Positions 1 through 64,000 of a stretch of 64,000 nt of DNA are shown here, one piece after another; the first letter of the stretch is position 1; every line of letters starts with the position of its first letter. The position numbers were made by a program, and so were the translations under genes. This stretch comes from Acidimicrobiaceae bacterium. Lineage in GTDB: Bacteria > Actinomycetota > Acidimicrobiia > Acidimicrobiales > RAAP-2. The stretch lies in contig PLZW01000037.1 of assembly GCA_003153575.1 (NCBI GenBank), positions 124,001 to 188,000 of the forward strand, given 5' to 3'. The notes below the pieces were generated by a model, which ran no database searches, was not told where the DNA came from, and saw only the letters and a program-made list of their open reading frames with translations.

Positions 1-529
1 AAGAAACCCAGCGACAGGCGCTGGAGGTGGGCGAAGACCTTCACCCGCAGGTCGTTCATGACCCAGGCGGCCAGCCTCCCGGTGACCTGGACCGAGAAGC
101 GCTGGGCGGTGGCGGTGACGGCGATGAACACCACGTAGGCGATCGCCATGGCCACGACGACGCCGAAGTCGAGGTGCCCCGGCCCCGGGATTCCGCCCAT
201 GCCGTAGTTGATGGCGTACTCGGTGAGCTTGGGTCCGACTTGGCCGGCGACCGAGATGACGACGACCAGCAGGCCGGCGAGGACCAGCATCCACGGGTAC
301 TTGGTGAGGAGGCTCCACAGGCTGAGGCGCTTCAGCTCGTTCTCGTTGGCGTTCTGTTCGAACGTGAGGGTCGGCGTCTCGTACTCGGGCTCCGAGGCCA
401 CGAGGCGGTCGACCCCGGACTGGAGCTCGGCCGGAATGCCGGCGAAGGGGAGTCCGGCCGCGGCCGACGACCCGACGGCACCGGGCCCACCGCCCAGTCC
501 GCCGCCGCCTCCGAACCCTCCACCCCAGG

Positions 530-533
<4 letters not shown>
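1..533 (-). CDS. ABC exporter half-transporter, N-terminal part (runs off window)
   Basis: This gene is cut by the window edge, leaving about 177 N-terminal codons. It starts with ATG at 533 and overlaps the stop of the upstream ABC gene in an ATGA arrangement. The first 20 residues are rich in glycine. Two transmembrane segments are visible (around WMLVLAGLLVVVISVAG and GVVVAMAIAYVVFIAV), followed by a cytoplasmic loop with a type IV (ABC1) exporter look. The nucleotide-binding domain lies outside the window. It is probably the partner half of the adjacent ABC protein, forming a heterodimeric drug or lipid exporter in the membrane. The substrate cannot be inferred. Confidence 0.85.
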
Positions 534-2475
<1,942 letters not shown>

Positions 2476-2479
<4 letters not shown>

Positions 2480-2946
2480 TTGCCCCACCGTGCCCGGGTG
2501 TAGGCCGCGAACGCGATGCGCCAGGCGGCCAGGCCCCGGAAGGCCGCTTCGGTGGCGGCCGGGTCGTCCATGGCATCGGTGACACCGCGGAGGCGGGCGT
2601 CGACGGCCATGTCGGCCTCGGCCAGGACACGGTGGCCCTCGGCGGTCAGCACATGATCGACCCGACGTCGGTCCCCGGCCACCGCGCACCGTTCGACGAG
2701 GCCTTTCGCCACCAGGCCATCGGCGACGGAGGTGACGGTCGGTGGGCGCACGGCCAGGCGCTCGGCCAGGTGGGAGGAGGCGGCCGAGCTCTCGTCCAAG
2801 AGCCCGAGGATCCGGTACTGGGGGAGCGACAGGTCGACCGTGCCGAGGCCGATCTCGACCTGCTTGGCCAGCCACGCGGCAGTGCGCCCGAGCGTCCGGC
2901 ACTCGTCGTCGACGGCGGTGGCGACCGGGGTTTCTTCGGGATTCAC
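2476..2946 (-). CDS. MarR-family transcriptional regulator
   Basis: The protein has 156 residues. A winged-helix core runs from about residue 40 to 110 (LPQYRILGLLDE, then a recognition region near RLAVRPPTVTSVADGLVAKGLVER, then a wing with GDRRRVDHVLT), flanked by helices for dimerisation. MarR proteins bind palindromic DNA as dimers and are released by small ligands. The GTG start at 2946 abuts a perfect ATAGT-TAG-ACTAT inverted repeat. It is the first gene of an operon with two ABC exporter halves, so it most likely represses its own efflux pump. The ligand is unknown. Confidence 0.9.
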
Positions 2947-2959
2947 ATAGTTAGACTAT
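2947..2959. promoter_or_regulatory. Inverted repeat, candidate MarR operator
   Basis: The sequence ATAGT-TAG-ACTAT is a perfect 5-bp inverted repeat with a 3-bp centre. It is AT-rich in a GC-rich setting and touches the GTG start codon of the MarR gene. On the coding strand it reads like an extended -10 region immediately before the start, so the transcript may be leaderless and the operator would overlap the core promoter. This is inference from position and symmetry. Confidence 0.5.
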
Positions 2960-3017
2960 CGAAGGACTTCGGTGGTCCGTGCACGGGCCGGGGCGGCGGG
3001 TGGACCCGGAGGGCGAT

Positions 3018-4109
3018 TCAGCCGAGCCCGTCGTCGACGACCACGGTCACGCCTTCGGCGGCCGACCGCCGGACGGCATCGAGTACGGCGATGTCCCGCA
3101 CACCGTCGACGAAGGTGGCCGCCGTAGGCCCGGCGGGGTCCGGGCGACCCTCCATCCGGCAGCGCAACACCTCGGCCAGCCGGGTGTAGGGGCCGAGGTC
3201 CATGCCGTGGGAGATCATCCGTTCGTAGGCGGTAGTGACCAGGCCGTCGGGCAACGGCGGGGCCGCACCGGTGGGCAGGTCGTCGGGCACGGGCAGCGTC
3301 CGGGTGCCGGTGTGGTCGGCCACCTTGACGGTCGACCCGACGCCCTCGATCCAGGCCGTCCCCGTCGAGCCCACCACCCGGGTGACCACGATGGGCGGGC
3401 CCCAGTCGCCCGAGGTGCTCTGGAGGACGCCCACCGCTCCGGAGCGCATGGTGAAGTGGACGAGGAAGGCGTCGTCGGCGGTCATACCCCGCGCCGCGAT
3501 GTGGGGCAGCGAGGCGCTGACCCGGTCGAACTCGCCGAGGGTGCACCGGATCTGGTCGATGATCTGGGACCCGTGGGCGGCCATCCACCCGCCACCCTGG
3601 TCGACGTCGGCCCACCACGCCGGGACCTCGGCTGCGGGGTCGGCCAGCAGCGGCACATGGAGCAGCACCGTGGCCATCCTCGGCTCGCCGATGACGCCGC
3701 CCTGGACGGCCTGGGCCAGCAGCGCCTGGCCGGCGTCCCACCGGAACTCGCAGCCGAGGAGGTGGACGACACCGGCGGCAACGGCTGCGGCCAGTACGGC
3801 CCGACCCTCGGCGGCATCGCGGGCGAACGGCTTCTCGCAGATCAGGTGCTTGCCGGCGGCGATGGCCGCCAGGGCGATAGCGGCGTGGGTGTGCGGCGGC
3901 GTGGCGATGGTGACCGCGTCGACTCCGTCGATGGCCAGGGCTTCCTCGACCGACGTCAGCGCCACCGGGATGTCGAACAGGGCGGCCCGGGCCGCCGTCT
4001 TGTCCGGGTCCTGCCCGACGAGCGCGACGACGTCGAACCCGGCGGCCCGCAGGGCGCGCACGTGGGTGACGCATCCGAACCCGGTTCCGAAGACGACGAC
4101 ACCGCTCAT
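3018..4109 (-). CDS. Gfo/Idh/MocA-family NAD(P)-dependent oxidoreductase
   Basis: The product has 363 residues. An N-terminal Rossmann fold (VVVFGTGFGCVTHVRALRAAG) is followed by the family EKP motif (ICEKPFA, near residue 95) that supplies a catalytic lysine, then a C-terminal alpha/beta substrate domain. Members oxidise or reduce sugar-like and polyol substrates such as inositols. The ATG at 4109 overlaps the preceding isomerase stop by 4 nt. It is the last gene of the 8,591-3,018 operon, so it probably acts on the same polyhydroxylated substrate as the isomerase upstream. The exact substrate cannot be read from sequence. Confidence 0.88.
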   Translation of the reverse strand: MSGVVVFGTGFGCVTHVRALRAAGFDVVALVGQDPDKTAARAALFDIPVALTSVEEALAIDGVDAVTIATPPHTHAAIALAAIAAGKHLICEKPFARDAAEGRAVLAAAVAAGVVHLLGCEFRWDAGQALLAQAVQGGVIGEPRMATVLLHVPLLADPAAEVPAWWADVDQGGGWMAAHGSQIIDQIRCTLGEFDRVSASLPHIAARGMTADDAFLVHFTMRSGAVGVLQSTSGDWGPPIVVTRVVGSTGTAWIEGVGSTVKVADHTGTRTLPVPDDLPTGAAPPLPDGLVTTAYERMISHGMDLGPYTRLAEVLRCRMEGRPDPAGPTAATFVDGVRDIAVLDAVRRSAAEGVTVVVDDGLG

Positions 4110-4957
4110 CTGCTCTCCTCCAGGATGCCGATGGTGGTGGCGGCGGCCTGCCGGGCGGCCTCGGGCGCCCCGAGCTCGTGGAGGTCGTCGCTGAACACTT
4201 CGACCCCGAGCGGGGCGCTGGTGCCGGTGGCGGCCAGGGCACGGAGCAGGCCCACGAGGTCGAACTCGCCCTCTCCAGGCAGTCGCCGGTGGTGCAGCGT
4301 GGCCTCCACCAGGTTCGTCTCGGCGGCCAGCGGGCCGTCGTCGAGCTGGATGCCGAGGATGCGTTCTCCGGGGACGGCGGCGAGGTCGGCCACGTCGCAC
4401 CCGGACCGGACGACGTGCCAGGCGTCCACGTTGAGCCCGCCGTTGACGGCGTCGGCCCCCTCCACGATGGCCAGGGCGGTGGCCAGGTCAGGGATCCTCG
4501 ACCACGGGAGCCACTCGATGTGGACCAGCAGCCCGTGCTCCGCCGCCCGGGCGCACAGGCCACAGAACGCCTCGGCCGCGTCGTCCACGGTCCAGGTCCC
4601 GCCGAACACGTCGACGGCGTTGAGCGACCGGGCACCGACGGCCTCGGCCATGGCGAAGAGGTCGTCCTCGCCGAAACGGAACACCTCCTCGGAGTCGAAC
4701 GCCGGGTCCACGTGCACATCGGCCGCCCCCGGCAGCCACCACCAGGCCGGGTCCACCTCGGCCACCGTCAACCCGTGGTCGGCCACCATGGAGCGGAGGT
4801 CGGCGTCGCTCCGTCCCTCGTCCCGGGCGGCGGCGATGTCCCGTCCCCACAGCGAGATCGAGGCGAAGCCGGCCGCCGCCGCGGCCTCCAGGCGCTCGGC
4901 GAAGGGGGTCCCCCTGGGCAGGGTGCCGGCGCAGAGCACCAGGTCGTCAGGTCCCAT
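4106..4957 (-). CDS. Sugar phosphate isomerase/epimerase (AP endonuclease 2 TIM barrel)
   Basis: The 283-residue protein is a xylose-isomerase-like TIM barrel. Metal-site elements are recognisable: acidic and histidine positions in LLVHIEWLP, GLNVDAWHVVRSG, LGIQLDDG and a late GVEVFSD strand. IolE/IolH-type isomerases and hydroxypyruvate isomerases share this fold. The ATG at 4957 overlaps the previous stop by one base (TGATG), and its own stop overlaps the next gene, so translation is coupled. The pairing with a Gfo/Idh/MocA dehydrogenase is typical of polyol or inositol-like catabolism, but the reaction is not determined. Confidence 0.85.
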   Translation of the reverse strand: MGPDDLVLCAGTLPRGTPFAERLEAAAAAGFASISLWGRDIAAARDEGRSDADLRSMVADHGLTVAEVDPAWWWLPGAADVHVDPAFDSEEVFRFGEDDLFAMAEAVGARSLNAVDVFGGTWTVDDAAEAFCGLCARAAEHGLLVHIEWLPWSRIPDLATALAIVEGADAVNGGLNVDAWHVVRSGCDVADLAAVPGERILGIQLDDGPLAAETNLVEATLHHRRLPGEGEFDLVGLLRALAATGTSAPLGVEVFSDDLHELGAPEAARQAAATTIGILEESR

Positions 4958-5889
4958 CAGTAGCCGGCCTCCGTGTCGACGATCCCGCGTAGCTCGTGGC
5001 CGGCCCGGTAGCGGACGAGGTTGTCCGCGAACAGGGTGAGGGTCCTGGCCCCCGTCCGGGGTGAGGACCAGGAGATGTGGGGCGAGAGCCGCACCCCCGG
5101 GTGGGAGTAGAAGGGGTGGCCGGCGGGCAGCGGCTCGGGCTCGACCACGTCGAGCGAGGCCCGGGCCACGCGCCCGTCGTCGAGCGCCCGCAGCAGCGCG
5201 TCCTGGTCGATCAAGCTGCCCCGGGCCACGTTCACCAGGTGCACGCCGGGCCGGACGGCGGCGAACGCCGCATCGTCGAACAGGTGCCGGGTGTCGGGCG
5301 TGGCCGGTGCGGCCACCACGACGTGGTCGGACCCGCCGAGGAGGGTGGCCAGGTCGGGGGCGAGTGCCACCCCGTCGAGGGGGGAGGGGGTGGCACTCCG
5401 TCGGAGGGCGAGCACCGACATGTCGAAGGCGAGCGCCCGGCGGGCCACCTCGGTGCCGATGGCGCCGAACCCCACGATGCCGAGCATGCGGCCCTCGAGC
5501 CCGCCGAGCTGTGCGGTGTTCCACTGCTCGGGGGGCTCGGTCACCCACGATCCGGGCAGGTGCTTCTCGAAGGCCAGCATGGCGGCCAGCACGAACTCGG
5601 CGATGGCCGCCGCACCGGCGCCCCGGGAGCAGGTGAGGACGCGGTCCCCCAGCACGTCGAAGGGGAAGCCGTCGGTGCCGGCCCCGAGGACGTGGACCCA
5701 CCGCACGCCGGGGGTGAGGGCCGCGGCGAGGGCCGGTCCGTCGTCGACCAGCGTGACCAGGACGTCGGCCGACTCGGCCCCGGGGGTCCCGGCTGCGACC
5801 AGCTCGGCGTTCGGCAGGCCGCGGCGGAGGGCGTCGAGCAGGTAGTCGCCCCACGTGCCGCAGTGGACGGCCACCGTCCCGTCGGTCAC
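4957..5889 (-). CDS. D-2-hydroxyacid dehydrogenase (NAD-dependent)
   Basis: The 310-residue product belongs to the D-isomer-specific 2-hydroxyacid dehydrogenases, which interconvert 2-hydroxy and 2-keto acids. The dinucleotide motif GIVGFGAIGTEVA lies near residue 140. The family Arg, Glu and His catalytic residues are visible in VNVARGSLID, VVEPEPLP and LSPHISW. The start is GTG at 5889, giving a GTGA overlap with the oxidoreductase beta gene; the frame continues upstream but without homologous-looking sequence. Its neighbour consumes 2-oxoacids, so this enzyme probably supplies or removes the keto acid used by the ferredoxin oxidoreductase. Confidence 0.88.
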   Translation of the reverse strand: MTDGTVAVHCGTWGDYLLDALRRGLPNAELVAAGTPGAESADVLVTLVDDGPALAAALTPGVRWVHVLGAGTDGFPFDVLGDRVLTCSRGAGAAAIAEFVLAAMLAFEKHLPGSWVTEPPEQWNTAQLGGLEGRMLGIVGFGAIGTEVARRALAFDMSVLALRRSATPSPLDGVALAPDLATLLGGSDHVVVAAPATPDTRHLFDDAAFAAVRPGVHLVNVARGSLIDQDALLRALDDGRVARASLDVVEPEPLPAGHPFYSHPGVRLSPHISWSSPRTGARTLTLFADNLVRYRAGHELRGIVDTEAGY

Positions 5890-6674
5890 CGGTCGACCTC
5901 GTCCTTCAGCACGCCGGGGGTGTGCACGGCGGCGAGGTTGTCCTCCAGGTAGCCGGGCGCCTCCTCGGTCTCGACGAACCAGCCGGTCGGGCACATGGTG
6001 AGGATCTCCACGAAGGAGAATCCGGCGCGCCGCTCCTGGGCCTCGAACGCCCGCAGCAGCATCTTCTTGGTCCGGGCCACGTTGCCGGCACTGTTCACGA
6101 GGCCCCGGGCCACGTAGGCCGCCCCGTCGACGTGGGCCAGCAGGGAGGCGAGCAGGATGGGCCGGCCGTGGAGGTCCGGGTCCCGTCCCTCCAGGCTGGT
6201 CTTGGTCCGCTGCCCCACGACGGTGGCGGCCGACATGTGACCGCCCGTCTCACCGAACACCCCGTTGTTGAGCATGATGCAGGTGACGCTCTCGCCCCGG
6301 GCCGCGGTGTGCAGCACCTCCTGGAGTCCCTCGCTCACCATGTCGCCGTCCCCCTGGACGGTGAACACGATCGAGTCCGGGCGGGCCCGCTTCACGCCCG
6401 TGGCCACCGACGGCGCCCGTCCGTGCAGGGCCTGGAGGACCTCGACGTCGAGGTTGTTGGAGAACGCCGTGTAGCAGCCGATGCCGAACACGGCGATGGC
6501 CCGACGGGTAAGCCCGAGCTCGTCGACGGCCTCGAGGGCGCTCCGCATGGCCACCGGCTCGCCGCACCCCGGGCAGAGGTGGTGGGCGCCCACGTCGATG
6601 AGGGCCGGGGTGAAATCGTCGACCAGTCGGGCCGGTGCCGACGGCGGTCGGTCGGTGGGGACGAATCCGGTCAC
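5886..6674 (-). CDS. 2-oxoacid:ferredoxin oxidoreductase, beta (TPP) subunit
   Basis: The 262-residue protein carries the thiamine-diphosphate domain of the pyruvate/2-ketoglutarate/2-ketoisovalerate ferredoxin oxidoreductases. A CPGCGEP motif that helps ligate a [4Fe-4S] cluster lies near residue 35. The TPP/Mg motif GDGDMVSEG is followed about 27 residues later by LNNGVFGETGGH. The enzyme decarboxylates 2-oxoacids to acyl-CoA while reducing ferredoxin. The GTG start at 6674 overlaps the alpha-subunit stop (GTGA). All four subunit genes are adjacent and ordered gamma, delta, alpha, beta. Confidence 0.92.
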   Translation of the reverse strand: MTGFVPTDRPPSAPARLVDDFTPALIDVGAHHLCPGCGEPVAMRSALEAVDELGLTRRAIAVFGIGCYTAFSNNLDVEVLQALHGRAPSVATGVKRARPDSIVFTVQGDGDMVSEGLQEVLHTAARGESVTCIMLNNGVFGETGGHMSAATVVGQRTKTSLEGRDPDLHGRPILLASLLAHVDGAAYVARGLVNSAGNVARTKKMLLRAFEAQERRAGFSFVEILTMCPTGWFVETEEAPGYLEDNLAAVHTPGVLKDEVDR

Positions 6675-7756
6675 GACGCCACCACCCGGGAGATCCGCTC
6701 CTTCAGGACACGGACGTCGAGGTCGGGGGCGATCCCGAAGCCGGAACTGTCGAGGCTGAGCCCGCCGATGAACTCGACCGGGGCCCGGCCGAGCACGGCG
6801 AGGCGGACGTCGTCCACCATCTGGCCCTGGTTGTTCTCGTAGACGGCGACCACCCGTGCCCCGTCGGCCGCCCGGGCCACCGCCTCGGTGGGAAAGGGGT
6901 ACAGCGTGATCGGGCGCACCGTCCCGACGGCCAAGCCCTCGGAACGCAGCTCGCGCACGGCGGCCTGGACGTATCGGGCCGGGGTGCCGAAGGCCACCAC
7001 CACGACCTCGGCGTCCTCGGTGTCGGTCACCTCGGCCAGCGGCTTGACTGCGTGGGCCATGGTCGAGGTGTGGGCGGCGCAGTCGGCGTAGTGGGCCGCG
7101 AGGTCGTAGCCCACGTCGTCGCGCTGCTTGGCGCTGCCGAGGAAGGAGATCAACTTGGCCCGTCCCGTGCCGCCGCTCGAACCGTCGAGCCCCCACGCCG
7201 GCACCGCCCGGTCGACGGGCCCGGGAATGGTGACCGACCGGGCCGTGTGGGCCAGGTAGTAGTCGCCCATGACCAGCACCGGGTTCCGCCACCGTTCGGC
7301 CAGGTCGAAGGCCAGGCCGATGAGGGTGACGGCCTCGGCCGAGTCGGCCGGGGCCAGCACCAGGTGGCGGTAGTCGCCGTGGCCCCCGCCCCGGGTCGCC
7401 TGGTAGTAGTCGCCCTGGGCCCGGGCCATGTCGAGGACGACCAGGGGGAGCCGGGCCAGGGTGATCTCGGCCAGCGACTCCTGCATGAGGGAGAGGCCCT
7501 GTCCGGTCGAGCCGGTGGCTGCCGGGGTGCCGGTGGCCGCCGCCCCCCAGGCCATGCCCACCGCCTCGAGCTCGCTCTCGGCGTTCATGCAGATGCCCCC
7601 GACCCCGGGCAGCAGGCGGGCCATATGCTCCAGGACCTCGGTGAACGGCGTCATCGGGTACCCGCTGAAGAACCGGCACCCGGCGGCGATCATGGCCTCG
7701 GCGATGGCCTCGCTCCCCTGCAGCAGCCGTCGGGCCGGCGCCGCCGTGTCGGTCAT
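6671..7756 (-). CDS. 2-oxoacid:ferredoxin oxidoreductase, alpha subunit
   Basis: The product has 361 residues and matches the alpha subunit of four-subunit 2-oxoacid:ferredoxin oxidoreductases, with an N-terminal pyrimidine-binding domain (GYPMTPFTEVLEHMA, AESELEAVGMAWGAA, STGQGLSLMQESLAE) and a C-terminal transketolase-like domain (PITLYPFPTEAV). It pairs with the beta subunit to hold thiamine diphosphate. The start is ATG at 7756 in an ATGA overlap with the ferredoxin-like subunit. The GDYYQATRGGGHGDYR stretch is typical of 2-oxoglutarate or branched-chain (KorA/VorA-like) members, so the substrate may be one of these, but this is a soft call. Confidence 0.92.
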   Translation of the reverse strand: MTDTAAPARRLLQGSEAIAEAMIAAGCRFFSGYPMTPFTEVLEHMARLLPGVGGICMNAESELEAVGMAWGAAATGTPAATGSTGQGLSLMQESLAEITLARLPLVVLDMARAQGDYYQATRGGGHGDYRHLVLAPADSAEAVTLIGLAFDLAERWRNPVLVMGDYYLAHTARSVTIPGPVDRAVPAWGLDGSSGGTGRAKLISFLGSAKQRDDVGYDLAAHYADCAAHTSTMAHAVKPLAEVTDTEDAEVVVVAFGTPARYVQAAVRELRSEGLAVGTVRPITLYPFPTEAVARAADGARVVAVYENNQGQMVDDVRLAVLGRAPVEFIGGLSLDSSGFGIAPDLDVRVLKERISRVVAS

Positions 7757-8016
7757 GACGGACCGCCGGGCAGCTCCAGCGGCGTCTCGTACTTGTAGAC
7801 CTGGAACACGAAGTCCGGACAGATCTGCGAGCACGCCTGGCACCCGGTGCACCCGGCCAGGAGGCGGGGGTAGCGGTAGCCGCGGGCGTTGGTCTCGTGC
7901 TCGGTCATCACCAGCACGCCGGGCGGGCAGCTGTCGACACAGAGGTCGCACCCCTTGCAGGCGTCGATGTCGATGACCAGGGTGCCCCGGGTCCGCACGG
8001 TCGGCGCCGGACTCAC
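7753..8016 (-). CDS. 2-oxoacid:ferredoxin oxidoreductase, delta (2x[4Fe-4S]) subunit
   Basis: This 87-residue ferredoxin-like subunit has two classic cluster motifs, CKGCDLCVDSCP (near residues 20-31) and CTGCQACSQICP (near residues 56-67), each predicting one [4Fe-4S] centre. It would carry electrons from the TPP site to external ferredoxin. The GTG start at 8016 overlaps the gamma-subunit stop in a GTGA. Small size, position and motifs all fit the PorD/VorD-type subunit. Confidence 0.93.
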   Translation of the reverse strand: MSPAPTVRTRGTLVIDIDACKGCDLCVDSCPPGVLVMTEHETNARGYRYPRLLAGCTGCQACSQICPDFVFQVYKYETPLELPGGPS

Positions 8017-8591
8017 CGGGCGTCCGCCGGCTGGAGCCAGGCCGGGAAGGTCCCGTGGTCGACCGCGGCGAAGCCGGCCCGCAGGGCCAGGTCGTTGAGC
8101 TCGGCGTGCCGGGACCGGTAGGAGGGGAGTGACACCCGCGACGCGGCCTCCAGCGAGTCGAGGCCGACCAACCCGGTGGCTGCCCCGTAGGCGCCGACCA
8201 TCACCATGGAGGCCGTCATGATCCCCCCTATGGTCACGGCGAGGTCGGTGGCCGCCACCTCGACCACCCGGCCGGCGGTGACGGTCCCCGGTGCCACCAC
8301 CGAGGTGTTGACGAAGACCACGCCGTCCGGCGCCAGCCGGTCGACCACCGTGGCGGCATGCTCGTGGTGCATGAGGACGGCCGACCACGTGGACCCGACG
8401 GTGGGCGGCGACTCGACCGGGCCGTCGCCCACCACCACGGTCGACTCGGTGGCCCCGCCGCGCATCATCCCCCCGTAGCTCCCGAAGACCTGGACCTCCC
8501 GGCCCTCGAGGACGGCGGCCCGGGCCACGACGGCCGCGGCCAGCTGCACCCCCTGGCCACCGATCCCGGTCATGATGAACTGGCGTTCCAC
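8013..8591 (-). CDS. 2-oxoacid:ferredoxin oxidoreductase, gamma subunit
   Basis: The 192-residue product starts with the gamma-subunit hallmark GIGGQGVQLAAAVVARAA and includes YGGMMRGGATESTVVV, as in Por/Kor/Vor gamma subunits that bind coenzyme A. It is the first gene of a seven-gene operon reaching 3,018. The GTG at 8591 lies only 9 nt from a well-formed -10 box, so the transcript may be leaderless or nearly so. Confidence 0.92.
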   Translation of the reverse strand: MERQFIMTGIGGQGVQLAAAVVARAAVLEGREVQVFGSYGGMMRGGATESTVVVGDGPVESPPTVGSTWSAVLMHHEHAATVVDRLAPDGVVFVNTSVVAPGTVTAGRVVEVAATDLAVTIGGIMTASMVMVGAYGAATGLVGLDSLEAASRVSLPSYRSRHAELNDLALRAGFAAVDHGTFPAWLQPADAR

Positions 8592-8630
8592 AGAACAGTG
8601 ATCTTATGGACAGAAAACAGTGTTTTGCAA
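8592..8630 (-). promoter_or_regulatory. Promoter of the 2-oxoacid oxidoreductase operon with TetR-type element
   Basis: Reading the minus strand, TTGCAA (8630-8625) and TAAGAT (8606-8601) are 18 bp apart, a good sigma-70-like spacing, and the -10 ends 9 nt before the GTG start. The element AGAACAGTGATCTTA (8592-8606, plus-strand reading) covers the -10 box and occurs identically at 10120-10134 beside the TetR gene. A near-palindrome, AAAACAGTGTTTT, lies at about 8614-8626. Inference: the TetR encoded at 10,218 represses this operon. Confidence 0.6.
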
Positions 8631-8633
8631 GCG

Positions 8634-10088
8634 TCAGTCCGACGCCAGGCGCTCGACCAGGAGCCGGCGCTGGACCTGGCCGGTGGCCGTGCGGGGCAGG
8701 GCCGCCACCAACCGCAGCTGCCGTGGGTGCTTGAAGCCGGCCAGTCGGCCCACGCAGTGGGCCCGCAGGGCGTCGAGGGTCGGTGCCTGGCGCCCGGGCT
8801 CGGGAACCACCACGGCACAGACCACCTCGCCCCACCGGGCGTCGGGCAGGCCCACCACGGCCACATCGGCCACATCGGGGTGACCGGCCAGCACGGCTTC
8901 GACGTCGGTGGGCGCCACCGCCTCGCCCCCGCTGCGCACGAGGTCGCCGGTCCGGCCCACGATGGACAGGAACCCGTGCCCGTCCTCCTCGGCCAGATCC
9001 CCGGTGCGGTACCAACCGTCGACCAGGCTGGCCGCGGAGGCCCCGGGGTCGTCGAGGTAGCCGTCGAAGAGCAGCGGGCTCCGCACCCACAGCTCGCCGT
9101 CCACGTCCCGTCGGACCCGGACGCCGGTCGACGGTGGACCGCAGCTGCCCGGATGGTCGGCGAAGTCGGACTGGTCGAGGCACGCCACGCTGCCCGCCTC
9201 GGTGGAGCCGTAGAAGACCCGGAGGTGGACGTCGGGCAACAGTCCGGCGATGGCGTCGAGGAGCTCGGGCGGGGTGGACGACGTGCCGGTGTCGGCCATC
9301 CGCAGGGTCGCCAACGGGCCCGGTCCCGACGGGCCGATCAGGTCGATCAGGCGCTGCCACACGGCGGGAATGCAGTTGAGGCGGGTGGCCCGGTGGCGGG
9401 CCACGGCCTCGCAGATCTCGTCGGCTGCAGCCGTTCCGACCAGCACCACCGCGTCGCGGGCCTGCCACTGCTGGAGGGCGATGGTCCATGCCCCCATGTG
9501 GAACAGCGGGTAGGGACAGACCATGGCGCCCCGGGGCTCCAACAGTGCGCCCGGGTGGGTGCGCAGATGGTTGGCCCGGTGCGACAGGACCGCCCCTTTC
9601 GGCCGCCCGGTGCTGCCGCTGGTGAAGAAGGCCACGTGGGTGTCGCGCTCGCTGAGGCCGGACGCGTCCGCCGGCCCGTCGTGGCGACCGTCGGCCAGGG
9701 CGCCGAGACCGTCGAGGGTCAACCTCGGTGGCGACGACGGTCGGGCGGGCCGATCGGTGTCGGTCACCACCAGGTCGGGCCGGCAGGTATCGAAGATGGC
9801 CCCGGACTCCTCGGCGCCGAGGAGGCCGTTCACGGGGATGAAGACGGCTCCGATCTTGGCCAGAGCGGCAAACAGCGGCACGGCGTCGAGCGTCGTGGCC
9901 GACCACAGGGCGACCCGCGACCGGCGGCCGATCCCGAGCCCTGACAAGGCACCGGCCAGCTGGTCGGCGCGGGCGTCGAGGGCGCCGAACGTCAGGGAGC
10001 GGTCGCCCAGCGCCGCCGCCGTCCGGTCGGGCACGGCGTTGGCGGCATTGCTGAAGACATCGCCGATGAGGAGGTCGCTTCCGGGCAT
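8634..10088 (-). CDS. AMP-dependent acyl-CoA synthetase/ligase
   Basis: The 484-residue protein is an ANL-superfamily adenylating enzyme that activates a carboxylic acid to its CoA thioester. It shows the P-loop FFTSGSTGRPKGAVLSH (near residue 150), the motif YGSTEAG, the WYRTGDLAEEDGHGFLSIVGR region, and a C-terminal lysine in the ATGQVQRR segment, where the usual GK is GQ. That change at the common catalytic-lysine position deserves attention. ATG at 10088 was chosen; a GTG one codon earlier is also possible. It is divergent from a TetR gene and shares its operator. Confidence 0.88.
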   Translation of the reverse strand: MPGSDLLIGDVFSNAANAVPDRTAAALGDRSLTFGALDARADQLAGALSGLGIGRRSRVALWSATTLDAVPLFAALAKIGAVFIPVNGLLGAEESGAIFDTCRPDLVVTDTDRPARPSSPPRLTLDGLGALADGRHDGPADASGLSERDTHVAFFTSGSTGRPKGAVLSHRANHLRTHPGALLEPRGAMVCPYPLFHMGAWTIALQQWQARDAVVLVGTAAADEICEAVARHRATRLNCIPAVWQRLIDLIGPSGPGPLATLRMADTGTSSTPPELLDAIAGLLPDVHLRVFYGSTEAGSVACLDQSDFADHPGSCGPPSTGVRVRRDVDGELWVRSPLLFDGYLDDPGASAASLVDGWYRTGDLAEEDGHGFLSIVGRTGDLVRSGGEAVAPTDVEAVLAGHPDVADVAVVGLPDARWGEVVCAVVVPEPGRQAPTLDALRAHCVGRLAGFKHPRQLRLVAALPRTATGQVQRRLLVERLASD

Positions 10089-10102
10089 CACCCGTCCATT
10101 CC

Positions 10103-10134
10103 ACTGTTCTTGCTCTACGAGAACAGTGATCTTA
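10103..10134. promoter_or_regulatory. TetR operator in the acyl-CoA synthetase/TetR intergenic region
   Basis: ACTGTTCT (10103-10110) and AGAACAGT (10120-10127) form a perfect 8-bp inverted repeat with a 9-bp spacer. The right arm continues as AGAACAGTGATCTTA (10120-10134), identical to the element at 8592-8606. The minus-strand TAAGAT at 10134-10129 can serve as the -10 of the acyl-CoA synthetase. The site lies between the divergent synthetase and regulator genes, as expected for an autoregulating TetR repressor. Confidence 0.62.
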
Positions 10135-10217
10135 GAGTGGGGGAGACGAGTGGGGGAGACGACAGGGTGACGGTGTGCGCCCGTGCCTCCGCCCGCACCG
10201 CGCCGACGAGGAGCCCG

Positions 10218-10877
10218 ATGTCCCCACTGACCGAGACGCTGGCCCGCAGGGCGGTGGAGCGCGCCGTCACCGACCGCCAGGCCGAGTACGCCCACGAGAT
10301 GCAGCGCATCGTCGAGGCCACCTACGACCTCATCGAGCGGACCGGGAGCCTCGACCCGTCGCTGCGGGACATCCTGGCCCACACCGGACTGTCCACCCAG
10401 GCCTTTTACCGGCTGTTCCGCTCCAAGGACGAACTGCTGCTGGTCCTCCTCGACGAAGGTCGGCGCCGCCTGGTCGACTACCTGGCCGGGCGGATGGCGG
10501 CGGCCGGATCGCCGGCTGACCGGGTCCGGGCGTGGGTGGAGGGCGTCCTGGCCCAGGCGTCGACGGCGCGGGCGGCCGAGCGCACCCGGCCGTTCCTGGC
10601 CAACGAGGACCGCTTGTCGGAGCTGTTCCCCGAGGAGCAGCGGGAGTCGGTCGACCTCCTGGTGGACCTCCTGGTCGTCCCGTTGACCGAGGCGTCGCCC
10701 ACAGGCGCGCCGGTCGACGGGCCCCGCCGCGACGCCGAGGCCGTGTACCGGCTGGTGTTCGGCCTGCTGCACGCCCATCTCATCCAACGCAGTCGCCCGA
10801 CCCCCGAAACGGTCGAGCACACCGTGAGGTTCTGCCTGCAGGGCGCCGGGTTGGATGGCGCCACGGAGGCCCGGTGA
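10218..10877 (+). CDS. TetR/AcrR-family transcriptional regulator
   Basis: The 219-residue product has an N-terminal helix-turn-helix (around residues 20-65: IVEATYDLIERTG, then LRDILAHTGLSTQAFYRLFRSKDELL) and a variable ligand-binding C-terminal domain. The ATG at 10218 follows a GAGGAG ribosome-binding site; the open frame reaches farther upstream into the operator. It is divergent from an acyl-CoA synthetase, and a repeated operator element suggests it controls the synthetase and the 2-oxoacid oxidoreductase operon. An acyl-CoA effector would be typical in this context, but this is inference. Confidence 0.9.
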   Translation: MSPLTETLARRAVERAVTDRQAEYAHEMQRIVEATYDLIERTGSLDPSLRDILAHTGLSTQAFYRLFRSKDELLLVLLDEGRRRLVDYLAGRMAAAGSPADRVRAWVEGVLAQASTARAAERTRPFLANEDRLSELFPEEQRESVDLLVDLLVVPLTEASPTGAPVDGPRRDAEAVYRLVFGLLHAHLIQRSRPTPETVEHTVRFCLQGAGLDGATEAR

Positions 10878-11194
10878 CCGCCGACCGCCAGCTGGGCGAC
10901 ATCGGGACGAAGCTCCTGTTGGAGAACGACCGGGTCCGGGTGTGGGAGGTCCGACTCGCCCCGGGCGAGGAGGGTGCCGTGCATCAGCACGGGCTCGACC
11001 ACCTGCTGATCCAGGTGGCCGGCGACCGGATCGCCGTGGTCCCCGAACCCGACTCCGAGGGTCCCTTCCGGCAGTTCCTGGCGGCCGACGTGGTGCCCGG
11101 CGCGGTCGTCGAGGTGGCCCGCGGCGGCATCGAGGCGGCCCGCAACATCGGCACACAGCCCTACGTCGAGGTCATCGTCGAGCTCAAGGACTGA
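10874..11194 (+). CDS. Cupin-fold small protein
   Basis: The 106-residue protein looks like a single cupin barrel: NDRVRVWEVRLAPGEEGAVHQHGLDHLLIQ carries the metal-site type motif (HQH followed by a second His), with a second beta motif later. Such stand-alone cupins often bind a metal and a small acid, but the function here is unknown. The GTG start overlaps the TetR stop (GTGA), so the two are co-translated and it may belong to the same regulon. Confidence 0.75.
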   Translation: MTADRQLGDIGTKLLLENDRVRVWEVRLAPGEEGAVHQHGLDHLLIQVAGDRIAVVPEPDSEGPFRQFLAADVVPGAVVEVARGGIEAARNIGTQPYVEVIVELKD

Positions 11195-11240
11195 GTGCTT
11201 CTTTGGTAGCTTCATCCGCGGCGCGCCGCGGTGGTCGCCC

Positions 11241-11279
11241 GAGACGTCGCCCGCATTGCCGGAGACGTCGCCCGCATTG
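11241..11279 (+). repeat. Two 18-bp direct repeats, 21-bp period, upstream of enoyl-CoA hydratase
   Basis: GAGACGTCGCCCGCATTG occurs at 11241-11258 and again at 11262-11279, separated by CCG. The second copy leads into the GGAGGGG ribosome-binding site of the hydratase gene at 11289. Each copy includes a GACGTC palindrome, and two helical turns (21 bp) separate the copies, so paired regulator binding is possible. It may equally be a simple slippage duplication. Confidence 0.6.
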
Positions 11280-11288
11280 GAGGGGTCA

Positions 11289-12176
11289 ATGGAGATCCGA
11301 CATCTGTCCACGGTCGTCTACGAGAAGGACGGGCCGGTCGCCTGGATCACCCTGGACTACGCCGAGAAGGCCAACATCCAGTCGTCGGACCTGGTCTTCG
11401 ACGTCGACACCTGCCTCGACGACGCCGACCGCGACTACGACATCAAGGTGGTCGTGCTGAAGGCCAACGGGCCCGGGTTCAGCGCCGGGCACGTGGTGGT
11501 CGGCACCCCCGGTACCGAGATGCGCGAGATCGACGAGAGCACCGCCCGGTTGGGGAGCCCGTGGAAGGGCCAGTGGGACATCTACGGCACGCCGGTGATG
11601 AAACTGTGGGACTTCCCGAAGGTAACCATCGCCCAAGTCCACGGGTACTGCCTCGGCGGCGGCACGGTGTGGGGCCTGCTGACCGACATGACGGTGGCCT
11701 CCGAGGACGCCTACTTCCAGTTCCCCGTCCTCCAGGGCATGGCCATGCCCAACATGGAGACGGGCATCGAACCCTGGCTCTTCATGAACTTCAAGCGGGC
11801 GTCGGAGTACATGTACACCAGCCAGGAGCTCTCGGCCCAGCAGGCCAAGGACATGGGGCTGGTCAACCGGGTGGTCCCGATCGAGCGCCTCGACGACGAG
11901 GTGGCCGAGTTGGCCTTCCTCGTGGCCCAGGCCCCCCTCACCACGCTGATGGCGGCCAAGGCCAACATCCGGCGGGCGTGGGACATGATGGGCCTCCGCA
12001 CCCACCTGCAGGCGTCGAACGACCTGTTGACCGTGGCCACGGCGGCCACCGACGTCAAGGAGTACATCCGCGCCGTCTACCAGCAGGGTCTCCGACCCCG
12101 CGAGGCGGCCCGGATCAACGCCGAGAACGCCAAGGTGCTGGCGGCGGAGTCCAAGGCCAGACGCCAGGCCGGCTAG
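11289..12176 (+). CDS. Enoyl-CoA hydratase/isomerase family protein
   Basis: The 295-residue product is a crotonase-fold protein. The oxyanion-hole segments are visible as VVLKANGPGFSAGHVV and VHGYCLGGGTVWGLLTD, and the C-terminal part is extended beyond the usual 260 residues. Family members hydrate or isomerise acyl-CoA esters in beta-oxidation and aromatic or steroid breakdown. The ATG at 11289 has a GGAGGGG ribosome-binding site 4 nt upstream and was preferred over an in-frame ATG at 11256. It precedes a group of acyl-CoA and amidohydrolase genes. Specificity is unknown. Confidence 0.88.
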   Translation: MEIRHLSTVVYEKDGPVAWITLDYAEKANIQSSDLVFDVDTCLDDADRDYDIKVVVLKANGPGFSAGHVVVGTPGTEMREIDESTARLGSPWKGQWDIYGTPVMKLWDFPKVTIAQVHGYCLGGGTVWGLLTDMTVASEDAYFQFPVLQGMAMPNMETGIEPWLFMNFKRASEYMYTSQELSAQQAKDMGLVNRVVPIERLDDEVAELAFLVAQAPLTTLMAAKANIRRAWDMMGLRTHLQASNDLLTVATAATDVKEYIRAVYQQGLRPREAARINAENAKVLAAESKARRQAG

Positions 12177-12206
12177 GACGGTCCGGCGGGTCCGTCCCGA
12201 ACCGGC

Positions 12207-12587
12207 TCAATCCGGCGCGGCCTGTCCCCGCGCCGCTACCTGGGATTCGATCTCCTTCAGGTCGAAGTAGTCGCGCCAGCGGGTAACCAGCCCGTCGACG
12301 TCGACGTCGACCACCGTGCACCCGTGGATCACGATCGGGATGGTCCCTCGGAGCGTGCCGCGGCCGATCCATTCGAACGCACCGGACGTGTCGTCCCCGT
12401 GGACGGTGATGATCTCCTGGCGCCAGTCCGGGAACGACGCGTCGGTCATCTCCTCGATGGCGGCGAGGTCGGTGGTCGGTGTGTTGACCGGGTCGCTGAA
12501 CAGCGCGCCCGGCGCGAAGAGCGATGCGAATACGCCGTCGGGCCCGAGCGCCGTCGTCAGGTCGGTCTCCCACGCTGTCCAGTCCAT
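12207..12587 (-). CDS. NTF2-like/SnoaL-like domain protein
   Basis: The 126-residue protein has an NTF2-like pattern: an N-terminal helix with FAPGALFSDPVNTPTTDLAAIEEM, then beta strands ending in VDVDGLVTRWRDYFDLKEIESQV, as in SnoaL-type polyketide cyclases and limonene-epoxide-hydrolase-like proteins. Catalytic function cannot be assigned. It lies convergent to the enoyl-CoA hydratase and divergent from the amidohydrolase gene. Confidence 0.75.
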   Translation of the reverse strand: MDWTAWETDLTTALGPDGVFASLFAPGALFSDPVNTPTTDLAAIEEMTDASFPDWRQEIITVHGDDTSGAFEWIGRGTLRGTIPIVIHGCTVVDVDVDGLVTRWRDYFDLKEIESQVAARGQAAPD

Positions 12588-12720
12588 GCCGTCACCGTAA
12601 CGCCGTGCCCGCTATCCCGCTGGATGACCGTGCGGGCACGGCCCCGGCAGGGCGCGCCACGCAGAAGTAGTCTGCGCTCGGTGCGTCCAGGCCGGGACGG
12701 AGCCGGGGGAGGGTGTTCGA

Positions 12721-14088
12721 TTGGCTGCGAGCAGTGCGGGATTGCGCACAGGCCGTCCCTATGTGGTGGTGTCTGCCGACGCCCATGCGGCGCCGGACAC
12801 CTTGGACGAGTTCCTCTCCTATGTGGATCCCGGCCACCGTCAGGCGGTGGAGGCCTTCGGTGACCTCTCCTCGGTGGCCATCCCCATGTTCGGTGGGGTC
12901 GACCCGGGCGAGATCGACGATCCCGACGCCGTCCGGGCGGTTGCCGCCCGGCGTCTGGCGGGCATGGGGGTCGACGTCGTGGCCGCCCGGGAGTGGCTGG
13001 CCAACTACAGCTCGGAGTGGGTGTTCCCCTCCGACGCCGGCGGGCGGAGGATGGCCTACCTGGAGTCGCAGGGGATCCACGCCGAAGTGGCCTTCCCCGG
13101 CCCGGTGCTGGCCGGCGGGCTGTCACCGGCGATGTACCTGGGCGGCCACTCGGACAAGAATTTGGATGTGGTGTGGCCGGCCCTCAACGCCTACAACCGG
13201 TGGCTGTCCGAGTTCTGCGCCGCGGCACCAGGACGCCGAACCGGGTGCATCCCGATCGACCTCCACGACATGGACCGCGCCGTCGCCGAGATCGCCTGGG
13301 CCCGTGCGTCCGGGCTGACCGGAGGGGTCATGCTCCCGGCGATGTCGCTGCGGTCCGGGCTGCCCGGCTATGCGGACGAGTACTACGACCCGTTCTGGAG
13401 CGCCTGTGCCGAGCACGGGCTGGTGGTCAACCTGCACACCGGTGCCTCGGGGACGGCCACCGACGCCAAGCAGCTCTACGACGAGAAGCACGGCGGGTTC
13501 CTCGGCCTCTACGAGGTGTTCGTCTTCACCCGCCGCCCCCTGTGGTTCATGATCCTGGGCGGGGTCTTCGACCGCCACCCGGACCTCAAGGTGGTGGTCA
13601 CCGAGAACGGCGTGCAGTGGCTGCCGGCCCTGATCCGGGACATGGAGTCGTTCTTCGACACCCATGGCGGCGCCCCCGTCCGCTCCTACCTGAAACTGCG
13701 GCCGGCGGAGTACTTCGACCGGCACGTGTTCCTCGGGGGCTCGCTGATGCACCGTGGCGAGGCCGAGATGCGGGACGAGATCGGCGTCGACCGGCTCATG
13801 TGGGGTGCCGACTACCCGCACCTCGAAGGGGCGGCCCCCGTCCACCGGCTGATCCTGCGACAGGTGTTCGGCGGCCTGCCCGAAGAGGACATCCGACGGA
13901 TCCTGGGCCGCAACGCCGTCGGCGTCTTCGGGTTCGACGAGGCCCTGCTGCAAGAGGTCGCCGACCGCGTCGGTCCCACCGTGGAGGACCTGGCGACCAC
14001 GGTCACCCTGGATGAGATCCCCAAGACGTTCAGCTGGAGCCTGGCCCGACCCGTGCCCCTGTCGTCCACGTCCGCCACGGTCTCCTGA
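12721..14088 (+). CDS. Amidohydrolase family 2 (metal-dependent TIM-barrel hydrolase)
   Basis: The 455-residue protein has the Amidohydro_2 layout used by 2-amino-3-carboxymuconate semialdehyde decarboxylase and related hydrolases or decarboxylases. The N-terminal metal motif is ADAHA (near residue 20), a central metal histidine is in VVNLHTGA, and the late WGADYPHLEG supplies the aspartate. The start is a TTG at 12721 with GGGGGAGGG upstream; the homologous part begins within 15 residues, so the start is uncertain by a few codons. It is followed by an acyl-CoA synthetase and an SRPBCC protein, suggesting a shared catabolic pathway. Confidence 0.86.
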   Translation: MAASSAGLRTGRPYVVVSADAHAAPDTLDEFLSYVDPGHRQAVEAFGDLSSVAIPMFGGVDPGEIDDPDAVRAVAARRLAGMGVDVVAAREWLANYSSEWVFPSDAGGRRMAYLESQGIHAEVAFPGPVLAGGLSPAMYLGGHSDKNLDVVWPALNAYNRWLSEFCAAAPGRRTGCIPIDLHDMDRAVAEIAWARASGLTGGVMLPAMSLRSGLPGYADEYYDPFWSACAEHGLVVNLHTGASGTATDAKQLYDEKHGGFLGLYEVFVFTRRPLWFMILGGVFDRHPDLKVVVTENGVQWLPALIRDMESFFDTHGGAPVRSYLKLRPAEYFDRHVFLGGSLMHRGEAEMRDEIGVDRLMWGADYPHLEGAAPVHRLILRQVFGGLPEEDIRRILGRNAVGVFGFDEALLQEVADRVGPTVEDLATTVTLDEIPKTFSWSLARPVPLSSTSATVS

Positions 14089-14183
14089 CATGCGGGCGAC
14101 CGCCCGCCCGCCGACGGCGGCGCGGACCACATCCGGCGACGGGACCGACCGGACCCGTTGCGAGGCGGTCCTGCAGGCACCCG

Positions 14184-15740
14184 ATGGATGACCTCCTGCC
14201 CGACCAGTTGCGGCTCATGGCCTCGGCCTATCCCGACGAGGTGGCCTACCGCAACCTCGGGGACGGGTCCTCGATCACGTTCGCCCGTTGGGACGAGGAC
14301 TCGAACCGACTGGCGCGCGGACTCCGTGACCGGGGGGTCGCCAAGGGCGACCGGGTGGCCATCTACCTCGAGCCGGCACGCATCCTCGACTGGATCGTGG
14401 CCTATGCCGCGGTGCACAAGCTCGGGGCGGTCAGCGTGCCGGTCAACGACCGGCTGTCGCCGACCGAGGTGCAGGTGATCCTCGAGCACGCCGGGGTCGG
14501 CGCCGTCGTCACCAGCGCCGCCTTCGCTGCCACCGTCGCCCCTCTGGTCGGCACCTTCCCGGAACTGGAGACGGTGGTGACGGTGGATGCCAGCGATGTC
14601 GCCGGAACCGTCACCCTCGACGACGTGATGGATGCCGATCCCGGGCCGATCCAGGAACCGGTCGACGAGGACGACCTGGCCGACGTCCTGTACACATCGG
14701 GCACCACGGGACGACCCAAGGGTGTCGCCGTCCGGCACGGGCAGGTGGCCCAGCTGCCCAACGGACTGCCGCCTTGGCGGGGCTCGGGTTGGCTGACGGC
14801 CGCACCGGTCTTCACCTTCGCCGGGATCGGGTTCATCTACAACCCGATGAAGGCGGGCATGACCGTCCTCTTCCTGCCGGCCTTCGAGGCCGGCGCGTGG
14901 CTCGAGGCAGTCGTTCGGGAGCGGCCGGTGATCGCCTTCATCGTGCCGGCCATGGCGCAGCTCCTCATCCACCATCCGTCGTTCGACAGCGCCGACCTGT
15001 CGAGCCTGGGCCGGCTGATCCTGGGCAGCGCGCCGCTCGCGCCCGGCACACTCCTCCGTCTGCAGGCCAAGTTGGGCGACGCCCCGGTGCTCAACAGCTA
15101 CGGGATGACCGAGGGCGGGTACGCCACCTTCACCATGGACCCCGAAGGGGCCCGCACCCGCCCGGGGGCGGTAGGTCGACCGACCCCACCGGTGGAGGTC
15201 CGCATCGTGGACGACGACGGCGTCACCTGCCCGATCGGTTCGGTGGGCGAGGTGCTGACCCGCAACCCGGCCGGGCACCGGGAGTACTTCCGGGATCCGG
15301 AGGCGACGGCGCGCCAGTGGGACGGCGGATGGCTCCATACCGGCGACCTCGGCCGCCTCGATGACGAGGGGTATCTGTACATCGTCGGCCGGAAGAAGGA
15401 CGTGATCATCCGCGGGGGGATGAACATCTACACCGACGACGTCGAGGCGGTGCTCCAGGCCCACCCGTCAGTGGTCGAGGCCGCCGTGGTCGGGGTGCCC
15501 CACGACGTGTTGGGAGAAGACGTCGCCGCCTTCGTGGTGATCCGTCCCGATGCCGACCTGCCCCTCGACGAGCTGCGGGAGTTCGTCCGCGCCCGACTGG
15601 CCGACTACAAGGTCCCCCGCCAGGTCACCGTCGTCTCGAAATTGCCGAGGACCGCCAGCGGCAAGGTCGTGCGCTCCCGTCTGGTCGCCGCCCCGGTTGA
15701 CGCCCCGGTGGAAGGCGGGGTCCGGGTAGCCGACGGATGA
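14184..15740 (+). CDS. Acyl-CoA synthetase (AMP-binding ANL superfamily)
   Basis: The 518-residue enzyme shows the adenylation core: LYTSGTTGRPKGVAVRH near residue 170, YGMTEGGY near residue 310, WLHTGDLGRLDDEGYLYIVGRKKDVI near residue 395, and the catalytic lysine in LPRTASGKVVRSRL at the C terminus. It forms acyl-CoA from a free acid, ATP and CoA. ATG at 14184 starts the homologous region directly. It is the third gene in a plus-strand series with an amidohydrolase and SRPBCC protein. The acid substrate is not known. Confidence 0.92.
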   Translation: MDDLLPDQLRLMASAYPDEVAYRNLGDGSSITFARWDEDSNRLARGLRDRGVAKGDRVAIYLEPARILDWIVAYAAVHKLGAVSVPVNDRLSPTEVQVILEHAGVGAVVTSAAFAATVAPLVGTFPELETVVTVDASDVAGTVTLDDVMDADPGPIQEPVDEDDLADVLYTSGTTGRPKGVAVRHGQVAQLPNGLPPWRGSGWLTAAPVFTFAGIGFIYNPMKAGMTVLFLPAFEAGAWLEAVVRERPVIAFIVPAMAQLLIHHPSFDSADLSSLGRLILGSAPLAPGTLLRLQAKLGDAPVLNSYGMTEGGYATFTMDPEGARTRPGAVGRPTPPVEVRIVDDDGVTCPIGSVGEVLTRNPAGHREYFRDPEATARQWDGGWLHTGDLGRLDDEGYLYIVGRKKDVIIRGGMNIYTDDVEAVLQAHPSVVEAAVVGVPHDVLGEDVAAFVVIRPDADLPLDELREFVRARLADYKVPRQVTVVSKLPRTASGKVVRSRLVAAPVDAPVEGGVRVADG

Positions 15741-15817
15741 GGTGCCTGGCGATGGCCGGTGGCGAGGTGCAGTGCGGACGAAGAAGGCAGTCGGTACCCA
15801 ACACAAAAGGAGCGGTC

Positions 15818-16309
15818 GTGCAGGATCACCAGTTCGATTTCGTCGTCGAGGCGACGCCCGAGGAAGTCTGGGATGTGTACTGGAAGGGCATGCGGGCCGG
15901 CGTCGACACCGACGCCGTGACCATCACCATCCTCCACCAGGGCGACGAGCAGGGGAACGGACTGGTGCGGCACTGCCGCTTCCCGGTGCCGAAATACCTG
16001 CTCTCCAAGGGGCGGGCGCAGTCGTGGGAGTGGATCACCGAGTCCGAACGCCCTGTCTCGTGGCGGTATGACGCCATCGGGAAGCCGCTGTGGTCGCGGG
16101 CGTCCGGCTGGACCCGTCTGGAAGACCTCGGCAACGGGTCGACCCGGGTGCACTTCCGGGAGACCTACGACGTCTTCCACCCGGTCATGCGATGGCTGTT
16201 CGAGAAGCGGGTCCACGCGTTCATCTCGGAGGGCAACGACGCCTTGATCGAAGCTGCGCTGGTCCGCTCGCTGGCCAGGCACCGGGAGCGCAACCGTGGC
16301 CCGGCCTGA
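15818..16309 (+). CDS. SRPBCC-fold (START/polyketide cyclase-like) protein
   Basis: The 163-residue protein starts at GTG 15818, preceded by AAAGGAG. It has the strand-helix pattern FDFVVEATPEEVWDVYWK at the N terminus and a C-terminal long helix (MRWLFEKRVHAFISEGNDALIEAAL), typical of SRPBCC ligand-binding or cyclase proteins. It is encoded between an acyl-CoA synthetase and a nitroreductase and overlaps the latter by 14 nt. Function is otherwise unknown. Confidence 0.78.
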   Translation: MQDHQFDFVVEATPEEVWDVYWKGMRAGVDTDAVTITILHQGDEQGNGLVRHCRFPVPKYLLSKGRAQSWEWITESERPVSWRYDAIGKPLWSRASGWTRLEDLGNGSTRVHFRETYDVFHPVMRWLFEKRVHAFISEGNDALIEAALVRSLARHRERNRGPA

Positions 16310-16931
16310 TCGGCCGGCGCCGTCGGCGGGGTTCTTCGAGGTCCTCCTCAACCAACGGGCCTGTCGCCAGTTCGACGGGAGGCCGGTGGACGACGACGTG
16401 CTGGAACGGTGTCTCGAGGCGGCCATCCATGCGCCCAGCGCAGAGAACAAGCAGCCGTGGGTCTTCGTCGTCGTACGAGATGCGGCGACCCGTCACCAGA
16501 TCGCCGAGTTGACCCGCGCCGCCTGGCGTGACGGCGCGCGATCACTTTCGGAGGGCCGGCTGACGCCCGAACTCCTGGACGACGTCGAGCGGGGCATCGA
16601 GATCGGGTTGGAGTCGGCGCCGGTCATCGTCGTGGTCTGCGGTGACCGGTCGATCGGGCACGAGGTGGTGCTCCCCTCATCAGTGTTCCCCGCCACCCAG
16701 AACCTGCTCCTGGCCGCCAACGCCGTGGGGCTGGGATCTGCGCTGACCACGCTGGCCACCTTGCGGGGAACGGAGCTGGCGGACCTGTTGGATCTGCCGG
16801 CCACGGCGCGACCGATGGCTGTCGTGCCGCTGGGCTGGCCGGCACGCCAGCTCGGACCACCCCGTCGCCTCCCACTGGCCGAGCGGGTGCACGTCGACCG
16901 ATATGGGAACCCCTGGGGCGGATCCGCCTGA
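16296..16931 (+). CDS. Nitroreductase-family FMN oxidoreductase
   Basis: The 211-residue protein shows the nitroreductase pattern: the RACRQFDGRPVDDDVLERCLEAAIHAPSAEN start for FMN binding, the PWVFVVV strand, and LLAANAVGLGSALTTL in the second half. Members use FMN and NAD(P)H to reduce nitro, quinone or enone substrates, or act as dehydrogenases. The GTG at 16296 lies inside the previous gene, so expression is probably coupled. Native substrate unknown. Confidence 0.88.
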   Translation: MARPDRPAPSAGFFEVLLNQRACRQFDGRPVDDDVLERCLEAAIHAPSAENKQPWVFVVVRDAATRHQIAELTRAAWRDGARSLSEGRLTPELLDDVERGIEIGLESAPVIVVVCGDRSIGHEVVLPSSVFPATQNLLLAANAVGLGSALTTLATLRGTELADLLDLPATARPMAVVPLGWPARQLGPPRRLPLAERVHVDRYGNPWGGSA

Positions 16932-17028
16932 CCGCCTTGTGCGGCCCACGTTGACAACATCGGTTGCCGATCATGTGGCCATATGGCGCGGCCTGCGGTT
17001 ACGTTGGATTCAAGCGAGGAGGTCGACC

Positions 17029-18048
17029 GTGGGCGACGACGTGCAGGACCCGGAGGTGCATGACGGTGGCGAACCGGTGGGAACACCCGGCGTCACTCCC
17101 GATCCCTACCCCGCACCACTGGTGGGCGCGCCGCCGGTCGCCCGGTTCGCAGCGCCCGAGTCGAGCCGGTCGCATCGCGTCGGGCTGGCGGTCGTCGCCG
17201 TCGCCGTACTCATCGTGGCGGCGGTCGGAATCGTCGTCGGCACCACCTCTGCCTCGCACACGTCGGCCACATCCACGTCGGCACCCACCGTGTCGGGCTC
17301 GCCGAACAAGGTGGTGCTGACCGCCATCGACTCCGCTCTCGGAGCCAAGACCGCCGACCTCCAGATGACGGTCGAGATCAACGTTCCGGGTGAGGGACAG
17401 GTGACCGCGTCGGGTCAGGGGGTCATGGACTTCACCGACAACGCAGCCCAGTTCGACATGACCTATCACGGCGTCAAGGCCCTCGACGGGATGACCATCT
17501 CCATGCGCTACACAGGGGGTGACGCCTACCTTTCCATCCCGATGTTGGGGACGGTCGTGCCGGGCAAGTCGTGGCTCAGCGTGCCCACCAGCGGGTCCTC
17601 CCTCACCCCTGGCAGCTCGAATCCCGCGTCGGTGCTGCAGATCCTCCAGTCGGAGGGCGCTCAGGTGACCCCCCTCGGCCCCTCGGTCGTGGGCGGGGCT
17701 CCCGTGCACGGCTACCACGTCATCATCCCCGAGGCGGCTATGCAGCAGCGGCTGAGTAAAGCGGACCTGCCCGCCGGCGTGGCCCAGGCCGCCCAGGGCA
17801 TGTTCGGGTCGGGCGGCATCGCCATGGACGTGTTCGTCAACGACGCCAACGGTCTGCTCCGGAGAGTGCAGGCCGATCTCAACCTAACCATTTCCGGCCA
17901 TTCGGTGAACGGCAAAGTCATGGAGGACATGTCGAACTACGGCGTCCCGGTGACGGTCACGGCGCCTCCCGCCGACCAGGTGGCTTCGTTCCAGCAGTTC
18001 GAGCAGGCGGCTGCTGGAGTATCGGGGACTACCTCGACATCGGGTTGA
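17029..18048 (+). CDS. Membrane-anchored LppX/LprG-like protein
   Basis: The 339-residue product has a Pro-rich N-terminal cytoplasmic part, one transmembrane segment (GLAVVAVAVLIVAAVGIVVG, near residues 50-70), a Ser/Thr-rich linker, then a beta-rich extracellular domain resembling LppX/LprAFG (FDMTYHGVKALDGMTISMRY, GDAYLSIPML, DVFVNDANGLLRRVQADL). Known members bind lipids in the cell envelope. No lipobox cysteine is present, so it would be held by the membrane helix. GTG at 17029 follows a GCGAGGAGG ribosome-binding site. Confidence 0.72.
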   Translation: MGDDVQDPEVHDGGEPVGTPGVTPDPYPAPLVGAPPVARFAAPESSRSHRVGLAVVAVAVLIVAAVGIVVGTTSASHTSATSTSAPTVSGSPNKVVLTAIDSALGAKTADLQMTVEINVPGEGQVTASGQGVMDFTDNAAQFDMTYHGVKALDGMTISMRYTGGDAYLSIPMLGTVVPGKSWLSVPTSGSSLTPGSSNPASVLQILQSEGAQVTPLGPSVVGGAPVHGYHVIIPEAAMQQRLSKADLPAGVAQAAQGMFGSGGIAMDVFVNDANGLLRRVQADLNLTISGHSVNGKVMEDMSNYGVPVTVTAPPADQVASFQQFEQAAAGVSGTTSTSG

Positions 18049-18061
18049 CCCGGCCCCGGCG

Positions 18062-19189
18062 TCAGCGGCCCCGGGGCGGATGGGTCCCGAAGAACCCGAG
18101 CATGAGGTGGGTGGCGCTGATCGCCTCGGTGGTGGGGCCGAACACCGCGGTCGATAGGACGACCGGTGACCCCGGCCACGTGTGGCCGCCCCCGTCGACC
18201 GTGTAGAGGACCACCGAGCTGCCGGCCTGGCAGCCAGCCCAGATCCGACGGATGATGCCCGAGGCCGGGGCATCCACCTCCGGCGCAGGCCGGCAGCCGT
18301 CCAACCGGGCCCAGGCCTGCAGGTTCTGGACCGCCCCCACCACCGGCACCCCGGGCACGGACCGGCCGGTGGCCCCGGTGGCGTAGGGCACGATCGGGTC
18401 GGCCGTCCCGTGGAAGGCGAGGACCGGCACCGGCCCGGGACACGGACGGAGCAGGTACTCGGCGGCCACCAGGCTGACGGCGGCGATGTGGTCGGCCGGG
18501 TCGCAGGCGACGATGGTGGAGAACTCGGAGCCGAGGGAGATCCCGGCCGCGTAGATCCGCGAACGGTCGACGCAGTACCGGGCGCCCAGGTCGGCTTCGA
18601 GCGCGGCCACCAGGCGCTGATCGCCCGTCTGGGTGCCGGGCGCGGCCAGATCCCAGTTGCCCCCGAGGGCATCGGGGGTGGCCACCAGGTAGCCGGCGCT
18701 GCCGGCCTCCTTCGGCAGCTCCGAGTAGGCCGACTGCTGGACGGCGTTCGACCCGCTGCCGTGGAAGAGCAGGATCAGCGGGGTGGGCCGGTTCGCCCGG
18801 TAGGAGGCGGGCACGGCCAGCCGGTAGGCGCGGGTGGTGCCGGCCACGTCCAGGCTCTGGACCACGTCGCCGAACGTGGCCGTGGCGGTCGGCCCGGGGT
18901 CGGGCCGGCGGCCGCAACCGGACCCCAGGACCGGCGGTCGCGGGGTGGTGGCGGTGGTGGCGGACGACGCGCCCGACGAGCAGCCGGCGGCGAGCGAGGC
19001 CAGCGCGGTGACGGCCAGGATCGCAGCCAGCGGAGTGGCGACGGCCCGGCGGGCGAGGTTGGTTCCTACGAGTAGATCCCGGCCGTGCCCATGTTCATGC
19101 CGTCGGCCACACGCGAGCGGTGCACCGCCTGGATCTCGCTGAACTCGGCCAGGCCCCAGGGCCCGTTCTCGATCCCGATGCCGCTCCAC
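18062..19189 (-). CDS. Secreted lipoprotein esterase, PHB depolymerase/LpqC-like
   Basis: The protein has a lipoprotein signal (hydrophobic stretch ending LAAGC) followed by an alpha/beta hydrolase resembling PHB depolymerases and LpqC: LFHGSGS (oxyanion region), AAGISLGSEF with the nucleophile serine, LAFHGTADPIVPY and GGGHTWPG with acid and histidine. The 5' end is problematic. The signal peptide begins near 19055, but the nearest in-frame ATG/GTG/TTG is GTG at 19189, inside the upstream aldehyde dehydrogenase. A GTA at 19069 overlaps that gene's stop just as ATGA/GTGA starts do elsewhere here. The true start may be non-canonical or hidden by a sequence error. Confidence 0.8.
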   Translation of the reverse strand: MERHRDRERALGPGRVQRDPGGAPLACGRRHEHGHGRDLLVGTNLARRAVATPLAAILAVTALASLAAGCSSGASSATTATTPRPPVLGSGCGRRPDPGPTATATFGDVVQSLDVAGTTRAYRLAVPASYRANRPTPLILLFHGSGSNAVQQSAYSELPKEAGSAGYLVATPDALGGNWDLAAPGTQTGDQRLVAALEADLGARYCVDRSRIYAAGISLGSEFSTIVACDPADHIAAVSLVAAEYLLRPCPGPVPVLAFHGTADPIVPYATGATGRSVPGVPVVGAVQNLQAWARLDGCRPAPEVDAPASGIIRRIWAGCQAGSSVVLYTVDGGGHTWPGSPVVLSTAVFGPTTEAISATHLMLGFFGTHPPRGR

Positions 19190-20511
19190 TTGAAGCCACC
19201 GAACGGCTGCGAGGGCCCGAGAGCCAGGTGGGTGTTGATCCAGGCCGTCCCGCACTCGAGCTGGCTGGCCACGCCGGCGGCCCGGTCGGCGTCCGCGCCC
19301 CACACCGAGCCCGACAGTCCGAAGTGGGTGGCATTGGCCCGCTCGACGACCTCTTCGACGTTGCGGTAGGGGATCACCGGGAGGGCTGGACCGAACTGCT
19401 CCTCGTCCACGATGCGGGTGCCGTCGTTGATGTCGGTGAGAATGGTCGGCTCGAAGAAGTAGCCGGCACCCTCGCGGGCCGCACCTCCGGTCGTCGCCGT
19501 AGCCCCGTGAGACAGGGCGTCGGCCACGAGCTCCTTGACCCGCTCGAACTGCGGAGCGTTGTTGATCGGCCCGAGCTTGGAGTCGGGCTGGGTACCGTCA
19601 CCCACCTTGACCTTCGCCGCCTCGGCGGTCAGGCCGTCGAGCACCTCGCTGTACAGCGACTCGGGCACGTACACCCGCTTGATGGCGGAGCACACCTGGC
19701 CGTTGTTGTTGAAGGCCGCCGCGAAGATGGCCCGGCTGACGGTGGCCGGGTCGGCGTCGTCGAGCACGATGGCCGGGTCGTTCCCGCCGAGCTCCAGGGT
19801 CACCCGCTTGAGGTCGGGGGCGGCGGACTGGGCCACCTTCTTGCCCGTCTCGATCGATCCGGTGAAGCTCACCTTGCGGGGGACCGAATGGCTGGTCATC
19901 CAGGCGCCGAGCTGGTCGCCGCCACTCACCACGTTGAGCACCCCGGGGGGCACCACGTCGCGCAGGAGCTCGATGGCCTTGAGGGTGGAGAGCGGGGTGA
20001 ACGGCGACGGCTTGAGGACGAGTGTGTTGCCGGCCACCAGCGCCGGGGCGATCTTCCAGAAGCCCAGGAGGACGGGGAAGTTCCATGGCGTGATGGCGGC
20101 GACGACGCCGATCGGCCGGCGGACCACCTCGACGTAGGCCTGCTCGTCGTCTTGGATGACCTGGGGTGGCGTCTCCAGATTGGCGAAGTACTGGCACCAC
20201 ATGCCCGAGGCGAAGACCTCCATGGTGGCGTCGGCCAGCGGCTTGCCCTGTTCGGCCGTGAGGATCGGTGCCAGCTCCTCCGCCGAGGCGAAGAGTACGT
20301 CGGCCATGGCGAGGACCGTCTTGCGGCGGGCCGCCTCGTCGAGCTTCCAGTCCCGCTGGGCCTTGGCAGCCGAGTCGAAGGCCGCGTCGAGCTGGTCGCG
20401 GGTGCACTCGGGAGCGTGGGCGAAGACCTCGCCGTTGGCCGGGTTGACGACGCCGAAGGAGTCGGCGGCGGGGACGGTGTCGCCCCCGATGGTCATGACG
20501 AAGTCGGACAT
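19066..20511 (-). CDS. NAD(P)-dependent aldehyde dehydrogenase
   Basis: The 481-residue enzyme oxidises an aldehyde to the acid. The catalytic motifs are clear: TPWNFPVLLGFWK (cofactor site), VTLELGGNDPAIV with the general-base glutamate near residue 250, and NNNGQVCSAIKR with the nucleophile cysteine near residue 285. The ATG at 20511 was chosen because the homologous region begins with MSDFVM, after a possible ribosome-binding site (GGGGATCACC). It precedes the esterase lipoprotein on the same strand. The aldehyde is unknown; gamma-aminobutyraldehyde or succinate semialdehyde are possible given the aminotransferase at 25,589, but this is only a guess. Confidence 0.9.
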   Translation of the reverse strand: MSDFVMTIGGDTVPAADSFGVVNPANGEVFAHAPECTRDQLDAAFDSAAKAQRDWKLDEAARRKTVLAMADVLFASAEELAPILTAEQGKPLADATMEVFASGMWCQYFANLETPPQVIQDDEQAYVEVVRRPIGVVAAITPWNFPVLLGFWKIAPALVAGNTLVLKPSPFTPLSTLKAIELLRDVVPPGVLNVVSGGDQLGAWMTSHSVPRKVSFTGSIETGKKVAQSAAPDLKRVTLELGGNDPAIVLDDADPATVSRAIFAAAFNNNGQVCSAIKRVYVPESLYSEVLDGLTAEAAKVKVGDGTQPDSKLGPINNAPQFERVKELVADALSHGATATTGGAAREGAGYFFEPTILTDINDGTRIVDEEQFGPALPVIPYRNVEEVVERANATHFGLSGSVWGADADRAAGVASQLECGTAWINTHLALGPSQPFGGFKWSGIGIENGPWGLAEFSEIQAVHRSRVADGMNMGTAGIYS

Positions 20512-20563
20512 GGTGATCCCCTTGGGTCTGGGCGGCGTTCTGACAACGAAGCTACACCGGGGA

Positions 20564-20579
20564 CCGGGAAATGTCCCGG
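20564..20579. terminator. Small hairpin between prs-like and aldehyde dehydrogenase genes
   Basis: CCGGGA (20564-20569) and TCCCGG (20574-20579) form a perfect 6-bp stem with an AATG loop, about 80 nt beyond the prs-like stop on the minus strand. No T-tract follows, as is common in actinobacteria. It may end the prs-like transcript or sit in the aldehyde dehydrogenase leader. Confidence 0.3.
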
Positions 20580-20661
20580 GCGGACCCTGCACCCGTCCTG
20601 CAACCCGCGTGGCACGGTGCCCGATGACCGGCAGGATGCCTGCTCGTGGGATCTCCCGCCG

Positions 20662-21603
20662 TCAGGTGAAGAGCACCGAGATGCTCTCCCGGTTGGCGAT
20701 CCTCCGGATGGCCTCACCCAGGAGACCGGCAACCGAGACGATCTCCACCTTCGCCGAGAGTTCCACAGGCTGGGTCTCGACGCTGTCGGTCATGAACAGC
20801 CGCTCGATCGGACTGCTGTCGATACGGTCGACAGCCTCGCCCGCCAGCAGCCCATGACTCACGGCGGCGTACACGGAGGTTGCACCTCGTTCAATGACCA
20901 CCCTGGCCGCGTCGACCAGTGTTCCTGCCGAAATGGTGAAGTCATCGACGATCAGAGCAGTCCTACCCTCCACTGATCCGATCAGTTCGACGACTTCGGC
21001 AGACTCCGAGTGGTCGACTCGACGTTTGTCGGCGATGGCCAACGGCGCATTGAGGCGCTCGGACCATTGGCGGGCCTTCTTGGCGAATCCGGCATCTGGG
21101 GCCACAACGACGAGATCGGGGAGGTCCTTCGAGGCGATGACGTCGCAGAGGACCGGCAAGGCGTAGAGGTCGTCCACCGGGACCTTGAAGAATCCTTGGA
21201 CCTGTGGAGCGTGCAGATCCAGGGTGATGACGCGGTCGACACCCGCTGCTTCGATGGCGTCAGCACACACACGAGCACGGATGGACACGCGGGGCTCGTC
21301 CTTCTTGTCACCTTTGGCATAGCTGAAGTAGGGGATGACAGCGGTTACCGACGCGGCACTGGCGCGCTTCAGGGCGTCGATCCAGAAGAGCAATTCCATG
21401 AAGTTGTCGTTGGCGGGAAACGCTGTCCCTTGAACCAAGAACACATCGCGGCCGCGCACGTTGTCCAGCACTCGGACAAAGAGATTCCCCTCCGAGAATC
21501 GGAGTGTCTCACTTCCGCCGAGCTGGCAATTCAGGTATGCCGCGATGGCCCCGCCCAGCTTGCGGCTGGCAGACCCGGCAAATAGGAGAACGTCTTCGGC
21601 CAC
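20662..21603 (-). CDS. prs: Ribose-phosphate pyrophosphokinase-like protein (divergent)
   Basis: The 313-residue protein has PRPP synthetase architecture: FSEGNLFVRV in place of the usual FSDGE region, VITLDLHAPQVQGFFKVPVDDLYALPVL (metal and ATP site), VVAPDAGFAKKARQWS, and the PRPP loop VDDFTISAGTLVDAA in place of the usual DDMIDTAGT. These changes suggest it is not the housekeeping copy. GC content is visibly lower than in its neighbours. It stands alone between the MMPL and aldehyde dehydrogenase genes. The symbol is given for family only. Confidence 0.8.
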   Translation of the reverse strand: MAEDVLLFAGSASRKLGGAIAAYLNCQLGGSETLRFSEGNLFVRVLDNVRGRDVFLVQGTAFPANDNFMELLFWIDALKRASAASVTAVIPYFSYAKGDKKDEPRVSIRARVCADAIEAAGVDRVITLDLHAPQVQGFFKVPVDDLYALPVLCDVIASKDLPDLVVVAPDAGFAKKARQWSERLNAPLAIADKRRVDHSESAEVVELIGSVEGRTALIVDDFTISAGTLVDAARVVIERGATSVYAAVSHGLLAGEAVDRIDSSPIERLFMTDSVETQPVELSAKVEIVSVAGLLGEAIRRIANRESISVLFT

Positions 21604-21673
21604 CGGCTCAATCTATCCCGCCGGTGTTCGTGCGGACCCGGTTGCCGACCCCACCGGCCGGGGGATCTTCCGT

Positions 21674-23890
21674 TCAGACCGATACGGGCTCGGACTCCGT
21701 AGGCGCCGGCGGCAGATCCGGGGTCGCGCCGGTCGGGGCGTCGGGGTCGACGGTCACGTGGGGAAGCCACTCGAGCCACTTCGGGAACCACCAGTTGGAC
21801 TTGCCCAGAAGGATCATCACGGCCGGGACGACGGCCATCCGGATGACGACAGCGTCCATGGCGATGCCGCCGGCGAGCCCGAGTCCGAACTCCTTGATGA
21901 CCCGGACGCCGCCGAGGATGAAGGCGCCGAAGACCAGGATCATGATCAGTGCGGCCGCGGTGATGGTCTTGCCGGTGGCGGCCAGCCCGTTGCGCACCGC
22001 GGTGCGGTTGTCACCGGTTTTGGCGTACTCCTCCTGGATCCGGGTGATGAGGAACACTTCGTAGTCCATCGACAGCCCGAAGAGGATGGCGAACAGCATC
22101 ACCGGCAGGAAGGCCTCGATCGGCCCGGTCTGGTTCACCTGGAACACGGAGCCGGCCCAGCCCCACTGGAAGACGGCGACCAGGATGCCGAAGGCGGCGG
22201 CGATCGACAACAGGTTCATGACGGCCGCGGTCAGCGGGATCACCAGGCTCCGGAAGACGATCGCCAACAGGATGAACGACAGGCACACGACCAACCCGAT
22301 GAAGAGCGGCAACTTCGACGACAGCACCTTGGCGAAGTCGGCGAAGATCGCCGTGGTGCCGCCGACGTAGACGGTCACACCTGTCCCCGCCACCACGGCC
22401 GGGATAGTCGCGGACCGCAGGTGGTTGATCAGGTCGGTGGTGGCCGACGACTGGGGCGACGAATCGGGGTACACGTTGATGAGTGCCACCTGCTGGCCGT
22501 CATGGGGGGCCAGGACCACTGGGGGGACCACTGTGGCCACGTTGGGCTGGGTCCGCACCTCAGCGGCCAGCTTGTCGAGCGTGGCCGTGTCGATCGAGCC
22601 GCTCTGGGCGGCCACCAGCTGCAGTGGACCGTTGAAGCCAGGGCCGAATCCGGCGGAGAGCAGGTCGTAGGCCTGGCGGGTCGTCGTGCCCGTCGGGTCG
22701 TTCCCTTGGTCGGAGTTGCCGAGTCGGAGCGAGAAGAACGGCATGGCCACGATGCCGATGATGACCAGGCCGATGATCGCCGGCGCGATGGGGCCGGACT
22801 GGATGATGTCGGCCCATTTCGGCCAGAAGCCCTTCGAGCCGGCACCCACCACGCGGGGGCCGTTGACGGCCAGGTTCTTCTTCTGCTTGCGGCTGAGCAC
22901 CCGCGGCCCGATGAAGCTCAGCAGGGCCGGCAGCAGGGTGAGTGCGGCGATCATGGTGAAGGCCACACCGATCGACGCCGCCACGGCGAGCCCGTAGAGG
23001 AACGAGACGCCCAATGCGAACATCCCGAGCAGGGCGATGCAGACGATGATGCCGGCAAACAGGACGGCCCGACCCGATGTGTTGACTGCGTTCACGATCG
23101 ACGACTCGACGTCGTTGCCGGCGATCAGGCCCTGCCGGTGGCGGGTGACGATGAACAGCGCGTAGTCGACGCCGACGCCGAGGCCGATGAGCAGGACCAG
23201 TGTCGCCGAGAACTGGGGCATCTTGAGCGAGTTGCTCAGGACGCCGATCAGGCCGATGGCGGTGCCGAGTGATGCCAGGGCCGACAGGATCGGCAGGGCC
23301 ATGGCGAACAGCGACCCGAAGACGAGGAGCAGGACGAGGGCGGCGAGCAGGATGCCGAGCCCCGTGCCGCCGAACGACTGGCGGTCGGCCTCCTCGGCCA
23401 CCTGGCCGGACACCGCCACCTGGAGATGCAGCCCCTGGGCGGTGAGCGCGGTGTTGACGAACGTCTTGGCATGCGCGGCAGTCACGTTCTGGCCCTGCAC
23501 GTCGAAGGTGACGTTGATGAAGGCCGTCTGCTTGTCGGCGCTGATCTGGTGGGCGCCGACCGGGGTGTAGGGACCCTCGACGACGCTGACGTGGGGGAGC
23601 TGCTCGACCTTGGCCATCATCGCCTCGACCGTTGCCTGGACCGCCGGGTCGGTGACAGGTGTCCCGTCGGTGGTGTGGATCACGATGCGCTCCTGGTCGC
23701 CTGCCTGACGCGGCGCGGCGGCCTGCAGGAGGTCGAGCGCCTGGGTCGATTCGGTGTGGGGAAGCGAGAAGCTGTTCGAGTAGGCGGTGCCGACGGTCCG
23801 GGAGAGCAGCGTCATGCCGACGAGCGCGGCGATCCAGAGCAGGACGACGACGCGACGGTGTCGTACACACCAGGTGGCGAGGGACTTCAT
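21674..23890 (-). CDS. MMPL/RND-family membrane transporter
   Basis: The 738-residue product has the two-fold repeat of MMPL transporters: one N-terminal helix (VVVLLWIAALVGMTLLS), a large periplasmic domain, then five helices, repeated in the second half. The central helix shows GLGVGVDYALFIVTRHR and the second repeat MLFAILFGLSMDYEVFLITRI, the conserved GxxxDY segments that carry the proton relay. Such proteins export lipids or small molecules. The ATG at 23890 has GGAGTCATTCCCC upstream. Divergent from the tyrosine phosphatase gene. Substrate unknown. Confidence 0.9.
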   Translation of the reverse strand: MKSLATWCVRHRRVVVLLWIAALVGMTLLSRTVGTAYSNSFSLPHTESTQALDLLQAAAPRQAGDQERIVIHTTDGTPVTDPAVQATVEAMMAKVEQLPHVSVVEGPYTPVGAHQISADKQTAFINVTFDVQGQNVTAAHAKTFVNTALTAQGLHLQVAVSGQVAEEADRQSFGGTGLGILLAALVLLLVFGSLFAMALPILSALASLGTAIGLIGVLSNSLKMPQFSATLVLLIGLGVGVDYALFIVTRHRQGLIAGNDVESSIVNAVNTSGRAVLFAGIIVCIALLGMFALGVSFLYGLAVAASIGVAFTMIAALTLLPALLSFIGPRVLSRKQKKNLAVNGPRVVGAGSKGFWPKWADIIQSGPIAPAIIGLVIIGIVAMPFFSLRLGNSDQGNDPTGTTTRQAYDLLSAGFGPGFNGPLQLVAAQSGSIDTATLDKLAAEVRTQPNVATVVPPVVLAPHDGQQVALINVYPDSSPQSSATTDLINHLRSATIPAVVAGTGVTVYVGGTTAIFADFAKVLSSKLPLFIGLVVCLSFILLAIVFRSLVIPLTAAVMNLLSIAAAFGILVAVFQWGWAGSVFQVNQTGPIEAFLPVMLFAILFGLSMDYEVFLITRIQEEYAKTGDNRTAVRNGLAATGKTITAAALIMILVFGAFILGGVRVIKEFGLGLAGGIAMDAVVIRMAVVPAVMILLGKSNWWFPKWLEWLPHVTVDPDAPTGATPDLPPAPTESEPVSV

Positions 23891-24067
23891 GGGGAATGAC
23901 TCCTGTTCGGCGGCGGGGCGAAGTTGGGTCACCGGCGGCCGCCCGGGGGGAGGCGGTGGTCCGCGCCGAGTTCCGGGCGGGCCGTCCGACGGATCGCACC
24001 GACATTCTCCCTCATGGAGCGACCTTGCCCGGAACACCCTGTCCCGTAGACCGGCAAAGATGGCCCC

Positions 24068-24853
24068 ATGGACACGGAAACCCGCCTCGTCCCCCTCGAG
24101 GGATCCTTCAATTTCCGCGATCTCGGGGGCTACCCGGGGGCCGGTGGCCGGACCACCCGGTGGGGCCGCCTGTACCGGGCCGACGCCCTGCACGAGCTCA
24201 CCCCCGAGGACGTCGACCGTTTGCGCGACCTGGGGTTGCGCACGGTGGTCGACCTCCGGACCGAGCGGGAGCTGGCCCGGACCGGTCGGGGCCCGCTCGA
24301 GCCCGAGGGCGTCGCCTTCCGCCATCTGGCCGTGGTGCAGGAGGGGGTGCGCGCCGACGGTTCGTCGGACCGGTCCGGCGAGGGCGAATCGGTGGCCGCC
24401 CCCGCCCCTGCCGGCGACGACCTCGCCGAGCGCTATCTCTGGTACCTCGACGTCGGGCGCGGCGCATTGGTGGAGGCTCTCACCCTGCTCGGCGGGGACG
24501 ACCACTACCCGCTCGTCTTCCACTGCGCCGCCGGCAAGGACCGCACCGGTGTGCTGGCCGCCCTCGTCCTCGAGATCGTCGGCGTCGACCGCCAGTTGAT
24601 CGTGGCCGACTACGTGATCACGGCCGAGCGTCTGCGCTTCATCGTGGACCGCTGGAGCGCCGATCCCGAGTTCGCCGAACGGATGGCCAACGTGCCCCCC
24701 TCGCGTTTGAGTGTCGAGGCACCGACGATGGAGGGCTTCCTCGACCAGCTCCACGCCCGGTTCGGCGGGGCCCGATCCTGGGCGCTGGAGGCGGGGGTCC
24801 CCTCCAGTGCGCTCGACCGGATGGTCGACCTGCTGCTCGAGCCGCCGGCCTGA
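24068..24853 (+). CDS. Tyrosine-protein phosphatase (Y_phosphatase3/DSP-like)
   Basis: The 261-residue protein carries the CX5R phosphatase loop HCAAGKDRTG near residue 155 and an N-terminal NFRDLGGYP motif, both typical of the actinobacterial tyrosine or phosphoinositide phosphatases (PtpB-like/Y_phosphatase3). The general acid and lysine positions fit this family. It is probably cytoplasmic or secreted without a signal peptide. The divergent MMPL gene shares the 177-bp upstream region, but no joint function can be claimed. Confidence 0.88.
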   Translation: MDTETRLVPLEGSFNFRDLGGYPGAGGRTTRWGRLYRADALHELTPEDVDRLRDLGLRTVVDLRTERELARTGRGPLEPEGVAFRHLAVVQEGVRADGSSDRSGEGESVAAPAPAGDDLAERYLWYLDVGRGALVEALTLLGGDDHYPLVFHCAAGKDRTGVLAALVLEIVGVDRQLIVADYVITAERLRFIVDRWSADPEFAERMANVPPSRLSVEAPTMEGFLDQLHARFGGARSWALEAGVPSSALDRMVDLLLEPPA

Positions 24854-24941
24854 CCAGGGCCGCTCCGCACCAGGCCACGTCGGCCCCGCACCCGCCCCGG
24901 GGGGATGCCCGCCGGGTGGGGTCGGCCCCTAGGATGAGGGC

Positions 24942-25550
24942 ATGGTCGGGTCGATCGTCGAATCGCTGTTCCTGGGTCTCGTCGTGATGGCAGGGATTCT
25001 GTTCGTGACCGTCATGACCGGCGGCTTCGTGTTGTGGCGCTACGGCCGCAGGAAGCTGCGGGCCTTCCGCTCCCACGGTGCGGTCATCGGTGCCACCGCG
25101 GTCTGGGAGGCGGCGGCGTCGAACCGGTGGAACCGGTCCTCGGCTCCGGTGACGTCGGCCGAGCTCATGCAGTGGTCGGCCGCCCGGGTCGGCAAGGAGA
25201 TGTGGCGGTCGGTCGACCGGGCCACCGCCGCGGTTCGGGCCGCCGACGAGCTGGGCGGCCCCACGGCCGAGCTGCCGTCGCTGTGCCGCCGCCTCCAGGC
25301 CGCCGCCGTCGACATCGACAAGGTGCTGCGGGTCGACCCCGGGGCCCGGGTGCCCGCCCCGTTGGGCGATCAGGTCCTCGAGGTCATGCGGGCGGCCGCT
25401 GACGTGCAGCAGGCCGCCGTGGCCTCGGCGGGTGAGGCGAGCACCCAACGGATCCGCGAGCTGACCGAGGACGCCGGCCACGAGCTGTCACTGCTCGACG
25501 CCGGCCTGACTTCGATGCGCTCGTCCGGACGCCCCGAACTCCCGCACTAG
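24942..25550 (+). CDS. Hypothetical single-pass membrane protein
   Basis: The 202-residue protein begins with one strong transmembrane helix (LFLGLVVMAGILFVTVMTGGFVLW, residues 9-32) followed by a basic stop-transfer region (RYGRRKLRAFR). The rest is a soluble, alanine-rich helical domain likely to form coiled coils, predicted in the cytoplasm by the positive-inside rule. I do not recognise the family. It is downstream of the phosphatase on the same strand and converges with the aminotransferase. Confidence 0.7.
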   Translation: MVGSIVESLFLGLVVMAGILFVTVMTGGFVLWRYGRRKLRAFRSHGAVIGATAVWEAAASNRWNRSSAPVTSAELMQWSAARVGKEMWRSVDRATAAVRAADELGGPTAELPSLCRRLQAAAVDIDKVLRVDPGARVPAPLGDQVLEVMRAAADVQQAAVASAGEASTQRIRELTEDAGHELSLLDAGLTSMRSSGRPELPH

Positions 25551-25555
25551 GCGTC

Positions 25556-25573
25556 CCGCCCAGGAACGGGCGG
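25556..25573. terminator. Hairpin terminator between convergent genes
   Basis: CCGCCC (25556-25561) and GGGCGG (25568-25573) form a perfect 6-bp stem with loop AGGAAC, lying only 5 nt after the membrane-protein stop and 16 nt before the convergent aminotransferase stop at 25589. It has no T-run. It probably serves both strands. Confidence 0.5.
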
Positions 25574-25588
25574 TGGCGTCCGTCCGGA

Positions 25589-26923
25589 CTACAGCTCGGC
25601 GGTGAGGGCGTCGGCCAGGACGCCGAGCCCGTCATCGAGCAGCTCCGGCTCGATCACCAACGGGGGGAGCAGGCGGAGGACATTGCCGTAGCTGCCGCAC
25701 GACAAGGTCACCACTCCGGCGCGGTGGCACGCGGCGACGATCCGCTTGGCGGCGTCGGCGTCGGGCTCCATGGTGCCCGGCTGCACCAGCTCCATGGCCA
25801 TCATCGCCCCGCGGCCCCGCACGTCCCCGATGCCGGGGTGGCGGGCCTGCATGGCGCTGAACCGCTCGTTGATGGTGGCGCCGATCTTGGTCGCAGCAAA
25901 GGCCAGGTCGTGGTCGACCATCGTCTGGATGGAGGCCAGTGCCGCCGCGCAGGCCACCGGGTTGCCGCCGTAGGTGCCGCCCAGGCCGCCCACGTGGACC
26001 TGGTCCATCAGCTCCGCCCGACCGGTGACGGCGGCCAGCGGCATCCCGCCGGCCATCGCCTTGGCCGTCGTGATCAGGTCGGGCACGACACCTTCGTGGT
26101 CGCAGGCGAACCAGTCGCCGGTCCGACAGAAGCCGGTCTGGATCTCGTCGGCGATGAGAAGGACGCCGTTGGCGGTGCACCATGCGGCGATGGCCGGGAG
26201 GAACCCGGGGGCCGGCACGATGAAACCGCCTTCTCCCTGGATGGGCTCGATCACGACGCATCCGGCGTTCGCCACGCCGACCTGGCGCTCCATCTGTTCG
26301 ATGGCCCGGGCTGCGGCCTCGGCACCGGTCATGCCCTCGGGGTCCCGGTACGGGTAGGACATCGCCACCCGGTAGACCTCGGGGGCGAACGGGCCGAAAC
26401 GGTGCCGGTAGGGCATGTTCTTGGCGGTCAGCGCCATGGTCAGGTTGGTCCGTCCGTGGTAGGCGTGGTCGAAGGCGATCACGCCGTCTCGGCCGGTGAC
26501 GTGCCGGACGATTTTGACCGCGTTCTCGACGGCCTCGGCCCCCGAATTGAAGAGTGCCGACCGTTTGGCATGGTCGCCTGGCGTCCGTTCGTTGAGGGCC
26601 TCGCACACGGCCACGTACTGCTCGTACGGGCTGACCATGAAGCACGTGTGGGCGAACTTGGCGATCTGGTCCTGGACGGCATGGACCACCGCCGGCGCGG
26701 CGTGCCCGACGCTGACCACGGCGATGCCCGACCCGAGGTCGATCAACGAGTTCCCGTCGACGTCGACGAGAATGGCCCCCTCGGCCCGGTCGATGTACAA
26801 CGGGAAGACCGAACTGACGCCCGGGGCGACCGCCTCCGTCCGGCGAGCGTCCAGTTCCTTCGACCGTGGACCGGGTAGTTCGGTCACGATTCGACGGGTT
26901 TGGTTGATTCGGGCCGGGTTCAC
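25589..26923 (-). CDS. gabT: Class-III aminotransferase, 4-aminobutyrate aminotransferase-like
   Basis: The 444-residue protein is a PLP-dependent class-III aminotransferase. FNSGAEAVENAVKIVR (near residue 125) and IADEIQTGFCRTG are diagnostic, and the PLP lysine is in LITTAKAMAGGMPLAAV. It resembles 4-aminobutyrate:2-oxoglutarate aminotransferases (GabT). The GTG at 26923 opens the homologous region (VNPARINQTRRIV). The gene is monocistronic here with an acyl-CoA dehydrogenase upstream on the same strand. Function in GABA degradation is likely; other omega-amino acids are possible. Confidence 0.85.
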   Translation of the reverse strand: MNPARINQTRRIVTELPGPRSKELDARRTEAVAPGVSSVFPLYIDRAEGAILVDVDGNSLIDLGSGIAVVSVGHAAPAVVHAVQDQIAKFAHTCFMVSPYEQYVAVCEALNERTPGDHAKRSALFNSGAEAVENAVKIVRHVTGRDGVIAFDHAYHGRTNLTMALTAKNMPYRHRFGPFAPEVYRVAMSYPYRDPEGMTGAEAAARAIEQMERQVGVANAGCVVIEPIQGEGGFIVPAPGFLPAIAAWCTANGVLLIADEIQTGFCRTGDWFACDHEGVVPDLITTAKAMAGGMPLAAVTGRAELMDQVHVGGLGGTYGGNPVACAAALASIQTMVDHDLAFAATKIGATINERFSAMQARHPGIGDVRGRGAMMAMELVQPGTMEPDADAAKRIVAACHRAGVVTLSCGSYGNVLRLLPPLVIEPELLDDGLGVLADALTAEL

Positions 26924-27006
26924 GACGGTAAGCGTAGTTGACGGCTTCGGCGCCGACAGGGGCGGATCCGGGCCGTCCACTCCGTGGTTGGGGCCGGAAC
27001 GTCCCG

Positions 27007-28272
27007 TCACATGCCGAAGTTCCAGCCTGCGCCCCGCTCGAACTGGTGGAGGATGTTCTTGGCCATCAGGATCTTGTGCACCTCGTCGGGCCCGTCGGCC
27101 AACCGCAGCACCCGCGCCGTCAGATACATGCCGGCCAGCGGGAGGTCGTTGCTTACCCCGGCACCGCCCCACACCTGGATGGCCCGGTCCACCACCCGGT
27201 GGAAGGCGGCCGGCACGAACACCTTGATGGCGCTGATGGCGGTACGTACGTCGGGTGAGCCGCGGGCCACCTTTTCGGCGGCGTCGATCGTCATGAGCCG
27301 CGCCGACTGGACGTCCATGTACGACTCGGCGATGAACCCCTGGATGAACTGCTTGTCCTTCAGGAGTCCGCCGTGGACCTCGCGCGTCAAACTGCGCTCG
27401 ACCATCAGATCGAAGGCCCGCCACATCTGCCCGACCGAGTTCATGCAGTGGTACACCCGGCCGGCTCCGAGCCGGTCCTGGGCGGCCTGGTGTCCTTGGC
27501 CCACCAGGCCGAGGGTGTTCCCGATCGGGACCCGGACGTCCTCGTACCGGATCTCGCAGTGGTCCGACGTCGAGTGCCCGAAGATCCCGATCCCGCGCAC
27601 GATGTGGACACCCCGGGTGGCGGTGGGCACGATGATCTGGGTCATCTCACCCGGCGCACCGAGCTCGCCGGACGGGTCGTCCGCCCGGCACATGACGATG
27701 AAGAAGTCGGCGTCGATCCCGTTCGAGGTGAACCACTTGTGCCCGTTGATCACCCAGTCGTCGCCGTCGCGGACGGCCTCGGTGGCAATCGAGCGCGGGT
27801 CGGATCCGGCTTGGTCGGGCTCGGTCATGGAGAAGCCCGACTGCATCTCGCCCTCGATCAGCGGCAGCAGCCACTTCGCCTTCTGCTCCTCGGTGCCGTA
27901 CTTGACCAGCACGCTGGCATTGCCCGAGTTGGGGGCGGCCACGCCGAAGAGGGCCGAGGCGCCGACGGCGTAGGAGAGGATCTCGTACATGTAGGCCAGT
28001 TCGAGGAAGTCGAGCCCCATGCCCCCGTACTCCTTCGGGAGGTGGGGGGCCCAGAGCCCTGCCTGGTTGACCTTGACCTTGATCTCCTCGCGCAGCTCGA
28101 TGCTCCGGCGCCGTGACCGCTCGCGCTCGTCCTCGGCCAGCTCGCCGGCGCGCATTCCCCACAGGAGATCCTCGTGGGGGAGGATGTCGGCGTTGACGAG
28201 GGCGGCCGTGCGCAGGCGGATGTCGTTGACGGCCGGGTCGAGGCCAGGAATGGGCGCCACATTGATCGCCAC
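27007..28272 (-). CDS. Acyl-CoA dehydrogenase
   Basis: The 421-residue flavoprotein introduces a double bond into an acyl-CoA. The ACAD core is present: MTEPDQAGSDPRSI and WFTSNGIDADFFIVMC for FAD and substrate binding, and GGAGVSNDLPLAGMY in the C-terminal helical domain. The protein starts with a longer N-terminal segment than short-chain ACADs, in the style of ACAD10/11-like enzymes. ATG 28272 follows AAGGAGACC. Chain-length specificity is not determined. Confidence 0.9.
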   Translation of the reverse strand: MAINVAPIPGLDPAVNDIRLRTAALVNADILPHEDLLWGMRAGELAEDERERSRRRSIELREEIKVKVNQAGLWAPHLPKEYGGMGLDFLELAYMYEILSYAVGASALFGVAAPNSGNASVLVKYGTEEQKAKWLLPLIEGEMQSGFSMTEPDQAGSDPRSIATEAVRDGDDWVINGHKWFTSNGIDADFFIVMCRADDPSGELGAPGEMTQIIVPTATRGVHIVRGIGIFGHSTSDHCEIRYEDVRVPIGNTLGLVGQGHQAAQDRLGAGRVYHCMNSVGQMWRAFDLMVERSLTREVHGGLLKDKQFIQGFIAESYMDVQSARLMTIDAAEKVARGSPDVRTAISAIKVFVPAAFHRVVDRAIQVWGGAGVSNDLPLAGMYLTARVLRLADGPDEVHKILMAKNILHQFERGAGWNFGM

Positions 28273-28394
28273 GGGGTCTCCTTCGTAGGGCGTCGGGTTC
28301 GTCCCTCATCTTCACCCTGGGGCGTCGCCGGCGGACCGGCCGAAAGTCCCAAGTGTGGTGAAGCACTCGGCCAAGGGGCGCTACTGTGCGCGCC

Positions 28395-29024
28395 ATGGCC
28401 CCCGCACCATTCACGTTCGGTCCGGTCACCCTCGACCGGCATCTCCGCAACGAGGCCGCCGTGCTCGGCGCCCGCAGCTTCTACGACGACCCCTTCTTCG
28501 TGCACCTGTCGTCCGAGCCGATGCTGCGGGCCCGGGGCCTGGCCCTCTACCTGCGTTCGCACCTGGCCGCCCTCGGGGACACGGCGGTCGCCTCGTGCGC
28601 CCGCGATGGCGCCGGCACCCTGGTGGGGATGTGCGTGTGGCAAAAGCCCGGGACCTACCCGCTGCCCGTGACCGCCCAGGCCCGGGAGATGGCCGGTGCG
28701 CTCTGGGCGCTGATCCCCCGCCCGCCGGCGGTGGCCAAGGGTCTCCGCTACACCCTGGCCATGGACAAGGCGCGACCCCGCGAGGACCACTGGTACCTCT
28801 GCCTGCTGGCCGCCGACCCGATGGCGTGGCGGCGGGGGATCGGCACGGCGCTGATGGAACCGAGCCTCGAGACCATCGACGAAGACGGACTGCCGTGCTA
28901 CCTCGAGACCCAGAAGGAGGCGAATCTCGCCTACTACCGGAGGTTCGGCTTCGAGGAGACGGCCCGGCTCACACCCAGTCCGGGTGGTCCCGCGCTCTTC
29001 ACCATGACCCGACCGGTCCGGTAG
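28395..29024 (+). CDS. GNAT-family N-acetyltransferase
   Basis: The 209-residue protein has a GNAT core in the second half: LLAADPMAWRRGIGTALM gives the acetyl-CoA pyrophosphate-binding motif (RRGIGTA), and YLETQKEANLAYYRRFGFEE is the family's C-terminal strand-helix. Substrate is unknown. ATG at 28395 is preferred; TACTGT at 28382-28387 lies 7 nt before it and could be the -10 box of a leaderless transcript. A GTG at 28386 is the alternative start. Confidence 0.82.
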   Translation: MAPAPFTFGPVTLDRHLRNEAAVLGARSFYDDPFFVHLSSEPMLRARGLALYLRSHLAALGDTAVASCARDGAGTLVGMCVWQKPGTYPLPVTAQAREMAGALWALIPRPPAVAKGLRYTLAMDKARPREDHWYLCLLAADPMAWRRGIGTALMEPSLETIDEDGLPCYLETQKEANLAYYRRFGFEETARLTPSPGGPALFTMTRPVR

Positions 29025-29044
29025 CCGGATCCGTTCCCCCCTTT

Positions 29045-31318
29045 TCAGTGGGCCGCGGCCGTGAGGTCGTAGATCGTCACCCCATCGACTGTCCTGGCGG
29101 TGTAGTGGGCTTTGACCCACGTGCTGATGGCCGACGAGCTGGAGCTCGTCGAACCTCCGGGTCCGAAGCCGCCACCGGACAGGTAGTAGTGGATCTTGCC
29201 GGCCGTGACGTACTGCTGGAACTGGGCCAACGTGGGTGACGGATCGGTCCCGTTGAAGCCACCGATGGCCATGACCGGCTCATCGGCGGCCAACTGGTAG
29301 CCCGCGGCTGTGTTGGCGCCGGTGGTGGCGGCCACCCAGGTGTACCGCGTGGCGTTGGCCTGGAGTAGGGCGGTGAGCTGTTTGCCGGGTGTCGAGGCAT
29401 TGAGCAGTCCGCCGGCGCCGCCGGCACCACCGAACCCGCCGGCACCGCCGAACCCGCCGAACCTGCCGGCACCGCCGGCTCCCGGCAAGGTGAATCCCTT
29501 GGGCAGCGTGAACGTCCTGCCGTTGGGCAGGGTGACGACCCGGGATCCCGTGCCTCCGGCGAACCCGCCGGTCGGTGGTCCACCGGCGAAGCCCCCGGCG
29601 GTTCCGCCACCCGCGGTCCCGCCTCGGAAGGCCCCGCCGCCGAAGCCGCCGCGCCCACCCGGACCGAAGCCGCCAGCGAAGCCGCCACGCCCACCCGGAC
29701 CGAAGCCACCGCCCTGGACGGCTGGACCGGCGGAAGGGATGGACCCGAAGTGGGCCGTCGAAGCCGTGTCGACGGCGTAGGCGGCGGGCCCGGCGATCAC
29801 GGCGGCGATCCCGAGTCCGGCGATGCCGGCGGCCAGGACGCCGCGGGCCCGAGGGGACAGGGCGATGCCGACCACGGCTGCGACGCCGGCGGCCAGGATG
29901 GCCCAGCGCAGGGCCGGGTACCACTGGGGGCTCCAACCGAGGAGCACGAACGACCACACCGCGGTGGCCAGGACTGCGGCGCACAGGGCGATCCGGGGGA
30001 ACAGCTCGACCCGGCGGTGCCACAGGAAGGTGCCGCCCATTCCGACCAGGGCGCCCACCGCCGGAGCCAGGACGACCGTGTAGTACGGGTGGATGATCCC
30101 CTGGGCGAAGCTGAGGATCAGTCCGGTCAGGAGGAGCCAGCCTCCGAAGAGGAGGAAGGCCGACCGGGTGCGGTCGGTCCGGGCGGCCCTGCGGGTCATC
30201 CACAAGACGGCCACCAGGCCGATGAGTGCGCCGGGGATCAGCCACGACACCTGGCCACCGAAGGACTTGTTGAACAGCCGGTCCCAACCGGTCGGGCCCC
30301 ACATGGAGCCGGCGGTGCCGCCGCCGCCGACGCTGCCCTTCTCGTTGCCACTGAGGCGGCCGATGCCGTTGTACCCGAAGATCAGGTTGAGGATGTTGTT
30401 GTCCGTCGAGCCCCCGACGTACGGTCGGGCGGACGCCGGCGTGAGCTCGACGGCCGCCACCCACCAACCGGCCGACAATAGGAGCGCCAGTCCGGACCAG
30501 AGGAGCTGGACGATCCGTCGCCCGAGCTTCGGCGGACCGGCCAGCAGGTAGACCAGGCCGAGCACGGGCATCAGGATCACGGCCTGCAGCATCTTGGTGA
30601 TGAACCCGAAGCCGACCAGCGTGCCCGCCAGCACCAGCCACTTCGTCTTCCCGGCCTCGAGGGCCCGGACGGTGGCGTAGGCGGCACCGGTCAGCAGCAG
30701 GGTGAGTAGGGCGTCGGGGTTGTTGAACCGGAACATCAAGGTGGCTACCGGGGTGAGGGCCAGGACGGCCCCGGCCAGCAGTGCGGCGGCCGGTGTGAAC
30801 CAGCGGCGCACGCAGGCGTAGAGGACACCGACGGTGGCCACGCCCTCCAGGGCCTGGGGTACGAGGATGCTCCACGAGTTGACGCCGAAGAGCCGGGCTG
30901 ACAGCTCCATCACCCACAGCGAGGCCGGCGGCTTGTCGACGGTGATGAAGTTCGACGAGTCGAACGATCCGAAGAAGAAGGCCTTCCAGCTCTTCGTGCC
31001 GGCCTCGACGGCGGCCGAGTAGAAGCTGTTGGCCCAGCCGGAGGAGCCGAGTCCCCACACGTAGAGGACGCCTGTCCCCACCAGGAGGGCGATGAGGGCC
31101 GGGCGCACCCAGGCGGGGTCGTCGGGACGACCCCGCACCAAGCGTCGGGGCAGACCGGGTGTGGGATCGACGTCGTGGGACCGCTCCGGCCCGGTGGGCG
31201 CGGCGTCGGCGAGGACCGGTGCCGCGGGTGCGTGGACGTCCCATGCCGGAGCGTCGACGACCGTGGTCGACGACCCGTGGAGGTCGGCGGGGTCGCTGGG
31301 GATCTGGATGTCGGTCAT
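29045..31318 (-). CDS. Glycosyltransferase family 39 (PMT/ArnT-like) with Gly-rich extracellular domain
   Basis: The 757-residue protein starts with a soluble N-terminus, then about 12 transmembrane helices of the GT39 fold. The acidic loop motif is SDF-like in FGSFDSSNFITVDKPP. Between about residues 560 and 670 it has a striking Gly-rich tract of GGF/GGA units, then a soluble domain ending ISTWVKAHYTARTVDGVTIYDLTAAAH. It transfers a sugar from a polyprenyl phosphate to an acceptor outside the membrane. ATG at 31318 overlaps the GT2/GtrA gene stop (ATGA), which likely makes the lipid-linked donor. Related actinobacterial proteins also have low-complexity insertions. Confidence 0.85.
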   Translation of the reverse strand: MTDIQIPSDPADLHGSSTTVVDAPAWDVHAPAAPVLADAAPTGPERSHDVDPTPGLPRRLVRGRPDDPAWVRPALIALLVGTGVLYVWGLGSSGWANSFYSAAVEAGTKSWKAFFFGSFDSSNFITVDKPPASLWVMELSARLFGVNSWSILVPQALEGVATVGVLYACVRRWFTPAAALLAGAVLALTPVATLMFRFNNPDALLTLLLTGAAYATVRALEAGKTKWLVLAGTLVGFGFITKMLQAVILMPVLGLVYLLAGPPKLGRRIVQLLWSGLALLLSAGWWVAAVELTPASARPYVGGSTDNNILNLIFGYNGIGRLSGNEKGSVGGGGTAGSMWGPTGWDRLFNKSFGGQVSWLIPGALIGLVAVLWMTRRAARTDRTRSAFLLFGGWLLLTGLILSFAQGIIHPYYTVVLAPAVGALVGMGGTFLWHRRVELFPRIALCAAVLATAVWSFVLLGWSPQWYPALRWAILAAGVAAVVGIALSPRARGVLAAGIAGLGIAAVIAGPAAYAVDTASTAHFGSIPSAGPAVQGGGFGPGGRGGFAGGFGPGGRGGFGGGAFRGGTAGGGTAGGFAGGPPTGGFAGGTGSRVVTLPNGRTFTLPKGFTLPGAGGAGRFGGFGGAGGFGGAGGAGGLLNASTPGKQLTALLQANATRYTWVAATTGANTAAGYQLAADEPVMAIGGFNGTDPSPTLAQFQQYVTAGKIHYYLSGGGFGPGGSTSSSSSAISTWVKAHYTARTVDGVTIYDLTAAAH

Positions 31319-32754
31319 CGGGAGGTCCTCGTGGGCGTGCGGTCGGAGATGGACGGGGTAGAGGCAATGGACGAGTGGGACGGGATCGAAGTGGTCATCG
31401 GGGTGGACGAGGCGGTGGGGGCGGTCGGCCGTGCGGGATCGGTTGCACCGGGGTCCGCATGGGGTAGGGCGACCGGGCGGATGTGGGTGCCGAAGTGGGG
31501 GCGGAAGACCCAGGTGCGCAGGATGGTGAAGCGGAACGCGGCGGCGGCCAGGTTGGCCAAGGTCACGGCCACCAGCTCGGCGGCGAGACCGTCGAAGCCG
31601 AGGGCCCTGGTCACCGCCAGGGCGCCGGTGGTGAAGGCGAGGCTGACGCCCAGCAGCGCCGCTCCGACCGACAGCCGGCGGGACCGGTCGAGCCCGTGCC
31701 GTGCCGTGCCGGCCACCCCGCGGTGAGCGGCGGTGTTGCCGAGGCTGCACGCCACGATGGCGACGGCGTTGGCTGCGTAGGCGCCGATCCACGGGACGAG
31801 GAGGGCGAACAGGACGACGTAGGCCAGCGTGCTGACGAGGCCGACCCCGGCGAACCGGAGTAGCTCGTCGGCGAACACCTCGCTCCCGGCCGGTCCGTGG
31901 TCGGGGGTCTCCCTCCGTTCGCTCACCACGGCCACCGGGGTCGGGGCGGACTGGGATGGCACGGGACCCGATGCCAGAGCTAGGCGGGCCCGTGCGGTCC
32001 GTCGGCGTGAGGCCGGAGTCATCATCCGGGCCACACCGCACAGATCGAGCCAGGCGGTGCGGGCCACAGCAACGCGCGAATCGAGGTCGTCGACCCAGTC
32101 GACCGGGACTTCGTGGATGCGCAGGCCGAGGCGCTGGGCGACGATCAGGACTTCCGTGTCGAAGAACCAGGCCTGGTCGTCGACCAGGGGCAGGAGGGCG
32201 TCGACGGCCTCACGACGGAGTGCCTTGAACCCGCATTGCGCGTCGCTGCACGAGTTGGCCAGCGCAGTGCGGAGCAACAGGTTGTAGGAGCGGGAGATGA
32301 TCTCCCGCCGGGCGCCCCGGACCACGTGGGCGCCGGGCGCCAATCGGGTGCCGATGGCGACGTCGCTGTGCCCGGTCAGCAGGGGGGCGACCAGCGGCAA
32401 CAGTGCTTCCAGCCCGGTGGCGAGGTCGATGTCCATGTACGCGACCACCGGCGACCGGCTGGCCGTCCAGGCGGCGCGCAGGGCCCGCCCCCGTCCCTTC
32501 TGATCGAGGTGGAGGGCCCGTACGCCCGGGAGGCTGCCGGCCAGGCCTGTGGCGATCGTCCAGGTGTCGTCCGTGCTGGCGTTGTCGACCACGGTCACCA
32601 CGGTGGTCAACGGGAACGACCGGTCGAGGAAGGTGCGCAGCGTGGTGACGCTGGCCGCCAGCTGTCGGGCCTCGTTGTGGACGGGCAGGACGATGTCGAG
32701 CTGGGGAACCGACTTCGGGTCGTCGTGGGCCGGTGGCAGGTGCGGGTGGCTCAT
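31315..32754 (-). CDS. Bifunctional GT2 glycosyltransferase/GtrA-family protein
   Basis: The 479-residue protein fuses a cytoplasmic GT2 domain (VLPVHNEARQLAASV, VVDNASTDDT, AYMDIDLATG with DID metal motif, and a DPM1-like FDTEVLIVAQRLG) to four transmembrane helices of the GtrA family starting near residue 315. It probably makes polyprenyl-phosphate sugar and flips it for the adjacent GT39 enzyme. The last 40 residues are Pro/Ser/Thr-rich. It opens a two-gene operon and has CTGTG direct repeats upstream. Confidence 0.86.
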   Translation of the reverse strand: MSHPHLPPAHDDPKSVPQLDIVLPVHNEARQLAASVTTLRTFLDRSFPLTTVVTVVDNASTDDTWTIATGLAGSLPGVRALHLDQKGRGRALRAAWTASRSPVVAYMDIDLATGLEALLPLVAPLLTGHSDVAIGTRLAPGAHVVRGARREIISRSYNLLLRTALANSCSDAQCGFKALRREAVDALLPLVDDQAWFFDTEVLIVAQRLGLRIHEVPVDWVDDLDSRVAVARTAWLDLCGVARMMTPASRRRTARARLALASGPVPSQSAPTPVAVVSERRETPDHGPAGSEVFADELLRFAGVGLVSTLAYVVLFALLVPWIGAYAANAVAIVACSLGNTAAHRGVAGTARHGLDRSRRLSVGAALLGVSLAFTTGALAVTRALGFDGLAAELVAVTLANLAAAAFRFTILRTWVFRPHFGTHIRPVALPHADPGATDPARPTAPTASSTPMTTSIPSHSSIASTPSISDRTPTRTSR

Positions 32755-32796
32755 GGCGACACTGTCGTTGTGCCGTTTGTCGCCACGGTGGGACCC

Positions 32797-32814
32797 CGCT
32801 GTGGTTCCGCTGTG
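32797..32814 (-). promoter_or_regulatory. 11-bp-period direct repeat upstream of the GT2-GT39 operon
   Basis: CGCTGTG occurs at 32797-32803 and 32808-32814 (plus-strand reading), an 11-bp step. It is 43-60 bp before the GT2 start. A similar CTGTG pair with the same 11-bp step is at 35218-35233 upstream of the response regulator. OmpR/PhoB-type regulators bind head-to-tail repeats with this spacing, so both are candidate sites for the regulator encoded at 34,423. Confidence 0.5.
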
Positions 32815-32836
32815 AATCCAGGAGCTGCTCCGGGGC

Positions 32837-34414
32837 TCAGGTGACGGCGGTCGGCGGCGCTGTCGGCGGCACCAGGGCCGGGGCCGGTTCGTGGCCCGGA
32901 GCGGGCGGAGTCGCCGGCGCGCCGGCCGGAGGCATGGGGGGGAGTCTCACCGTGAAGGTCGTCCCGGATCCCTCCGCGCTGGAGGCCATCACGGTGCCAC
33001 CTTGGGCGGCCACGATGGCCGAGACGATGGACAGACCGAGCCCGGCGCCTCCGTGGAGTCGGGAGCGGCTGGGATCGGAACGGTAGAAGCGCTCGAAGAC
33101 GTGGGCCACTTGGTCCGGCGGCATGCCCGGGCCGTCGTCGGCCACCACGATGACGGCGCCGTCGCCGTCGGGTTCGACCGACACCTTCGTGTTGGTGCCC
33201 TCGGGGGTGTGCGACCGCACGTTCCCCAGGAGATTGTCGATCACCTGGCGGAGGGCGGTGGCGTCCCCGGTGACCTCGATCGGTCGTGGCGCGGTGAAGG
33301 TGACCGGCCAGGCCGGACCGACTGTCCGTGACGTCTGGACCGCCTCCGCGCACAGCGAGACCAGGTCGACCGGGTGCATCTCCATCGGTCGTCCCTCGTC
33401 GAGGCGGGCCAACAGGAGCAGGTCGGCGACGAGGTGCTCCATCCGGCCTGTCTCGGACCGGATGCCGACGATGAGGCGTTCGAGGTCTTCCTTCTGCTCG
33501 GAGGCGCCTCGCCCGAACAGCTCGGCATAGGCGCTGATGGCGGCGATGGGTGTGCGCAGCTCATGGGACGCATCGCCCACGAAGCGCCGCAACCGGGCGT
33601 CCGACTCACGCAGCCGTTCCTCTGTGGCCACCCGGGCCCGGAAGGCCGACTCGATGCGGCTGAGCATGATGTTGAGAGTGCGGGCGAGGCGCCCGACTTC
33701 GGTCGTCTCGTTCTCGCCAGGCACGCGCTCGGTGAGGTTGCCCTCGGCGATCGACTCGGCCGCCGTCTCCATGTCGCGGAGGGGACGGAGTCCGATGCGC
33801 ACCAGCCAGAACCCGCCAGCGAGGGCGACGAGCACGGCACCGCCGGTCACGATCAGCTCGACCAGGAGGAGGTGGTGGAGGGTGCTCTCGGTGTCGCTCA
33901 ACGGCACGCCCAGGATCAGGTAGTCACCGTTGGACAGGGTGGAGGCCCGGACGCGGAACGTGGGGCCGTCGGCTTGGGTGGACGGGGCGTCGAAGTAGAC
34001 GACCTGGGTGCCGTCGGGCGCGGTCTGGGTGGGCGGCAGGGGGGTCGGGATGACCGGATTGAACGAGGAGCCGTCGACGACGGCGGGGCAGCTCTGCGTG
34101 CCGGTGAGGGCGCCGGTCGACGTGCGCACCTGGATGGCCAGGCTCTGGAGCGCGTTGGAGAAGCCGTTGTCGCCGGGGCCCGGCCCGGCCGGCCCGGTCC
34201 CGTTGGGGAACGGAGCGCCGGGACTGCCGTTGCACCGCACCGGCAGGCCATGATCGAGCCGCTGCTCGAATCCGCCGTGGGTGGCGGTCAGCTGTTGGTC
34301 GATGCGTTGGTAGAGAAAGGACTGCAGGGCCGAGTAGGTGACGATGTCGGCGATGGCCAGGGCCACCACGGCGATGACCCCGATAGCGATCAGCAGGCGG
34401 GTGCGGAGCGACAT
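32837..34414 (-). CDS. Sensor histidine kinase (HAMP, HisKA, HATPase)
   Basis: The 525-residue kinase has one helix at residues 8-28, an extracellular sensor of about 150 residues (Pro/Gly-rich, two cysteines near 61 and 109), a second helix at about 183-207, then HAMP. The phospho-acceptor is H284 in FVGDASHELRTPIAAI. N, G1 and G2 boxes are QVIDNLLGNVRSHT, VADDGPGMPPDQ and GGAGLGLSIVSAIV. It ends in a Pro/Ala-rich tail. It follows the response regulator by 8 nt, forming a two-component system. The signal is unknown. Confidence 0.93.
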   Translation of the reverse strand: MSLRTRLLIAIGVIAVVALAIADIVTYSALQSFLYQRIDQQLTATHGGFEQRLDHGLPVRCNGSPGAPFPNGTGPAGPGPGDNGFSNALQSLAIQVRTSTGALTGTQSCPAVVDGSSFNPVIPTPLPPTQTAPDGTQVVYFDAPSTQADGPTFRVRASTLSNGDYLILGVPLSDTESTLHHLLLVELIVTGGAVLVALAGGFWLVRIGLRPLRDMETAAESIAEGNLTERVPGENETTEVGRLARTLNIMLSRIESAFRARVATEERLRESDARLRRFVGDASHELRTPIAAISAYAELFGRGASEQKEDLERLIVGIRSETGRMEHLVADLLLLARLDEGRPMEMHPVDLVSLCAEAVQTSRTVGPAWPVTFTAPRPIEVTGDATALRQVIDNLLGNVRSHTPEGTNTKVSVEPDGDGAVIVVADDGPGMPPDQVAHVFERFYRSDPSRSRLHGGAGLGLSIVSAIVAAQGGTVMASSAEGSGTTFTVRLPPMPPAGAPATPPAPGHEPAPALVPPTAPPTAVT

Positions 34415-34422
34415 CCCTAGTC

Positions 34423-35118
34423 CTAAGCAGGCTCGCGCAGGGCGTACCCCACCAGGCGCACGGTGTGGATGACCGGCGGACCGGCCACCTCGAGCTTCTT
34501 GCGGAGGTAGCTGACGTAGGTCTCGACCACGTTGCCGTCGCCCCCGAAGTCGTAGTGCCAGACGTGGTCCAGGATCTGGGACTTGGACAGGACGTGGCGC
34601 GGGTTGAGGAGGAAGAAGCGCAGGAGGTTGAACTCGGTGGCGGTCAGGGGGATGACCTGTCCGTCCCGGTGCACCTCGTGGGCGCTCTCGTCCATCTCGA
34701 TGTCGGCGAACCGCAGGATCCCGGTGTCCTCCTCCTCGGCCCCCAGCCGGCGCAGGATGGCGTGGACCCGGGCGACCACCTCGGCCAGGGCGAAGGGCTT
34801 GGTGACGTAGTCGTCGCCGCCGACGGTCAGCCCGGCGACCTTGTCCTCGACGGCGTCGCGGGCGGTGAGGAAGAGGACGGGCACCCGGAGGCCGTCCTCG
34901 CGCAGGCGGCGGGTGACCTCGAGGCCGTCCAGGTCGGGAAGCATGACGTCGAGGACGATCAGGTCGGGCGGGTCCTCCTGGGCCGACGACAGGGCCTGGC
35001 GGCCGTTGACCGCCTGGGTGACCTCGAATCCCTCGTAGCGGAGGGAGGTGGCGACGGCGTCGATGATCGACGGCTCGTCGTCGACGACCAGAATGCGTTG
35101 ACTGCGGGTGGGCTCCAC
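34423..35118 (-). CDS. OmpR-family response regulator
   Basis: The 231-residue protein has a receiver domain with acidic pocket VVDDEP and phospho-acceptor D57 (LIVLDVMLPD), conserved K in YVTKPF, and a winged-helix domain (LTATEFNLLRFFLLNPRHVLSKSQILDHVW, ending VRLVGYALREP). GTG at 35118 was chosen after GAGGAGATCCC. It is paired with the histidine kinase downstream. The direct repeats at 35218 and 32797 suggest autoregulation and control of the glycosyltransferase operon. Confidence 0.94.
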   Translation of the reverse strand: MEPTRSQRILVVDDEPSIIDAVATSLRYEGFEVTQAVNGRQALSSAQEDPPDLIVLDVMLPDLDGLEVTRRLREDGLRVPVLFLTARDAVEDKVAGLTVGGDDYVTKPFALAEVVARVHAILRRLGAEEEDTGILRFADIEMDESAHEVHRDGQVIPLTATEFNLLRFFLLNPRHVLSKSQILDHVWHYDFGGDGNVVETYVSYLRKKLEVAGPPVIHTVRLVGYALREPA

Positions 35119-35217
35119 GGGATCTCCTCTGGGCGGTGTCCGCCCCGTGTCCTCTTGACTCGCGGGATGTCTGGACAAGAGCATCGCGCCAGGGTCTGGA
35201 CCGTCGGTGTGACCCAG

Positions 35218-35233
35218 CTGTGCGTCCCCTGTG
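35218..35233 (-). promoter_or_regulatory. CTGTG-N6-CTGTG direct repeat between the divergent RR and ApbE operons
   Basis: CTGTG at 35218-35222 and 35229-35233 are spaced 11 bp apart, matching the repeat period at 32797-32814 and in the same orientation relative to the minus-strand gene. It lies about 100 bp from the response-regulator start and about 157 bp before the 35,390 gene. The rest of the 271-bp intergenic region also contains GATTCACAGC (about 35278-35287), a 10-mer shared with the minus strand at 32810-32819. Confidence 0.45.
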
Positions 35234-35389
35234 AGGCCCGGCACCCGGTCAGGGTGCCCTTCGGACCCGGCGGCGCGATTCACAGCAGCGACTCAGGCGG
35301 CGCGCAGGCCACTCTGTGGCCAGTGGTGTGGGATGACCCATCGACCCGATCCGGCCGCCGTGGCCGGGTTCCGAACGAGAGGTGCAGCC

Positions 35390-35734
35390 ATGGTCCGCCC
35401 GTCCATCCCCCGCCCCCCGAACGACGCCGTGCGATCGAGGGACGAGGCGCTCGTGCGCATCCGGCGGGCCACCGTCGCCCTGGGCCTGACCGCCACGGTG
35501 GCCGCCGCCGGGATCGGAGTCGCCGTCGCCGGCTCCGCGACGCACCATGCGACGGCGGCCTCCACCACGGCCACCTCCGGGTCGACCACCTCTTCGACCA
35601 CCGCCCCGTCGACCACGGCCACCACGGGTGCGTCGGGCACGACATCATCGACCGCCACCACGCCGTCGACCACGGCCACCCCGGCCACCACAACCACCAC
35701 GCCCAAGGCGACGACCACCTCGGGCCAGTCATGA
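35390..35734 (+). CDS. Short membrane-anchored Thr/Ser-rich protein
   Basis: The 114-residue protein has a short basic N-terminus (residues 1-27), one helix (about 29-47: VALGLTATVAAAGIGVAVA), and an extracellular tail of almost pure Thr/Ser/Ala/Pro. It contains the tetrapeptide TGAS (residues 79-82), which resembles the core of ApbE flavinylation sites but lacks the usual upstream Asp. ATG at 35390 has GAGAGG upstream. Its stop overlaps apbE (ATGA), so it is the first gene of the electron-transfer operon. Function is unknown; it could be a tether or, less likely, a flavin acceptor. Confidence 0.75.
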   Translation: MVRPSIPRPPNDAVRSRDEALVRIRRATVALGLTATVAAAGIGVAVAGSATHHATAASTTATSGSTTSSTTAPSTTATTGASGTTSSTATTPSTTATPATTTTTPKATTTSGQS

Positions 35735-36720
35735 GCACTCGCACCGAGGAGCGCCGGACGCCGGCCCTCCGGTCCATGCAGGCCATCGGGACCACCGCGA
35801 CGGTCGTCGTCGACGACCCGGACGCCGCCGATGCCGCACTCGCCCTGCTGGCCACCGACCTCGACGCCCTCGACCGGGCCTGCAGCCGGTTCCGGTCCGA
35901 TTCCGAGCTGCGCCGATTGGAGCGCCGTGGCGGCAGGCCCACCCTGGTGAGCCCCTTGCTGTTCGACGTCCTGGAGACGGCGTGCGACGTGGCCGCCCGC
36001 ACGGCCGGCATCGTGGACCCGACCATCGGCTCGGCCCTGGTCGAACTCGGCTACGACCGCGACTTCGCGTCGCTCGGCGACGGGGTGGATGTCCCCGACC
36101 TACCGTCCACGCCCGCCCCGGGCTGGTGGCGGATCGGATTGGACCGGACGGACCGCACGGTGACCTTGCCCGACGGGATCCACGTCGACGTCGGCTCGAC
36201 GGGCAAGGCCTTTGCCGCTGACCGGGCGGCCGCCCGCATCGCCGATGCCCTCGCCTGCGGCGTGCTGGTGAACCTCGGTGGTGACGTGGCCGTCGCCGGA
36301 CGCCCACCGGTCGAGGGTTGGGGCGTGGGCATCGCCGCCCACTGCTCCGTCGCGCCGGGCGACGCCGACGAGGTGGTCGTGCTCCGGACCGGTGGCCTGG
36401 CCACCTCGGGCACCACCGCCCGCACCTGGTCGCGTGCCGGCCGCCCGGTGCACCACATCGTCGACCCGTGGACCGGTGCCGTCGCCCCGACCACGTGGGC
36501 ACTGGTGACCACCTTCGGCGCCACCTGTGTCGAGGCCAACGGCTGGTCGACCGCCGCCGTGGTGTGGGGCGAGGACGCCCCCGGCAACTTGGACGACCAC
36601 GGTGTGACGGCCCGCCTCGTCCGCGGCGATGGCCGCCAGGTGACCGTCGGCGCCTGGCCCGGCGTGACCAACGTGGTCCCCTCACCCACCTGTTCACTGA
36701 CCGATCGGGAGGTGCGGTGA
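35731..36720 (+). CDS. apbE: FAD:protein FMN transferase (ApbE family)
   Basis: The 329-residue protein attaches FMN to a Thr or Ser of an acceptor protein outside the cytoplasm. Family signatures are visible: ALDRACSRFRSDSELRRL, DPTIGSALVELGYDR, VDVGSTGKAFAADRAAA and VNLGGDVAVAG, and a late HHIVDPWTGAVAP. The ATG at 35731 overlaps the previous stop. No signal peptide is obvious, so it could be cytoplasmic, as in some actinobacteria. It sits with a heme membrane protein and NuoF-like protein, indicating an electron-transfer role. Confidence 0.9.
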   Translation: MSTRTEERRTPALRSMQAIGTTATVVVDDPDAADAALALLATDLDALDRACSRFRSDSELRRLERRGGRPTLVSPLLFDVLETACDVAARTAGIVDPTIGSALVELGYDRDFASLGDGVDVPDLPSTPAPGWWRIGLDRTDRTVTLPDGIHVDVGSTGKAFAADRAAARIADALACGVLVNLGGDVAVAGRPPVEGWGVGIAAHCSVAPGDADEVVVLRTGGLATSGTTARTWSRAGRPVHHIVDPWTGAVAPTTWALVTTFGATCVEANGWSTAAVVWGEDAPGNLDDHGVTARLVRGDGRQVTVGAWPGVTNVVPSPTCSLTDREVR

Positions 36721-37400
36721 TGCTGGCCGCCACGTCCACGACGATGACCGAGGCTGTCTGGTACGCCATCCGGGCCACCGGCGTGGTGGCCCTCGTCCTC
36801 CTCACGGTGACCACCGTGCTCGGCTTGCTGTCGGCCTCCCGGGTCCGCACCCGCCGCTGGCCCGCTTTCGCCCAGGTCGACCTCCACAAGAGGGCCACCA
36901 TGTTCGCCCTGGTCTTCCTCGGCATCCATGTCGTGGCGTCGGTGCTCGACACCTACGTCCACGTCGGCCTGGTGTCGGTGATCCTGCCGTTCACGTCGTC
37001 GTTCAAGCCCTTCTGGACCGGTCTCGGTGCCGTGGCCGTCGACCTGCTGGCCGCAGTGGCCGTCTCGAGTGCACTCCGCCAGCGCATCGCCCCCCAGCTG
37101 TGGCGGAGCCTCCACTGGCTGGCCTACGCCTGCTGGCCGGTCGCCATGGCCCACGCCCTCGGCGCCGGCACCGATGCCGGGCAGTTGTGGATGGACGCCA
37201 TCGCCGCGGCCTGCACCATCGCCGTCATCTCCGCCCTGGCCTGGCGCATCGTCGACCACCGGACCACCCGCGAAGGTGCGGTCCGGGTCGGCGCCACCAC
37301 CCGGGCCGTCCCCGAGCGGCACCTCCCCTCGACCCGTCGTCCGTCCACGACTACATCGGCCGCCTCGGCCACCCGACTCTTGGAAAGAGACTCCCGATGA
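36720..37400 (+). CDS. Ferric-reductase-like transmembrane (heme b) protein
   Basis: The 226-residue membrane protein has about six helices. Histidines in FAQVDLHKRATMFALVFLGIHVVAS and RSLHWLAYACWPVAMAHALG are positioned on facing helices to bind two hemes b, as in ferric reductase/YedZ-like proteins. It starts at ATG 36720, overlapping the apbE stop by one base (TGATG). It is likely the membrane conduit of this operon. The C-terminal tail (about 40 residues) is cytoplasmic and polar. Confidence 0.82.
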   Translation: MLAATSTTMTEAVWYAIRATGVVALVLLTVTTVLGLLSASRVRTRRWPAFAQVDLHKRATMFALVFLGIHVVASVLDTYVHVGLVSVILPFTSSFKPFWTGLGAVAVDLLAAVAVSSALRQRIAPQLWRSLHWLAYACWPVAMAHALGAGTDAGQLWMDAIAAACTIAVISALAWRIVDHRTTREGAVRVGATTRAVPERHLPSTRRPSTTTSAASATRLLERDSR

Positions 37401-38695
37401 CCACCTCCACGATGTACAACGTCGAGCGCCTGCTGCACACCGGGCCCGGTGGGCCCACTGATCCCGGCCTGGCCGACCACGTGGCCCGCCACGGCCCCGT
37501 GGTCATCCCGTCCTCCGACGACCCGGCATGGGCCGACGTCCTCCGCGCCGAGGTTGCCGCCTCCGGGCTGGCCGGACGGGGCGGTGGTGGGTTCCCGGCC
37601 GCCGCCAAGTGGGACGCGGTACTGCGATCCCACCGGCGACCGGTGGTGGTCGTGAATGCCATGGAGGGCGAGCCGGCCAGCGCCAAGGACCGGGCCCTGC
37701 TGGCCTGGTCGCCCCATCTGGTCCTGGACGGTGCCGAGCTGGTGGCCGCCCTGGCCGGTGCCCGCTCGGTGGTGGTGTGCGTGGCCGACGACCGCGACGA
37801 TTCGGCCCGGGCCACACAGCGGGCCATCGTCGAGCGCCAACGGGCGGGCTCCGCCCGAGAGCTCTCGGTCCGCCGCCCGCCGGCCCGCTACGTGACGGGC
37901 GAGGAGTCGGCACTCGTCTCCTGGCTCGAGCGCGAGGACGCCCGGCCGGTCCTGCGGATCGACAAGTCGGTGCCCCTCCAGGTCGGTCGGCGCCCCGTGC
38001 TGCTGCACAATGCCGAGACGCTGGCCCAGGTCGCTCTGATCGCCCGGCACGGCGCCGCGTGGTTCCGCCAGCTCGGCGCCGAGGACGCCCCGGGCTCCAC
38101 CCTGGTGACGGTGTCCGGCGCCGTGCGCACGCCAGGTGTGGTCGAAGTCGAGCTCGGCACCCCGGTCGACGAGATCGTGCTGCGTTGCGGGCCGACCGGC
38201 CCGATGGCCGGCTACCTGGTCGGCGGCTACGGCGGTGCCTGGCTCGCCCCCGAACTGGCCGGCACCCCGCTCGCCCCGACGCCGCTGGCCCGGGCCGGCG
38301 CCACCCTCGGGGTCGGCATCGTGGTGGCCCTGCCCGTCACGTCCTGTGGCATCGCCGAGACGGCCCGGATCACGCGGTGGATGGCCGGCGAGAGCGCCGG
38401 CCAGTGCGGCCCGTGCGTATACGGTCTGCCCGCCATCGCCGGCGATCTCGAGGACCTGGCCGCCGGCCGGGCCGACGCCGGCGTGCTCGGTCGGATCGAC
38501 GACCGGTGCCGCACGGTGTTCGGCCGCGGCGCCTGCCGCCATCCCGACGGGGTGGCCCGGATGGTCCGCAGCGCCCTGTCGGTGTTTGCCGCCGACGCCG
38601 CCGCCCACGCCGCCGGAAGGGCATGCCCCGGGCGCCACCAGGCCAGCGTCATGTCCTTCCCGGCCGCACCGGCCCTGACCGGAGGCGAGTCGTGA
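37397..38695 (+). CDS. NuoF-like (NADH dehydrogenase 51-kDa-type) oxidoreductase
   Basis: The 432-residue protein resembles the 51-kDa NADH:quinone oxidoreductase subunit. The glycine-rich GLAGRGGGGFPAAAKWDAV and NAMEGEPASAKDR near residues 60-100 match the FMN/NADH fold, an SLBB-like segment follows (LVTVSGAVRTPGVVEVELG), and a C-terminal iron-sulfur region has CGPC, CRTVFGRGAC. The canonical SCGKC start of that cluster motif is SAGQC here, so the ligand set is altered. ATG 37397 overlaps the previous stop (ATGA). It could pass electrons from NADH or ferredoxin into the membrane heme protein. Confidence 0.85.
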   Translation: MTTSTMYNVERLLHTGPGGPTDPGLADHVARHGPVVIPSSDDPAWADVLRAEVAASGLAGRGGGGFPAAAKWDAVLRSHRRPVVVVNAMEGEPASAKDRALLAWSPHLVLDGAELVAALAGARSVVVCVADDRDDSARATQRAIVERQRAGSARELSVRRPPARYVTGEESALVSWLEREDARPVLRIDKSVPLQVGRRPVLLHNAETLAQVALIARHGAAWFRQLGAEDAPGSTLVTVSGAVRTPGVVEVELGTPVDEIVLRCGPTGPMAGYLVGGYGGAWLAPELAGTPLAPTPLARAGATLGVGIVVALPVTSCGIAETARITRWMAGESAGQCGPCVYGLPAIAGDLEDLAAGRADAGVLGRIDDRCRTVFGRGACRHPDGVARMVRSALSVFAADAAAHAAGRACPGRHQASVMSFPAAPALTGGES

Positions 38696-38928
38696 GCACC
38701 CGGACGCCGGTGCGCCTCCGGCTGCGGCTGCGGGTCGACCCGGTGGCGTGCGACGGCTACGGATTCTGCGCCGAGCTGCTGCCTGAGCGGATCACCCTCG
38801 ACGAGTGGGGCTACCCGGTGATCGACGGTAACCCCGTCGGCCCGGAGCTGGTCGAGCTGGCCACCCGGGCCGCCGCCGAGTGCCCCCGACGGGCGATCCA
38901 CCTGGAGCGGGTGGCCGGCGACCGCTGA
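38692..38928 (+). CDS. Ferredoxin, [3Fe-4S]/[4Fe-4S] single-cluster type
   Basis: The 78-residue protein has the pattern VDPVACDGYGFCAELLPE and a distant C in AAAECPRRAI. Three cysteines with a CxxxxxC...CP arrangement are typical of P450-type [3Fe-4S] ferredoxins; a residue swap could allow [4Fe-4S]. The GTG start overlaps the NuoF-like stop (GTGA), so it is the last member of the operon and probably its electron carrier. Nearest P450 genes are not seen here. Confidence 0.87.
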   Translation: MSTRTPVRLRLRLRVDPVACDGYGFCAELLPERITLDEWGYPVIDGNPVGPELVELATRAAAECPRRAIHLERVAGDR

Positions 38929-38952
38929 ACGGCGCAGTGCGCGGCGCTCGGT

Positions 38953-40494
38953 TCAGGTGCAGACCGAGCCGGGAGCCGGCAGCACGCCGCCGAGCAGGTA
39001 GTGCGAGACATCGGCCCGGACGCACGGGTCGGTCGACCCGCTCAGCAGCCAGGTGTGCCCCCAGCCCACCCAGGTCAGCTGGCTGGCCCGTGGGAACAGC
39101 GCGGCCAGGTGTCGGGCCCCGATGAGCGGGGTGTTGGGGTCGCCCGTGTTGCCGATCACGAGGACCGGCGGCGACCGGGTGGGGCGGATATCCGAGACCG
39201 GCTGGCGGCCGTCCGGCCAGCTGACGCACCCGCCCAGGTTGTAGGTCACGGCGTAGGCGCCGAGCAGGGGCCAACGGTCGGCCAGCCGGAGGGCCTGGGT
39301 GCCGGCCGCCGTGGGACCGGGGTGGTCGACGGTGTCGTTGCAGGTGATGGCCCACTGGGCGTCGACCAGCGGTGACCCGTCGAGGTCGGTCACGAACCCG
39401 AGGGCCAACCCGCGGAGGCCCGACCCGTCGCCGTGGGATGCGGCCACCAGGGCCGACTCGAACGACGAGGTGGCGCCCGGCACGGTGACGGCAAACAGGG
39501 CGGCCGTGTCGAGGTCACCGACCGTCACGGCCACGTCGTCGCCGTGGCCCGGGGCGGGCAGCGGGTGCGCCGTCATGGCGGCCGAGACCCGGGTGTAGAG
39601 GCCGGTGGGGTCGGGACCGAGCGGGCAGGCCGGCGATGCCGAGCACATGGCGAAGAGGTGAACGAGGGAGCGCTCGGCCGCCGGGGCCTGCTCGGCGGCC
39701 TGGGTGGCCAGCGCTGCGTCCATGTCGACGGCGCCGTCCAGCACCATGCCACGTACCCGTTGGGGGAACAGGTCGGCGTAGACGGTTCCGAGCACTGTCC
39801 CGTAGGAGAGACCGTAGAAGCTGATGGTGGAGATGCCGAGGGCCTGGCGGATCCGGTCCATGTCCCGCGCCGTGTCCACCGTGTCCACGGCGGCGGTCAG
39901 GGTCGGGTGGGCGGTGGCGCACGCCCGGGCCAAAGCGGCGAAGACCGGGGTGCCCGGCAGCGGTAGGCCGGCGCGGGCGGGGACCGGCCCGACGGCGGTC
40001 ACGGTGGCCGGCACGGTGCCGCACCGGAGCGGCGCACTGGCCCCGGTGCCGCGCGGGTCGAAGCTGACCGCGTCGCTGACCGCCCGCACGTCCGGCGGCA
40101 GGAGGGGGAGCAGCACCGGCAGGATCTGGTTGCCGCTCTCGCCCGGACCACCGGGGTTGACGAACAAGGTGCCGCCGCTGGCGGATCCACCGGTGGCTGG
40201 CGAGCGGGTCACGGCGATCGACAGGGTGCCGGCCGACGGGTGGCGGTAGTCGAGGGGCACGGTGACGGTCCCGCACTGCAGGGTCGCCTCGGTCGGGCAC
40301 GTCGTCCACGTGATCGGTGGCGGCGGCGCCACCGGCGGCAGTCCGGCTTCGGACGGCGGGGACGGGATGGAGGCGGACGTCGACGCGGTCGGCGCCGTCG
40401 ACGAGCACCCGGCGGCGATTGCGGCGCACACCAGGATGGCGACGGTGGTCGTCGACCATCGGGAGGCCGCACCGGCGGTGCGGAGGACGGGCAT
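38953..40494 (-). CDS. Secreted TAP-like alpha/beta hydrolase lipoprotein
   Basis: The 513-residue protein starts with a lipoprotein signal (VAILVCAAIAAGC). Then come the tripeptidyl-aminopeptidase-like hydrolase elements: VNPGGPGESG (oxyanion region), FYGLSYGTVLGTVYA with nucleophile Ser near residue 240, and VIGNTGDPNTPLIGARHLA and WVGWGHTWLL, giving the Asp and His. Such enzymes trim peptides or hydrolyse esters on the cell surface. The start is ATG 40494. It converges with the ferredoxin operon. Confidence 0.88.
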   Translation of the reverse strand: MPVLRTAGAASRWSTTTVAILVCAAIAAGCSSTAPTASTSASIPSPPSEAGLPPVAPPPPITWTTCPTEATLQCGTVTVPLDYRHPSAGTLSIAVTRSPATGGSASGGTLFVNPGGPGESGNQILPVLLPLLPPDVRAVSDAVSFDPRGTGASAPLRCGTVPATVTAVGPVPARAGLPLPGTPVFAALARACATAHPTLTAAVDTVDTARDMDRIRQALGISTISFYGLSYGTVLGTVYADLFPQRVRGMVLDGAVDMDAALATQAAEQAPAAERSLVHLFAMCSASPACPLGPDPTGLYTRVSAAMTAHPLPAPGHGDDVAVTVGDLDTAALFAVTVPGATSSFESALVAASHGDGSGLRGLALGFVTDLDGSPLVDAQWAITCNDTVDHPGPTAAGTQALRLADRWPLLGAYAVTYNLGGCVSWPDGRQPVSDIRPTRSPPVLVIGNTGDPNTPLIGARHLAALFPRASQLTWVGWGHTWLLSGSTDPCVRADVSHYLLGGVLPAPGSVCT

Positions 40495-40546
40495 GGCCGG
40501 AAAGGTACCAGTGCGGTACCGGCTCGTCGGGGGATCGGTGCCGGGG

Positions 40547-40859
40547 TCAGAGGAGCGACAGCGTGGGGAACCGTCCGCCCAGGAACGGGCGCGGGTCCAC
40601 GCCGAGCACGCGGTCGAGCACGGTGGCGTAGACCGTCGCCGGCGCGTCGGGCCCGGGCCAGTTGGCGCTCGTAGGCGATGGCGGAGCCGAGCACGGGTGC
40701 CGGTACGGCATCGGCGCCGTCGTCCGGCGCGGAGAGATCGGCGATGATGCGGTCGACGGTGGCCGCGTACCCGGCTGCCGAGGCCGAGTCGAGCTCGGAC
40801 GTCGTGGCACCGAAGCCGGCCCTGCGGAGGAGCTGCGCCACGGCGCTGTCGGTGTCCAT
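40547..40859 (-). pseudogene. DUF1800-DUF1501 deletion remnant
   Basis: From ATG 40859 the frame encodes a DUF1800-type N-terminus (AVAQLLRRAGFGATTSELDSA and YAATVDRIIADLS) for about 70 residues. Near 40640 the homology switches frame to a DUF1501-like C-terminus (TVYATVLDRVLGVDPRPFLG, GRFPTLSLL) ending at a stop at 40547. DUF1800 and DUF1501 genes are usual neighbours in this order, so an internal deletion of about 2-2.5 kb joining their ends explains the structure. The product should be non-functional. Confidence 0.7.
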
Positions 40860-41208
40860 CGCCTCGCCCTCCCTCTTCCCGGTCGCCGCCCGCATGGGGC
40901 GCCCACACAGGAGCTACTCACAAGCATCGTCCCGTGACGTGAGCGACCTGTGCGCAACCTACGAGGGAATTGTGAGGGAGGGGCGTATCCGGGACGAACA
41001 GCGTGTCCGGTACAGCCAGGCGTGTCCCGCTGCCCCGTCCGACGTGGTGGGCGGGCTGTCGGAGACCTTCCGGGGTGGTCCTGCCAGCACCGGGTACCCA
41101 TACCGCCTAGGGTGGGAAGTACATAGGCCCTATCACGCGGGCCCATGTAGGTAGGGCTTCAAAGTGGATCCCCGCGTTTTCGTGCGTGAATTTCAAGGAG
41201 ACTCAGTT
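40860..41208. other. Non-coding region, cold-shock gene leader and remnant upstream sequence
   Basis: About 350 bp separate the DUF1800 remnant from the cold-shock gene. No convincing gene is seen. The last 90 bp contain the hairpin at 41121-41148 and the AAGGAG ribosome-binding site at 41195-41200 of the csp gene. GC content is lower than in the flanks. A long transcribed leader, as known for cold-shock mRNAs, is possible. Confidence 0.5.
41121..41148 (+). promoter_or_regulatory. Stem-loop in the cold-shock gene leader
   Basis: ACATAGGCCC (41121-41130) pairs with GGGCCCATGT (41139-41148), 9 of 10 positions complementary, around an 8-nt loop TATCACGC. It lies about 60-90 nt before the csp start codon. 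It could be an RNA structure in the leader (temperature-responsive leaders are known for cspA) or a DNA operator. Confidence 0.45.
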
Positions 41209-41412
41209 ATGGGTGTAGGTGCAGTCAAGTGGTTCAACGCCGAAAAAGGCTTCGGATTCATTACGCCTGACGGCGGCGGGGATGACCTCTTCGTCCATCA
41301 GTCCGAGATCCAGATGGAGGGCTTCCGCGACCTCGCGGAGGGCCAGCGTGTGGAGTTCGAGACCAAGCAGGGCCAGAAGGGCCTGCAGGCGAGCCAGGTC
41401 CGCAAGATCTGA
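41209..41412 (+). CDS. csp: Cold-shock protein (CspA family)
   Basis: The 67-residue protein is a complete cold-shock domain. RNP1-like KGFGFITPD and RNP2-like DLFVHQSEI motifs are present, as is the [10 protein letters not shown] core. It binds single-stranded RNA/DNA and acts as an RNA chaperone. ATG at 41209 has AAGGAG 9-14 nt upstream; an in-frame GTG earlier is less likely. It is monocistronic, ended by a strong hairpin at 41497. Confidence 0.95.
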
Positions 41413-41496
41413 GTTCCACACTGTCGGGCTCCGGTCCGTCGTGCGTCTCCGGTCCGTCGGAGGCCACCTCGGACCGGTTCCCGCAGTGGGCTTGAC

Positions 41497-41522
41497 CACC
41501 GGAGGCCCATTGGCCTCCGGTG
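41497..41522. terminator. Strong hairpin terminator between csp and VOC genes
   Basis: CACCGGAGGCC (41497-41507) and GGCCTCCGGTG (41512-41522) form a perfect 11-bp stem with a CATT loop. It is 85 nt after the csp stop and 8 nt before the convergent VOC gene stop, so it can serve both strands. A short AATT follows instead of a T-tract. Confidence 0.7.
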
Positions 41523-41529
41523 CAGCAAT

Positions 41530-41907
41530 TCAAGGGGCGGTTCCCGTCCCGGCCACGTCGACCAGCTGATAGAGCTCGACGGTGTTGCCGGCCGGGTCGA
41601 CGACGAAGGTCTGGAGCCCCGGCCCGACCGGGCTCGGATCGCCGACCGGCACGTCGCGTGCGCGGAGCTCGGCCACCGCGGCGTCGAGGTCGGCCACCCG
41701 CAGGGCGAAGTGCTGGCCCAACGCCGGCGGCGGGCCGGCCTCGATCAGGTGGAGCTGGCTGGCGCCCATGTCGATCCAGGCCCCGCTGATCCCGAAGTCC
41801 GGTCGGTCCCCGCGGACCATCCCGCCGAGCACGTCGGTGTAGAAGGCGAGGGCGGCGTCGACATCGGTGACGTTGACGGACACGTGGTGGACGGCGAGCG
41901 GCTGCAT
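41530..41907 (-). CDS. VOC-family (glyoxalase/dioxygenase-like) protein
   Basis: The 125-residue protein has the vicinal-oxygen-chelate fold with two beta-alpha-beta-beta-beta modules: HHVSVNVTDVDAALAFYTDVLGG, SQLHLIEAG, HFALRVADLDAAVAELRARDV and FVVDPAGNTVELYQ. The metal ligands (first His, and the Glu in VELYQ) are present. Reaction unknown. ATG at 41907. Confidence 0.87.
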   Translation of the reverse strand: MQPLAVHHVSVNVTDVDAALAFYTDVLGGMVRGDRPDFGISGAWIDMGASQLHLIEAGPPPALGQHFALRVADLDAAVAELRARDVPVGDPSPVGPGLQTFVVDPAGNTVELYQLVDVAGTGTAP

Positions 41908-42146
41908 CCCCCGAGTCTGCCCGGTCCGCTGGGCGGTTGCACCCGTTGTGCCCGACCCGTCCTATCCGCTCGGAACGCTCGCCCCAAGGCTGTTGGTCAG
42001 CGCCGGCAGGGGAAGGGGAACGCGTACCACGACGACCGGCCCAACTTCGAAAAGGCCACCGCACTCCTGTTCCGGCCCGATCAGACGACAGCGAACGTCA
42101 ACGTCGTCATCCCGTCGTCGGTCTCGCGGAGCCCCGCGGTTGTCCT

Positions 42147-42938
42147 TCAGTGCCTGGTTCGATTCGTCAGGATTCGCCGGGCCTCGATCAGGTATCTCGT
42201 GGCGTGGCTCACGAACGGACCCTCGCGCTCGATCTGCTCGTGCAGGGCGGCGAGACGGTCTCGGTAGGCCTCGACCGTGAATCCGGGGACGGTCCAGAGC
42301 ACCTTGCGGAGGAAGTACGTCACGGCACCGATGTCGTAGAACTCCGTCCGGAGTACCGCCTGCCGCAGATCCACGACGACGAGTCCCGCCGACTCCGCCA
42401 GGAGTACGGCAGTATCCGGACTGCGGGCGACACTCACCGCCTGCGGCCCCATCATGAACTCCGTGAGCTCCCGGTTGGATCCTGCGCCGACGTGCTGGGC
42501 GAGGTACGTCCCGTCCATGTCGAGGACCCGGGTGATCTCATCCCACACCACCGCCACCGGGTGGCGACTGGTGACGAGGTCGAAGGAGGCATCCGGGAAC
42601 GGAAAGGGGCCTTCGGCCGGGGAGTGCTCCACGGACACGCCGAACGGCCTGAGGTTCCGCATGGCGATCGCCGCGTTCGGACCCCAACCCTCCGTGGCAG
42701 CCCGGATGGCCGGAAGCTGAGGTGCATTCGCCAGGGCCTCGGCCAACACCTCGCCTCCTCCGGTCTGGATGTCCAGCGCGGCAGCGGCGGAGCCCAGCCG
42801 GCCGGCCAGGATCCGGACGAAACCCCAAGGCGGTCGTTCCTCGGTGGCCCTTCCGTCGAGCCAGGAGAAATCCCAACCGTCCGTCGACGACGCGGCACCC
42901 TCGGCGACCAGATCGTCGAAGGTCGCCCGGTTCGCCAT
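42147..42938 (-). CDS. SAM-dependent methyltransferase
   Basis: The 263-residue protein shows a class I methyltransferase layout: ALDIQTGGGEVLAEAL corresponds to the SAM-binding glycine motif, FDLVTSRHPVAVVWDEITRVLDMDGTYLAQ to the later core strands, and it ends with a helical domain (YFLRKVLWTVPGFTVEAYRDRLAALHEQI). The substrate is unknown. ATG 42938 begins the homologous region; upstream frame sequence looks unrelated. GC content is slightly lower than the average here. Confidence 0.78.
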   Translation of the reverse strand: MANRATFDDLVAEGAASSTDGWDFSWLDGRATEERPPWGFVRILAGRLGSAAAALDIQTGGGEVLAEALANAPQLPAIRAATEGWGPNAAIAMRNLRPFGVSVEHSPAEGPFPFPDASFDLVTSRHPVAVVWDEITRVLDMDGTYLAQHVGAGSNRELTEFMMGPQAVSVARSPDTAVLLAESAGLVVVDLRQAVLRTEFYDIGAVTYFLRKVLWTVPGFTVEAYRDRLAALHEQIEREGPFVSHATRYLIEARRILTNRTRH

Positions 42939-43029
42939 CGATCCAGCGTGGTGCGACACATGCCGGCGTGCAAACGGATTCCGAGACGTGTCGAACCGCG
43001 ACTGCCGCCCCGCCTCATAGCATCCGGGC

Positions 43030-43422
43030 ATGTCCCGCCTCCGAGCTTCCGCCCCGACCGGCCTCGCGTGCCTGTTCACCGTGACCGGCGTGCTCCACTT
43101 CATCCGGCCCACCTTCTTCGACCCGCTGATGCCCCGGGTGATCCCGGGCCGCTTGCATCGGCCGCTCGTCTACGGGAGCGGTCTAGCCGAGCTTGCGTGC
43201 GCGGCCGGGTTGTTCCGCAGGGCCCGATGGGCCTCGGCGGCATCGACCGCGCTGTTGGTGTCAGTGTGGTCGGCCAACCTGCAGATGGCGCTCGATGCCG
43301 GCACCGGTCGCCACGAGGGCGCTATGGATTCCGGCGTCGTGGCGTGGGGGCGCATGCCCCTCCAGTTGCCCATGCTGTGGGCGGCCCGACAGGCCCGCCG
43401 ACCCGCTCCGCCCGATCGTTGA
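43030..43422 (+). CDS. DoxX-like small membrane protein
   Basis: The 130-residue protein has four predicted helices with a conserved-looking FTVTGVLHFIRPTFFDPLMP segment and an Arg-rich C-terminus. It resembles DoxX/MauE-type membrane proteins of unknown role. It is divergent from the methyltransferase. Confidence 0.7.
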   Translation: MSRLRASAPTGLACLFTVTGVLHFIRPTFFDPLMPRVIPGRLHRPLVYGSGLAELACAAGLFRRARWASAASTALLVSVWSANLQMALDAGTGRHEGAMDSGVVAWGRMPLQLPMLWAARQARRPAPPDR

Positions 43423-43506
43423 CGCGTCCGGACCCGATCGACGGACGTCGACCGGGTCCCGGGCACGGCGTGCCGACTGCGCGATCCGCGCCGTCGGTCT
43501 GGAGAA

Positions 43507-44061
43507 CTACCAGCTCGAGCAGCCGCGCTGGTCCGGGGGGTACGACTGGATGCGCTCGGCGACCATGATCTGCTGGTCGGGCGTGGCCCGCGCCGCCGCC
43601 GACGCGTACTGCAGGCCTCCGTACTCGGCCCAGTTGGTGCGGGTGATGCCGAGGCCCCCGCTGAAGCGGGGTCCGTCGGCCTGCCAGTTTCCACCCTCCT
43701 CACACCCGGCGACCCGATCCCAGGCGGCGCGCTGGGCGGGGGAGACGGTGTCGACCACGATCGGCGCCGGCACCTGCACCGGCACCGGGGCTGTGACTTC
43801 GTGCCCCGCGGCGTAGCCGGTCAGCAGCGCCTCGGCCACGCCGAAGCCTGGCAGCGCGGTGGTGGCGGGCGAGCCCACCGTGACGTAGGCGGTCAACCGG
43901 CCGCTGGCGTGGCTCGGTCGATGACCGACGGTCGGAGCCGCCGAATGGTGTGGCGACGAGACTCTGGCCCGAACCGGCTGCGCGGCGGCGGCCTGGGACA
44001 GGAGTGTGACGGTGATGAGGGCGATCGGGATGATCGCCACGAGTGCAATGCGGGTCCGCAT
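43507..44061 (-). CDS. Secreted transglycosylase-like protein (Rpf/LysM-type domain)
   Basis: The 184-residue protein has a signal peptide (VAIIPIALITVTLLSQAAAA), a linker, and a C-terminal transglycosylase-like domain of about 75 residues with WDRVAGCEEGGNWQADGPRFSGGLGITRTNW, the Rpf-type core where the acidic residue after CEEGGNW cleaves peptidoglycan. ATG at 44061 has GGGAGG upstream. Rpf proteins revive dormant actinobacterial cells; the role here is inferred from the domain only. Confidence 0.85.
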   Translation of the reverse strand: MRTRIALVAIIPIALITVTLLSQAAAAQPVRARVSSPHHSAAPTVGHRPSHASGRLTAYVTVGSPATTALPGFGVAEALLTGYAAGHEVTAPVPVQVPAPIVVDTVSPAQRAAWDRVAGCEEGGNWQADGPRFSGGLGITRTNWAEYGGLQYASAAARATPDQQIMVAERIQSYPPDQRGCSSW

Positions 44062-44741
44062 GGCACCTCCCTTCGTAGGGCGCACGGTGGCGCCTTCCTC
44101 TGATTGGTGTTGGCGGGCAACGGCCATCGCATGCTGTCCCCGGACGACGAGCGGGCAGGCTCCGTTCGTCCTGGCGTGACGCCTCAGGGTGTGCGGCCGG
44201 TGTTGTTATGCCCAGGATTGCGTCGTGGAGACATCACTCTTTTCTCGAAGGATCGCCAGTTGGTTTGGCGTGTGCCGCTCGCCTGCCTCACGGGTGTGAA
44301 GAAAGAGGACCGAATGCTGTGTCGATCCCCCCGGAGAAGCCGGCGGAAAACATCTGAAGCGTCGTCCGATGGCCATCTATCACGTGATGCAACCGCATCA
44401 GCAGGAGTGCGTTCCAATGAGTATAGCCGGGCTGCACCCGGCGAGGCCCGCCTGGGCAATCTGAGCCTGTGACCTGGCACTATTACGCCAGCAACTGCCA
44501 AACGGCGAGGTCGAACCGCAGTTTGGGCGCCGAATTAGGAAGGAGGGTTTTCTTCTCAATTATGGGACCACCGTCCCAGCAGAAGCCCCACTACTTGTTA
44601 ACCGGTTCTCCACAGCCCGTGGAAACCTCAAATCGAGCCAGGTGTGGGGGCGATGGCATCCATCGGATGCACCGATACACGCAGGTCGAAGTCTATTTAT
44701 CGGCCCGATCACGCCTCCTCAGATTTGGGGAGTCGTCTCGA
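44062..44741. other. 680-bp lower-GC non-coding stretch
   Basis: Between the Rpf-like gene and mftF the DNA is clearly less GC-rich (roughly 55-60%, down to about 53% near 44,470-44,640) and has no convincing gene. Two hairpins are visible: GCCGGG-CTGCA-CCCGGC at 44426-44442 and GCCC-GCCT-GGGC at 44445-44456. It may hold the Rpf promoter and mftF terminator, or be a decayed element. A DnaA-box-like TTCTCCACA near 44606 is a single copy and not taken as an origin. Confidence 0.45.
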
Positions 44742-46160
44742 TCACGATTGCCGCCGGTCCCGGACCACGGTGGGCAGGAGGGGACCGAAGGAACGGGCCC
44801 GCAGGCACCCGATCCAGACCCCCGTCCCGTAGGCCACGTCGTCGGCCACCGAGGCGGCCACCCACCGGGGGAGGTCGAGGTCCGGCCGCAGCCGGATCCA
44901 GTCGACCACGGGGGGCACCAGGACCAGGGCGGCGGCCGCCCGACGACTCCTGCGCCCCGAGGCAGCCAAGGCGACCAGCCCGGGACCGGCCAGCATGGTG
45001 GCGGCCCGGCCCAGTCCCATCACCGTCCAGCCCGTCCCCGACGCACTCCACCGCCAGGCCTGCCGGGCGGGGATCCCGAGGGGTCGGACCTTCCCGGCCA
45101 GGCGCACGGCCGATGCGGCCACGGCCACGGCGGAGGGCACCGGACGGCCGGCGAGGAGGGCCGCGGCGGCGACGGCGGACGGCGGGCGGAGCTCGACGGG
45201 GGCCAGCAGGCCCGGGTGGCGCTCGGCCAAGGGGGCGGCCGAGGTGCCGTAGCGGAACCGGCGGGCCAGCACGTCGCGCCACCGGTCCGGCTCGCGGTGG
45301 GCCACGACGACCGAGGGGTCGTAGCGGATGCGCCAGCCCGCCGCCCCCAACCGCCACACCAGGTCGACGTCCTCGCCCACCCGCAGCGTCCTGTCGAACC
45401 CACCCACGTCCTCGAGGGCGGAGCGCCGGACCACGAGGGCCGCCGTGGGCACGTACCGGACAGCCCGGCCGGGACCCACCTCGCCCTCGTCGGGACCGAG
45501 GTCCAGGGGGGAGTGGAACCGGCCGAACCGGTGCACGACGCGCCGGTCGGTGCCGGCCGGTGCCGGTGCCGGTCGGACCCGGGGTGCCACTGCACCCACC
45601 TCGGGGTCGGCGAAGTGCCAGACCAGATCGTCCAACCACGCGCCCGGCACGGTGCAGTCGCTGTCGACGAACGCCATCAGGTCCGTCCCCACCTCGGCTG
45701 CCCCCGTGGCCCGCGCCGCGCCGGGGCCACCGTTCGTCTCCCGCCGGATCAATCGGGCGCCGTGCCGGCGGCAGACGTCGACCACGGCATCGGGGCGGTC
45801 GGAGGCGTCGTCGACCACGACGACGGTGGCCCGTCCGTCGAACGAGGCCAGGCATGCGTCGAGTTGGTCGGCGCGGTCGTGCACGGGAACCACCACGGTG
45901 ACCGCGGGGGCGTCGGCCGGTGGACCGGTGGGCGAGGGCCGGCGGGGGTGGGCCATCCCGGCCGCGATCAGGCGTCCGGCCAGGGTCCGGGTGGCGTCGT
46001 GGGCCGGGCCGCCGTCCACCATGGCGTCGAGGGCGTCGGCGCCGGCCGCGGTCAGGGTGAGGACCCGGCCGGGCCGCCCGCCGGCCAGCACCGCGCCGTC
46101 GCCGAAGCGCCGGAGGGAGCGGTCGAGGACCAGGCCGAACCCCTCCGGGAGCATCCCCAT
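44742..46160 (-). CDS. mftF: Mycofactocin glycosyltransferase MftF
   Basis: The 472-residue GT2 protein adds oligoglucose to the mycofactocin precursor. The GT2 core is visible: VTVVVPVHDRADQLDACL, VVVDDASDRPDAV, LMAFVDSDCTVPGAW with the DSD metal motif, and GGFDRTLRVGEDVDLVWRL. The N-terminus GFGLVLDRSLRRFGDGAVL is the MftF-type leader domain, and there are hydrophobic segments at the C-terminus. The ATG at 46160 is chosen, 10 nt after the SDR stop; a second ATG two codons later is possible. It is the last gene of the operon. Confidence 0.9.
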   Translation of the reverse strand: MGMLPEGFGLVLDRSLRRFGDGAVLAGGRPGRVLTLTAAGADALDAMVDGGPAHDATRTLAGRLIAAGMAHPRRPSPTGPPADAPAVTVVVPVHDRADQLDACLASFDGRATVVVVDDASDRPDAVVDVCRRHGARLIRRETNGGPGAARATGAAEVGTDLMAFVDSDCTVPGAWLDDLVWHFADPEVGAVAPRVRPAPAPAGTDRRVVHRFGRFHSPLDLGPDEGEVGPGRAVRYVPTAALVVRRSALEDVGGFDRTLRVGEDVDLVWRLGAAGWRIRYDPSVVVAHREPDRWRDVLARRFRYGTSAAPLAERHPGLLAPVELRPPSAVAAAALLAGRPVPSAVAVAASAVRLAGKVRPLGIPARQAWRWSASGTGWTVMGLGRAATMLAGPGLVALAASGRRSRRAAAALVLVPPVVDWIRLRPDLDLPRWVAASVADDVAYGTGVWIGCLRARSFGPLLPTVVRDRRQS

Positions 46161-46170
46161 CAGATGGGGG

Positions 46171-46977
46171 TCACAGGGCCAGACCGCCGTCCACCGGGAG
46201 GACGGCACCGGTGACGCCGCCCCGGTCCTCGGCGGCCAGCCACACCAGTGCCGAAGCGACCTCGTCGGCCGCCAGCAACCGGCCGACAGGCTGCTGACCG
46301 GCGAACGGCGCGGTGCTGTCGAGGCCGTACAGGCGGGCGCTCTCGGTCAGCATCGCCGTGTCCGTCGAGCCCGGAGAGACGGCGTTGGCGGTGATCCCGG
46401 TCCCGGCCAGTTCGGCGGCCAGTCCCCGTACCAGCCCGGCCACGCCGGCCTTCGCCGCACCGTAGGCGGACAGGTGGGGCAGTCCCTGGGTGGCGGCGGC
46501 CGATGCCACCACCAGGTAGCGGGCCTGGCGCGGGGCCGGCCGCCGGAGCAGGGCCGGCACCCCGACCCGGGCGGCGGCGATGGGTCCGCCGAGGTCGACG
46601 TCGAGCACGGCGGCCAGTTCGGCGGCCGGCATCTCCCACAGGGGCACGCCGCCGGCGATGACCCCGGCCACGGCCACCATGGCGTCGAGCCCGCCGAAGC
46701 GCTCCTCGGCCAGGGCCACGGCAGCACCCAGGGCCGCCTCGTCGGTGGTGTCGGCCACGTAGGCCACCACCCCGCCCGGCGACGCCGCGTCGCGTGACCG
46801 CGCCGCCCGGGCGACCACGTCCTCCAGCTCGGCGCGGGTGCCCATGGCGTAGGAGAGGCGCGGGTCGTCGCCGCACCGGTCGACGGCCACCACCGACCAT
46901 CCGGCTGTGGCCAGGGCCACGACGGTGGCCGCACCGATCCCGCGTGCCGCACCGGTGACGACCGCCACCCTGCTCAT
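46171..46977 (-). CDS. Mycofactocin-associated SDR oxidoreductase
   Basis: The 268-residue short-chain dehydrogenase has NAD motif TGAARGIG and catalytic YGAAK. An insertion after the second strand (DDPRLSYAMGTRAELEDVV) fits the SDR subfamilies that accompany mycofactocin and keep NAD bound. It would reduce mycofactocin while oxidising an alcohol. The ATG overlaps the mftE stop (ATGA). Confidence 0.82.
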   Translation of the reverse strand: MSRVAVVTGAARGIGAATVVALATAGWSVVAVDRCGDDPRLSYAMGTRAELEDVVARAARSRDAASPGGVVAYVADTTDEAALGAAVALAEERFGGLDAMVAVAGVIAGGVPLWEMPAAELAAVLDVDLGGPIAAARVGVPALLRRPAPRQARYLVVASAAATQGLPHLSAYGAAKAGVAGLVRGLAAELAGTGITANAVSPGSTDTAMLTESARLYGLDSTAPFAGQQPVGRLLAADEVASALVWLAAEDRGGVTGAVLPVDGGLAL

Positions 46978-47699
46978 CTGGTGACCTCGCTGCCCATGCC
47001 TGCACCTCGCATCTCGGACCGCCGGTGGAGCCCGGCGACCATGGTGGCCAGGTCGGCGGCTGCCGCCCGGATCAAGCGGCTTCCCTCGTCGGCCGCCGCC
47101 CCGGTCGGGTCCCCGAGGATCCCGGTGGGGCTGACCGAGCGCACGCCACCGGCTCGCAACAAGGGGAGCAGCTCGGCCCCACCCCGGGTGTCGCCGGGGG
47201 TGGCCCGGTCGAGCCGCACCCGGTCCGGGGCGATGGCCAGCATCAGTGACGTCTCGGTCCGTCCGGCGTGGAGGTCGCCGGCCCAGGGTGGCGACCACCC
47301 CGTCACCGGGTGCCCCTCGGCGGCGAGGCGGCCGAGTGCGCGGGCGAACGGCGAAGCGTTGCCGCCGTGGGTGCAGGCCAGGACCACGTGGGCGAAGTCG
47401 CGCACCGCCGAACGGCCGAGCTCGACCAGCACTGCCTCGATGGCCTCCTGCCCGATGGAGACGGTGCCGGCGAACCTGTCGTGCTCGCCGCTCGAGCCGT
47501 AGGCCATCGCCGGGGCGACGACCAGGTGGTGGTCGAGCACCGCGGCCGCCTCGACGACGGCCACGGCGATGTCGGTGTCGGTGGTGACGGGAAGGTGGGG
47601 ACCGTGTTGTTCGGTGGCCCCGATCGGGACGACCAGGACAGCACCATCCCCGGCCCAGCGGGCAGCGTCAGGCCAGGCCGCATCGGCCAGCCGGTTCAC
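46974..47699 (-). CDS. mftE: Mycofactocin peptidase MftE (creatininase family)
   Basis: The 241-residue protein has the creatininase-family metal motifs VVPIGATEQHGPHLPVTTDT, VLACTHGGN and WAGDLHAGRTETSLML. MftE is the metallopeptidase that releases the C-terminal Val-Tyr-derived dipeptide (AHDP) from the modified MftA peptide. The GTG at 47699 overlaps the ETF-beta stop (GTGA). Position and motifs make the call firm. Confidence 0.92.
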   Translation of the reverse strand: MNRLADAAWPDAARWAGDGAVLVVPIGATEQHGPHLPVTTDTDIAVAVVEAAAVLDHHLVVAPAMAYGSSGEHDRFAGTVSIGQEAIEAVLVELGRSAVRDFAHVVLACTHGGNASPFARALGRLAAEGHPVTGWSPPWAGDLHAGRTETSLMLAIAPDRVRLDRATPGDTRGGAELLPLLRAGGVRSVSPTGILGDPTGAAADEGSRLIRAAAADLATMVAGLHRRSEMRGAGMGSEVTR

Positions 47700-48670
47700 G
47701 GTGCACCTGCCTCAGGGGCGACATCTTCCGCATCGATGTAGCCGTGTCGGGCCAGAAAGGACAGGAGCACATCAGCCGCCTCGGCAGCGTCGGCCGGGTG
47801 CACGACGGTCGGCGGGTCGTGGGCCACCAGCGCCCCGGTCAGGGCGAGCAGCCGCAGCCTCGGATCGTGGCCCTCCGGCGCAGGTATGACCCGGGTGCGC
47901 GGCGCGTACGGCCGGGTGGCACCGATGTGGAGGACCCCTGTTCCGGCGGCGGATCCGGCGGCGGTCCGACCGGTCGACCGGTCGACCGGTACGGCCGCGT
48001 CGGCGACGGCCAGGGCCCCGGCCAACGACGCCCGCCGGAGCCGCACGCCAGCACCCTCCACCGAGCAGACGGCGGGTAGGAGGACCCGCAGGCGCTCGCG
48101 CCACCCGGCGTCGAGTCGGCGCTCGACCACCACCGCCTCCGGGCCGTCCGACCGGAGGGCGACCAGGCCGAGGGCCTGGGCGGCACCCAACTCGTGGGCC
48201 AGGAAGGCGGGCAGGGCGCCGGTGCCGCGGTCGACCGAACGGTCGCCGCACACCACGAGGACGGGGCGGCCGAACGGGCGGACGGCGGCCAGGACCGTCT
48301 CGGCCAGGCCGTGCTCGTCCTCGGCCAGCTCGGCCACGTAGCGGTGGCCGTCGCTGTCGTGTGCGGAGGGGACCCGGACGACCGTCACGCCGAGGGCGGC
48401 CACGTCCCGGAGGATCGGATCGATCGACTCGGGGCCGACCGCGACGGCAACGACCCGGCCGTCCCATGACTCGGCCATCCGCAGCGCCTGCTCGAGGCCG
48501 GCGGCGTCGGCCGGGGAGAGTCCGACGCCGAGCGGGTCGCGGGAGATCGAGCCGTCGAGCGGGTCGACCGTTGCCCGCAGGTCGGTGATGCGCAGGCAGG
48601 CCACCACCAGCGGGCCCGCTGCGGAGTCGTCGGGGGCAGCGACGACAGGGGACACGTTCGGTCCGGTCAT
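47696..48670 (-). CDS. fixA: Electron transfer flavoprotein beta subunit (FixA-like)
   Basis: The 324-residue protein resembles ETF beta: VACLRITDLRATVDPLDG near the N-terminus, PADAAGLEQALRMAE and LVVCGDRSVDRGTGALPAFLA in the middle, and RRLDAGWRERLRVLLPAVCSVE near residue 190. It is longer than a typical ETF beta (about 260), mostly at the C-terminus. ETF shuttles electrons from dehydrogenases to a quinone reductase. It overlaps the ferredoxin-like gene stop (ATGA). The gene order alpha-FixC-FixX-beta in this operon is a mycofactocin-linked ETF set. Confidence 0.83.
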   Translation of the reverse strand: MTGPNVSPVVAAPDDSAAGPLVVACLRITDLRATVDPLDGSISRDPLGVGLSPADAAGLEQALRMAESWDGRVVAVAVGPESIDPILRDVAALGVTVVRVPSAHDSDGHRYVAELAEDEHGLAETVLAAVRPFGRPVLVVCGDRSVDRGTGALPAFLAHELGAAQALGLVALRSDGPEAVVVERRLDAGWRERLRVLLPAVCSVEGAGVRLRRASLAGALAVADAAVPVDRSTGRTAAGSAAGTGVLHIGATRPYAPRTRVIPAPEGHDPRLRLLALTGALVAHDPPTVVHPADAAEAADVLLSFLARHGYIDAEDVAPEAGAP

Positions 48671-48981
48671 CCGTGGTGGAAGACGACGCCGTGACCGCCG
48701 TCGGGGTAGGTCCACGTGATGGCGCCCTCCGAGTCGCAGACCATGTAACAGGTCCCGCACTCGAAGCACTCCTCGTAATTGAACAGGATGCCGCCGTCGG
48801 AGGTCGGGGCGAACAGGTTGGCCGGGCAGGCGCTGACGCAGGCCTTGGTCGTGCACGACCGGCACACCTCGGCGTCGACGGCGATGTGGGCCCGGGCCCC
48901 GACCCGGAAGTCGACGGTGGCCATGCGCTCCTCGAAGGAGATCCCGTCCCACGGGCTGCGGCCCGGCGCCGGGCCGCTCAT
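48667..48981 (-). CDS. fixX: FixX-like ferredoxin protein
   Basis: The 104-residue protein has the FixX pattern: EVCRSCTTKACVSACPANL and NYEECFECGTCYMVCDSEGAITWTYP. These give up to two iron-sulfur sites, of which the second (CFECGTC) is the [4Fe-4S] of the ETF:quinone reductase. It pairs with FixC in the membrane-associated complex. The ATG overlaps the FixC stop (ATGA). Confidence 0.88.
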   Translation of the reverse strand: MSGPAPGRSPWDGISFEERMATVDFRVGARAHIAVDAEVCRSCTTKACVSACPANLFAPTSDGGILFNYEECFECGTCYMVCDSEGAITWTYPDGGHGVVFHHG

Positions 48982-50300
48982 CCGAAGATCCTCAGGCCCC
49001 GCAGGGTGTCGCCGGCCAGCTGCCGGAGGGTTACCCCGTGCCGGGCCGCCGCCGCCCGGGTCACCTTCAGCCCGCCGGCCTTGGGCGTCGGGTTGGTCAC
49101 GGTGAACATCCCCTCGGCCAGGTCGCACAGCAGCCCGGGGTAGCGCTGCTGGACCCGGTCGGACAGGACCAGGGACGGCGCCTTGCGCAGGCGCTTGTGA
49201 TCGGCGAGGACGAACTGGCCCTCGAGGTCGGCCCGGTAGGAGGCGAGCCCCCGGGCCGTGCAGTCGCCGGCGGTCAGCGCCCGGTCGACCGCCTGGCCGG
49301 CCGCGTAGCCCGACCCGATGGCGAAGTTGACCCCCTCCAGCCACAGCCCGGCGGCCAGGGTCATGGCCCCGGCGTCCCCCGCGATGAGCAGGCCGTCGGC
49401 GGCCAGTGCCGGCATGGTGTCGTAGCCGCCCTCGGGGATGAGGTGCGCCGAGTATTCGCGCAGGGTCAAACCCCGCAGTAGCGGGGCGATGGTCGGGTGG
49501 GCCTTCAGGTCGGCCACCAGCTCCTCGGGTCGCACCCCCGAGGCGGCCAGCTGCGGCAGGGACAGGACCACGCCGATGCTGACCGAGTCGGCGTTGGTGT
49601 AGAGGAAGCCGCCCCCCGGTATGTCCCGCGTGCAGCCGAGGATCTCCATGTCGACGCCCTCGTGGTCCTGGACGCCGAAGCGCTCGTTGATGGCGCCCGG
49701 CGGGAGGTCGAGCACCTCCTTGACCCCCAGGGTGTGGTGCGACGCCTCGGCCCGGGACAGCAGGCCGGCCTCCTTGGCCAGGAACGAGTTGACCCCGTCG
49801 CAGGCGATGACCACCGGTGCGTGGAGCTCGGCGCCGTCGCGGTCGGTGCGGACCCCGACCACCCGGCCGGCACCGTCGCGCACCAGGCCCGTCGCCACCG
49901 TCGAGGTGACGAGACGGGCCCCGGCCTCGGTGGCCTTGCCGGCCAGCCACGCGTCGAAGTGGGACCGCAGTGTGGTCATCCCGTTGTAGGGGGCGGCACC
50001 CCAGGCATCGGTGCGGAAGTCGACGGACAGCGACTGGGTGCCGGTCATCATCACGGTGGAGCGCCGCACCACCCACCGCTCGACGGGCACCTCGTCCCAC
50101 CAGCCGGGAATGATCCCGTCGAGCACCCGGCCGTAGACCACGCCGCCGTAGACGTTCTTCGACCCGGGGAACGGGCCGCGCTCGACGAGTACCACGGACC
50201 GGCCGGCCCGGGCCAGGGCCAGGGCCGCCGAGGCACCGGCCGGGCCGGCACCCACCACCACGGCGTCGAACGCGGCGACGTCGGTCCGCGGCTCAGGCAC
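48978..50300 (-). CDS. fixC: ETF:quinone oxidoreductase flavoprotein (FixC-like)
   Basis: The 440-residue FAD protein has the dinucleotide motif VVGAGPAGASAALALARAG, the FixC hallmark ERGPFPGSKNVYGGVVYG, and a second FAD contact LLIAGDAGAMTLAAGLWLEG. It transfers electrons from ETF to the quinone pool, with FixX as small partner. GTG at 50300, overlapping the ETF-alpha stop by 8 nt. It is embedded in the mycofactocin operon. Confidence 0.9.
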   Translation of the reverse strand: MPEPRTDVAAFDAVVVGAGPAGASAALALARAGRSVVLVERGPFPGSKNVYGGVVYGRVLDGIIPGWWDEVPVERWVVRRSTVMMTGTQSLSVDFRTDAWGAAPYNGMTTLRSHFDAWLAGKATEAGARLVTSTVATGLVRDGAGRVVGVRTDRDGAELHAPVVIACDGVNSFLAKEAGLLSRAEASHHTLGVKEVLDLPPGAINERFGVQDHEGVDMEILGCTRDIPGGGFLYTNADSVSIGVVLSLPQLAASGVRPEELVADLKAHPTIAPLLRGLTLREYSAHLIPEGGYDTMPALAADGLLIAGDAGAMTLAAGLWLEGVNFAIGSGYAAGQAVDRALTAGDCTARGLASYRADLEGQFVLADHKRLRKAPSLVLSDRVQQRYPGLLCDLAEGMFTVTNPTPKAGGLKVTRAAAARHGVTLRQLAGDTLRGLRIFG

Positions 50301-51324
50301 CGGTTACTCCGGCGGGCTGGTCGGCCCCGTCGTCGACGCCCAGTCGTCGGGCCAGCTCGGCCAGGAGACCGCCGGCGTCAGTCACCAGGCCGAGGTCGGC
50401 CATGGCCGTCATCGGACACGACGGGTCGGTGTTCACGCTCACCACGTGGCGCGGGGTGCCCAGGCCGCCGGTGTGCTGCGCGGCGCCCGACACCCCGAGG
50501 GCCACGTACAGGTCGGGGTCGACCGTCACCCCGGTGGTCCCGATCTGGCGCTCGTAGCCGGTCCACCCGGCATCGGTGGCCACCCGGGTGGCGCCCGCCG
50601 ATCCCCCGAGGGCGGCGGCCACCGCGCCGAGCAGGGTGAAGACCCCGGTGGCCCGGTAGTCGTCGAGCCCGGCGACCAGGCCTGCGCCCCCCGCCACCAC
50701 CCGGGTGGCGTCCGCCAGATCCATGGTGTGGAGATCGGGCTCGAGGAGCTCGAGCAGTTCCGGATCGCACGTCGACCCTTCCGGCCCGACGGCCAGGGAC
50801 AGCTCGATGATCCCGGCCTCGGGCGACGCGGCCCCATCGGCGTGGGGTGCAGGGCGGCCGCCCACGGCGAGGGTCACCACGGCCGGCCCGGCCACGTCCA
50901 CCGGGACCAGCACGCGGTCGTCGATCCTGGTCACGACGGCCCGCACCCCGGCACCGTCGGCGGACACCGCCGCCGTCAGGGCCCGGGCCACCAGGGGCCG
51001 ACCGGTGGCCGCGGCCAGGCGTGGGGCCAGGTCCCGACCGTCGGGCGAGGCGGGCAGGAGGACCAGTGTCTCGTCGGCGACCACGTCACGGAGGGCGGCG
51101 GCCAGTGCGGCAGGCCGGAAGCCCGGCCCGGTGTCGGCCCAGCGGCCGTGGCACACGCCGGCCAGCGAGCCGAGCGCCTCCGCGGTGCCGGAGCCGACCA
51201 CCACCACGCGCCCACCGGCCTCGGCCACCGCCTCGGCGGCCCCGACGGGCAGCCGGCCGTCGCGCGCCACGACCACCGCTATGGCGCTGCCGGCATCGTT
51301 CACTGGGGGAGGGTCCGGGCTCAC
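50293..51324 (-). CDS. fixB: Electron transfer flavoprotein alpha subunit (FixB-like)
   Basis: The 343-residue protein has the ETF-alpha C-terminal FAD domain: GATRVATDAGWTGYERQIG, GTTGVTVDPDLYVALGVSG, AAQHTGGLGTPRHVVSVNTD and CPMTAMADLGLV. It should bind FAD together with the beta subunit. It is encoded 26 kb from other fatty-acid genes but inside the mycofactocin operon. GTG at 51324 overlaps the OYE stop (GTGA). Confidence 0.9.
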   Translation of the reverse strand: MSPDPPPVNDAGSAIAVVVARDGRLPVGAAEAVAEAGGRVVVVGSGTAEALGSLAGVCHGRWADTGPGFRPAALAAALRDVVADETLVLLPASPDGRDLAPRLAAATGRPLVARALTAAVSADGAGVRAVVTRIDDRVLVPVDVAGPAVVTLAVGGRPAPHADGAASPEAGIIELSLAVGPEGSTCDPELLELLEPDLHTMDLADATRVVAGGAGLVAGLDDYRATGVFTLLGAVAAALGGSAGATRVATDAGWTGYERQIGTTGVTVDPDLYVALGVSGAAQHTGGLGTPRHVVSVNTDPSCPMTAMADLGLVTDAGGLLAELARRLGVDDGADQPAGVTGA

Positions 51325-53288
51325 AGTGCCACCGCCACCCGGTGGCCCTCGATGACGGCGGCGTGGGCCCGTCGGGGGGCCAGGCAGTCACCGATCCGGT
51401 GGACCTCGAACGGCGCACCGTCGAGTGCCCGCCACAGGTCGTCGTCGGGCTGCTGGTGGACCGAGCAGACCACCCAGTCGCAGTGCCGGTCCCGGTCGGT
51501 GCCGGTGGGGTGGTGCTGCAGGGTCAGTACCAGGTGCGGACCGCCCTCGTCGGATCGCGTCACGCCCATCGGCACCAGGTCGACGCTCTGTTCGATGCCT
51601 TTGGCGTGCGCCTTGACGTTCCACGTCTCCAGATCGAGGGTGATGCCCAGGTCCTGGCCCACCACCATCCCGTTGGTCACGATCTCCACCCTGCAGCCCC
51701 GGTCGGCCAGCAGCTCGGCGGTCGACGTGGCCTGGTGGAAGCCCAACTCGTCGACCACCACCACCCGGCCCTCCGGATGGACCCGACCCTCCAGGACGTC
51801 GCGCACGTCGACCACCCGGTCGTCGTCGCCGGCCCACCACGGCCGCGACGGCTTCGCCCCGGTGGCCACGACGACCGCGTCGGGCGACTCCGCCCCGACC
51901 AGTGCGGCGGTGGCCTCCACGCCGGTCCGCAGGTCGACCCCGGCGCGACGGGCGGCCACGATCAGATTGCGGGCGATGTCGAAGAACTCGGCGCGGCTCG
52001 GCACGCTGGCCGCCACCTGGGCCTGGCCGCCGAGCCGGTCGTGCCGTTCGAAGAGCACGACCCGATGGCCCCGTTCGGCCGCCGTCACCGCTGCCTGGAG
52101 CCCGCCCGGGCCGCCGCCCACCACCACGACCTTGCGGCGTCGACGGGGCCGGGGCACGATCGCCGACTCACGACCGGTGCGGGGGTTCTCGATGCAGCCC
52201 AGCCACCGGTTGAGGCCCATCCGGCCGACGCACTCCTGGTTGCACGACAGGCAGGTGCGGATGTCGGTGGCGTGACCCGATCGGGCCTTGACGGCGAAGT
52301 CGGGGTCGGCGATCTGGCCGCGCACCACCCCCACCAGGTCGCACACGCCGTCGGCCAGGGCCCGTTCGGCCTGGAGCGGGTCCTTGAAGCGGCCCACGCC
52401 CACCACCGGCAGGTCCACGGCGGCGCGGATGGCGCTCGGGATGAACAGGGCGTAGCCGGGCGGCACCTGCATGCTGGCCTCGATCATGTAGAGGGTGGCC
52501 GTCGCCACCCCGATCGACGTGTTGATGTAGTCCACCTGGCCGGAGGCCTCGACCATCCGGGCGACCGCTACGGCGTCCTCGATTCCCGTGCCCCCGTCGA
52601 TCAGCTCGTCCCCGCAGAGGCGCACGCCGAGGGCCCGGTCGGCACCGATGGTGGACCGCACCGCCTCGACGATCTCGAGCAGGAGCCGGGCCCGGTTGGC
52701 CAACGACCCGCCGTACCCGTCGGTCCGGCGGTTGGTGGCGAGCGAGAGGAAGCCCCGGACGATCGATGAGTGGGAGCACTGCAGCTCGATGCCGTCGAAC
52801 CCGCCGGCCGTGCAGTGGGCGGCCACCGTGGCGTAGCCGTCGATGATCTCGGCGATCTCGTGCGGCTCCACCGCCTTCGGGACTTCGCGGAAGAGCGGGT
52901 CGGGCACCGGGCTCGGCGCCCACACGGGCAGGCGGGAGTACATCGAGGAGGCCTGTCCGCCGTTGTGGTTGATCTGGGCGAAGACGGGCACGTCGTGGGC
53001 GTGCACGGCATCGGTGATCCGTCGGTAGCCGTCGACGACCTCGGGGTGGAACCCGTGGATCAACTTCTCGTAGGGCCAGTCGGTCGGATGGGTCGAGTGT
53101 TCCTCGGTGATGATGAGCCCCGCCCCGCCGGCGGCCCGGGCCGCGTAGTAGGCGGCGTGCTGCTCGGTGGGGAGACCGTCGGTGGCGTAGTTGGTGAGGT
53201 GGGCGGCGAACACGACGCGGTTGGGCACGGTGACCGGGCCCAACCGCAGCGGGGTGAACAGGTGCCGGTACCGGCCGCCGGAGCTCAC
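51321..53288 (-). CDS. Mycofactocin-system OYE/FadH-family oxidoreductase, paralogue 1
   Basis: The 655-residue protein resembles 2,4-dienoyl-CoA reductase (FadH)/trimethylamine dehydrogenase. It has an N-terminal FMN TIM barrel (residues about 1-360), a [4Fe-4S] motif CLSCNQECVGRMGLNRWLGC, and a C-terminal FAD/NAD(P) domain (KVVVVGGGPGGLQAAVTAAERG). Two such paralogues occur in some mycofactocin loci. It starts with GTG 53288, 25 nt after the SDR stop, so it opens a sub-run of overlapping genes. The substrate is not known. Confidence 0.9.
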   Translation of the reverse strand: MSSGGRYRHLFTPLRLGPVTVPNRVVFAAHLTNYATDGLPTEQHAAYYAARAAGGAGLIITEEHSTHPTDWPYEKLIHGFHPEVVDGYRRITDAVHAHDVPVFAQINHNGGQASSMYSRLPVWAPSPVPDPLFREVPKAVEPHEIAEIIDGYATVAAHCTAGGFDGIELQCSHSSIVRGFLSLATNRRTDGYGGSLANRARLLLEIVEAVRSTIGADRALGVRLCGDELIDGGTGIEDAVAVARMVEASGQVDYINTSIGVATATLYMIEASMQVPPGYALFIPSAIRAAVDLPVVGVGRFKDPLQAERALADGVCDLVGVVRGQIADPDFAVKARSGHATDIRTCLSCNQECVGRMGLNRWLGCIENPRTGRESAIVPRPRRRRKVVVVGGGPGGLQAAVTAAERGHRVVLFERHDRLGGQAQVAASVPSRAEFFDIARNLIVAARRAGVDLRTGVEATAALVGAESPDAVVVATGAKPSRPWWAGDDDRVVDVRDVLEGRVHPEGRVVVVDELGFHQATSTAELLADRGCRVEIVTNGMVVGQDLGITLDLETWNVKAHAKGIEQSVDLVPMGVTRSDEGGPHLVLTLQHHPTGTDRDRHCDWVVCSVHQQPDDDLWRALDGAPFEVHRIGDCLAPRRAHAAVIEGHRVAVAL

Positions 53289-53313
53289 CGCGTCCCTCCG
53301 TGGCGCACGTCGA

Positions 53314-54153
53314 TCACCGGGCCGACGCCCCGGCGTCGACGGTCATGGTCAGTCCGGTCACGTAGCGGGCCTCGTCGGAGGCCAGGAACAGGACGGCGTT
53401 GGAGACGTCCTCGGACCGGACGAGGTCGACCGGGAGCGAGTTGAGGAAGAGCGACCCGACGTCGGGGCTGGCCTCGATCCGCTCGGTCAGACCGGACATG
53501 GCGTTGAGCATGGGGGTGTCGACCCCGGTGGGGTGGAGCGAGTTGACCCGGATGTGCTTGGAGGCCAGTTCGTTGGCGAGGCTCCGCATGATCCCGACCA
53601 GCCCGTGCTTGGACGCCACGTACGGGGTCAGGAAGGGCTGGCCTTTCAGCCCGGCGGTGGAGCTGACCAGGATCATCGACCCGCTTCCGGCCTCGAGGAG
53701 GTGGGGGATCGACGCCACACAGGTGTTCCACACACCGGTCAGGTTGATGCCGACCACCGTGTCCCACAGTTCCGGGGTCACCTCGTCCCACCGCTGGATC
53801 GAGCACACGCCGGCGTTGGCCACGGCGATGTCGAGTCGCCCGAGCCTCTCCACACCGTCGGCCACTGCGTCGGCCAGGCCCGAGGCATCGCGCACGTCCA
53901 CGGCGTGGGTCACCACCCGGGCCCCGGTGTCCTCGACCAGCCTCGCGGTGTCAGCCAGGTCCTCCGGCGTGGCCGTGGCGTACTCCACGTCGGCCACCTG
54001 GGCACAGATGTCGACGGCGATGATGTCCGCTCCTTCGGCGGCCAGGCGCCGCGCGTGGCTCCGGCCCTGGCCGCGGGCGGCTCCGGTGACCAGTGCCACC
54101 TTGCCGGCCACCCGGCCCGTCGCCCGGTCGATGCCGCTGTCGGCAGTGCTCAC
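53314..54153 (-). CDS. Mycofactocin-coupled SDR family oxidoreductase
   Basis: The 279-residue SDR has the NAD motif TGAARGQG and catalytic YVASK (Y-x3-K), plus the insert ICAQVADVEYATATPEDLAD that marks the mycofactocin-coupled SDR class. In this class NADH is non-exchangeable and is re-oxidised by mycofactocin. GTG at 54153 overlaps the OYE-2 stop (GTGA). The physiological alcohol is not known. Confidence 0.9.
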   Translation of the reverse strand: MSTADSGIDRATGRVAGKVALVTGAARGQGRSHARRLAAEGADIIAVDICAQVADVEYATATPEDLADTARLVEDTGARVVTHAVDVRDASGLADAVADGVERLGRLDIAVANAGVCSIQRWDEVTPELWDTVVGINLTGVWNTCVASIPHLLEAGSGSMILVSSTAGLKGQPFLTPYVASKHGLVGIMRSLANELASKHIRVNSLHPTGVDTPMLNAMSGLTERIEASPDVGSLFLNSLPVDLVRSEDVSNAVLFLASDEARYVTGLTMTVDAGASAR

Positions 54154-56138
54154 GTTGCCGCTCCTGTCGTGGTGGGGATCCGTCCGGCGGGCACCAGCCC
54201 GCCGATCTCGAGGGCGCGGCGCCGCCCTTCGAGCACGGCGTCCAGCACGGTGCGCGGGGCGACGCAGTCGCCGGCCCGCAACGTGCCGGGATGGTCGAGA
54301 TAGAGGTCCTCGTCGGGAAGGCGGTGGCCGCAGTCGACCAGCACGGCGGCGGGGACGGTGCGGGTCTCGCCCGTCCACGGGTCCTCGAGGTGGACACGGC
54401 CGCCGGCCAGTCGACGCACCAGTGCCCGCAGCTCGCGACGGACGCCGGCCCGCTGGAGGCGCGTATTGGCGTCGGCCAGGTCCCCGGTGAGGGAGAGCAG
54501 AGTGCCGGCGATCTGGTCGGCGGTGGCGAGGGACACCTCGCGCCCGGCCTCGGCCAGCCACTCGGCCACGCCCACGCCGATCGGCCCGCCCGCGGGGTCG
54601 TGCACCACCACCGGGCCGTCGGGCAGTGCCGCGGGACCACCGGCCAGCGCGGAGGCGGCGTCGACGACGGCCACGGTGCCGTCGCCGGGCGGCTCGAACG
54701 GCGCGGGCCGCCCACCGGTGGCGAGGACCACCGTCCACCCCCCGGCCCTGGCCTCGTCGAGGGTGGCCGCCGAGGCGTCGGTGCCGGTCTCGATGGTGAC
54801 GTCCAGCCGCTGACAGGCGGCCTCGAGCCAGTCGGCAAGATCGGCCAGGCGTTCGCGCCCGGGCCCGACAGCGGCGGCCCGCAGGGCCCCGCCGGCCCGG
54901 TCGGTCCGCTCGACGACCCGCACCCGGTGCCCCCGCAGGGCGAGCACCCGTGCGCACTCGAGGCCGGCCGGCCCGGCGCCCACCACGAGGATGTCGTCGG
55001 GCGCCTCGCCGGTCGGGACGATAGCGGCCTCGGGGTCGACGTCGACGGTCTCGTGGCCCGAGCGCGGCTCGCCCACACAGCTGACCAGGGGATTGCGGTT
55101 GTCGCGGACCCGACAGGCCTGGTTGCACAGGATGCACGGCCGGACCTCCCCGGTCCGCCCGGCGCGCACCTTGGCCACCAGTCGGGGATCGGCGATCTGG
55201 GCCCGGGTCATCTCGACCAGGTCGGCGGTGCCGTCGCCCAGGGCCCGCTCGGCCATGGCCACGTCGACCACGCTCCCTTGGAGCACTACCGGGACCTGCC
55301 CGTCCGCGGCCCGGCGCATCGCCGCGCACAGCTCGAGGTTGACGCCGGCCGGCGTATGGGCGTCGGGGCGGTAGGCGGTGGCCGAGTAGGGGCCGCCCCG
55401 GACCACCACCAGCAGGTCGATCCGGTCGGCCAGGGCGGCCACCTGCTCGGCGTCGTGCTCCGGGGTGACCCCGGCCCACGGTGCCAGTTCGTCGCACGAC
55501 AGCCGCAGCCCGACGAGGAAGTCGGGACCGACGGCGGCCCGCACGGCGTCCAGGACCTCCCGGGTCAGCGCCAACCGGTCTTCGCCGTAGGCGTCGTCGC
55601 GCTGGTTGGTCAGCCCCGAGTGGAACTGGCGCAGGACCGAGAGAGGCCCGGCATCGAGTTCCACCCCGTCGAGGCCGGCATCGGCGGCGGCGCGGGCGGC
55701 CGAGACGAACCCCCCGATCAGGGCGGCGATCTCGGTGGTGCCCATGGCCATCGGCATCTCGCGACTGACCACGTCGGCCACCGGTGACGGGGCCCACAGC
55801 ACCGACTGCGAGAAGGCGCTCGACCCGTGCCCACCGGCATGCCCGAGGCCGGCCAGGACCAGGGTCCCGTGGGGTCGGCACGCCTCGAGGACGGCGCGCC
55901 AGCCCGGTCCGCACGCCGAGGCCAGCGGGGCGCGCTCGTAGGGCCAGTCCGACGGATGGACGGAGGCCGTCTCGGTCACCACGACGCCGGCGCCGCCGGC
56001 GGCGCGGGCGGCGAAGTACGCGACATGGCGGTCGCTGAAGGCGCGTCCCGTCCCGAGATTCGTCTCGTGGGGGCCGAACACCACCCGGGACTGCGCCGTG
56101 CGGCCGCCGAGCGCGACCGTCCCGGCGAGGGACGTCAC
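54150..56138 (-). CDS. Mycofactocin-system OYE/FadH-family oxidoreductase, paralogue 2
   Basis: The 662-residue protein has the same plan as the 51,321 gene: FMN barrel, iron-sulfur motif CILCNQACRVRDNRNPLVSC, and a Rossmann domain (DDILVVGAGPAGLECARVLALRG). It is directly downstream of mftC with a GTGA overlap, so it is translated coupled to the radical SAM enzyme. Together with paralogue 1 it may replace other redox partners, such as MftD, in this locus. That role is inference. Confidence 0.9.
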   Translation of the reverse strand: MTSLAGTVALGGRTAQSRVVFGPHETNLGTGRAFSDRHVAYFAARAAGGAGVVVTETASVHPSDWPYERAPLASACGPGWRAVLEACRPHGTLVLAGLGHAGGHGSSAFSQSVLWAPSPVADVVSREMPMAMGTTEIAALIGGFVSAARAAADAGLDGVELDAGPLSVLRQFHSGLTNQRDDAYGEDRLALTREVLDAVRAAVGPDFLVGLRLSCDELAPWAGVTPEHDAEQVAALADRIDLLVVVRGGPYSATAYRPDAHTPAGVNLELCAAMRRAADGQVPVVLQGSVVDVAMAERALGDGTADLVEMTRAQIADPRLVAKVRAGRTGEVRPCILCNQACRVRDNRNPLVSCVGEPRSGHETVDVDPEAAIVPTGEAPDDILVVGAGPAGLECARVLALRGHRVRVVERTDRAGGALRAAAVGPGRERLADLADWLEAACQRLDVTIETGTDASAATLDEARAGGWTVVLATGGRPAPFEPPGDGTVAVVDAASALAGGPAALPDGPVVVHDPAGGPIGVGVAEWLAEAGREVSLATADQIAGTLLSLTGDLADANTRLQRAGVRRELRALVRRLAGGRVHLEDPWTGETRTVPAAVLVDCGHRLPDEDLYLDHPGTLRAGDCVAPRTVLDAVLEGRRRALEIGGLVPAGRIPTTTGAAT

Positions 56139-57400
56139 GTCGCCGTCGGGACGGGCCCGGGCGCGTAGCCGGACAACGGGTGCTCGTCACAGCTGCGGTC
56201 GGGTCGCCGATCCGGCGTGGGCATGCGTATGGCGGCCGGGCCGGGTGCACCGTGGCGGGACGACGTGAGGGCCACCGCCACCTGCCGGGGGCGGGACGAG
56301 TGGTCGGGGGCCGGTCGGGGCGTCTCGATGTCGCCGCGGGCGTCGAGGGCGTGCTCGCCGTGCCCGAGGACGCACTCGGGGTCGGGCCCGTCGAGGGGCA
56401 GCCCGGTGAAGAACTTCGCCGCCATGCAGCCGCCCCGGCAGGCGTCGTAGTGGCCGCAGGACCCACAGGCCCCGGCACTCTGCGGCTGGCGCAGTTCGAG
56501 GAAGAGGTCGGACTGGCGCCACACCGAGGTGAAGCCGCCCGATGCGCGCACATTGCCGGCCAGGAACTCGTCGTGGATGGCGAAGGGGCAGGCGTAGACG
56601 TCGCCCACCGGGTCGACCAGGCACACCACCCGACCGGCGCCGCACAGGTTGAGGCCGGGCAGCGCGTCCCCGAAGCCGGCCAGGTGGAAGAACGAGTCGC
56701 CGGTCAGGACCTCCTCGCCCCGCCGGACCAGCCAGTCGTAGAGTTGGCGTTGCTGGGCAGCCGTGGGGTGGAGTTCGTCCCACACGTCGGCGCCCCGGCC
56801 CGACGGGCGCAGACGGGTGAGCCGCAGCTGGGCGCCGTAGTGGTCGGCCATCTCTAAGAAGCGGTCGAGCTGGCCCACGTTGTGCCGGGTGACCACCACT
56901 GACAGCTTGGAGCCGGTGAAGCCGGCGGCCGCCAGGCGCTCCATGGCGGTGACGGCGGTGGCGAACGAACCCTCGCCCCGGACGGCGTCGTTGACCTCGG
57001 CGTCGGCCCCGTCGAGGGAGATCTGCACGTCCACGTAGTCGCTGGCGGCCAGGCGGGCCGCCACCGCCTCCGTGATCCGCGACCCGTTGGTCGAGAACTT
57101 CACCCCGACGCGGTGGTCGGTGGCGTAGTCGACGAGTTCCCAGAAGTCCGACCGGATGGTCGGCTCGCCCCCGCCGATGTTCACGTAGAAGATCTGCATG
57201 CGCTCGAACTCGTCGATGAGCGCTTTGCACTCAGCGGTCGAGAGTTCGCGCGGGTCGCGCCGACCGGAGCTCGACAGGCAGTGCACGCAGGCCAGGTTGC
57301 AGGCGTAGGTGAGCTCCCAGGTCAGACAGATGGGGGCGTCGAGGCCCCGCTCGAAGCGGTCGACCAGACGGGTCCCCGTGCCCGGGGCGACGACGGTCAC
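56135..57400 (-). CDS. mftC: Mycofactocin radical SAM maturase MftC
   Basis: The 421-residue enzyme has the radical SAM motif CNLACVHC (C34, C38, C41) and a C-terminal SPASM region with C-rich clusters (CLVDPVGDVYACPFA; CGSCGHYDACRGGC). MftC decarboxylates the C-terminal Tyr of MftA and then joins it to the neighbouring Val. After the SPASM domain there is an unusual Pro/Arg-rich tail of about 60 residues (from about 360). GTG at 57400 overlaps the mftB stop. Confidence 0.95.
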   Translation of the reverse strand: MTVVAPGTGTRLVDRFERGLDAPICLTWELTYACNLACVHCLSSSGRRDPRELSTAECKALIDEFERMQIFYVNIGGGEPTIRSDFWELVDYATDHRVGVKFSTNGSRITEAVAARLAASDYVDVQISLDGADAEVNDAVRGEGSFATAVTAMERLAAAGFTGSKLSVVVTRHNVGQLDRFLEMADHYGAQLRLTRLRPSGRGADVWDELHPTAAQQRQLYDWLVRRGEEVLTGDSFFHLAGFGDALPGLNLCGAGRVVCLVDPVGDVYACPFAIHDEFLAGNVRASGGFTSVWRQSDLFLELRQPQSAGACGSCGHYDACRGGCMAAKFFTGLPLDGPDPECVLGHGEHALDARGDIETPRPAPDHSSRPRQVAVALTSSRHGAPGPAAIRMPTPDRRPDRSCDEHPLSGYAPGPVPTAT

Positions 57401-57696
57401 GCCACCCGCTCGCAGATCATCCCGGAGTCGACCAGCAGGCCGAGCGCCCGTTCGTAGTCACCCAGTTCCTCGGCGGGGACGCCGGCGGACCGGCAGGCCT
57501 CGAGGCCCGACGGCTGGTCGGCCAGCGACTGCACCACGGCCAGCAGGGTGCGGCTCTTCAGGAACGAGAGCCGACGGGTGCCGAAGTGGTAGGCGAGGGC
57601 GCCGAACGACTCGGGCCGGAGCGCCACCTGGGGATGGAGGGCGTAGGGCCGGGAAGGGTCGAAGGGCGCCGCTGACGGCGGGGAGAGGGGGGGCAT
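57397..57696 (-). CDS. mftB: Mycofactocin peptide chaperone MftB
   Basis: The 99-residue protein is a PqqD-like peptide-recognition domain that presents MftA to MftC. HPQVALRPESFGALAYHFGTRRLSFLKSRTL is the MftB signature, and the C-terminal helix ends with SGMICERVA. ATG 57696 is preferred to the 17-codon-longer frame, which reads as Pro-rich leader. It starts 35 nt after mftA and overlaps mftC by 4 nt. Confidence 0.93.
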   Translation of the reverse strand: MPPLSPPSAAPFDPSRPYALHPQVALRPESFGALAYHFGTRRLSFLKSRTLLAVVQSLADQPSGLEACRSAGVPAEELGDYERALGLLVDSGMICERVA

Positions 57697-57731
57697 GGTG
57701 GGGCCGGGTCCGTGGGGGTTCCGCTGCGGGC

Positions 57732-57878
57732 CTAGTAGACGCCGCACATCCCGTCGATGGACACGTCCTCGACCAGCAGGTCACCCTCCACCAGGGCTTC
57801 GGGGGTGGCGGTCGAGGCCATTCCGGCCTCGTCGCCGGTGGTCGCCGGGGTGGTCTCCTCGGTCGTAGTGACGGTCAT
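57732..57878 (-). CDS. mftA: Mycofactocin precursor peptide MftA
   Basis: A 48-residue peptide ends in the diagnostic IDGMCGVY. Its C-terminal Val-Tyr is the part converted to mycofactocin, while the preceding Thr/Glu-rich leader is removed. ATG 57878 follows GGAGGATCC. It heads the 13-kb operon that continues through mftB and mftC. It is too short for many gene callers. Confidence 0.96.
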   Translation of the reverse strand: MTVTTTEETTPATTGDEAGMASTATPEALVEGDLLVEDVSIDGMCGVY

Positions 57879-57925
57879 GGATCCTCCGATGGTCGGCCGG
57901 CTCAGAGCCGGGTTCGGGTCAGTGG

Positions 57926-57941
57926 GTGCAATTTAGTGCAC
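57926..57941. promoter_or_regulatory. Inverted repeat in the mftA-mftR intergenic region, candidate MftR operator
   Basis: GTGCA (57926-57930) and TGCAC (57937-57941) flank ATTTAG, an imperfectly AT-rich 16-bp inverted repeat. Minus-strand TAAATT (57936-57931) with TTTCAT 17 bp upstream could be the mftA promoter. The site lies midway between divergent mftA and mftR. Confidence 0.45.
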
Positions 57942-57960
57942 TGGATGCCAAAATGAAAGC

Positions 57961-57984
57961 ATGACGACCGGAGCGGCCGGATGA
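57961..57984 (+). other. Seven-codon micro-ORF overlapping the mftR start
   Basis: ATG ACG ACC GGA GCG GCC GGA TGA encodes MTTGAAG. Its stop overlaps the mftR ATG (ATGA at 57981-57984), like the coupled overlaps elsewhere. It could be a leader for translational coupling, or mftR could simply start there by chance. Confidence 0.35.
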
Positions 57985-58601
57985 CGAACACCGGGGGGGC
58001 GGTGCCCGAGGTGACCCGGGGCCGGCCGGCGAGCACCACCCGCCAGGACGTGGCCCGGGTCGCCCTCGACCTCTTCGCCCGCCAGGGCTACGACGAGACC
58101 ACGGTCGACGAGATCGCCGTGGCCGTCGGGATCTCGCGGCGGACCTTCTTCCGGTACTACGAGTCGAAGCCCGACGTGGTGTGGGGCGAGTTCGACGCCG
58201 AGCTCGGTCGCCTGCGCGACCGCCTGGCCGAGGCCCCGGACGGCGAGCCGATGATGGACGTGCTGCGACGGTCGGTCATGGCCACCAACCGCTTCGGCGC
58301 CGGCGAGCTCGACGAGCTCCGGATCCGGATGGTCCTCATCGGCTCCGTGCCGACCCTGGTGGCCCACTCCGCCGTCCGCTACGAGGAATGGTGTGAGGTC
58401 GTCGCCGCCTTTGCCGCATCGCGGCTCGGCGGGGCCCCGGACGATCTCGGTCCCCAGACCGTGGCCCGGGCCGCACTGGGAGCGGCCATGGCCGCCTTCG
58501 CCTGCTGGGCGCGTCATGGCAGCGACGACCTGGTCGAGGACGTGGATCGGGCCTTCCGCCTGCTGGCGACGGGGTTCGCCGAGAAGCGGCCGGCGACCTG
58601 A
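57981..58601 (+). CDS. mftR: TetR-family regulator MftR
   Basis: The 206-residue protein has a TetR DNA-binding domain (DVARVALDLFARQGYDETTVDEIAVAVGISRRTFFRYYESKPDVVW) and an acyl-CoA-ligand-type C-terminus. It is divergent from mftA and resembles MftR, which senses long-chain acyl-CoA and controls mycofactocin genes. ATG 57981 overlaps a micro-ORF stop. Confidence 0.9.
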   Translation: MTNTGGAVPEVTRGRPASTTRQDVARVALDLFARQGYDETTVDEIAVAVGISRRTFFRYYESKPDVVWGEFDAELGRLRDRLAEAPDGEPMMDVLRRSVMATNRFGAGELDELRIRMVLIGSVPTLVAHSAVRYEEWCEVVAAFAASRLGGAPDDLGPQTVARAALGAAMAAFACWARHGSDDLVEDVDRAFRLLATGFAEKRPAT

Positions 58602-58688
58602 TCGACAGGGCACAGGCCCAGCGGCCGGCGCCGAATCGTGGGTCGACGCGACCGGGCAGGTGGCGCGATGCTGGGACTTGAACCGCAC

Positions 58689-58706
58689 GGCGCCCCAGGG
58701 GGCGCC
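58689..58706 (+). promoter_or_regulatory. Hairpin in the alcohol dehydrogenase leader
   Basis: GGCGCCC (58689-58695) and GGGCGCC (58700-58706) form a perfect 7-bp stem with loop CAGG. It is 20 nt before the ATG and just upstream of the AAGGGGAGG ribosome-binding site. It may be the mftR terminator or a structural element in the leader. Confidence 0.4.
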
Positions 58707-58725
58707 GGCCCAAGGGGAGGACCAC

Positions 58726-59877
58726 ATGAAGATCCGTGCCGCAGTCTGTTCGGGGCTCCGCGAACCGTGGAAGACCGAGGAGGTCGAGATCGACGCTCCC
58801 CACGCCCACGAGGTCAAAGTCCAGATGGCCTACGCCGGCATGTGCCACTCGGACGAGCACCTGCGCAGCGGCGACATCAGCGTCGAGCCCGAGGTCCTCT
58901 CGGTGTTCGGCGTCGACTCGCTGTTCCCGTGCATCGGTGGCCACGAGGGCGCCGGCATCGTCGTCGAGGTCGGCGACAACGTGGAGACGGTGGCCGTGGG
59001 CGACCACGTGGCCGCCGCCTTCATGCCCGCCTGCGGCACCTGCTTCTGGTGCGCGTCGGGTCGCCAGCACCTCTGCGACCTCGGCATGTTCACGCTGGCC
59101 GGCCCGATGATGAGCGACATGACGTGGCGCCACCACCTGGGCGGGTCGAACGTCAACCGCATGACGCAGCTCGGCACGTTCGCCGACCACATGGTGGTCA
59201 ACGAGGCATCGCTGGTGAAGATCGACCCGAACGCCTCGCTCAAGGCGGCCGCCCTCATCAGCTGCGGCATCTCGACCGGGTTCGGCTCCGCCGTCGACCG
59301 GGCCAAGGTGAAGCCGGGCGAGACGGTGGTGGTCATCGGCTGCGGTGGTGTCGGCTCCGGCGCCCTGCAGGGCGCCCGACTGGCCGGTGCCCGCCAGATC
59401 ATCGCGGTGGACCCCATCCCGTTCAAGCTCGAGAAGGCCAGGCGGATCGGGGCTACCCATACCGCCGACTCCATCCTCGAGGCCAACCTCATGTTGCCCG
59501 AGCTGACCGAGGGTCGGATGGCCGATGTCGTCATCCTGACACCCGGCGTGCTGACCGGCGACCTCATCGCCCCGGCGATGGCGCTCGCCTCCAAGGACGG
59601 TCGGGTGGTCACGACGGCCATCGCCCCGTTCAACCAGAACCAGGTCGACCTCAACCTGTTCAACTTCGCCATGTACAACCAGGCGCTGCTGGGCACGGTG
59701 TTCGGTTCGGTGAGCCCCCGGGTGCAGATCCCCAACCTGCTCCGCCTGTACGAGGCCGGCATGCTGGAGATCGACGACCTGATCACCCAGGAGTACTCGC
59801 TCGACCAGGTCCAGGACGGCTACGACGACCTGGCCGCCGGCACCAACATCCGCGGCATCGTGACGTTCGACATCTGA
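58726..59877 (+). CDS. mdo: Mycofactocin-dependent (NDMA-type) alcohol dehydrogenase
   Basis: The 383-residue zinc alcohol dehydrogenase has catalytic zinc ligands C40, H73 and E74 and structural zinc ligands C103, C106, C109 and C117, followed by a Rossmann fold (VVVIGCGGVGSGALQGARLAG). It resembles the NDMA-dependent nicotinoproteins in which NAD stays bound and mycofactocin acts as electron acceptor. ATG 58726 has AAGGGGAGG upstream. It sits beside mftR, in keeping with co-regulation. The native alcohol is not known. Confidence 0.9.
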   Translation: MKIRAAVCSGLREPWKTEEVEIDAPHAHEVKVQMAYAGMCHSDEHLRSGDISVEPEVLSVFGVDSLFPCIGGHEGAGIVVEVGDNVETVAVGDHVAAAFMPACGTCFWCASGRQHLCDLGMFTLAGPMMSDMTWRHHLGGSNVNRMTQLGTFADHMVVNEASLVKIDPNASLKAAALISCGISTGFGSAVDRAKVKPGETVVVIGCGGVGSGALQGARLAGARQIIAVDPIPFKLEKARRIGATHTADSILEANLMLPELTEGRMADVVILTPGVLTGDLIAPAMALASKDGRVVTTAIAPFNQNQVDLNLFNFAMYNQALLGTVFGSVSPRVQIPNLLRLYEAGMLEIDDLITQEYSLDQVQDGYDDLAAGTNIRGIVTFDI

Positions 59878-59919
59878 CCGTCCCCACGTACGGGCCGGCA
59901 CCGTCGCCACGCATGGACC

Positions 59920-59935
59920 GGTCGACCGGTCGACC
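59920..59935. promoter_or_regulatory. Perfect 16-bp palindrome before the amidohydrolase gene
   Basis: GGTCGACCGGTCGACC is a perfect palindrome 14 nt before the ATG at 59950. It may be an operator, but the same 20-bp context also occurs at 47968-47987 inside fixA, so it may simply be a GC-rich repeat. Confidence 0.35.
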
Positions 59936-59949
59936 TAGGGTGGGCGACC

Positions 59950-61341
59950 ATGGCCGACCGACCGCGCCAGGGGATCGAGCGGCGCGACGGACGGCCGGCG
60001 GAAGGCCCCGAGCACCACTCGGGTGTGGTCCGGTACGTGGCCGACGCCGTGGTCCCCTGCGATGGCACCGTCCCCGCCCACCGGCCGGGGGCCGTCGAGG
60101 TGTCCGGGGACGTCGTGGTGCGGGTGGGCGCGCCGGGGACGCTGCGCTCGGCCGGGCCCGGGGTGCCCGAGGTGCGGGTGGAGGGAGCGCTGCTGCCCGG
60201 CCTGGTGAACACCCACTGCCACTCGCCCATGACCTTGTTCCGCGGCACGGGCGAGAACCTCCCGCTCCTGCGGTGGTTGGAGGAGGTGCTGTGGCCGCGT
60301 GAGGCGCATCTCGAACCTGAGGACGTCTTCTGGGGGATGACACTGGCTGCAGCCGAGCTCCTCGGCTTCGGCGTCACCACCACCTGCGAGATGTACTTCC
60401 ACGAGGATCCCATCGTCGACGCCGTGGTGGCCGCCGGGTCGCGGGCCGTGGTCACCCCGGGCGTACTGCAACTGCCCGGCACCGACGGGGGGAGTGCGTG
60501 GTGGGACGCGTGCCTCGACCGCTTCGCCGACTTCCACGCCCGCCGCGACGGCGAGTCCGGCCGGATCGATATCGGCTTCGCCGCCCACGCCGCCTACACC
60601 GTCCCACTACCGGGAGTGGTCGCCACCGCCGCGGCCGCCCGCGCCCGCAACGCCCTCTTCCACATCCATCTGGCCGAGACCGAAGGGGAGGGTGACGCCT
60701 TCGCCGCCGAGCACGGCGGGTCGGTGCCCGAGGTCCTGGCCGCAGCCGGGGCGTTCGACGGCCGGGTGCTCGCCGCCCACAGCATCTGGCTCTCGCCCGA
60801 CGACCTCGACCTCTACGTCGCCCACGACGTGGCCGTCGCCCACTGCCCGCAGTCGAACGCCAAACTGGCCTCGGGCATCGCCCCGCTGATGGACCTGCTC
60901 GGACGCGGACTGCGCGTCGGACTGGGCACCGACGGCCCCGCCTCCAACAACAACCTCGACCTGTGGGAGGAGATGCGTCTGGCCGCCATGCTGGCCCGGC
61001 TCCGCCAGGGTGACGCCGGGGCGCTGCCGGCTGCCGCCGCCCTCGACCTCGCCACCCGGGGCGCCGGAGGGGCATTGGGCCGGCCGGACCTCGGGGTGCT
61101 GGCCCCTGGGGCCAAGGCCGACATGATGGCGGTCTCACTCGACGACCCCGCCTTCGTCCCGCTATTCGACGACGCCATGCTCATCGAGCACCTGGTGTGG
61201 TCGGCCTCGAGCCGGCTGGTGACCGACGTCTGGGTGGGCGGAGAGCCGGTGGTGGTCGACGGCGAACACCGCAGCATCGACGTGGGGCGGGCCCGCGACG
61301 AAGTAGGTCGCCGGGCCGCCCGCCTGGCGGCTGTGGCGTAG
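59950..61341 (+). CDS. Amidohydrolase/deaminase (MTA/SAH deaminase-like, ATZ/TRZ family)
   Basis: The 463-residue enzyme has an amidohydrolase TIM barrel: GLVNTHCHSPM (metal HxH near residue 85), HIHLAET near residue 240, AAHSIWLS and LGTDGPASNNNLDLWEEM with the catalytic Asp. This pattern is shared by S-adenosylhomocysteine/5'-methylthioadenosine deaminases and atrazine-type chlorohydrolases. The ATG at 59950 has GGTGGGCGACC upstream and a palindrome before it. Substrate is uncertain, and its link to mycofactocin is only by position. Confidence 0.86.
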   Translation: MADRPRQGIERRDGRPAEGPEHHSGVVRYVADAVVPCDGTVPAHRPGAVEVSGDVVVRVGAPGTLRSAGPGVPEVRVEGALLPGLVNTHCHSPMTLFRGTGENLPLLRWLEEVLWPREAHLEPEDVFWGMTLAAAELLGFGVTTTCEMYFHEDPIVDAVVAAGSRAVVTPGVLQLPGTDGGSAWWDACLDRFADFHARRDGESGRIDIGFAAHAAYTVPLPGVVATAAAARARNALFHIHLAETEGEGDAFAAEHGGSVPEVLAAAGAFDGRVLAAHSIWLSPDDLDLYVAHDVAVAHCPQSNAKLASGIAPLMDLLGRGLRVGLGTDGPASNNNLDLWEEMRLAAMLARLRQGDAGALPAAAALDLATRGAGGALGRPDLGVLAPGAKADMMAVSLDDPAFVPLFDDAMLIEHLVWSASSRLVTDVWVGGEPVVVDGEHRSIDVGRARDEVGRRAARLAAVA

Positions 61342-61358
61342 GGCGTCCTCGTGCCCGG

Positions 61359-61826
61359 TCACCGCCCCCCGGCGAGTCCGTCGGCGTGGGCGGCCAGGCC
61401 GTCGGCGAAGCGCTGCATCATGGCCGGCAGCACCTTGGCCAGGATGCGCCCGGTGCCCGGCCATTTCGGGTCGTAGGTGCCGGCCCACTCGATGTGGGTC
61501 CCGGTGTCGTCGGCGGTCAGGGTGACATCGGCCCGGTAGTTGCGCACCGGGAAGCCGCTCAGGATCCGGTAGGCGAGGTGGCCGGGCGGGTCCCAGGCCA
61601 CGACCTCCTCGCGGGACCCGACGCCGAAGCGGGTGAACTTGCGGATCGCACCCACGCCGTCCGGCACCGGGCTCGCCTCGCGCTCGAGACGGGTGTTGGT
61701 GAGGAACGACCACTCGCTCCAGCGCCGGGCCTCGCCGACCAACGGCCACACCGCGTCGACCGGGGCGCGGGTGGATGCCGTCACCCGGTAGGTGCTCCGC
61801 CCGGTCGACGGGTCCGGAGGGGTCAT
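61359..61826 (-). CDS. SRPBCC-fold polyketide cyclase/dehydrase-like protein
   Basis: The 155-residue protein has the SRPBCC pattern: YRVTASTRAPVDAVWPLVGEARRWSEW at the N-terminus, HIEWAGTY in a late strand, and a long C-terminal helix (RILAKVLPAMMQRFADGLAAH). It resembles Cyc/START-like ligand binders. It follows a second SRPBCC gene with a 4-nt overlap, so the two may form a complex. Function is unknown. Confidence 0.8.
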   Translation of the reverse strand: MTPPDPSTGRSTYRVTASTRAPVDAVWPLVGEARRWSEWSFLTNTRLEREASPVPDGVGAIRKFTRFGVGSREEVVAWDPPGHLAYRILSGFPVRNYRADVTLTADDTGTHIEWAGTYDPKWPGTGRILAKVLPAMMQRFADGLAAHADGLAGGR

Positions 61827-62206
61827 CCCTCGACGTGGGCCTTCAGGGCCTCGAGCGAGCCCTGGTAGACGCCCTGCATCAGGTCGGCCATCTCGTCGGG
61901 GGCGGCGTCGACCACCCAGGTGACACGACTGCCCGAACCGGTCGGGGTCACGGTGATGGTCGCCTCGTGGGATTCGATGGGAACGCCGTCAACGATGGCG
62001 TAGGTGATGGCCCGGGTGGCGTCGTCCCGGGCGATCAGCTTCTCCGTGATGGTCATGCCCATGGTGTCGAGGATGCGGTTCTCGCCCTCCAGCCGGCACG
62101 ACTCCATGCCCGGCATCCACCCCGCGATCCCGCCGAAATCGCCCACCAGCACCCAGACGTCCTCCGGGGTGCCGTCGACGTCGATCTCTGCTGTGCGCTC
62201 AGCCAT
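61823..62206 (-). CDS. SRPBCC-fold protein (Bet v1/START-like)
   Basis: The 127-residue protein starts with TAEIDVDGTPEDVWVLVGDFGGIAGWMPGM, the usual first strand and helices, and ends in a helix (DEMADLMQGVYQGSLEALKAHVEG). It is first in a two-gene SRPBCC pair, and its stop overlaps the next gene's start by 4 nt (61823-61826). Ligand unknown. Confidence 0.8.
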   Translation of the reverse strand: MAERTAEIDVDGTPEDVWVLVGDFGGIAGWMPGMESCRLEGENRILDTMGMTITEKLIARDDATRAITYAIVDGVPIESHEATITVTPTGSGSRVTWVVDAAPDEMADLMQGVYQGSLEALKAHVEG

Positions 62207-62328
62207 GGTGCTCCTTCAGGTCTGGTCCGCTGTCGGACGGTCGGGGTGTGGGCCCCCGGCCTGTGGGGCCGGCGGCGGACCGATGGTAGGCGCGCCCGCC
62301 CCGGTGCTCCACCGCTAGCGTCACGGCC

Positions 62329-63147
62329 ATGACCGGCCCGGATCGCGCCAACGACGACGTCGACGCCCTGTTCGTGCCGGACGGTCCCCGGCTGGTGCCG
62401 ACCGACCGGGCGCGCGGCCCGTGGTCGCCGGACGCACTCCATGGCGGCCCGGTGGCCGCCGCCGTGGCCCGGGCCACCGAGCGGAGTGTGCCGGCCGACG
62501 ACAGCATGCGGACGACCCGACTGACCCTCGAGCTCCTGCGACCGGTCGGGACGGCGCCCATGACGGTGACCGGTGCCGTGGTGCGCCCGGGTCGTCGGGT
62601 CCAGGTCGTCGACACCGTGGTGGAGCAGGGCGGCGTCGAGGTCGCCTGGGGCCGCGCGGTGCGGATCCGCGTGGATCCGGACCTCGACCCGCCCGAGCCG
62701 GCCACCCCCGAGGACCCCGCACCCGACCCACCCGAACGCGGCACCGAGGTGCCCTCACCATGGAGCCTCTACCGCGCCTTCCACAATGCGGGCGTCGGGA
62801 TCCGGTACGTCTCGGGGCGACTCGGCGAACCGGGCCCGGCGACCGCCTGGTTCCGACTGCTGGTGCCCGTCGTGGCCGGCGAGGAGCCGAGCCCCGAGCA
62901 GCGCGCGGTGGCCGTGTCCGACTTCGGGAACGGGATCAGCTCCGAGCTCGACGTCGCCGCCAGCGTCTTCATCAACCCCGACCTGACCGTCCACCTGGTG
63001 CGGCCCCCCGAGGGCGAGTGGGTCTGCCTGGATGCCCGCACCAGGTTCGGGCCGCCCGGGACGGGCCTGGCCGAGTCCGCCCTGTGGGACACCCGGGGCC
63101 GGATCGGCCGGGCCCTCCAGAGCCTCTACATCGGTGCCCAGCCGTGA
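62329..63147 (+). CDS. Acyl-CoA thioesterase family protein (hotdog fold)
   Basis: The 272-residue protein is a double-hotdog thioesterase of the TesB-like family: GPWSPDALHGGPVAAAVARAT near the N-terminus and a second repeat (VSDFGNGISSELDVAASVFINPDL). The two ends match the acyl-CoA thioesterase layout. The ATG at 62329 starts close to the conserved core. It overlaps the downstream acyl-CoA synthetase by 4 nt, so the pair probably handle acyl-CoA turnover together. Confidence 0.82.
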   Translation: MTGPDRANDDVDALFVPDGPRLVPTDRARGPWSPDALHGGPVAAAVARATERSVPADDSMRTTRLTLELLRPVGTAPMTVTGAVVRPGRRVQVVDTVVEQGGVEVAWGRAVRIRVDPDLDPPEPATPEDPAPDPPERGTEVPSPWSLYRAFHNAGVGIRYVSGRLGEPGPATAWFRLLVPVVAGEEPSPEQRAVAVSDFGNGISSELDVAASVFINPDLTVHLVRPPEGEWVCLDARTRFGPPGTGLAESALWDTRGRIGRALQSLYIGAQP

Positions 63148-64000
63148 CGTTCGACGGCTACCCCGAAGGGACACCGAGCGTCGCCGACCTCCTCCTCGCC
63201 CGGGCCGACGACGACCACCCGGCCGTGGTGTCGCACGACGCGTCCTGGACGTGGTCCGAGTCGGTGGCCGCCAGCGCGGCACGGGCCAGGCTCCTGGCTT
63301 CATGGGACGACCTCGAGCCGCCGCACGTGGGGGTCCTGCTCGGGAACGAACCGGAGTTCCTGTTCTGGCTGGGCGCGGCCGCCCTGGCCGGTGCGGTCGT
63401 GGTCGGGATCAATCCGACGCGGCGGGGCGAGGCTCTGGCCGGCGACGTACGGCGCACAGACTGCCGGATCCTGGTGACCGACGCCGAGGGCGCCGCCCTC
63501 CTCGAGGGCCTCGACACCGGGGTGCCGGCCGACCGCGTGCTGCGGGTCGACGACCCCGGCTACGCCGACCGGGTGGCCGCGCACGCCGGGGTGGCCGCCG
63601 CCGACGTGGTGGCCGCTGTGCGCCCCGACGCGGGCGACCTCTATCTCCTGCTCTTCACCTCGGGCACCACTGGTGCGCCGAAGGCGGTGCGGTGCACCCA
63701 GGGGAGGCTGGCGTCGATCGCCCTCCGGTCGGCCGAGGCCTACGGCTACGACCGCGACGACGTGGCCTACTGCGCCATGCCCCTCTTCCACGGGAACGCG
63801 CTGATGGCGCTGTGGGGGCCGACGCTGTCCGTCGGGGGCACGGTGGCCCTGGCCCGGCGGTTCAGTGCCTCCCAGTTCCTGCCCGACGTGCGGCGTCACG
63901 GCGCCACCACGTTCACCTATGTCGGCAAGGCGCTGGCCTACGTGCTCGCCACCGACGCCTCCGACGACGACGCCAGCTGCACCCTCCGCCGGGGCTTCGG
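63144..64000 (+). CDS. Acyl-CoA synthetase, N-terminal part (runs off window)
   Basis: About 285 codons of an ANL-superfamily acyl-CoA synthetase are visible from GTG 63144. The P-loop LLLFTSGTTGAPKAVRCTQG lies near residue 170, and the following MPLFHGNALMALWGPTL is typical of medium/long-chain acyl-CoA ligases. The frame is open to the window end, so the later motifs are not visible. It is coupled with the thioesterase gene (GTGA). Confidence 0.88.
   Translation, partial: MTFDGYPEGTPSVADLLLARADDDHPAVVSHDASWTWSESVAASAARARLLASWDDLEPPHVGVLLGNEPEFLFWLGAAALAGAVVVGINPTRRGEALAGDVRRTDCRILVTDAEGAALLEGLDTGVPADRVLRVDDPGYADRVAAHAGVAAADVVAAVRPDAGDLYLLLFTSGTTGAPKAVRCTQGRLASIALRSAEAYGYDRDDVAYCAMPLFHGNALMALWGPTLSVGGTVALARRFSASQFLPDVRRHGATTFTYVGKALAYVLATDASDDDASCTLRRGF

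What the first reader, a model, noticed from the sequence alone, without database searches (positions are those of the whole stretch)
44742..59877. Mycofactocin operon with embedded ETF/FixCX set and two SDRs but no mftD
A run of mostly overlapping minus-strand genes (57,878 to 44,742) goes mftA, mftB, mftC, OYE-2, SDR, OYE-1, etfA, fixC, fixX, etfB, mftE, SDR, mftF, with mftR and a nicotinoprotein alcohol dehydrogenase divergent. The established core pathway uses MftD to oxidise the MftE product, and MftG as a mycofactocinol oxidase in mycobacteria. Neither an MftD (lactate-dehydrogenase-like) nor an MftG (GMC) gene is seen here. The co-linear ETF/FixCX set gives a ready route from reduced mycofactocin to quinone.
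Basis: partly seen in the sequence, partly recalled or inferred. Interest (0 to 1): 0.8.

Follow-up and report, generated by a model that had tools for sequence, protein, structure and literature searches.

The report
Replacement enzyme module for making mycofactocin
This actinobacterium seems to build the redox cofactor mycofactocin without the usual enzyme MftD, and related genomes suggest that a flavoprotein module wired to the respiratory chain has taken that enzyme's place many times.

Summary
No mftD or mftG passes its cut-off in the window's genome (76% complete). Lacking mftG is ordinary (41 of 53 mftC genomes); lacking mftD is the point. Of 124 distinct mftC genomes drawn without regard to mftD, 80 have mftD only, 42 TIGR03997 (OYE2) only, one both (two mft clusters), one neither (mftC cut at a contig end). 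On an mftC tree mftD changes 17 times, OYE2 18; in 7 supported independent pairs OYE2 never goes the same way. A same-genus relative has the window's cluster minus the OYE1-to-etfB block, and mftD elsewhere. OYE2 usually sits beside etfA, fixC, fixX, etfB. Best reading: OYE2 deaminates AHDP to premycofactocin and passes electrons through ETF and FixCX to quinone. Against: 9 of 50 genomes found through OYE2 also have mftD; OYE2 as a whole is nearer to CoA-substrate reductases; nothing was assayed. In print already: mftD-less TIGR03997 clusters in Saccharopolyspora, function unknown (PMC11162802).

The parts
57735..57878 (-). mftA, precursor peptide, 48 aa, C-terminus IDGMCGVY
   Evidence: read directly
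57397..57747 (-). mftB, peptide chaperone (TIGR03967; true start may lie further in)
   Evidence: 106 bits, cut-off 33
56135..57400 (-). mftC, radical SAM maturase (TIGR03962)
   Evidence: 657.6 bits, cut-off 265
54150..56138 (-).
   Evidence: 928.5 bits, cut-off 627.9
53314..54153 (-). SDR1, mycofactocin-coupled SDR (TIGR03971); accessory, not constant in relatives
   Evidence: 358.7 bits, cut-off 300; GTG start seen
51321..53288 (-).
   Evidence: 1015 bits, cut-off 793.15; profile; motifs
50293..51324 (-). etfA, mycofactocin-associated ETF alpha (NF038209)
   Evidence: 388 bits, cut-off 240
48978..50300 (-). fixC, ETF:quinone oxidoreductase-like flavoprotein
   Evidence: PRK10157 FixC model 314.6 bits, below that model's cut-off 610; best solved relative 7koe FixC, E 2.5e-70
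48667..48981 (-). fixX, ferredoxin-like partner of FixC
   Evidence: read directly; beside fixC in relatives
47696..48610 (-). etfB, mycofactocin-associated ETF beta (TIGR04503); start approximate
   Evidence: 330.9 bits, cut-off 200
46974..47699 (-). mftE, peptidase (TIGR03964)
   Evidence: 261.1 bits, cut-off 172
46171..46977 (-). SDR2, mycofactocin-coupled SDR (TIGR04504); also found in mftD-type clusters; start approximate
   Evidence: 318.9 bits, cut-off 250
44742..46208 (-). mftF, glycosyltransferase (TIGR03965; true start may lie further in)
   Evidence: 392.6 bits, cut-off 280
57981..58601 (+). mftR, TetR-family regulator (TIGR03968), divergent
   Evidence: 240.2 bits, cut-off 224.9
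58729..59877 (+). NDMA-dependent alcohol dehydrogenase (TIGR03989), divergent; likely mycofactocin client; 58729 is where the model match begins, exact start not set
   Evidence: 483.2 bits, cut-off 440

Best explanation
The cluster makes mycofactocin by a variant route. MftABC and MftE make the cyclised core AHDP as usual (families shown, activity inferred). The missing MftD step, oxidative deamination of AHDP to premycofactocin, is done instead by OYE2, a full-length FadH/OYE-family flavoprotein with a 4Fe-4S motif and an FAD/ADP-type domain (fold and motifs shown; cofactors and reaction inferred). OYE2 lacks the usual NAD(P) glycine motif, so its electrons go to the dedicated EtfAB next door and from there through FixC/FixX into the quinone pool (gene linkage shown; electron path inferred from related enzymes). 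The OYE2-etfA-fixC-fixX-etfB block, usually with OYE1, is thus a non-homologous replacement for MftD, swapped with it repeatedly in Actinomycetota. Mycofactocin made this way need not depend on O2 as direct electron acceptor (inference).
For: (1) Complementarity: of 124 distinct mftC genomes, 80 mftD only, 42 OYE2 only, 1 both, 1 neither (three of the 42 are below the cut-off: G542, matched over its length, and G581 and G748, matched in part). The 'both' (G693) has two mft clusters, one with mftD; the 'neither' (G605) has mftC cut at a contig end and two same-genus genomes with mftD. (2) Repetition: 17 changes of mftD and 18 of OYE2 on an mftC tree of 110 rows; in 7 supported independent pairs OYE2 goes the opposite way in 6.9 on average over 200 pairings and never the same way, sign test p 0.0156 (range to 0.0312). 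(3) Swap inside the window's own genus: G784 has ADH, mftR and mftABC-E-SDR2-F in the window's order without the block, and mftD on another contig. (4) Found through OYE2 alone, 48 of the 50 genomes that I searched have mftC. (5) Linkage: in 80 OYE2 loci etfA is seen in 77, fixC 75, fixX 71, etfB 70, several loci being cut by contig ends. (6) OYE2 is as conserved as MftC (median 74% and 70% identity to the window; fixX 75, fixC 66, etfA 53, mftF 42; loci with OYE2 over 82% left out). (7) Second Rossmann domain: 0 of 29 OYE2 have GxGxxG; that domain alone matches 6l6j, histamine dehydrogenase, NCR and, marginally, TMADH, not FadH 1ps9. (8) Precedent: Pno, kin of histamine and trimethylamine dehydrogenases, with FMN, 4Fe-4S and ADP (FMN not covalent in its 82% identical relative), oxidises a C-N bond and gives electrons to EtfAB and then EtfQO, genes clustered; O from water (PMC7688666, passages). 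(9) Need: M. smegmatis delta-mftD accumulates AHDP and makes no mycofactocin (PMC7491314, passages).
Against: 9 of 50 OYE2-bearing genomes have mftD over the cut-off and a tenth has it split over contig ends; in 2 of the 9 an mftD lies beside a second mftC, in the other 7 no mft gene is near it in the DNA held, one of these at a contig end. Two more of the 50 (G418, G420) have a second mftC without any mftD over the cut-off. OYE2 is not always near mftC: seen in 24 of 40 mftC-centred loci of OYE2-type genomes (some cut by contig ends). As a whole OYE2 is closer to NCR and FadH than to amine dehydrogenases, and NCR, a reductase, also shows no GxGxxG in the aligned stretch, so the lost motif does not by itself mean amine oxidation. 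It lacks the Cys that links FMN in TMADH and histamine dehydrogenase. OYE1 comes with OYE2 in 8 of the 9 genomes of the phylum sample (one cut at a contig end), so the profile alone does not say which of them, or whether the pair, acts on AHDP. No activity or metabolite was measured.
Confidence: 0.67

Rival explanations
1. The ETF/FixCX set, with OYE1 or OYE2, re-oxidises mycofactocinol and sends its electrons to quinone, doing in these organisms what MftG does in mycobacteria; the loss of mftD is compensated by something else or is secondary.
For: Co-linear genes; MftG absent; mycofactocinol (H-C-OH) and AHDP (H-C-NH2) differ at one group, so a flavin dehydrogenase could take either. eLife 2025 leaves open what replaces MftG in the quarter of mftC genomes that lack it (PMC11778925, passages).
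Against: 33 of 41 mftG-less mftC genomes have no mft etfB over the cut-off, so the set does not follow the absence of mftG; OYE2 follows the absence of mftD without exception in that sample of 53. It leaves the AHDP step unexplained in 42 genomes.
Confidence: 0.15
2. These organisms make a different end product: AHDP is not deaminated in the standard way and the OYE/ETF genes carry out another modification, so MftD is not needed.
For: No product of a cluster like the window's was measured here; the module has two OYE paralogues, more than one deamination needs; OYE2's nearest solved relatives are reductases.
Against: MftA keeps the VY core, and MftE and MftF are kept in the window. ADH and SDR families typical of ordinary mycofactocin stand beside the cluster. 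PMC11162802 (section 28 read) reports that S. erythraea, of a genus with TIGR03997 clusters lacking mftD, makes a methylated mycofactocin (its cited source was not held; whether S. erythraea has an mftD elsewhere was not tested).
Confidence: 0.1
3. The OYE/ETF block is only a catabolic passenger that uses mycofactocin, and its opposition to mftD reflects lineage or habitat.
For: OYE-family reductases are common catabolic enzymes (recalled); some blocks lie away from mftC (G091, G188, G294) or on another contig (G693).
Against: 17-18 changes on the mftC tree and no supported pair in which OYE2 goes with mftD; both types within genera g1 and g255 and within families f1, f2, f3, f4, f12 and f85; only 1 of 124 genomes with neither; OYE2 as conserved as MftC.
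Confidence: 0.06

Closest known systems
Classical mycofactocin cluster mftABCDEF (M. tuberculosis type)
   Same: mftA, B, C, E, F, R and nicotinoprotein-type SDR/ADH partners
   Different: mftD replaced by OYE1-SDR-OYE2-etfA-fixC-fixX-etfB; no mftG
mftD-less TIGR03997 clusters of Saccharopolyspora (PMC11162802, Nucleic Acids Res. 2024; section 28 read)
   Same: mft genes without mftD, with the FadH/OYE oxidoreductase of TIGR03997; the paper calls its function unknown
   Different: the section read names neither ETF/FixCX, nor a survey beyond the genus, nor a mechanism; some Saccharopolyspora have an mftD elsewhere in the genome
ETF-linked amine dehydrogenases (Pno/6l6j, histamine dehydrogenase 3k30 and 6de6, trimethylamine dehydrogenase 1djn)
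   Same: full-length three-domain OYE fold, 4Fe-4S motif, second Rossmann domain without NAD(P) motif, etfAB and ETF:quinone oxidoreductase genes beside it as for Pno
   Different: no FMN-linking Cys as in TMADH and histamine dehydrogenase; 23-27% identity by fold alignment; substrate unproven
2-naphthoyl-CoA reductase NCR (6qkg) and 2,4-dienoyl-CoA reductase FadH (1ps9)
   Same: highest whole-length similarity (28-29% identity, query TM 0.85-0.86)
   Different: FadH has the glycine motif (GCGGIG) that OYE2 lacks; no link to mycofactocin known to me
FixABCX / EtfABCX
   Same: fixC and fixX as separate genes with etfA and etfB; FixC nearest to 7koe FixC
   Different: dedicated ETF subfamilies (NF038209, TIGR04503) inside mft loci; electron bifurcation not tested

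Membership tests
mycofactocin biosynthesis cluster | mftB, mftC, mftE, mftF over curated cut-offs and an mftA ending in the VY core | tested here: met
mycofactocin biosynthesis cluster | mftD (TIGR03966) over cut-off in the genome | tested here: not met
   best 30.8 bits, cut-off 470.85; genome 76% complete
MftG family (TIGR03970) | GMC oxidoreductase over cut-off | tested here: not met
   best 39.5 bits, cut-off 387.45
TIGR03997 mycofactocin FadH/OYE oxidoreductase 2 | score over cut-off 793.15 bits | tested here: met
   1015 bits, residues 9-654
ETF-linked amine dehydrogenases (TMADH/HADH/Pno) | full-length OYE-type barrel plus two Rossmann-type domains | tested here: met
   3k30 query TM 0.81, 6l6j 0.80, 2tmd 0.80; model pLDDT 75
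ETF-linked amine dehydrogenases (TMADH/HADH/Pno) | 4Fe-4S motif (here CX2CX3CX11C) | tested here: met
   29 of 29 and 9 of 9 OYE2 rows
ETF-linked amine dehydrogenases (TMADH/HADH/Pno) | second Rossmann domain without NAD(P) glycine motif (also true of the reductase NCR) | tested here: met
   0 of 29 with GxGxxG
ETF-linked amine dehydrogenases (TMADH/HADH/Pno) | 6-S-cysteinyl FMN Cys (TMADH and HADH; not the Pno group) | tested here: not met
   no Cys at residues 20-36 in 29 of 29
ETF-linked amine dehydrogenases (TMADH/HADH/Pno) | closest relatives by whole-length sequence or fold are amine dehydrogenases | tested here: not met
   NCR and FadH rank first
ETF-linked amine dehydrogenases (TMADH/HADH/Pno) | amine oxidation with ETF as acceptor | not testable with these tools
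   needs an enzyme assay
mycofactocin-associated ETF (NF038209, TIGR04503) | both subunits over cut-off | tested here: met
   388.0 (240) and 330.9 (200)

The most novel reading that the evidence does not exclude
One quinone-linked electron module serves both halves of mycofactocin biology: OYE2 is a premycofactocin synthase that needs no O2, OYE1 is a mycofactocinol dehydrogenase that recycles the used cofactor, and both discharge into the same dedicated ETF and FixCX. MftD with MftG (or an unknown oxidase) and OYE2 with OYE1 and ETF-FixCX would then be two interchangeable wirings of the same cofactor.
Probability: 0.25. Interest if true: 0.85.

Novelty: new variant of a known kind. Interest (0 to 1): 0.68.

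Why it matters
MftD is the only enzyme known to me to make the redox-active part of mycofactocin, and M. smegmatis without it makes none (PMC7491314, passages). Yet 9 of 53 mftC genomes in the phylum draw and 40 of 96 in the class draw (25 genomes shared) have OYE2 and no mftD. The result names one candidate enzyme family, one electron path and ready organisms for a test. It fits with cluster-finding rules that demand mftD missing such clusters (PMC11162802 reports this for antiSMASH 6.1.1), and it suggests that the cofactor can be completed without O2 as direct acceptor.

Tried and rejected
MftG-substitute reading tested against the mftG profile and found weaker. 'Anaerobes need an O2-free route' as the sole driver: not supported, since OYE2 clusters occur in Amycolatopsis, Saccharopolyspora, Prauserella, Kutzneria and Streptomyces isolates (that these are aerobes is recalled). 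SDR1, SDR2 and ADH as MftD substitutes: rejected, because SDR2 and ADH also occur in mftD-type clusters and SDR1 is often missing from OYE2-type ones. A first independent-pairs test included 23 isolates chosen for OYE2 without mftD; I replaced it with the unconditioned set. An mftD tree gave little: six Saccharopolyspora and one Pseudonocardia mftD that stand apart from mft clusters appear to form the starred set of 7; the place of G784's mftD is unsupported. The predicted OYE2 model has low confidence in several barrel loops, so no pocket argument is made. Other phyla were not surveyed.
Full report
WHAT IS THERE. The window holds a minus-strand run from mftA (57735-57878) to mftF (44742-46208): mftA, mftB, mftC, OYE1, SDR1, OYE2, etfA, fixC, fixX, etfB, mftE, SDR2, mftF, with mftR and an NDMA-dependent alcohol dehydrogenase divergent. 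Genes that have an NCBIfam model of their own pass its curated cut-off; fixC is named from its best matches; mftA and fixX were read directly. Neighbouring genes overlap or are at most 56 bases apart. In the window's own genome (G000, 2.98 Mb, 76% complete) the best mftD score is 30.8 bits (cut-off 470.85) and the best mftG score 39.5 (cut-off 387.45). G799, of the same genus, is by coordinates and contig length the genome of L024, titled Acidimicrobiaceae bacterium isolate bog_763, which places the window near that group.

WHICH ABSENCE IS UNUSUAL. In an even draw of 396 genomes of the phylum, 53 have mftC over the cut-off. Of these 53, mftD is over the cut-off in 44, mftG in 12, all of family f37, mft-type etfB in 8, OYE_1 in 7 plus G322, where the gene is cut by a contig end, and OYE_2 in 9. 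The 9 with OYE_2 are exactly the 9 without mftD. The 8 with etfB are 8 of those 9; the ninth, G186, has a distant mftC (335.5 bits) beside OYE2, an etfA-like gene, fixC, fixX and an etfB-like gene below the cut-off, and no OYE1 over the cut-off. So mftG is usually absent anyway, while the OYE2/ETF set stands in for mftD, not for mftG.

LARGER SAMPLE. In 395 genomes drawn from the window's class, 96 have mftC; 25 of them were already in the first sample. Of the 71 new ones mftD is over the cut-off in 37 and OYE2 in 31. Three more (G581 787 bits, G542 764, G748 675) are below the 793-bit cut-off: G542 is matched over its length, G581 and G748 only in part; the best other matches reach at most 580 bits. 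Together, 124 distinct mftC genomes: 80 mftD only, 42 OYE2 only, 1 both, 1 neither; by strict cut-offs 80, 39, 1 and 4. The 'both', G693, has two mftC: one cluster with mftD, one with neither gene near, and an OYE1-OYE2-etfA-fixC-fixX-etfB block on a third contig. The 'neither', G605, has mftC cut at a contig end; two same-genus genomes have mftD.

HOW OFTEN IT SWITCHED. Both types occur within families f1, f2, f3, f4, f12 and f85 (and f82 through G693) and within genera g1 (the window's) and g255. The mftC tree of this unconditioned set has 110 rows; 14 of the 124 were left out, 4 with truncated mftC and 10 mftD-type genomes outside the class that I did not fetch. On it mftD changes 17 times and OYE2 18 times; of 7 supported independent pairs, OYE2 goes the opposite way in 6.9 on average over 200 pairings, never the same way, sign test p 0.0156 (range to 0.0312). 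A larger tree with a second G693 mftC and 23 OYE2 isolates added (134 rows) gives 19 changes, at least 9 forced by starred branches; those isolates were chosen for OYE2 without mftD, so only one search is a fair test.

A NATURAL SWAP. In G784, same genus as the window, the order is ADH, mftR, mftA, mftB, mftC, mftE, SDR2, mftF; the mftC match ends 30 bases before the mftE match, and OYE1-SDR1-OYE2-etfA-fixC-fixX-etfB is missing. G784 has no OYE2 match at E up to 1e-100 and has mftD on another contig. Its congeners G639, G718 and G799 have the block and no mftD over the cut-off.

REVERSE TEST. A scan of named genomes with an OYE2 alignment gave 354 relatives, of which the tool kept the best 80. 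None of the 80 has an mftD match within the DNA held; etfA is seen in 77, fixC 75, OYE1 75, fixX 71, etfB 70, mftC 59, many loci being cut by contig ends. Whole-genome searches were made for 50 of the 80, chosen by me: 33 isolates, 11 loci without mftC in view and 6 others. mftC is over the cut-off in 48 and mftD in 9, with a tenth (Amycolatopsis rhizosphaerae) split over two contig ends. Two of the 9 (Saccharopolyspora ipomoeae and S. sp. HNM0986) have mftD beside a second mftC, and S. ipomoeae has another apart; in the other 7 no mft gene is seen near mftD, one of them (Pseudonocardia bannensis) at a contig end. G418 and G420 have two mftC and no mftD over the cut-off. This coexistence is the main evidence against strict exclusion. 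In mftC-centred loci of the unnamed sample OYE2 is in view in 24 of 40 OYE2-type loci, and mftD in 37 of 68 mftD-type loci: either gene can lie away from mftC, and some loci are cut by contig ends.

WHAT OYE2 IS. Profile and fold searches find full-length matches to NCR, FadH, histamine dehydrogenase, 6l6j (titled 6-hydroxypseudooxynicotine amine oxidase) and trimethylamine dehydrogenase, the two reductases first (model mean pLDDT 75). The Fe-S motif CX2CX3CX11C and the first Rossmann motif are present in 29 of 29 OYE2 proteins; the second domain has no GxGxxG in 29 of 29. Searched alone, that second domain matches 6l6j (E 8.7e-7), histamine dehydrogenase (2.9e-6), NCR (1.8e-5) and marginally TMADH (0.34), but not FadH at E up to 10. 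NCR, a reductase, lacks the motif in the aligned stretch too, so its loss argues against NAD(P) but does not prove amine oxidation. OYE2 is as conserved as MftC and more than etfA, etfB, mftE or mftF; fixX is as high and fixC next.

MECHANISM. Established: AHDP must be deaminated to premycofactocin, and M. smegmatis without mftD accumulates AHDP and makes no mycofactocin (PMC7491314, passages). Precedent: Pno, of the TMADH/HADH group, oxidises a C-N bond with FMN, a 4Fe-4S cluster and ADP, reduces EtfAB, which is re-oxidised by ETF:quinone oxidoreductase; its genes are clustered with those of EtfAB and that oxidoreductase, and the oxygen comes from water (PMC7688666, passages). Inferred: OYE2 does the same to AHDP, with EtfAB and FixCX as outlet. 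Not settled: what OYE1 does. Of the 9 genomes of the first sample it is missing only in G186, so OYE2 is the better candidate for the AHDP step, and OYE1 could help or could re-oxidise mycofactocinol.

WHAT IS KNOWN. Haft 2011 (PMC3023750, passages) says TIGR03966 is in most but not all mycofactocin species, with a role hard to infer. BGCFlow 2024 (PMC11162802, section 28 read) reports 17 Saccharopolyspora clusters without mftD but with TIGR03997 of unknown function, and says S. erythraea makes a methylated mycofactocin, citing a paper not held here. NCBIfam already names the OYE and ETF families as mycofactocin-associated. Searches of the open library for mycofactocin with 'electron transfer flavoprotein' or FixC found no paper; with 'old yellow enzyme', one that does not bear on it by its listing; TIGR03997 occurs only in BGCFlow; two searches listed nothing on a substitute for MftD that I could see from titles and abstract beginnings. 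Subscription papers were not searched. New here, as far as these searches show: the phylum- and class-wide mutual replacement, its repetition, the link to ETF/FixCX, the within-genus swap and the mechanism.

VERDICT. Observation confirmed; interpretation partly supported. A new variant of a known system, with a specific and testable enzyme assignment.

Noticed in passing
L104, L107, L108, L109, L110, L112, L113: mftD genes with no mft neighbours in view in Saccharopolyspora and Pseudonocardia genomes whose mft cluster is of the OYE2 type (L104 starts at a contig end); the mftD tree has a starred set of 7 rows (99) that holds the Pseudonocardia one, nearest to Saccharopolyspora ones. Function unclear.
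   Followed up: partly
L171, L157, L215: Genome G693 carries two mft clusters, one with mftD and one with neither mftD nor OYE2, plus an OYE1-OYE2-etfA-fixC-fixX-etfB block on a third contig.
   Followed up: partly
window 50293-51324: The ETF alpha FAD domain reads GGAG where two of the three solved ETFs shown have GRG (the third, CarE, has Met there); A, N, Q or M at that position in the 9 rows. May shift the flavin potential (effect recalled, not tested).
   Followed up: no
L018: G186 has a divergent mftC with OYE2, etfA-like, fixC, fixX and etfB-like genes but no OYE1 over the cut-off and no mftE found by tblastn, and many other OYE-family matches (20, 27).
   Followed up: no
L036, L038, L052, L055, L057, L087: OYE1-OYE2-etfA blocks (with fixC, fixX, etfB except in L036, which is cut short) with no mftC in the held flanks, four of them with an mftR-like gene; in 5 of these 6 genomes an mftC is found elsewhere, in L036's (G430) none.
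   Followed up: partly
G418 and G420 (genomes of L079 and L081): Two mftC over the cut-off each, but no mftD over the cut-off; the second clusters were not read.
   Followed up: no
window 59950-61341: Amidohydrolase of the TRZ/ATZ/N-ethylammeline chlorohydrolase type follows the alcohol dehydrogenase on the same strand; all named models listed score below their cut-offs.
   Followed up: no
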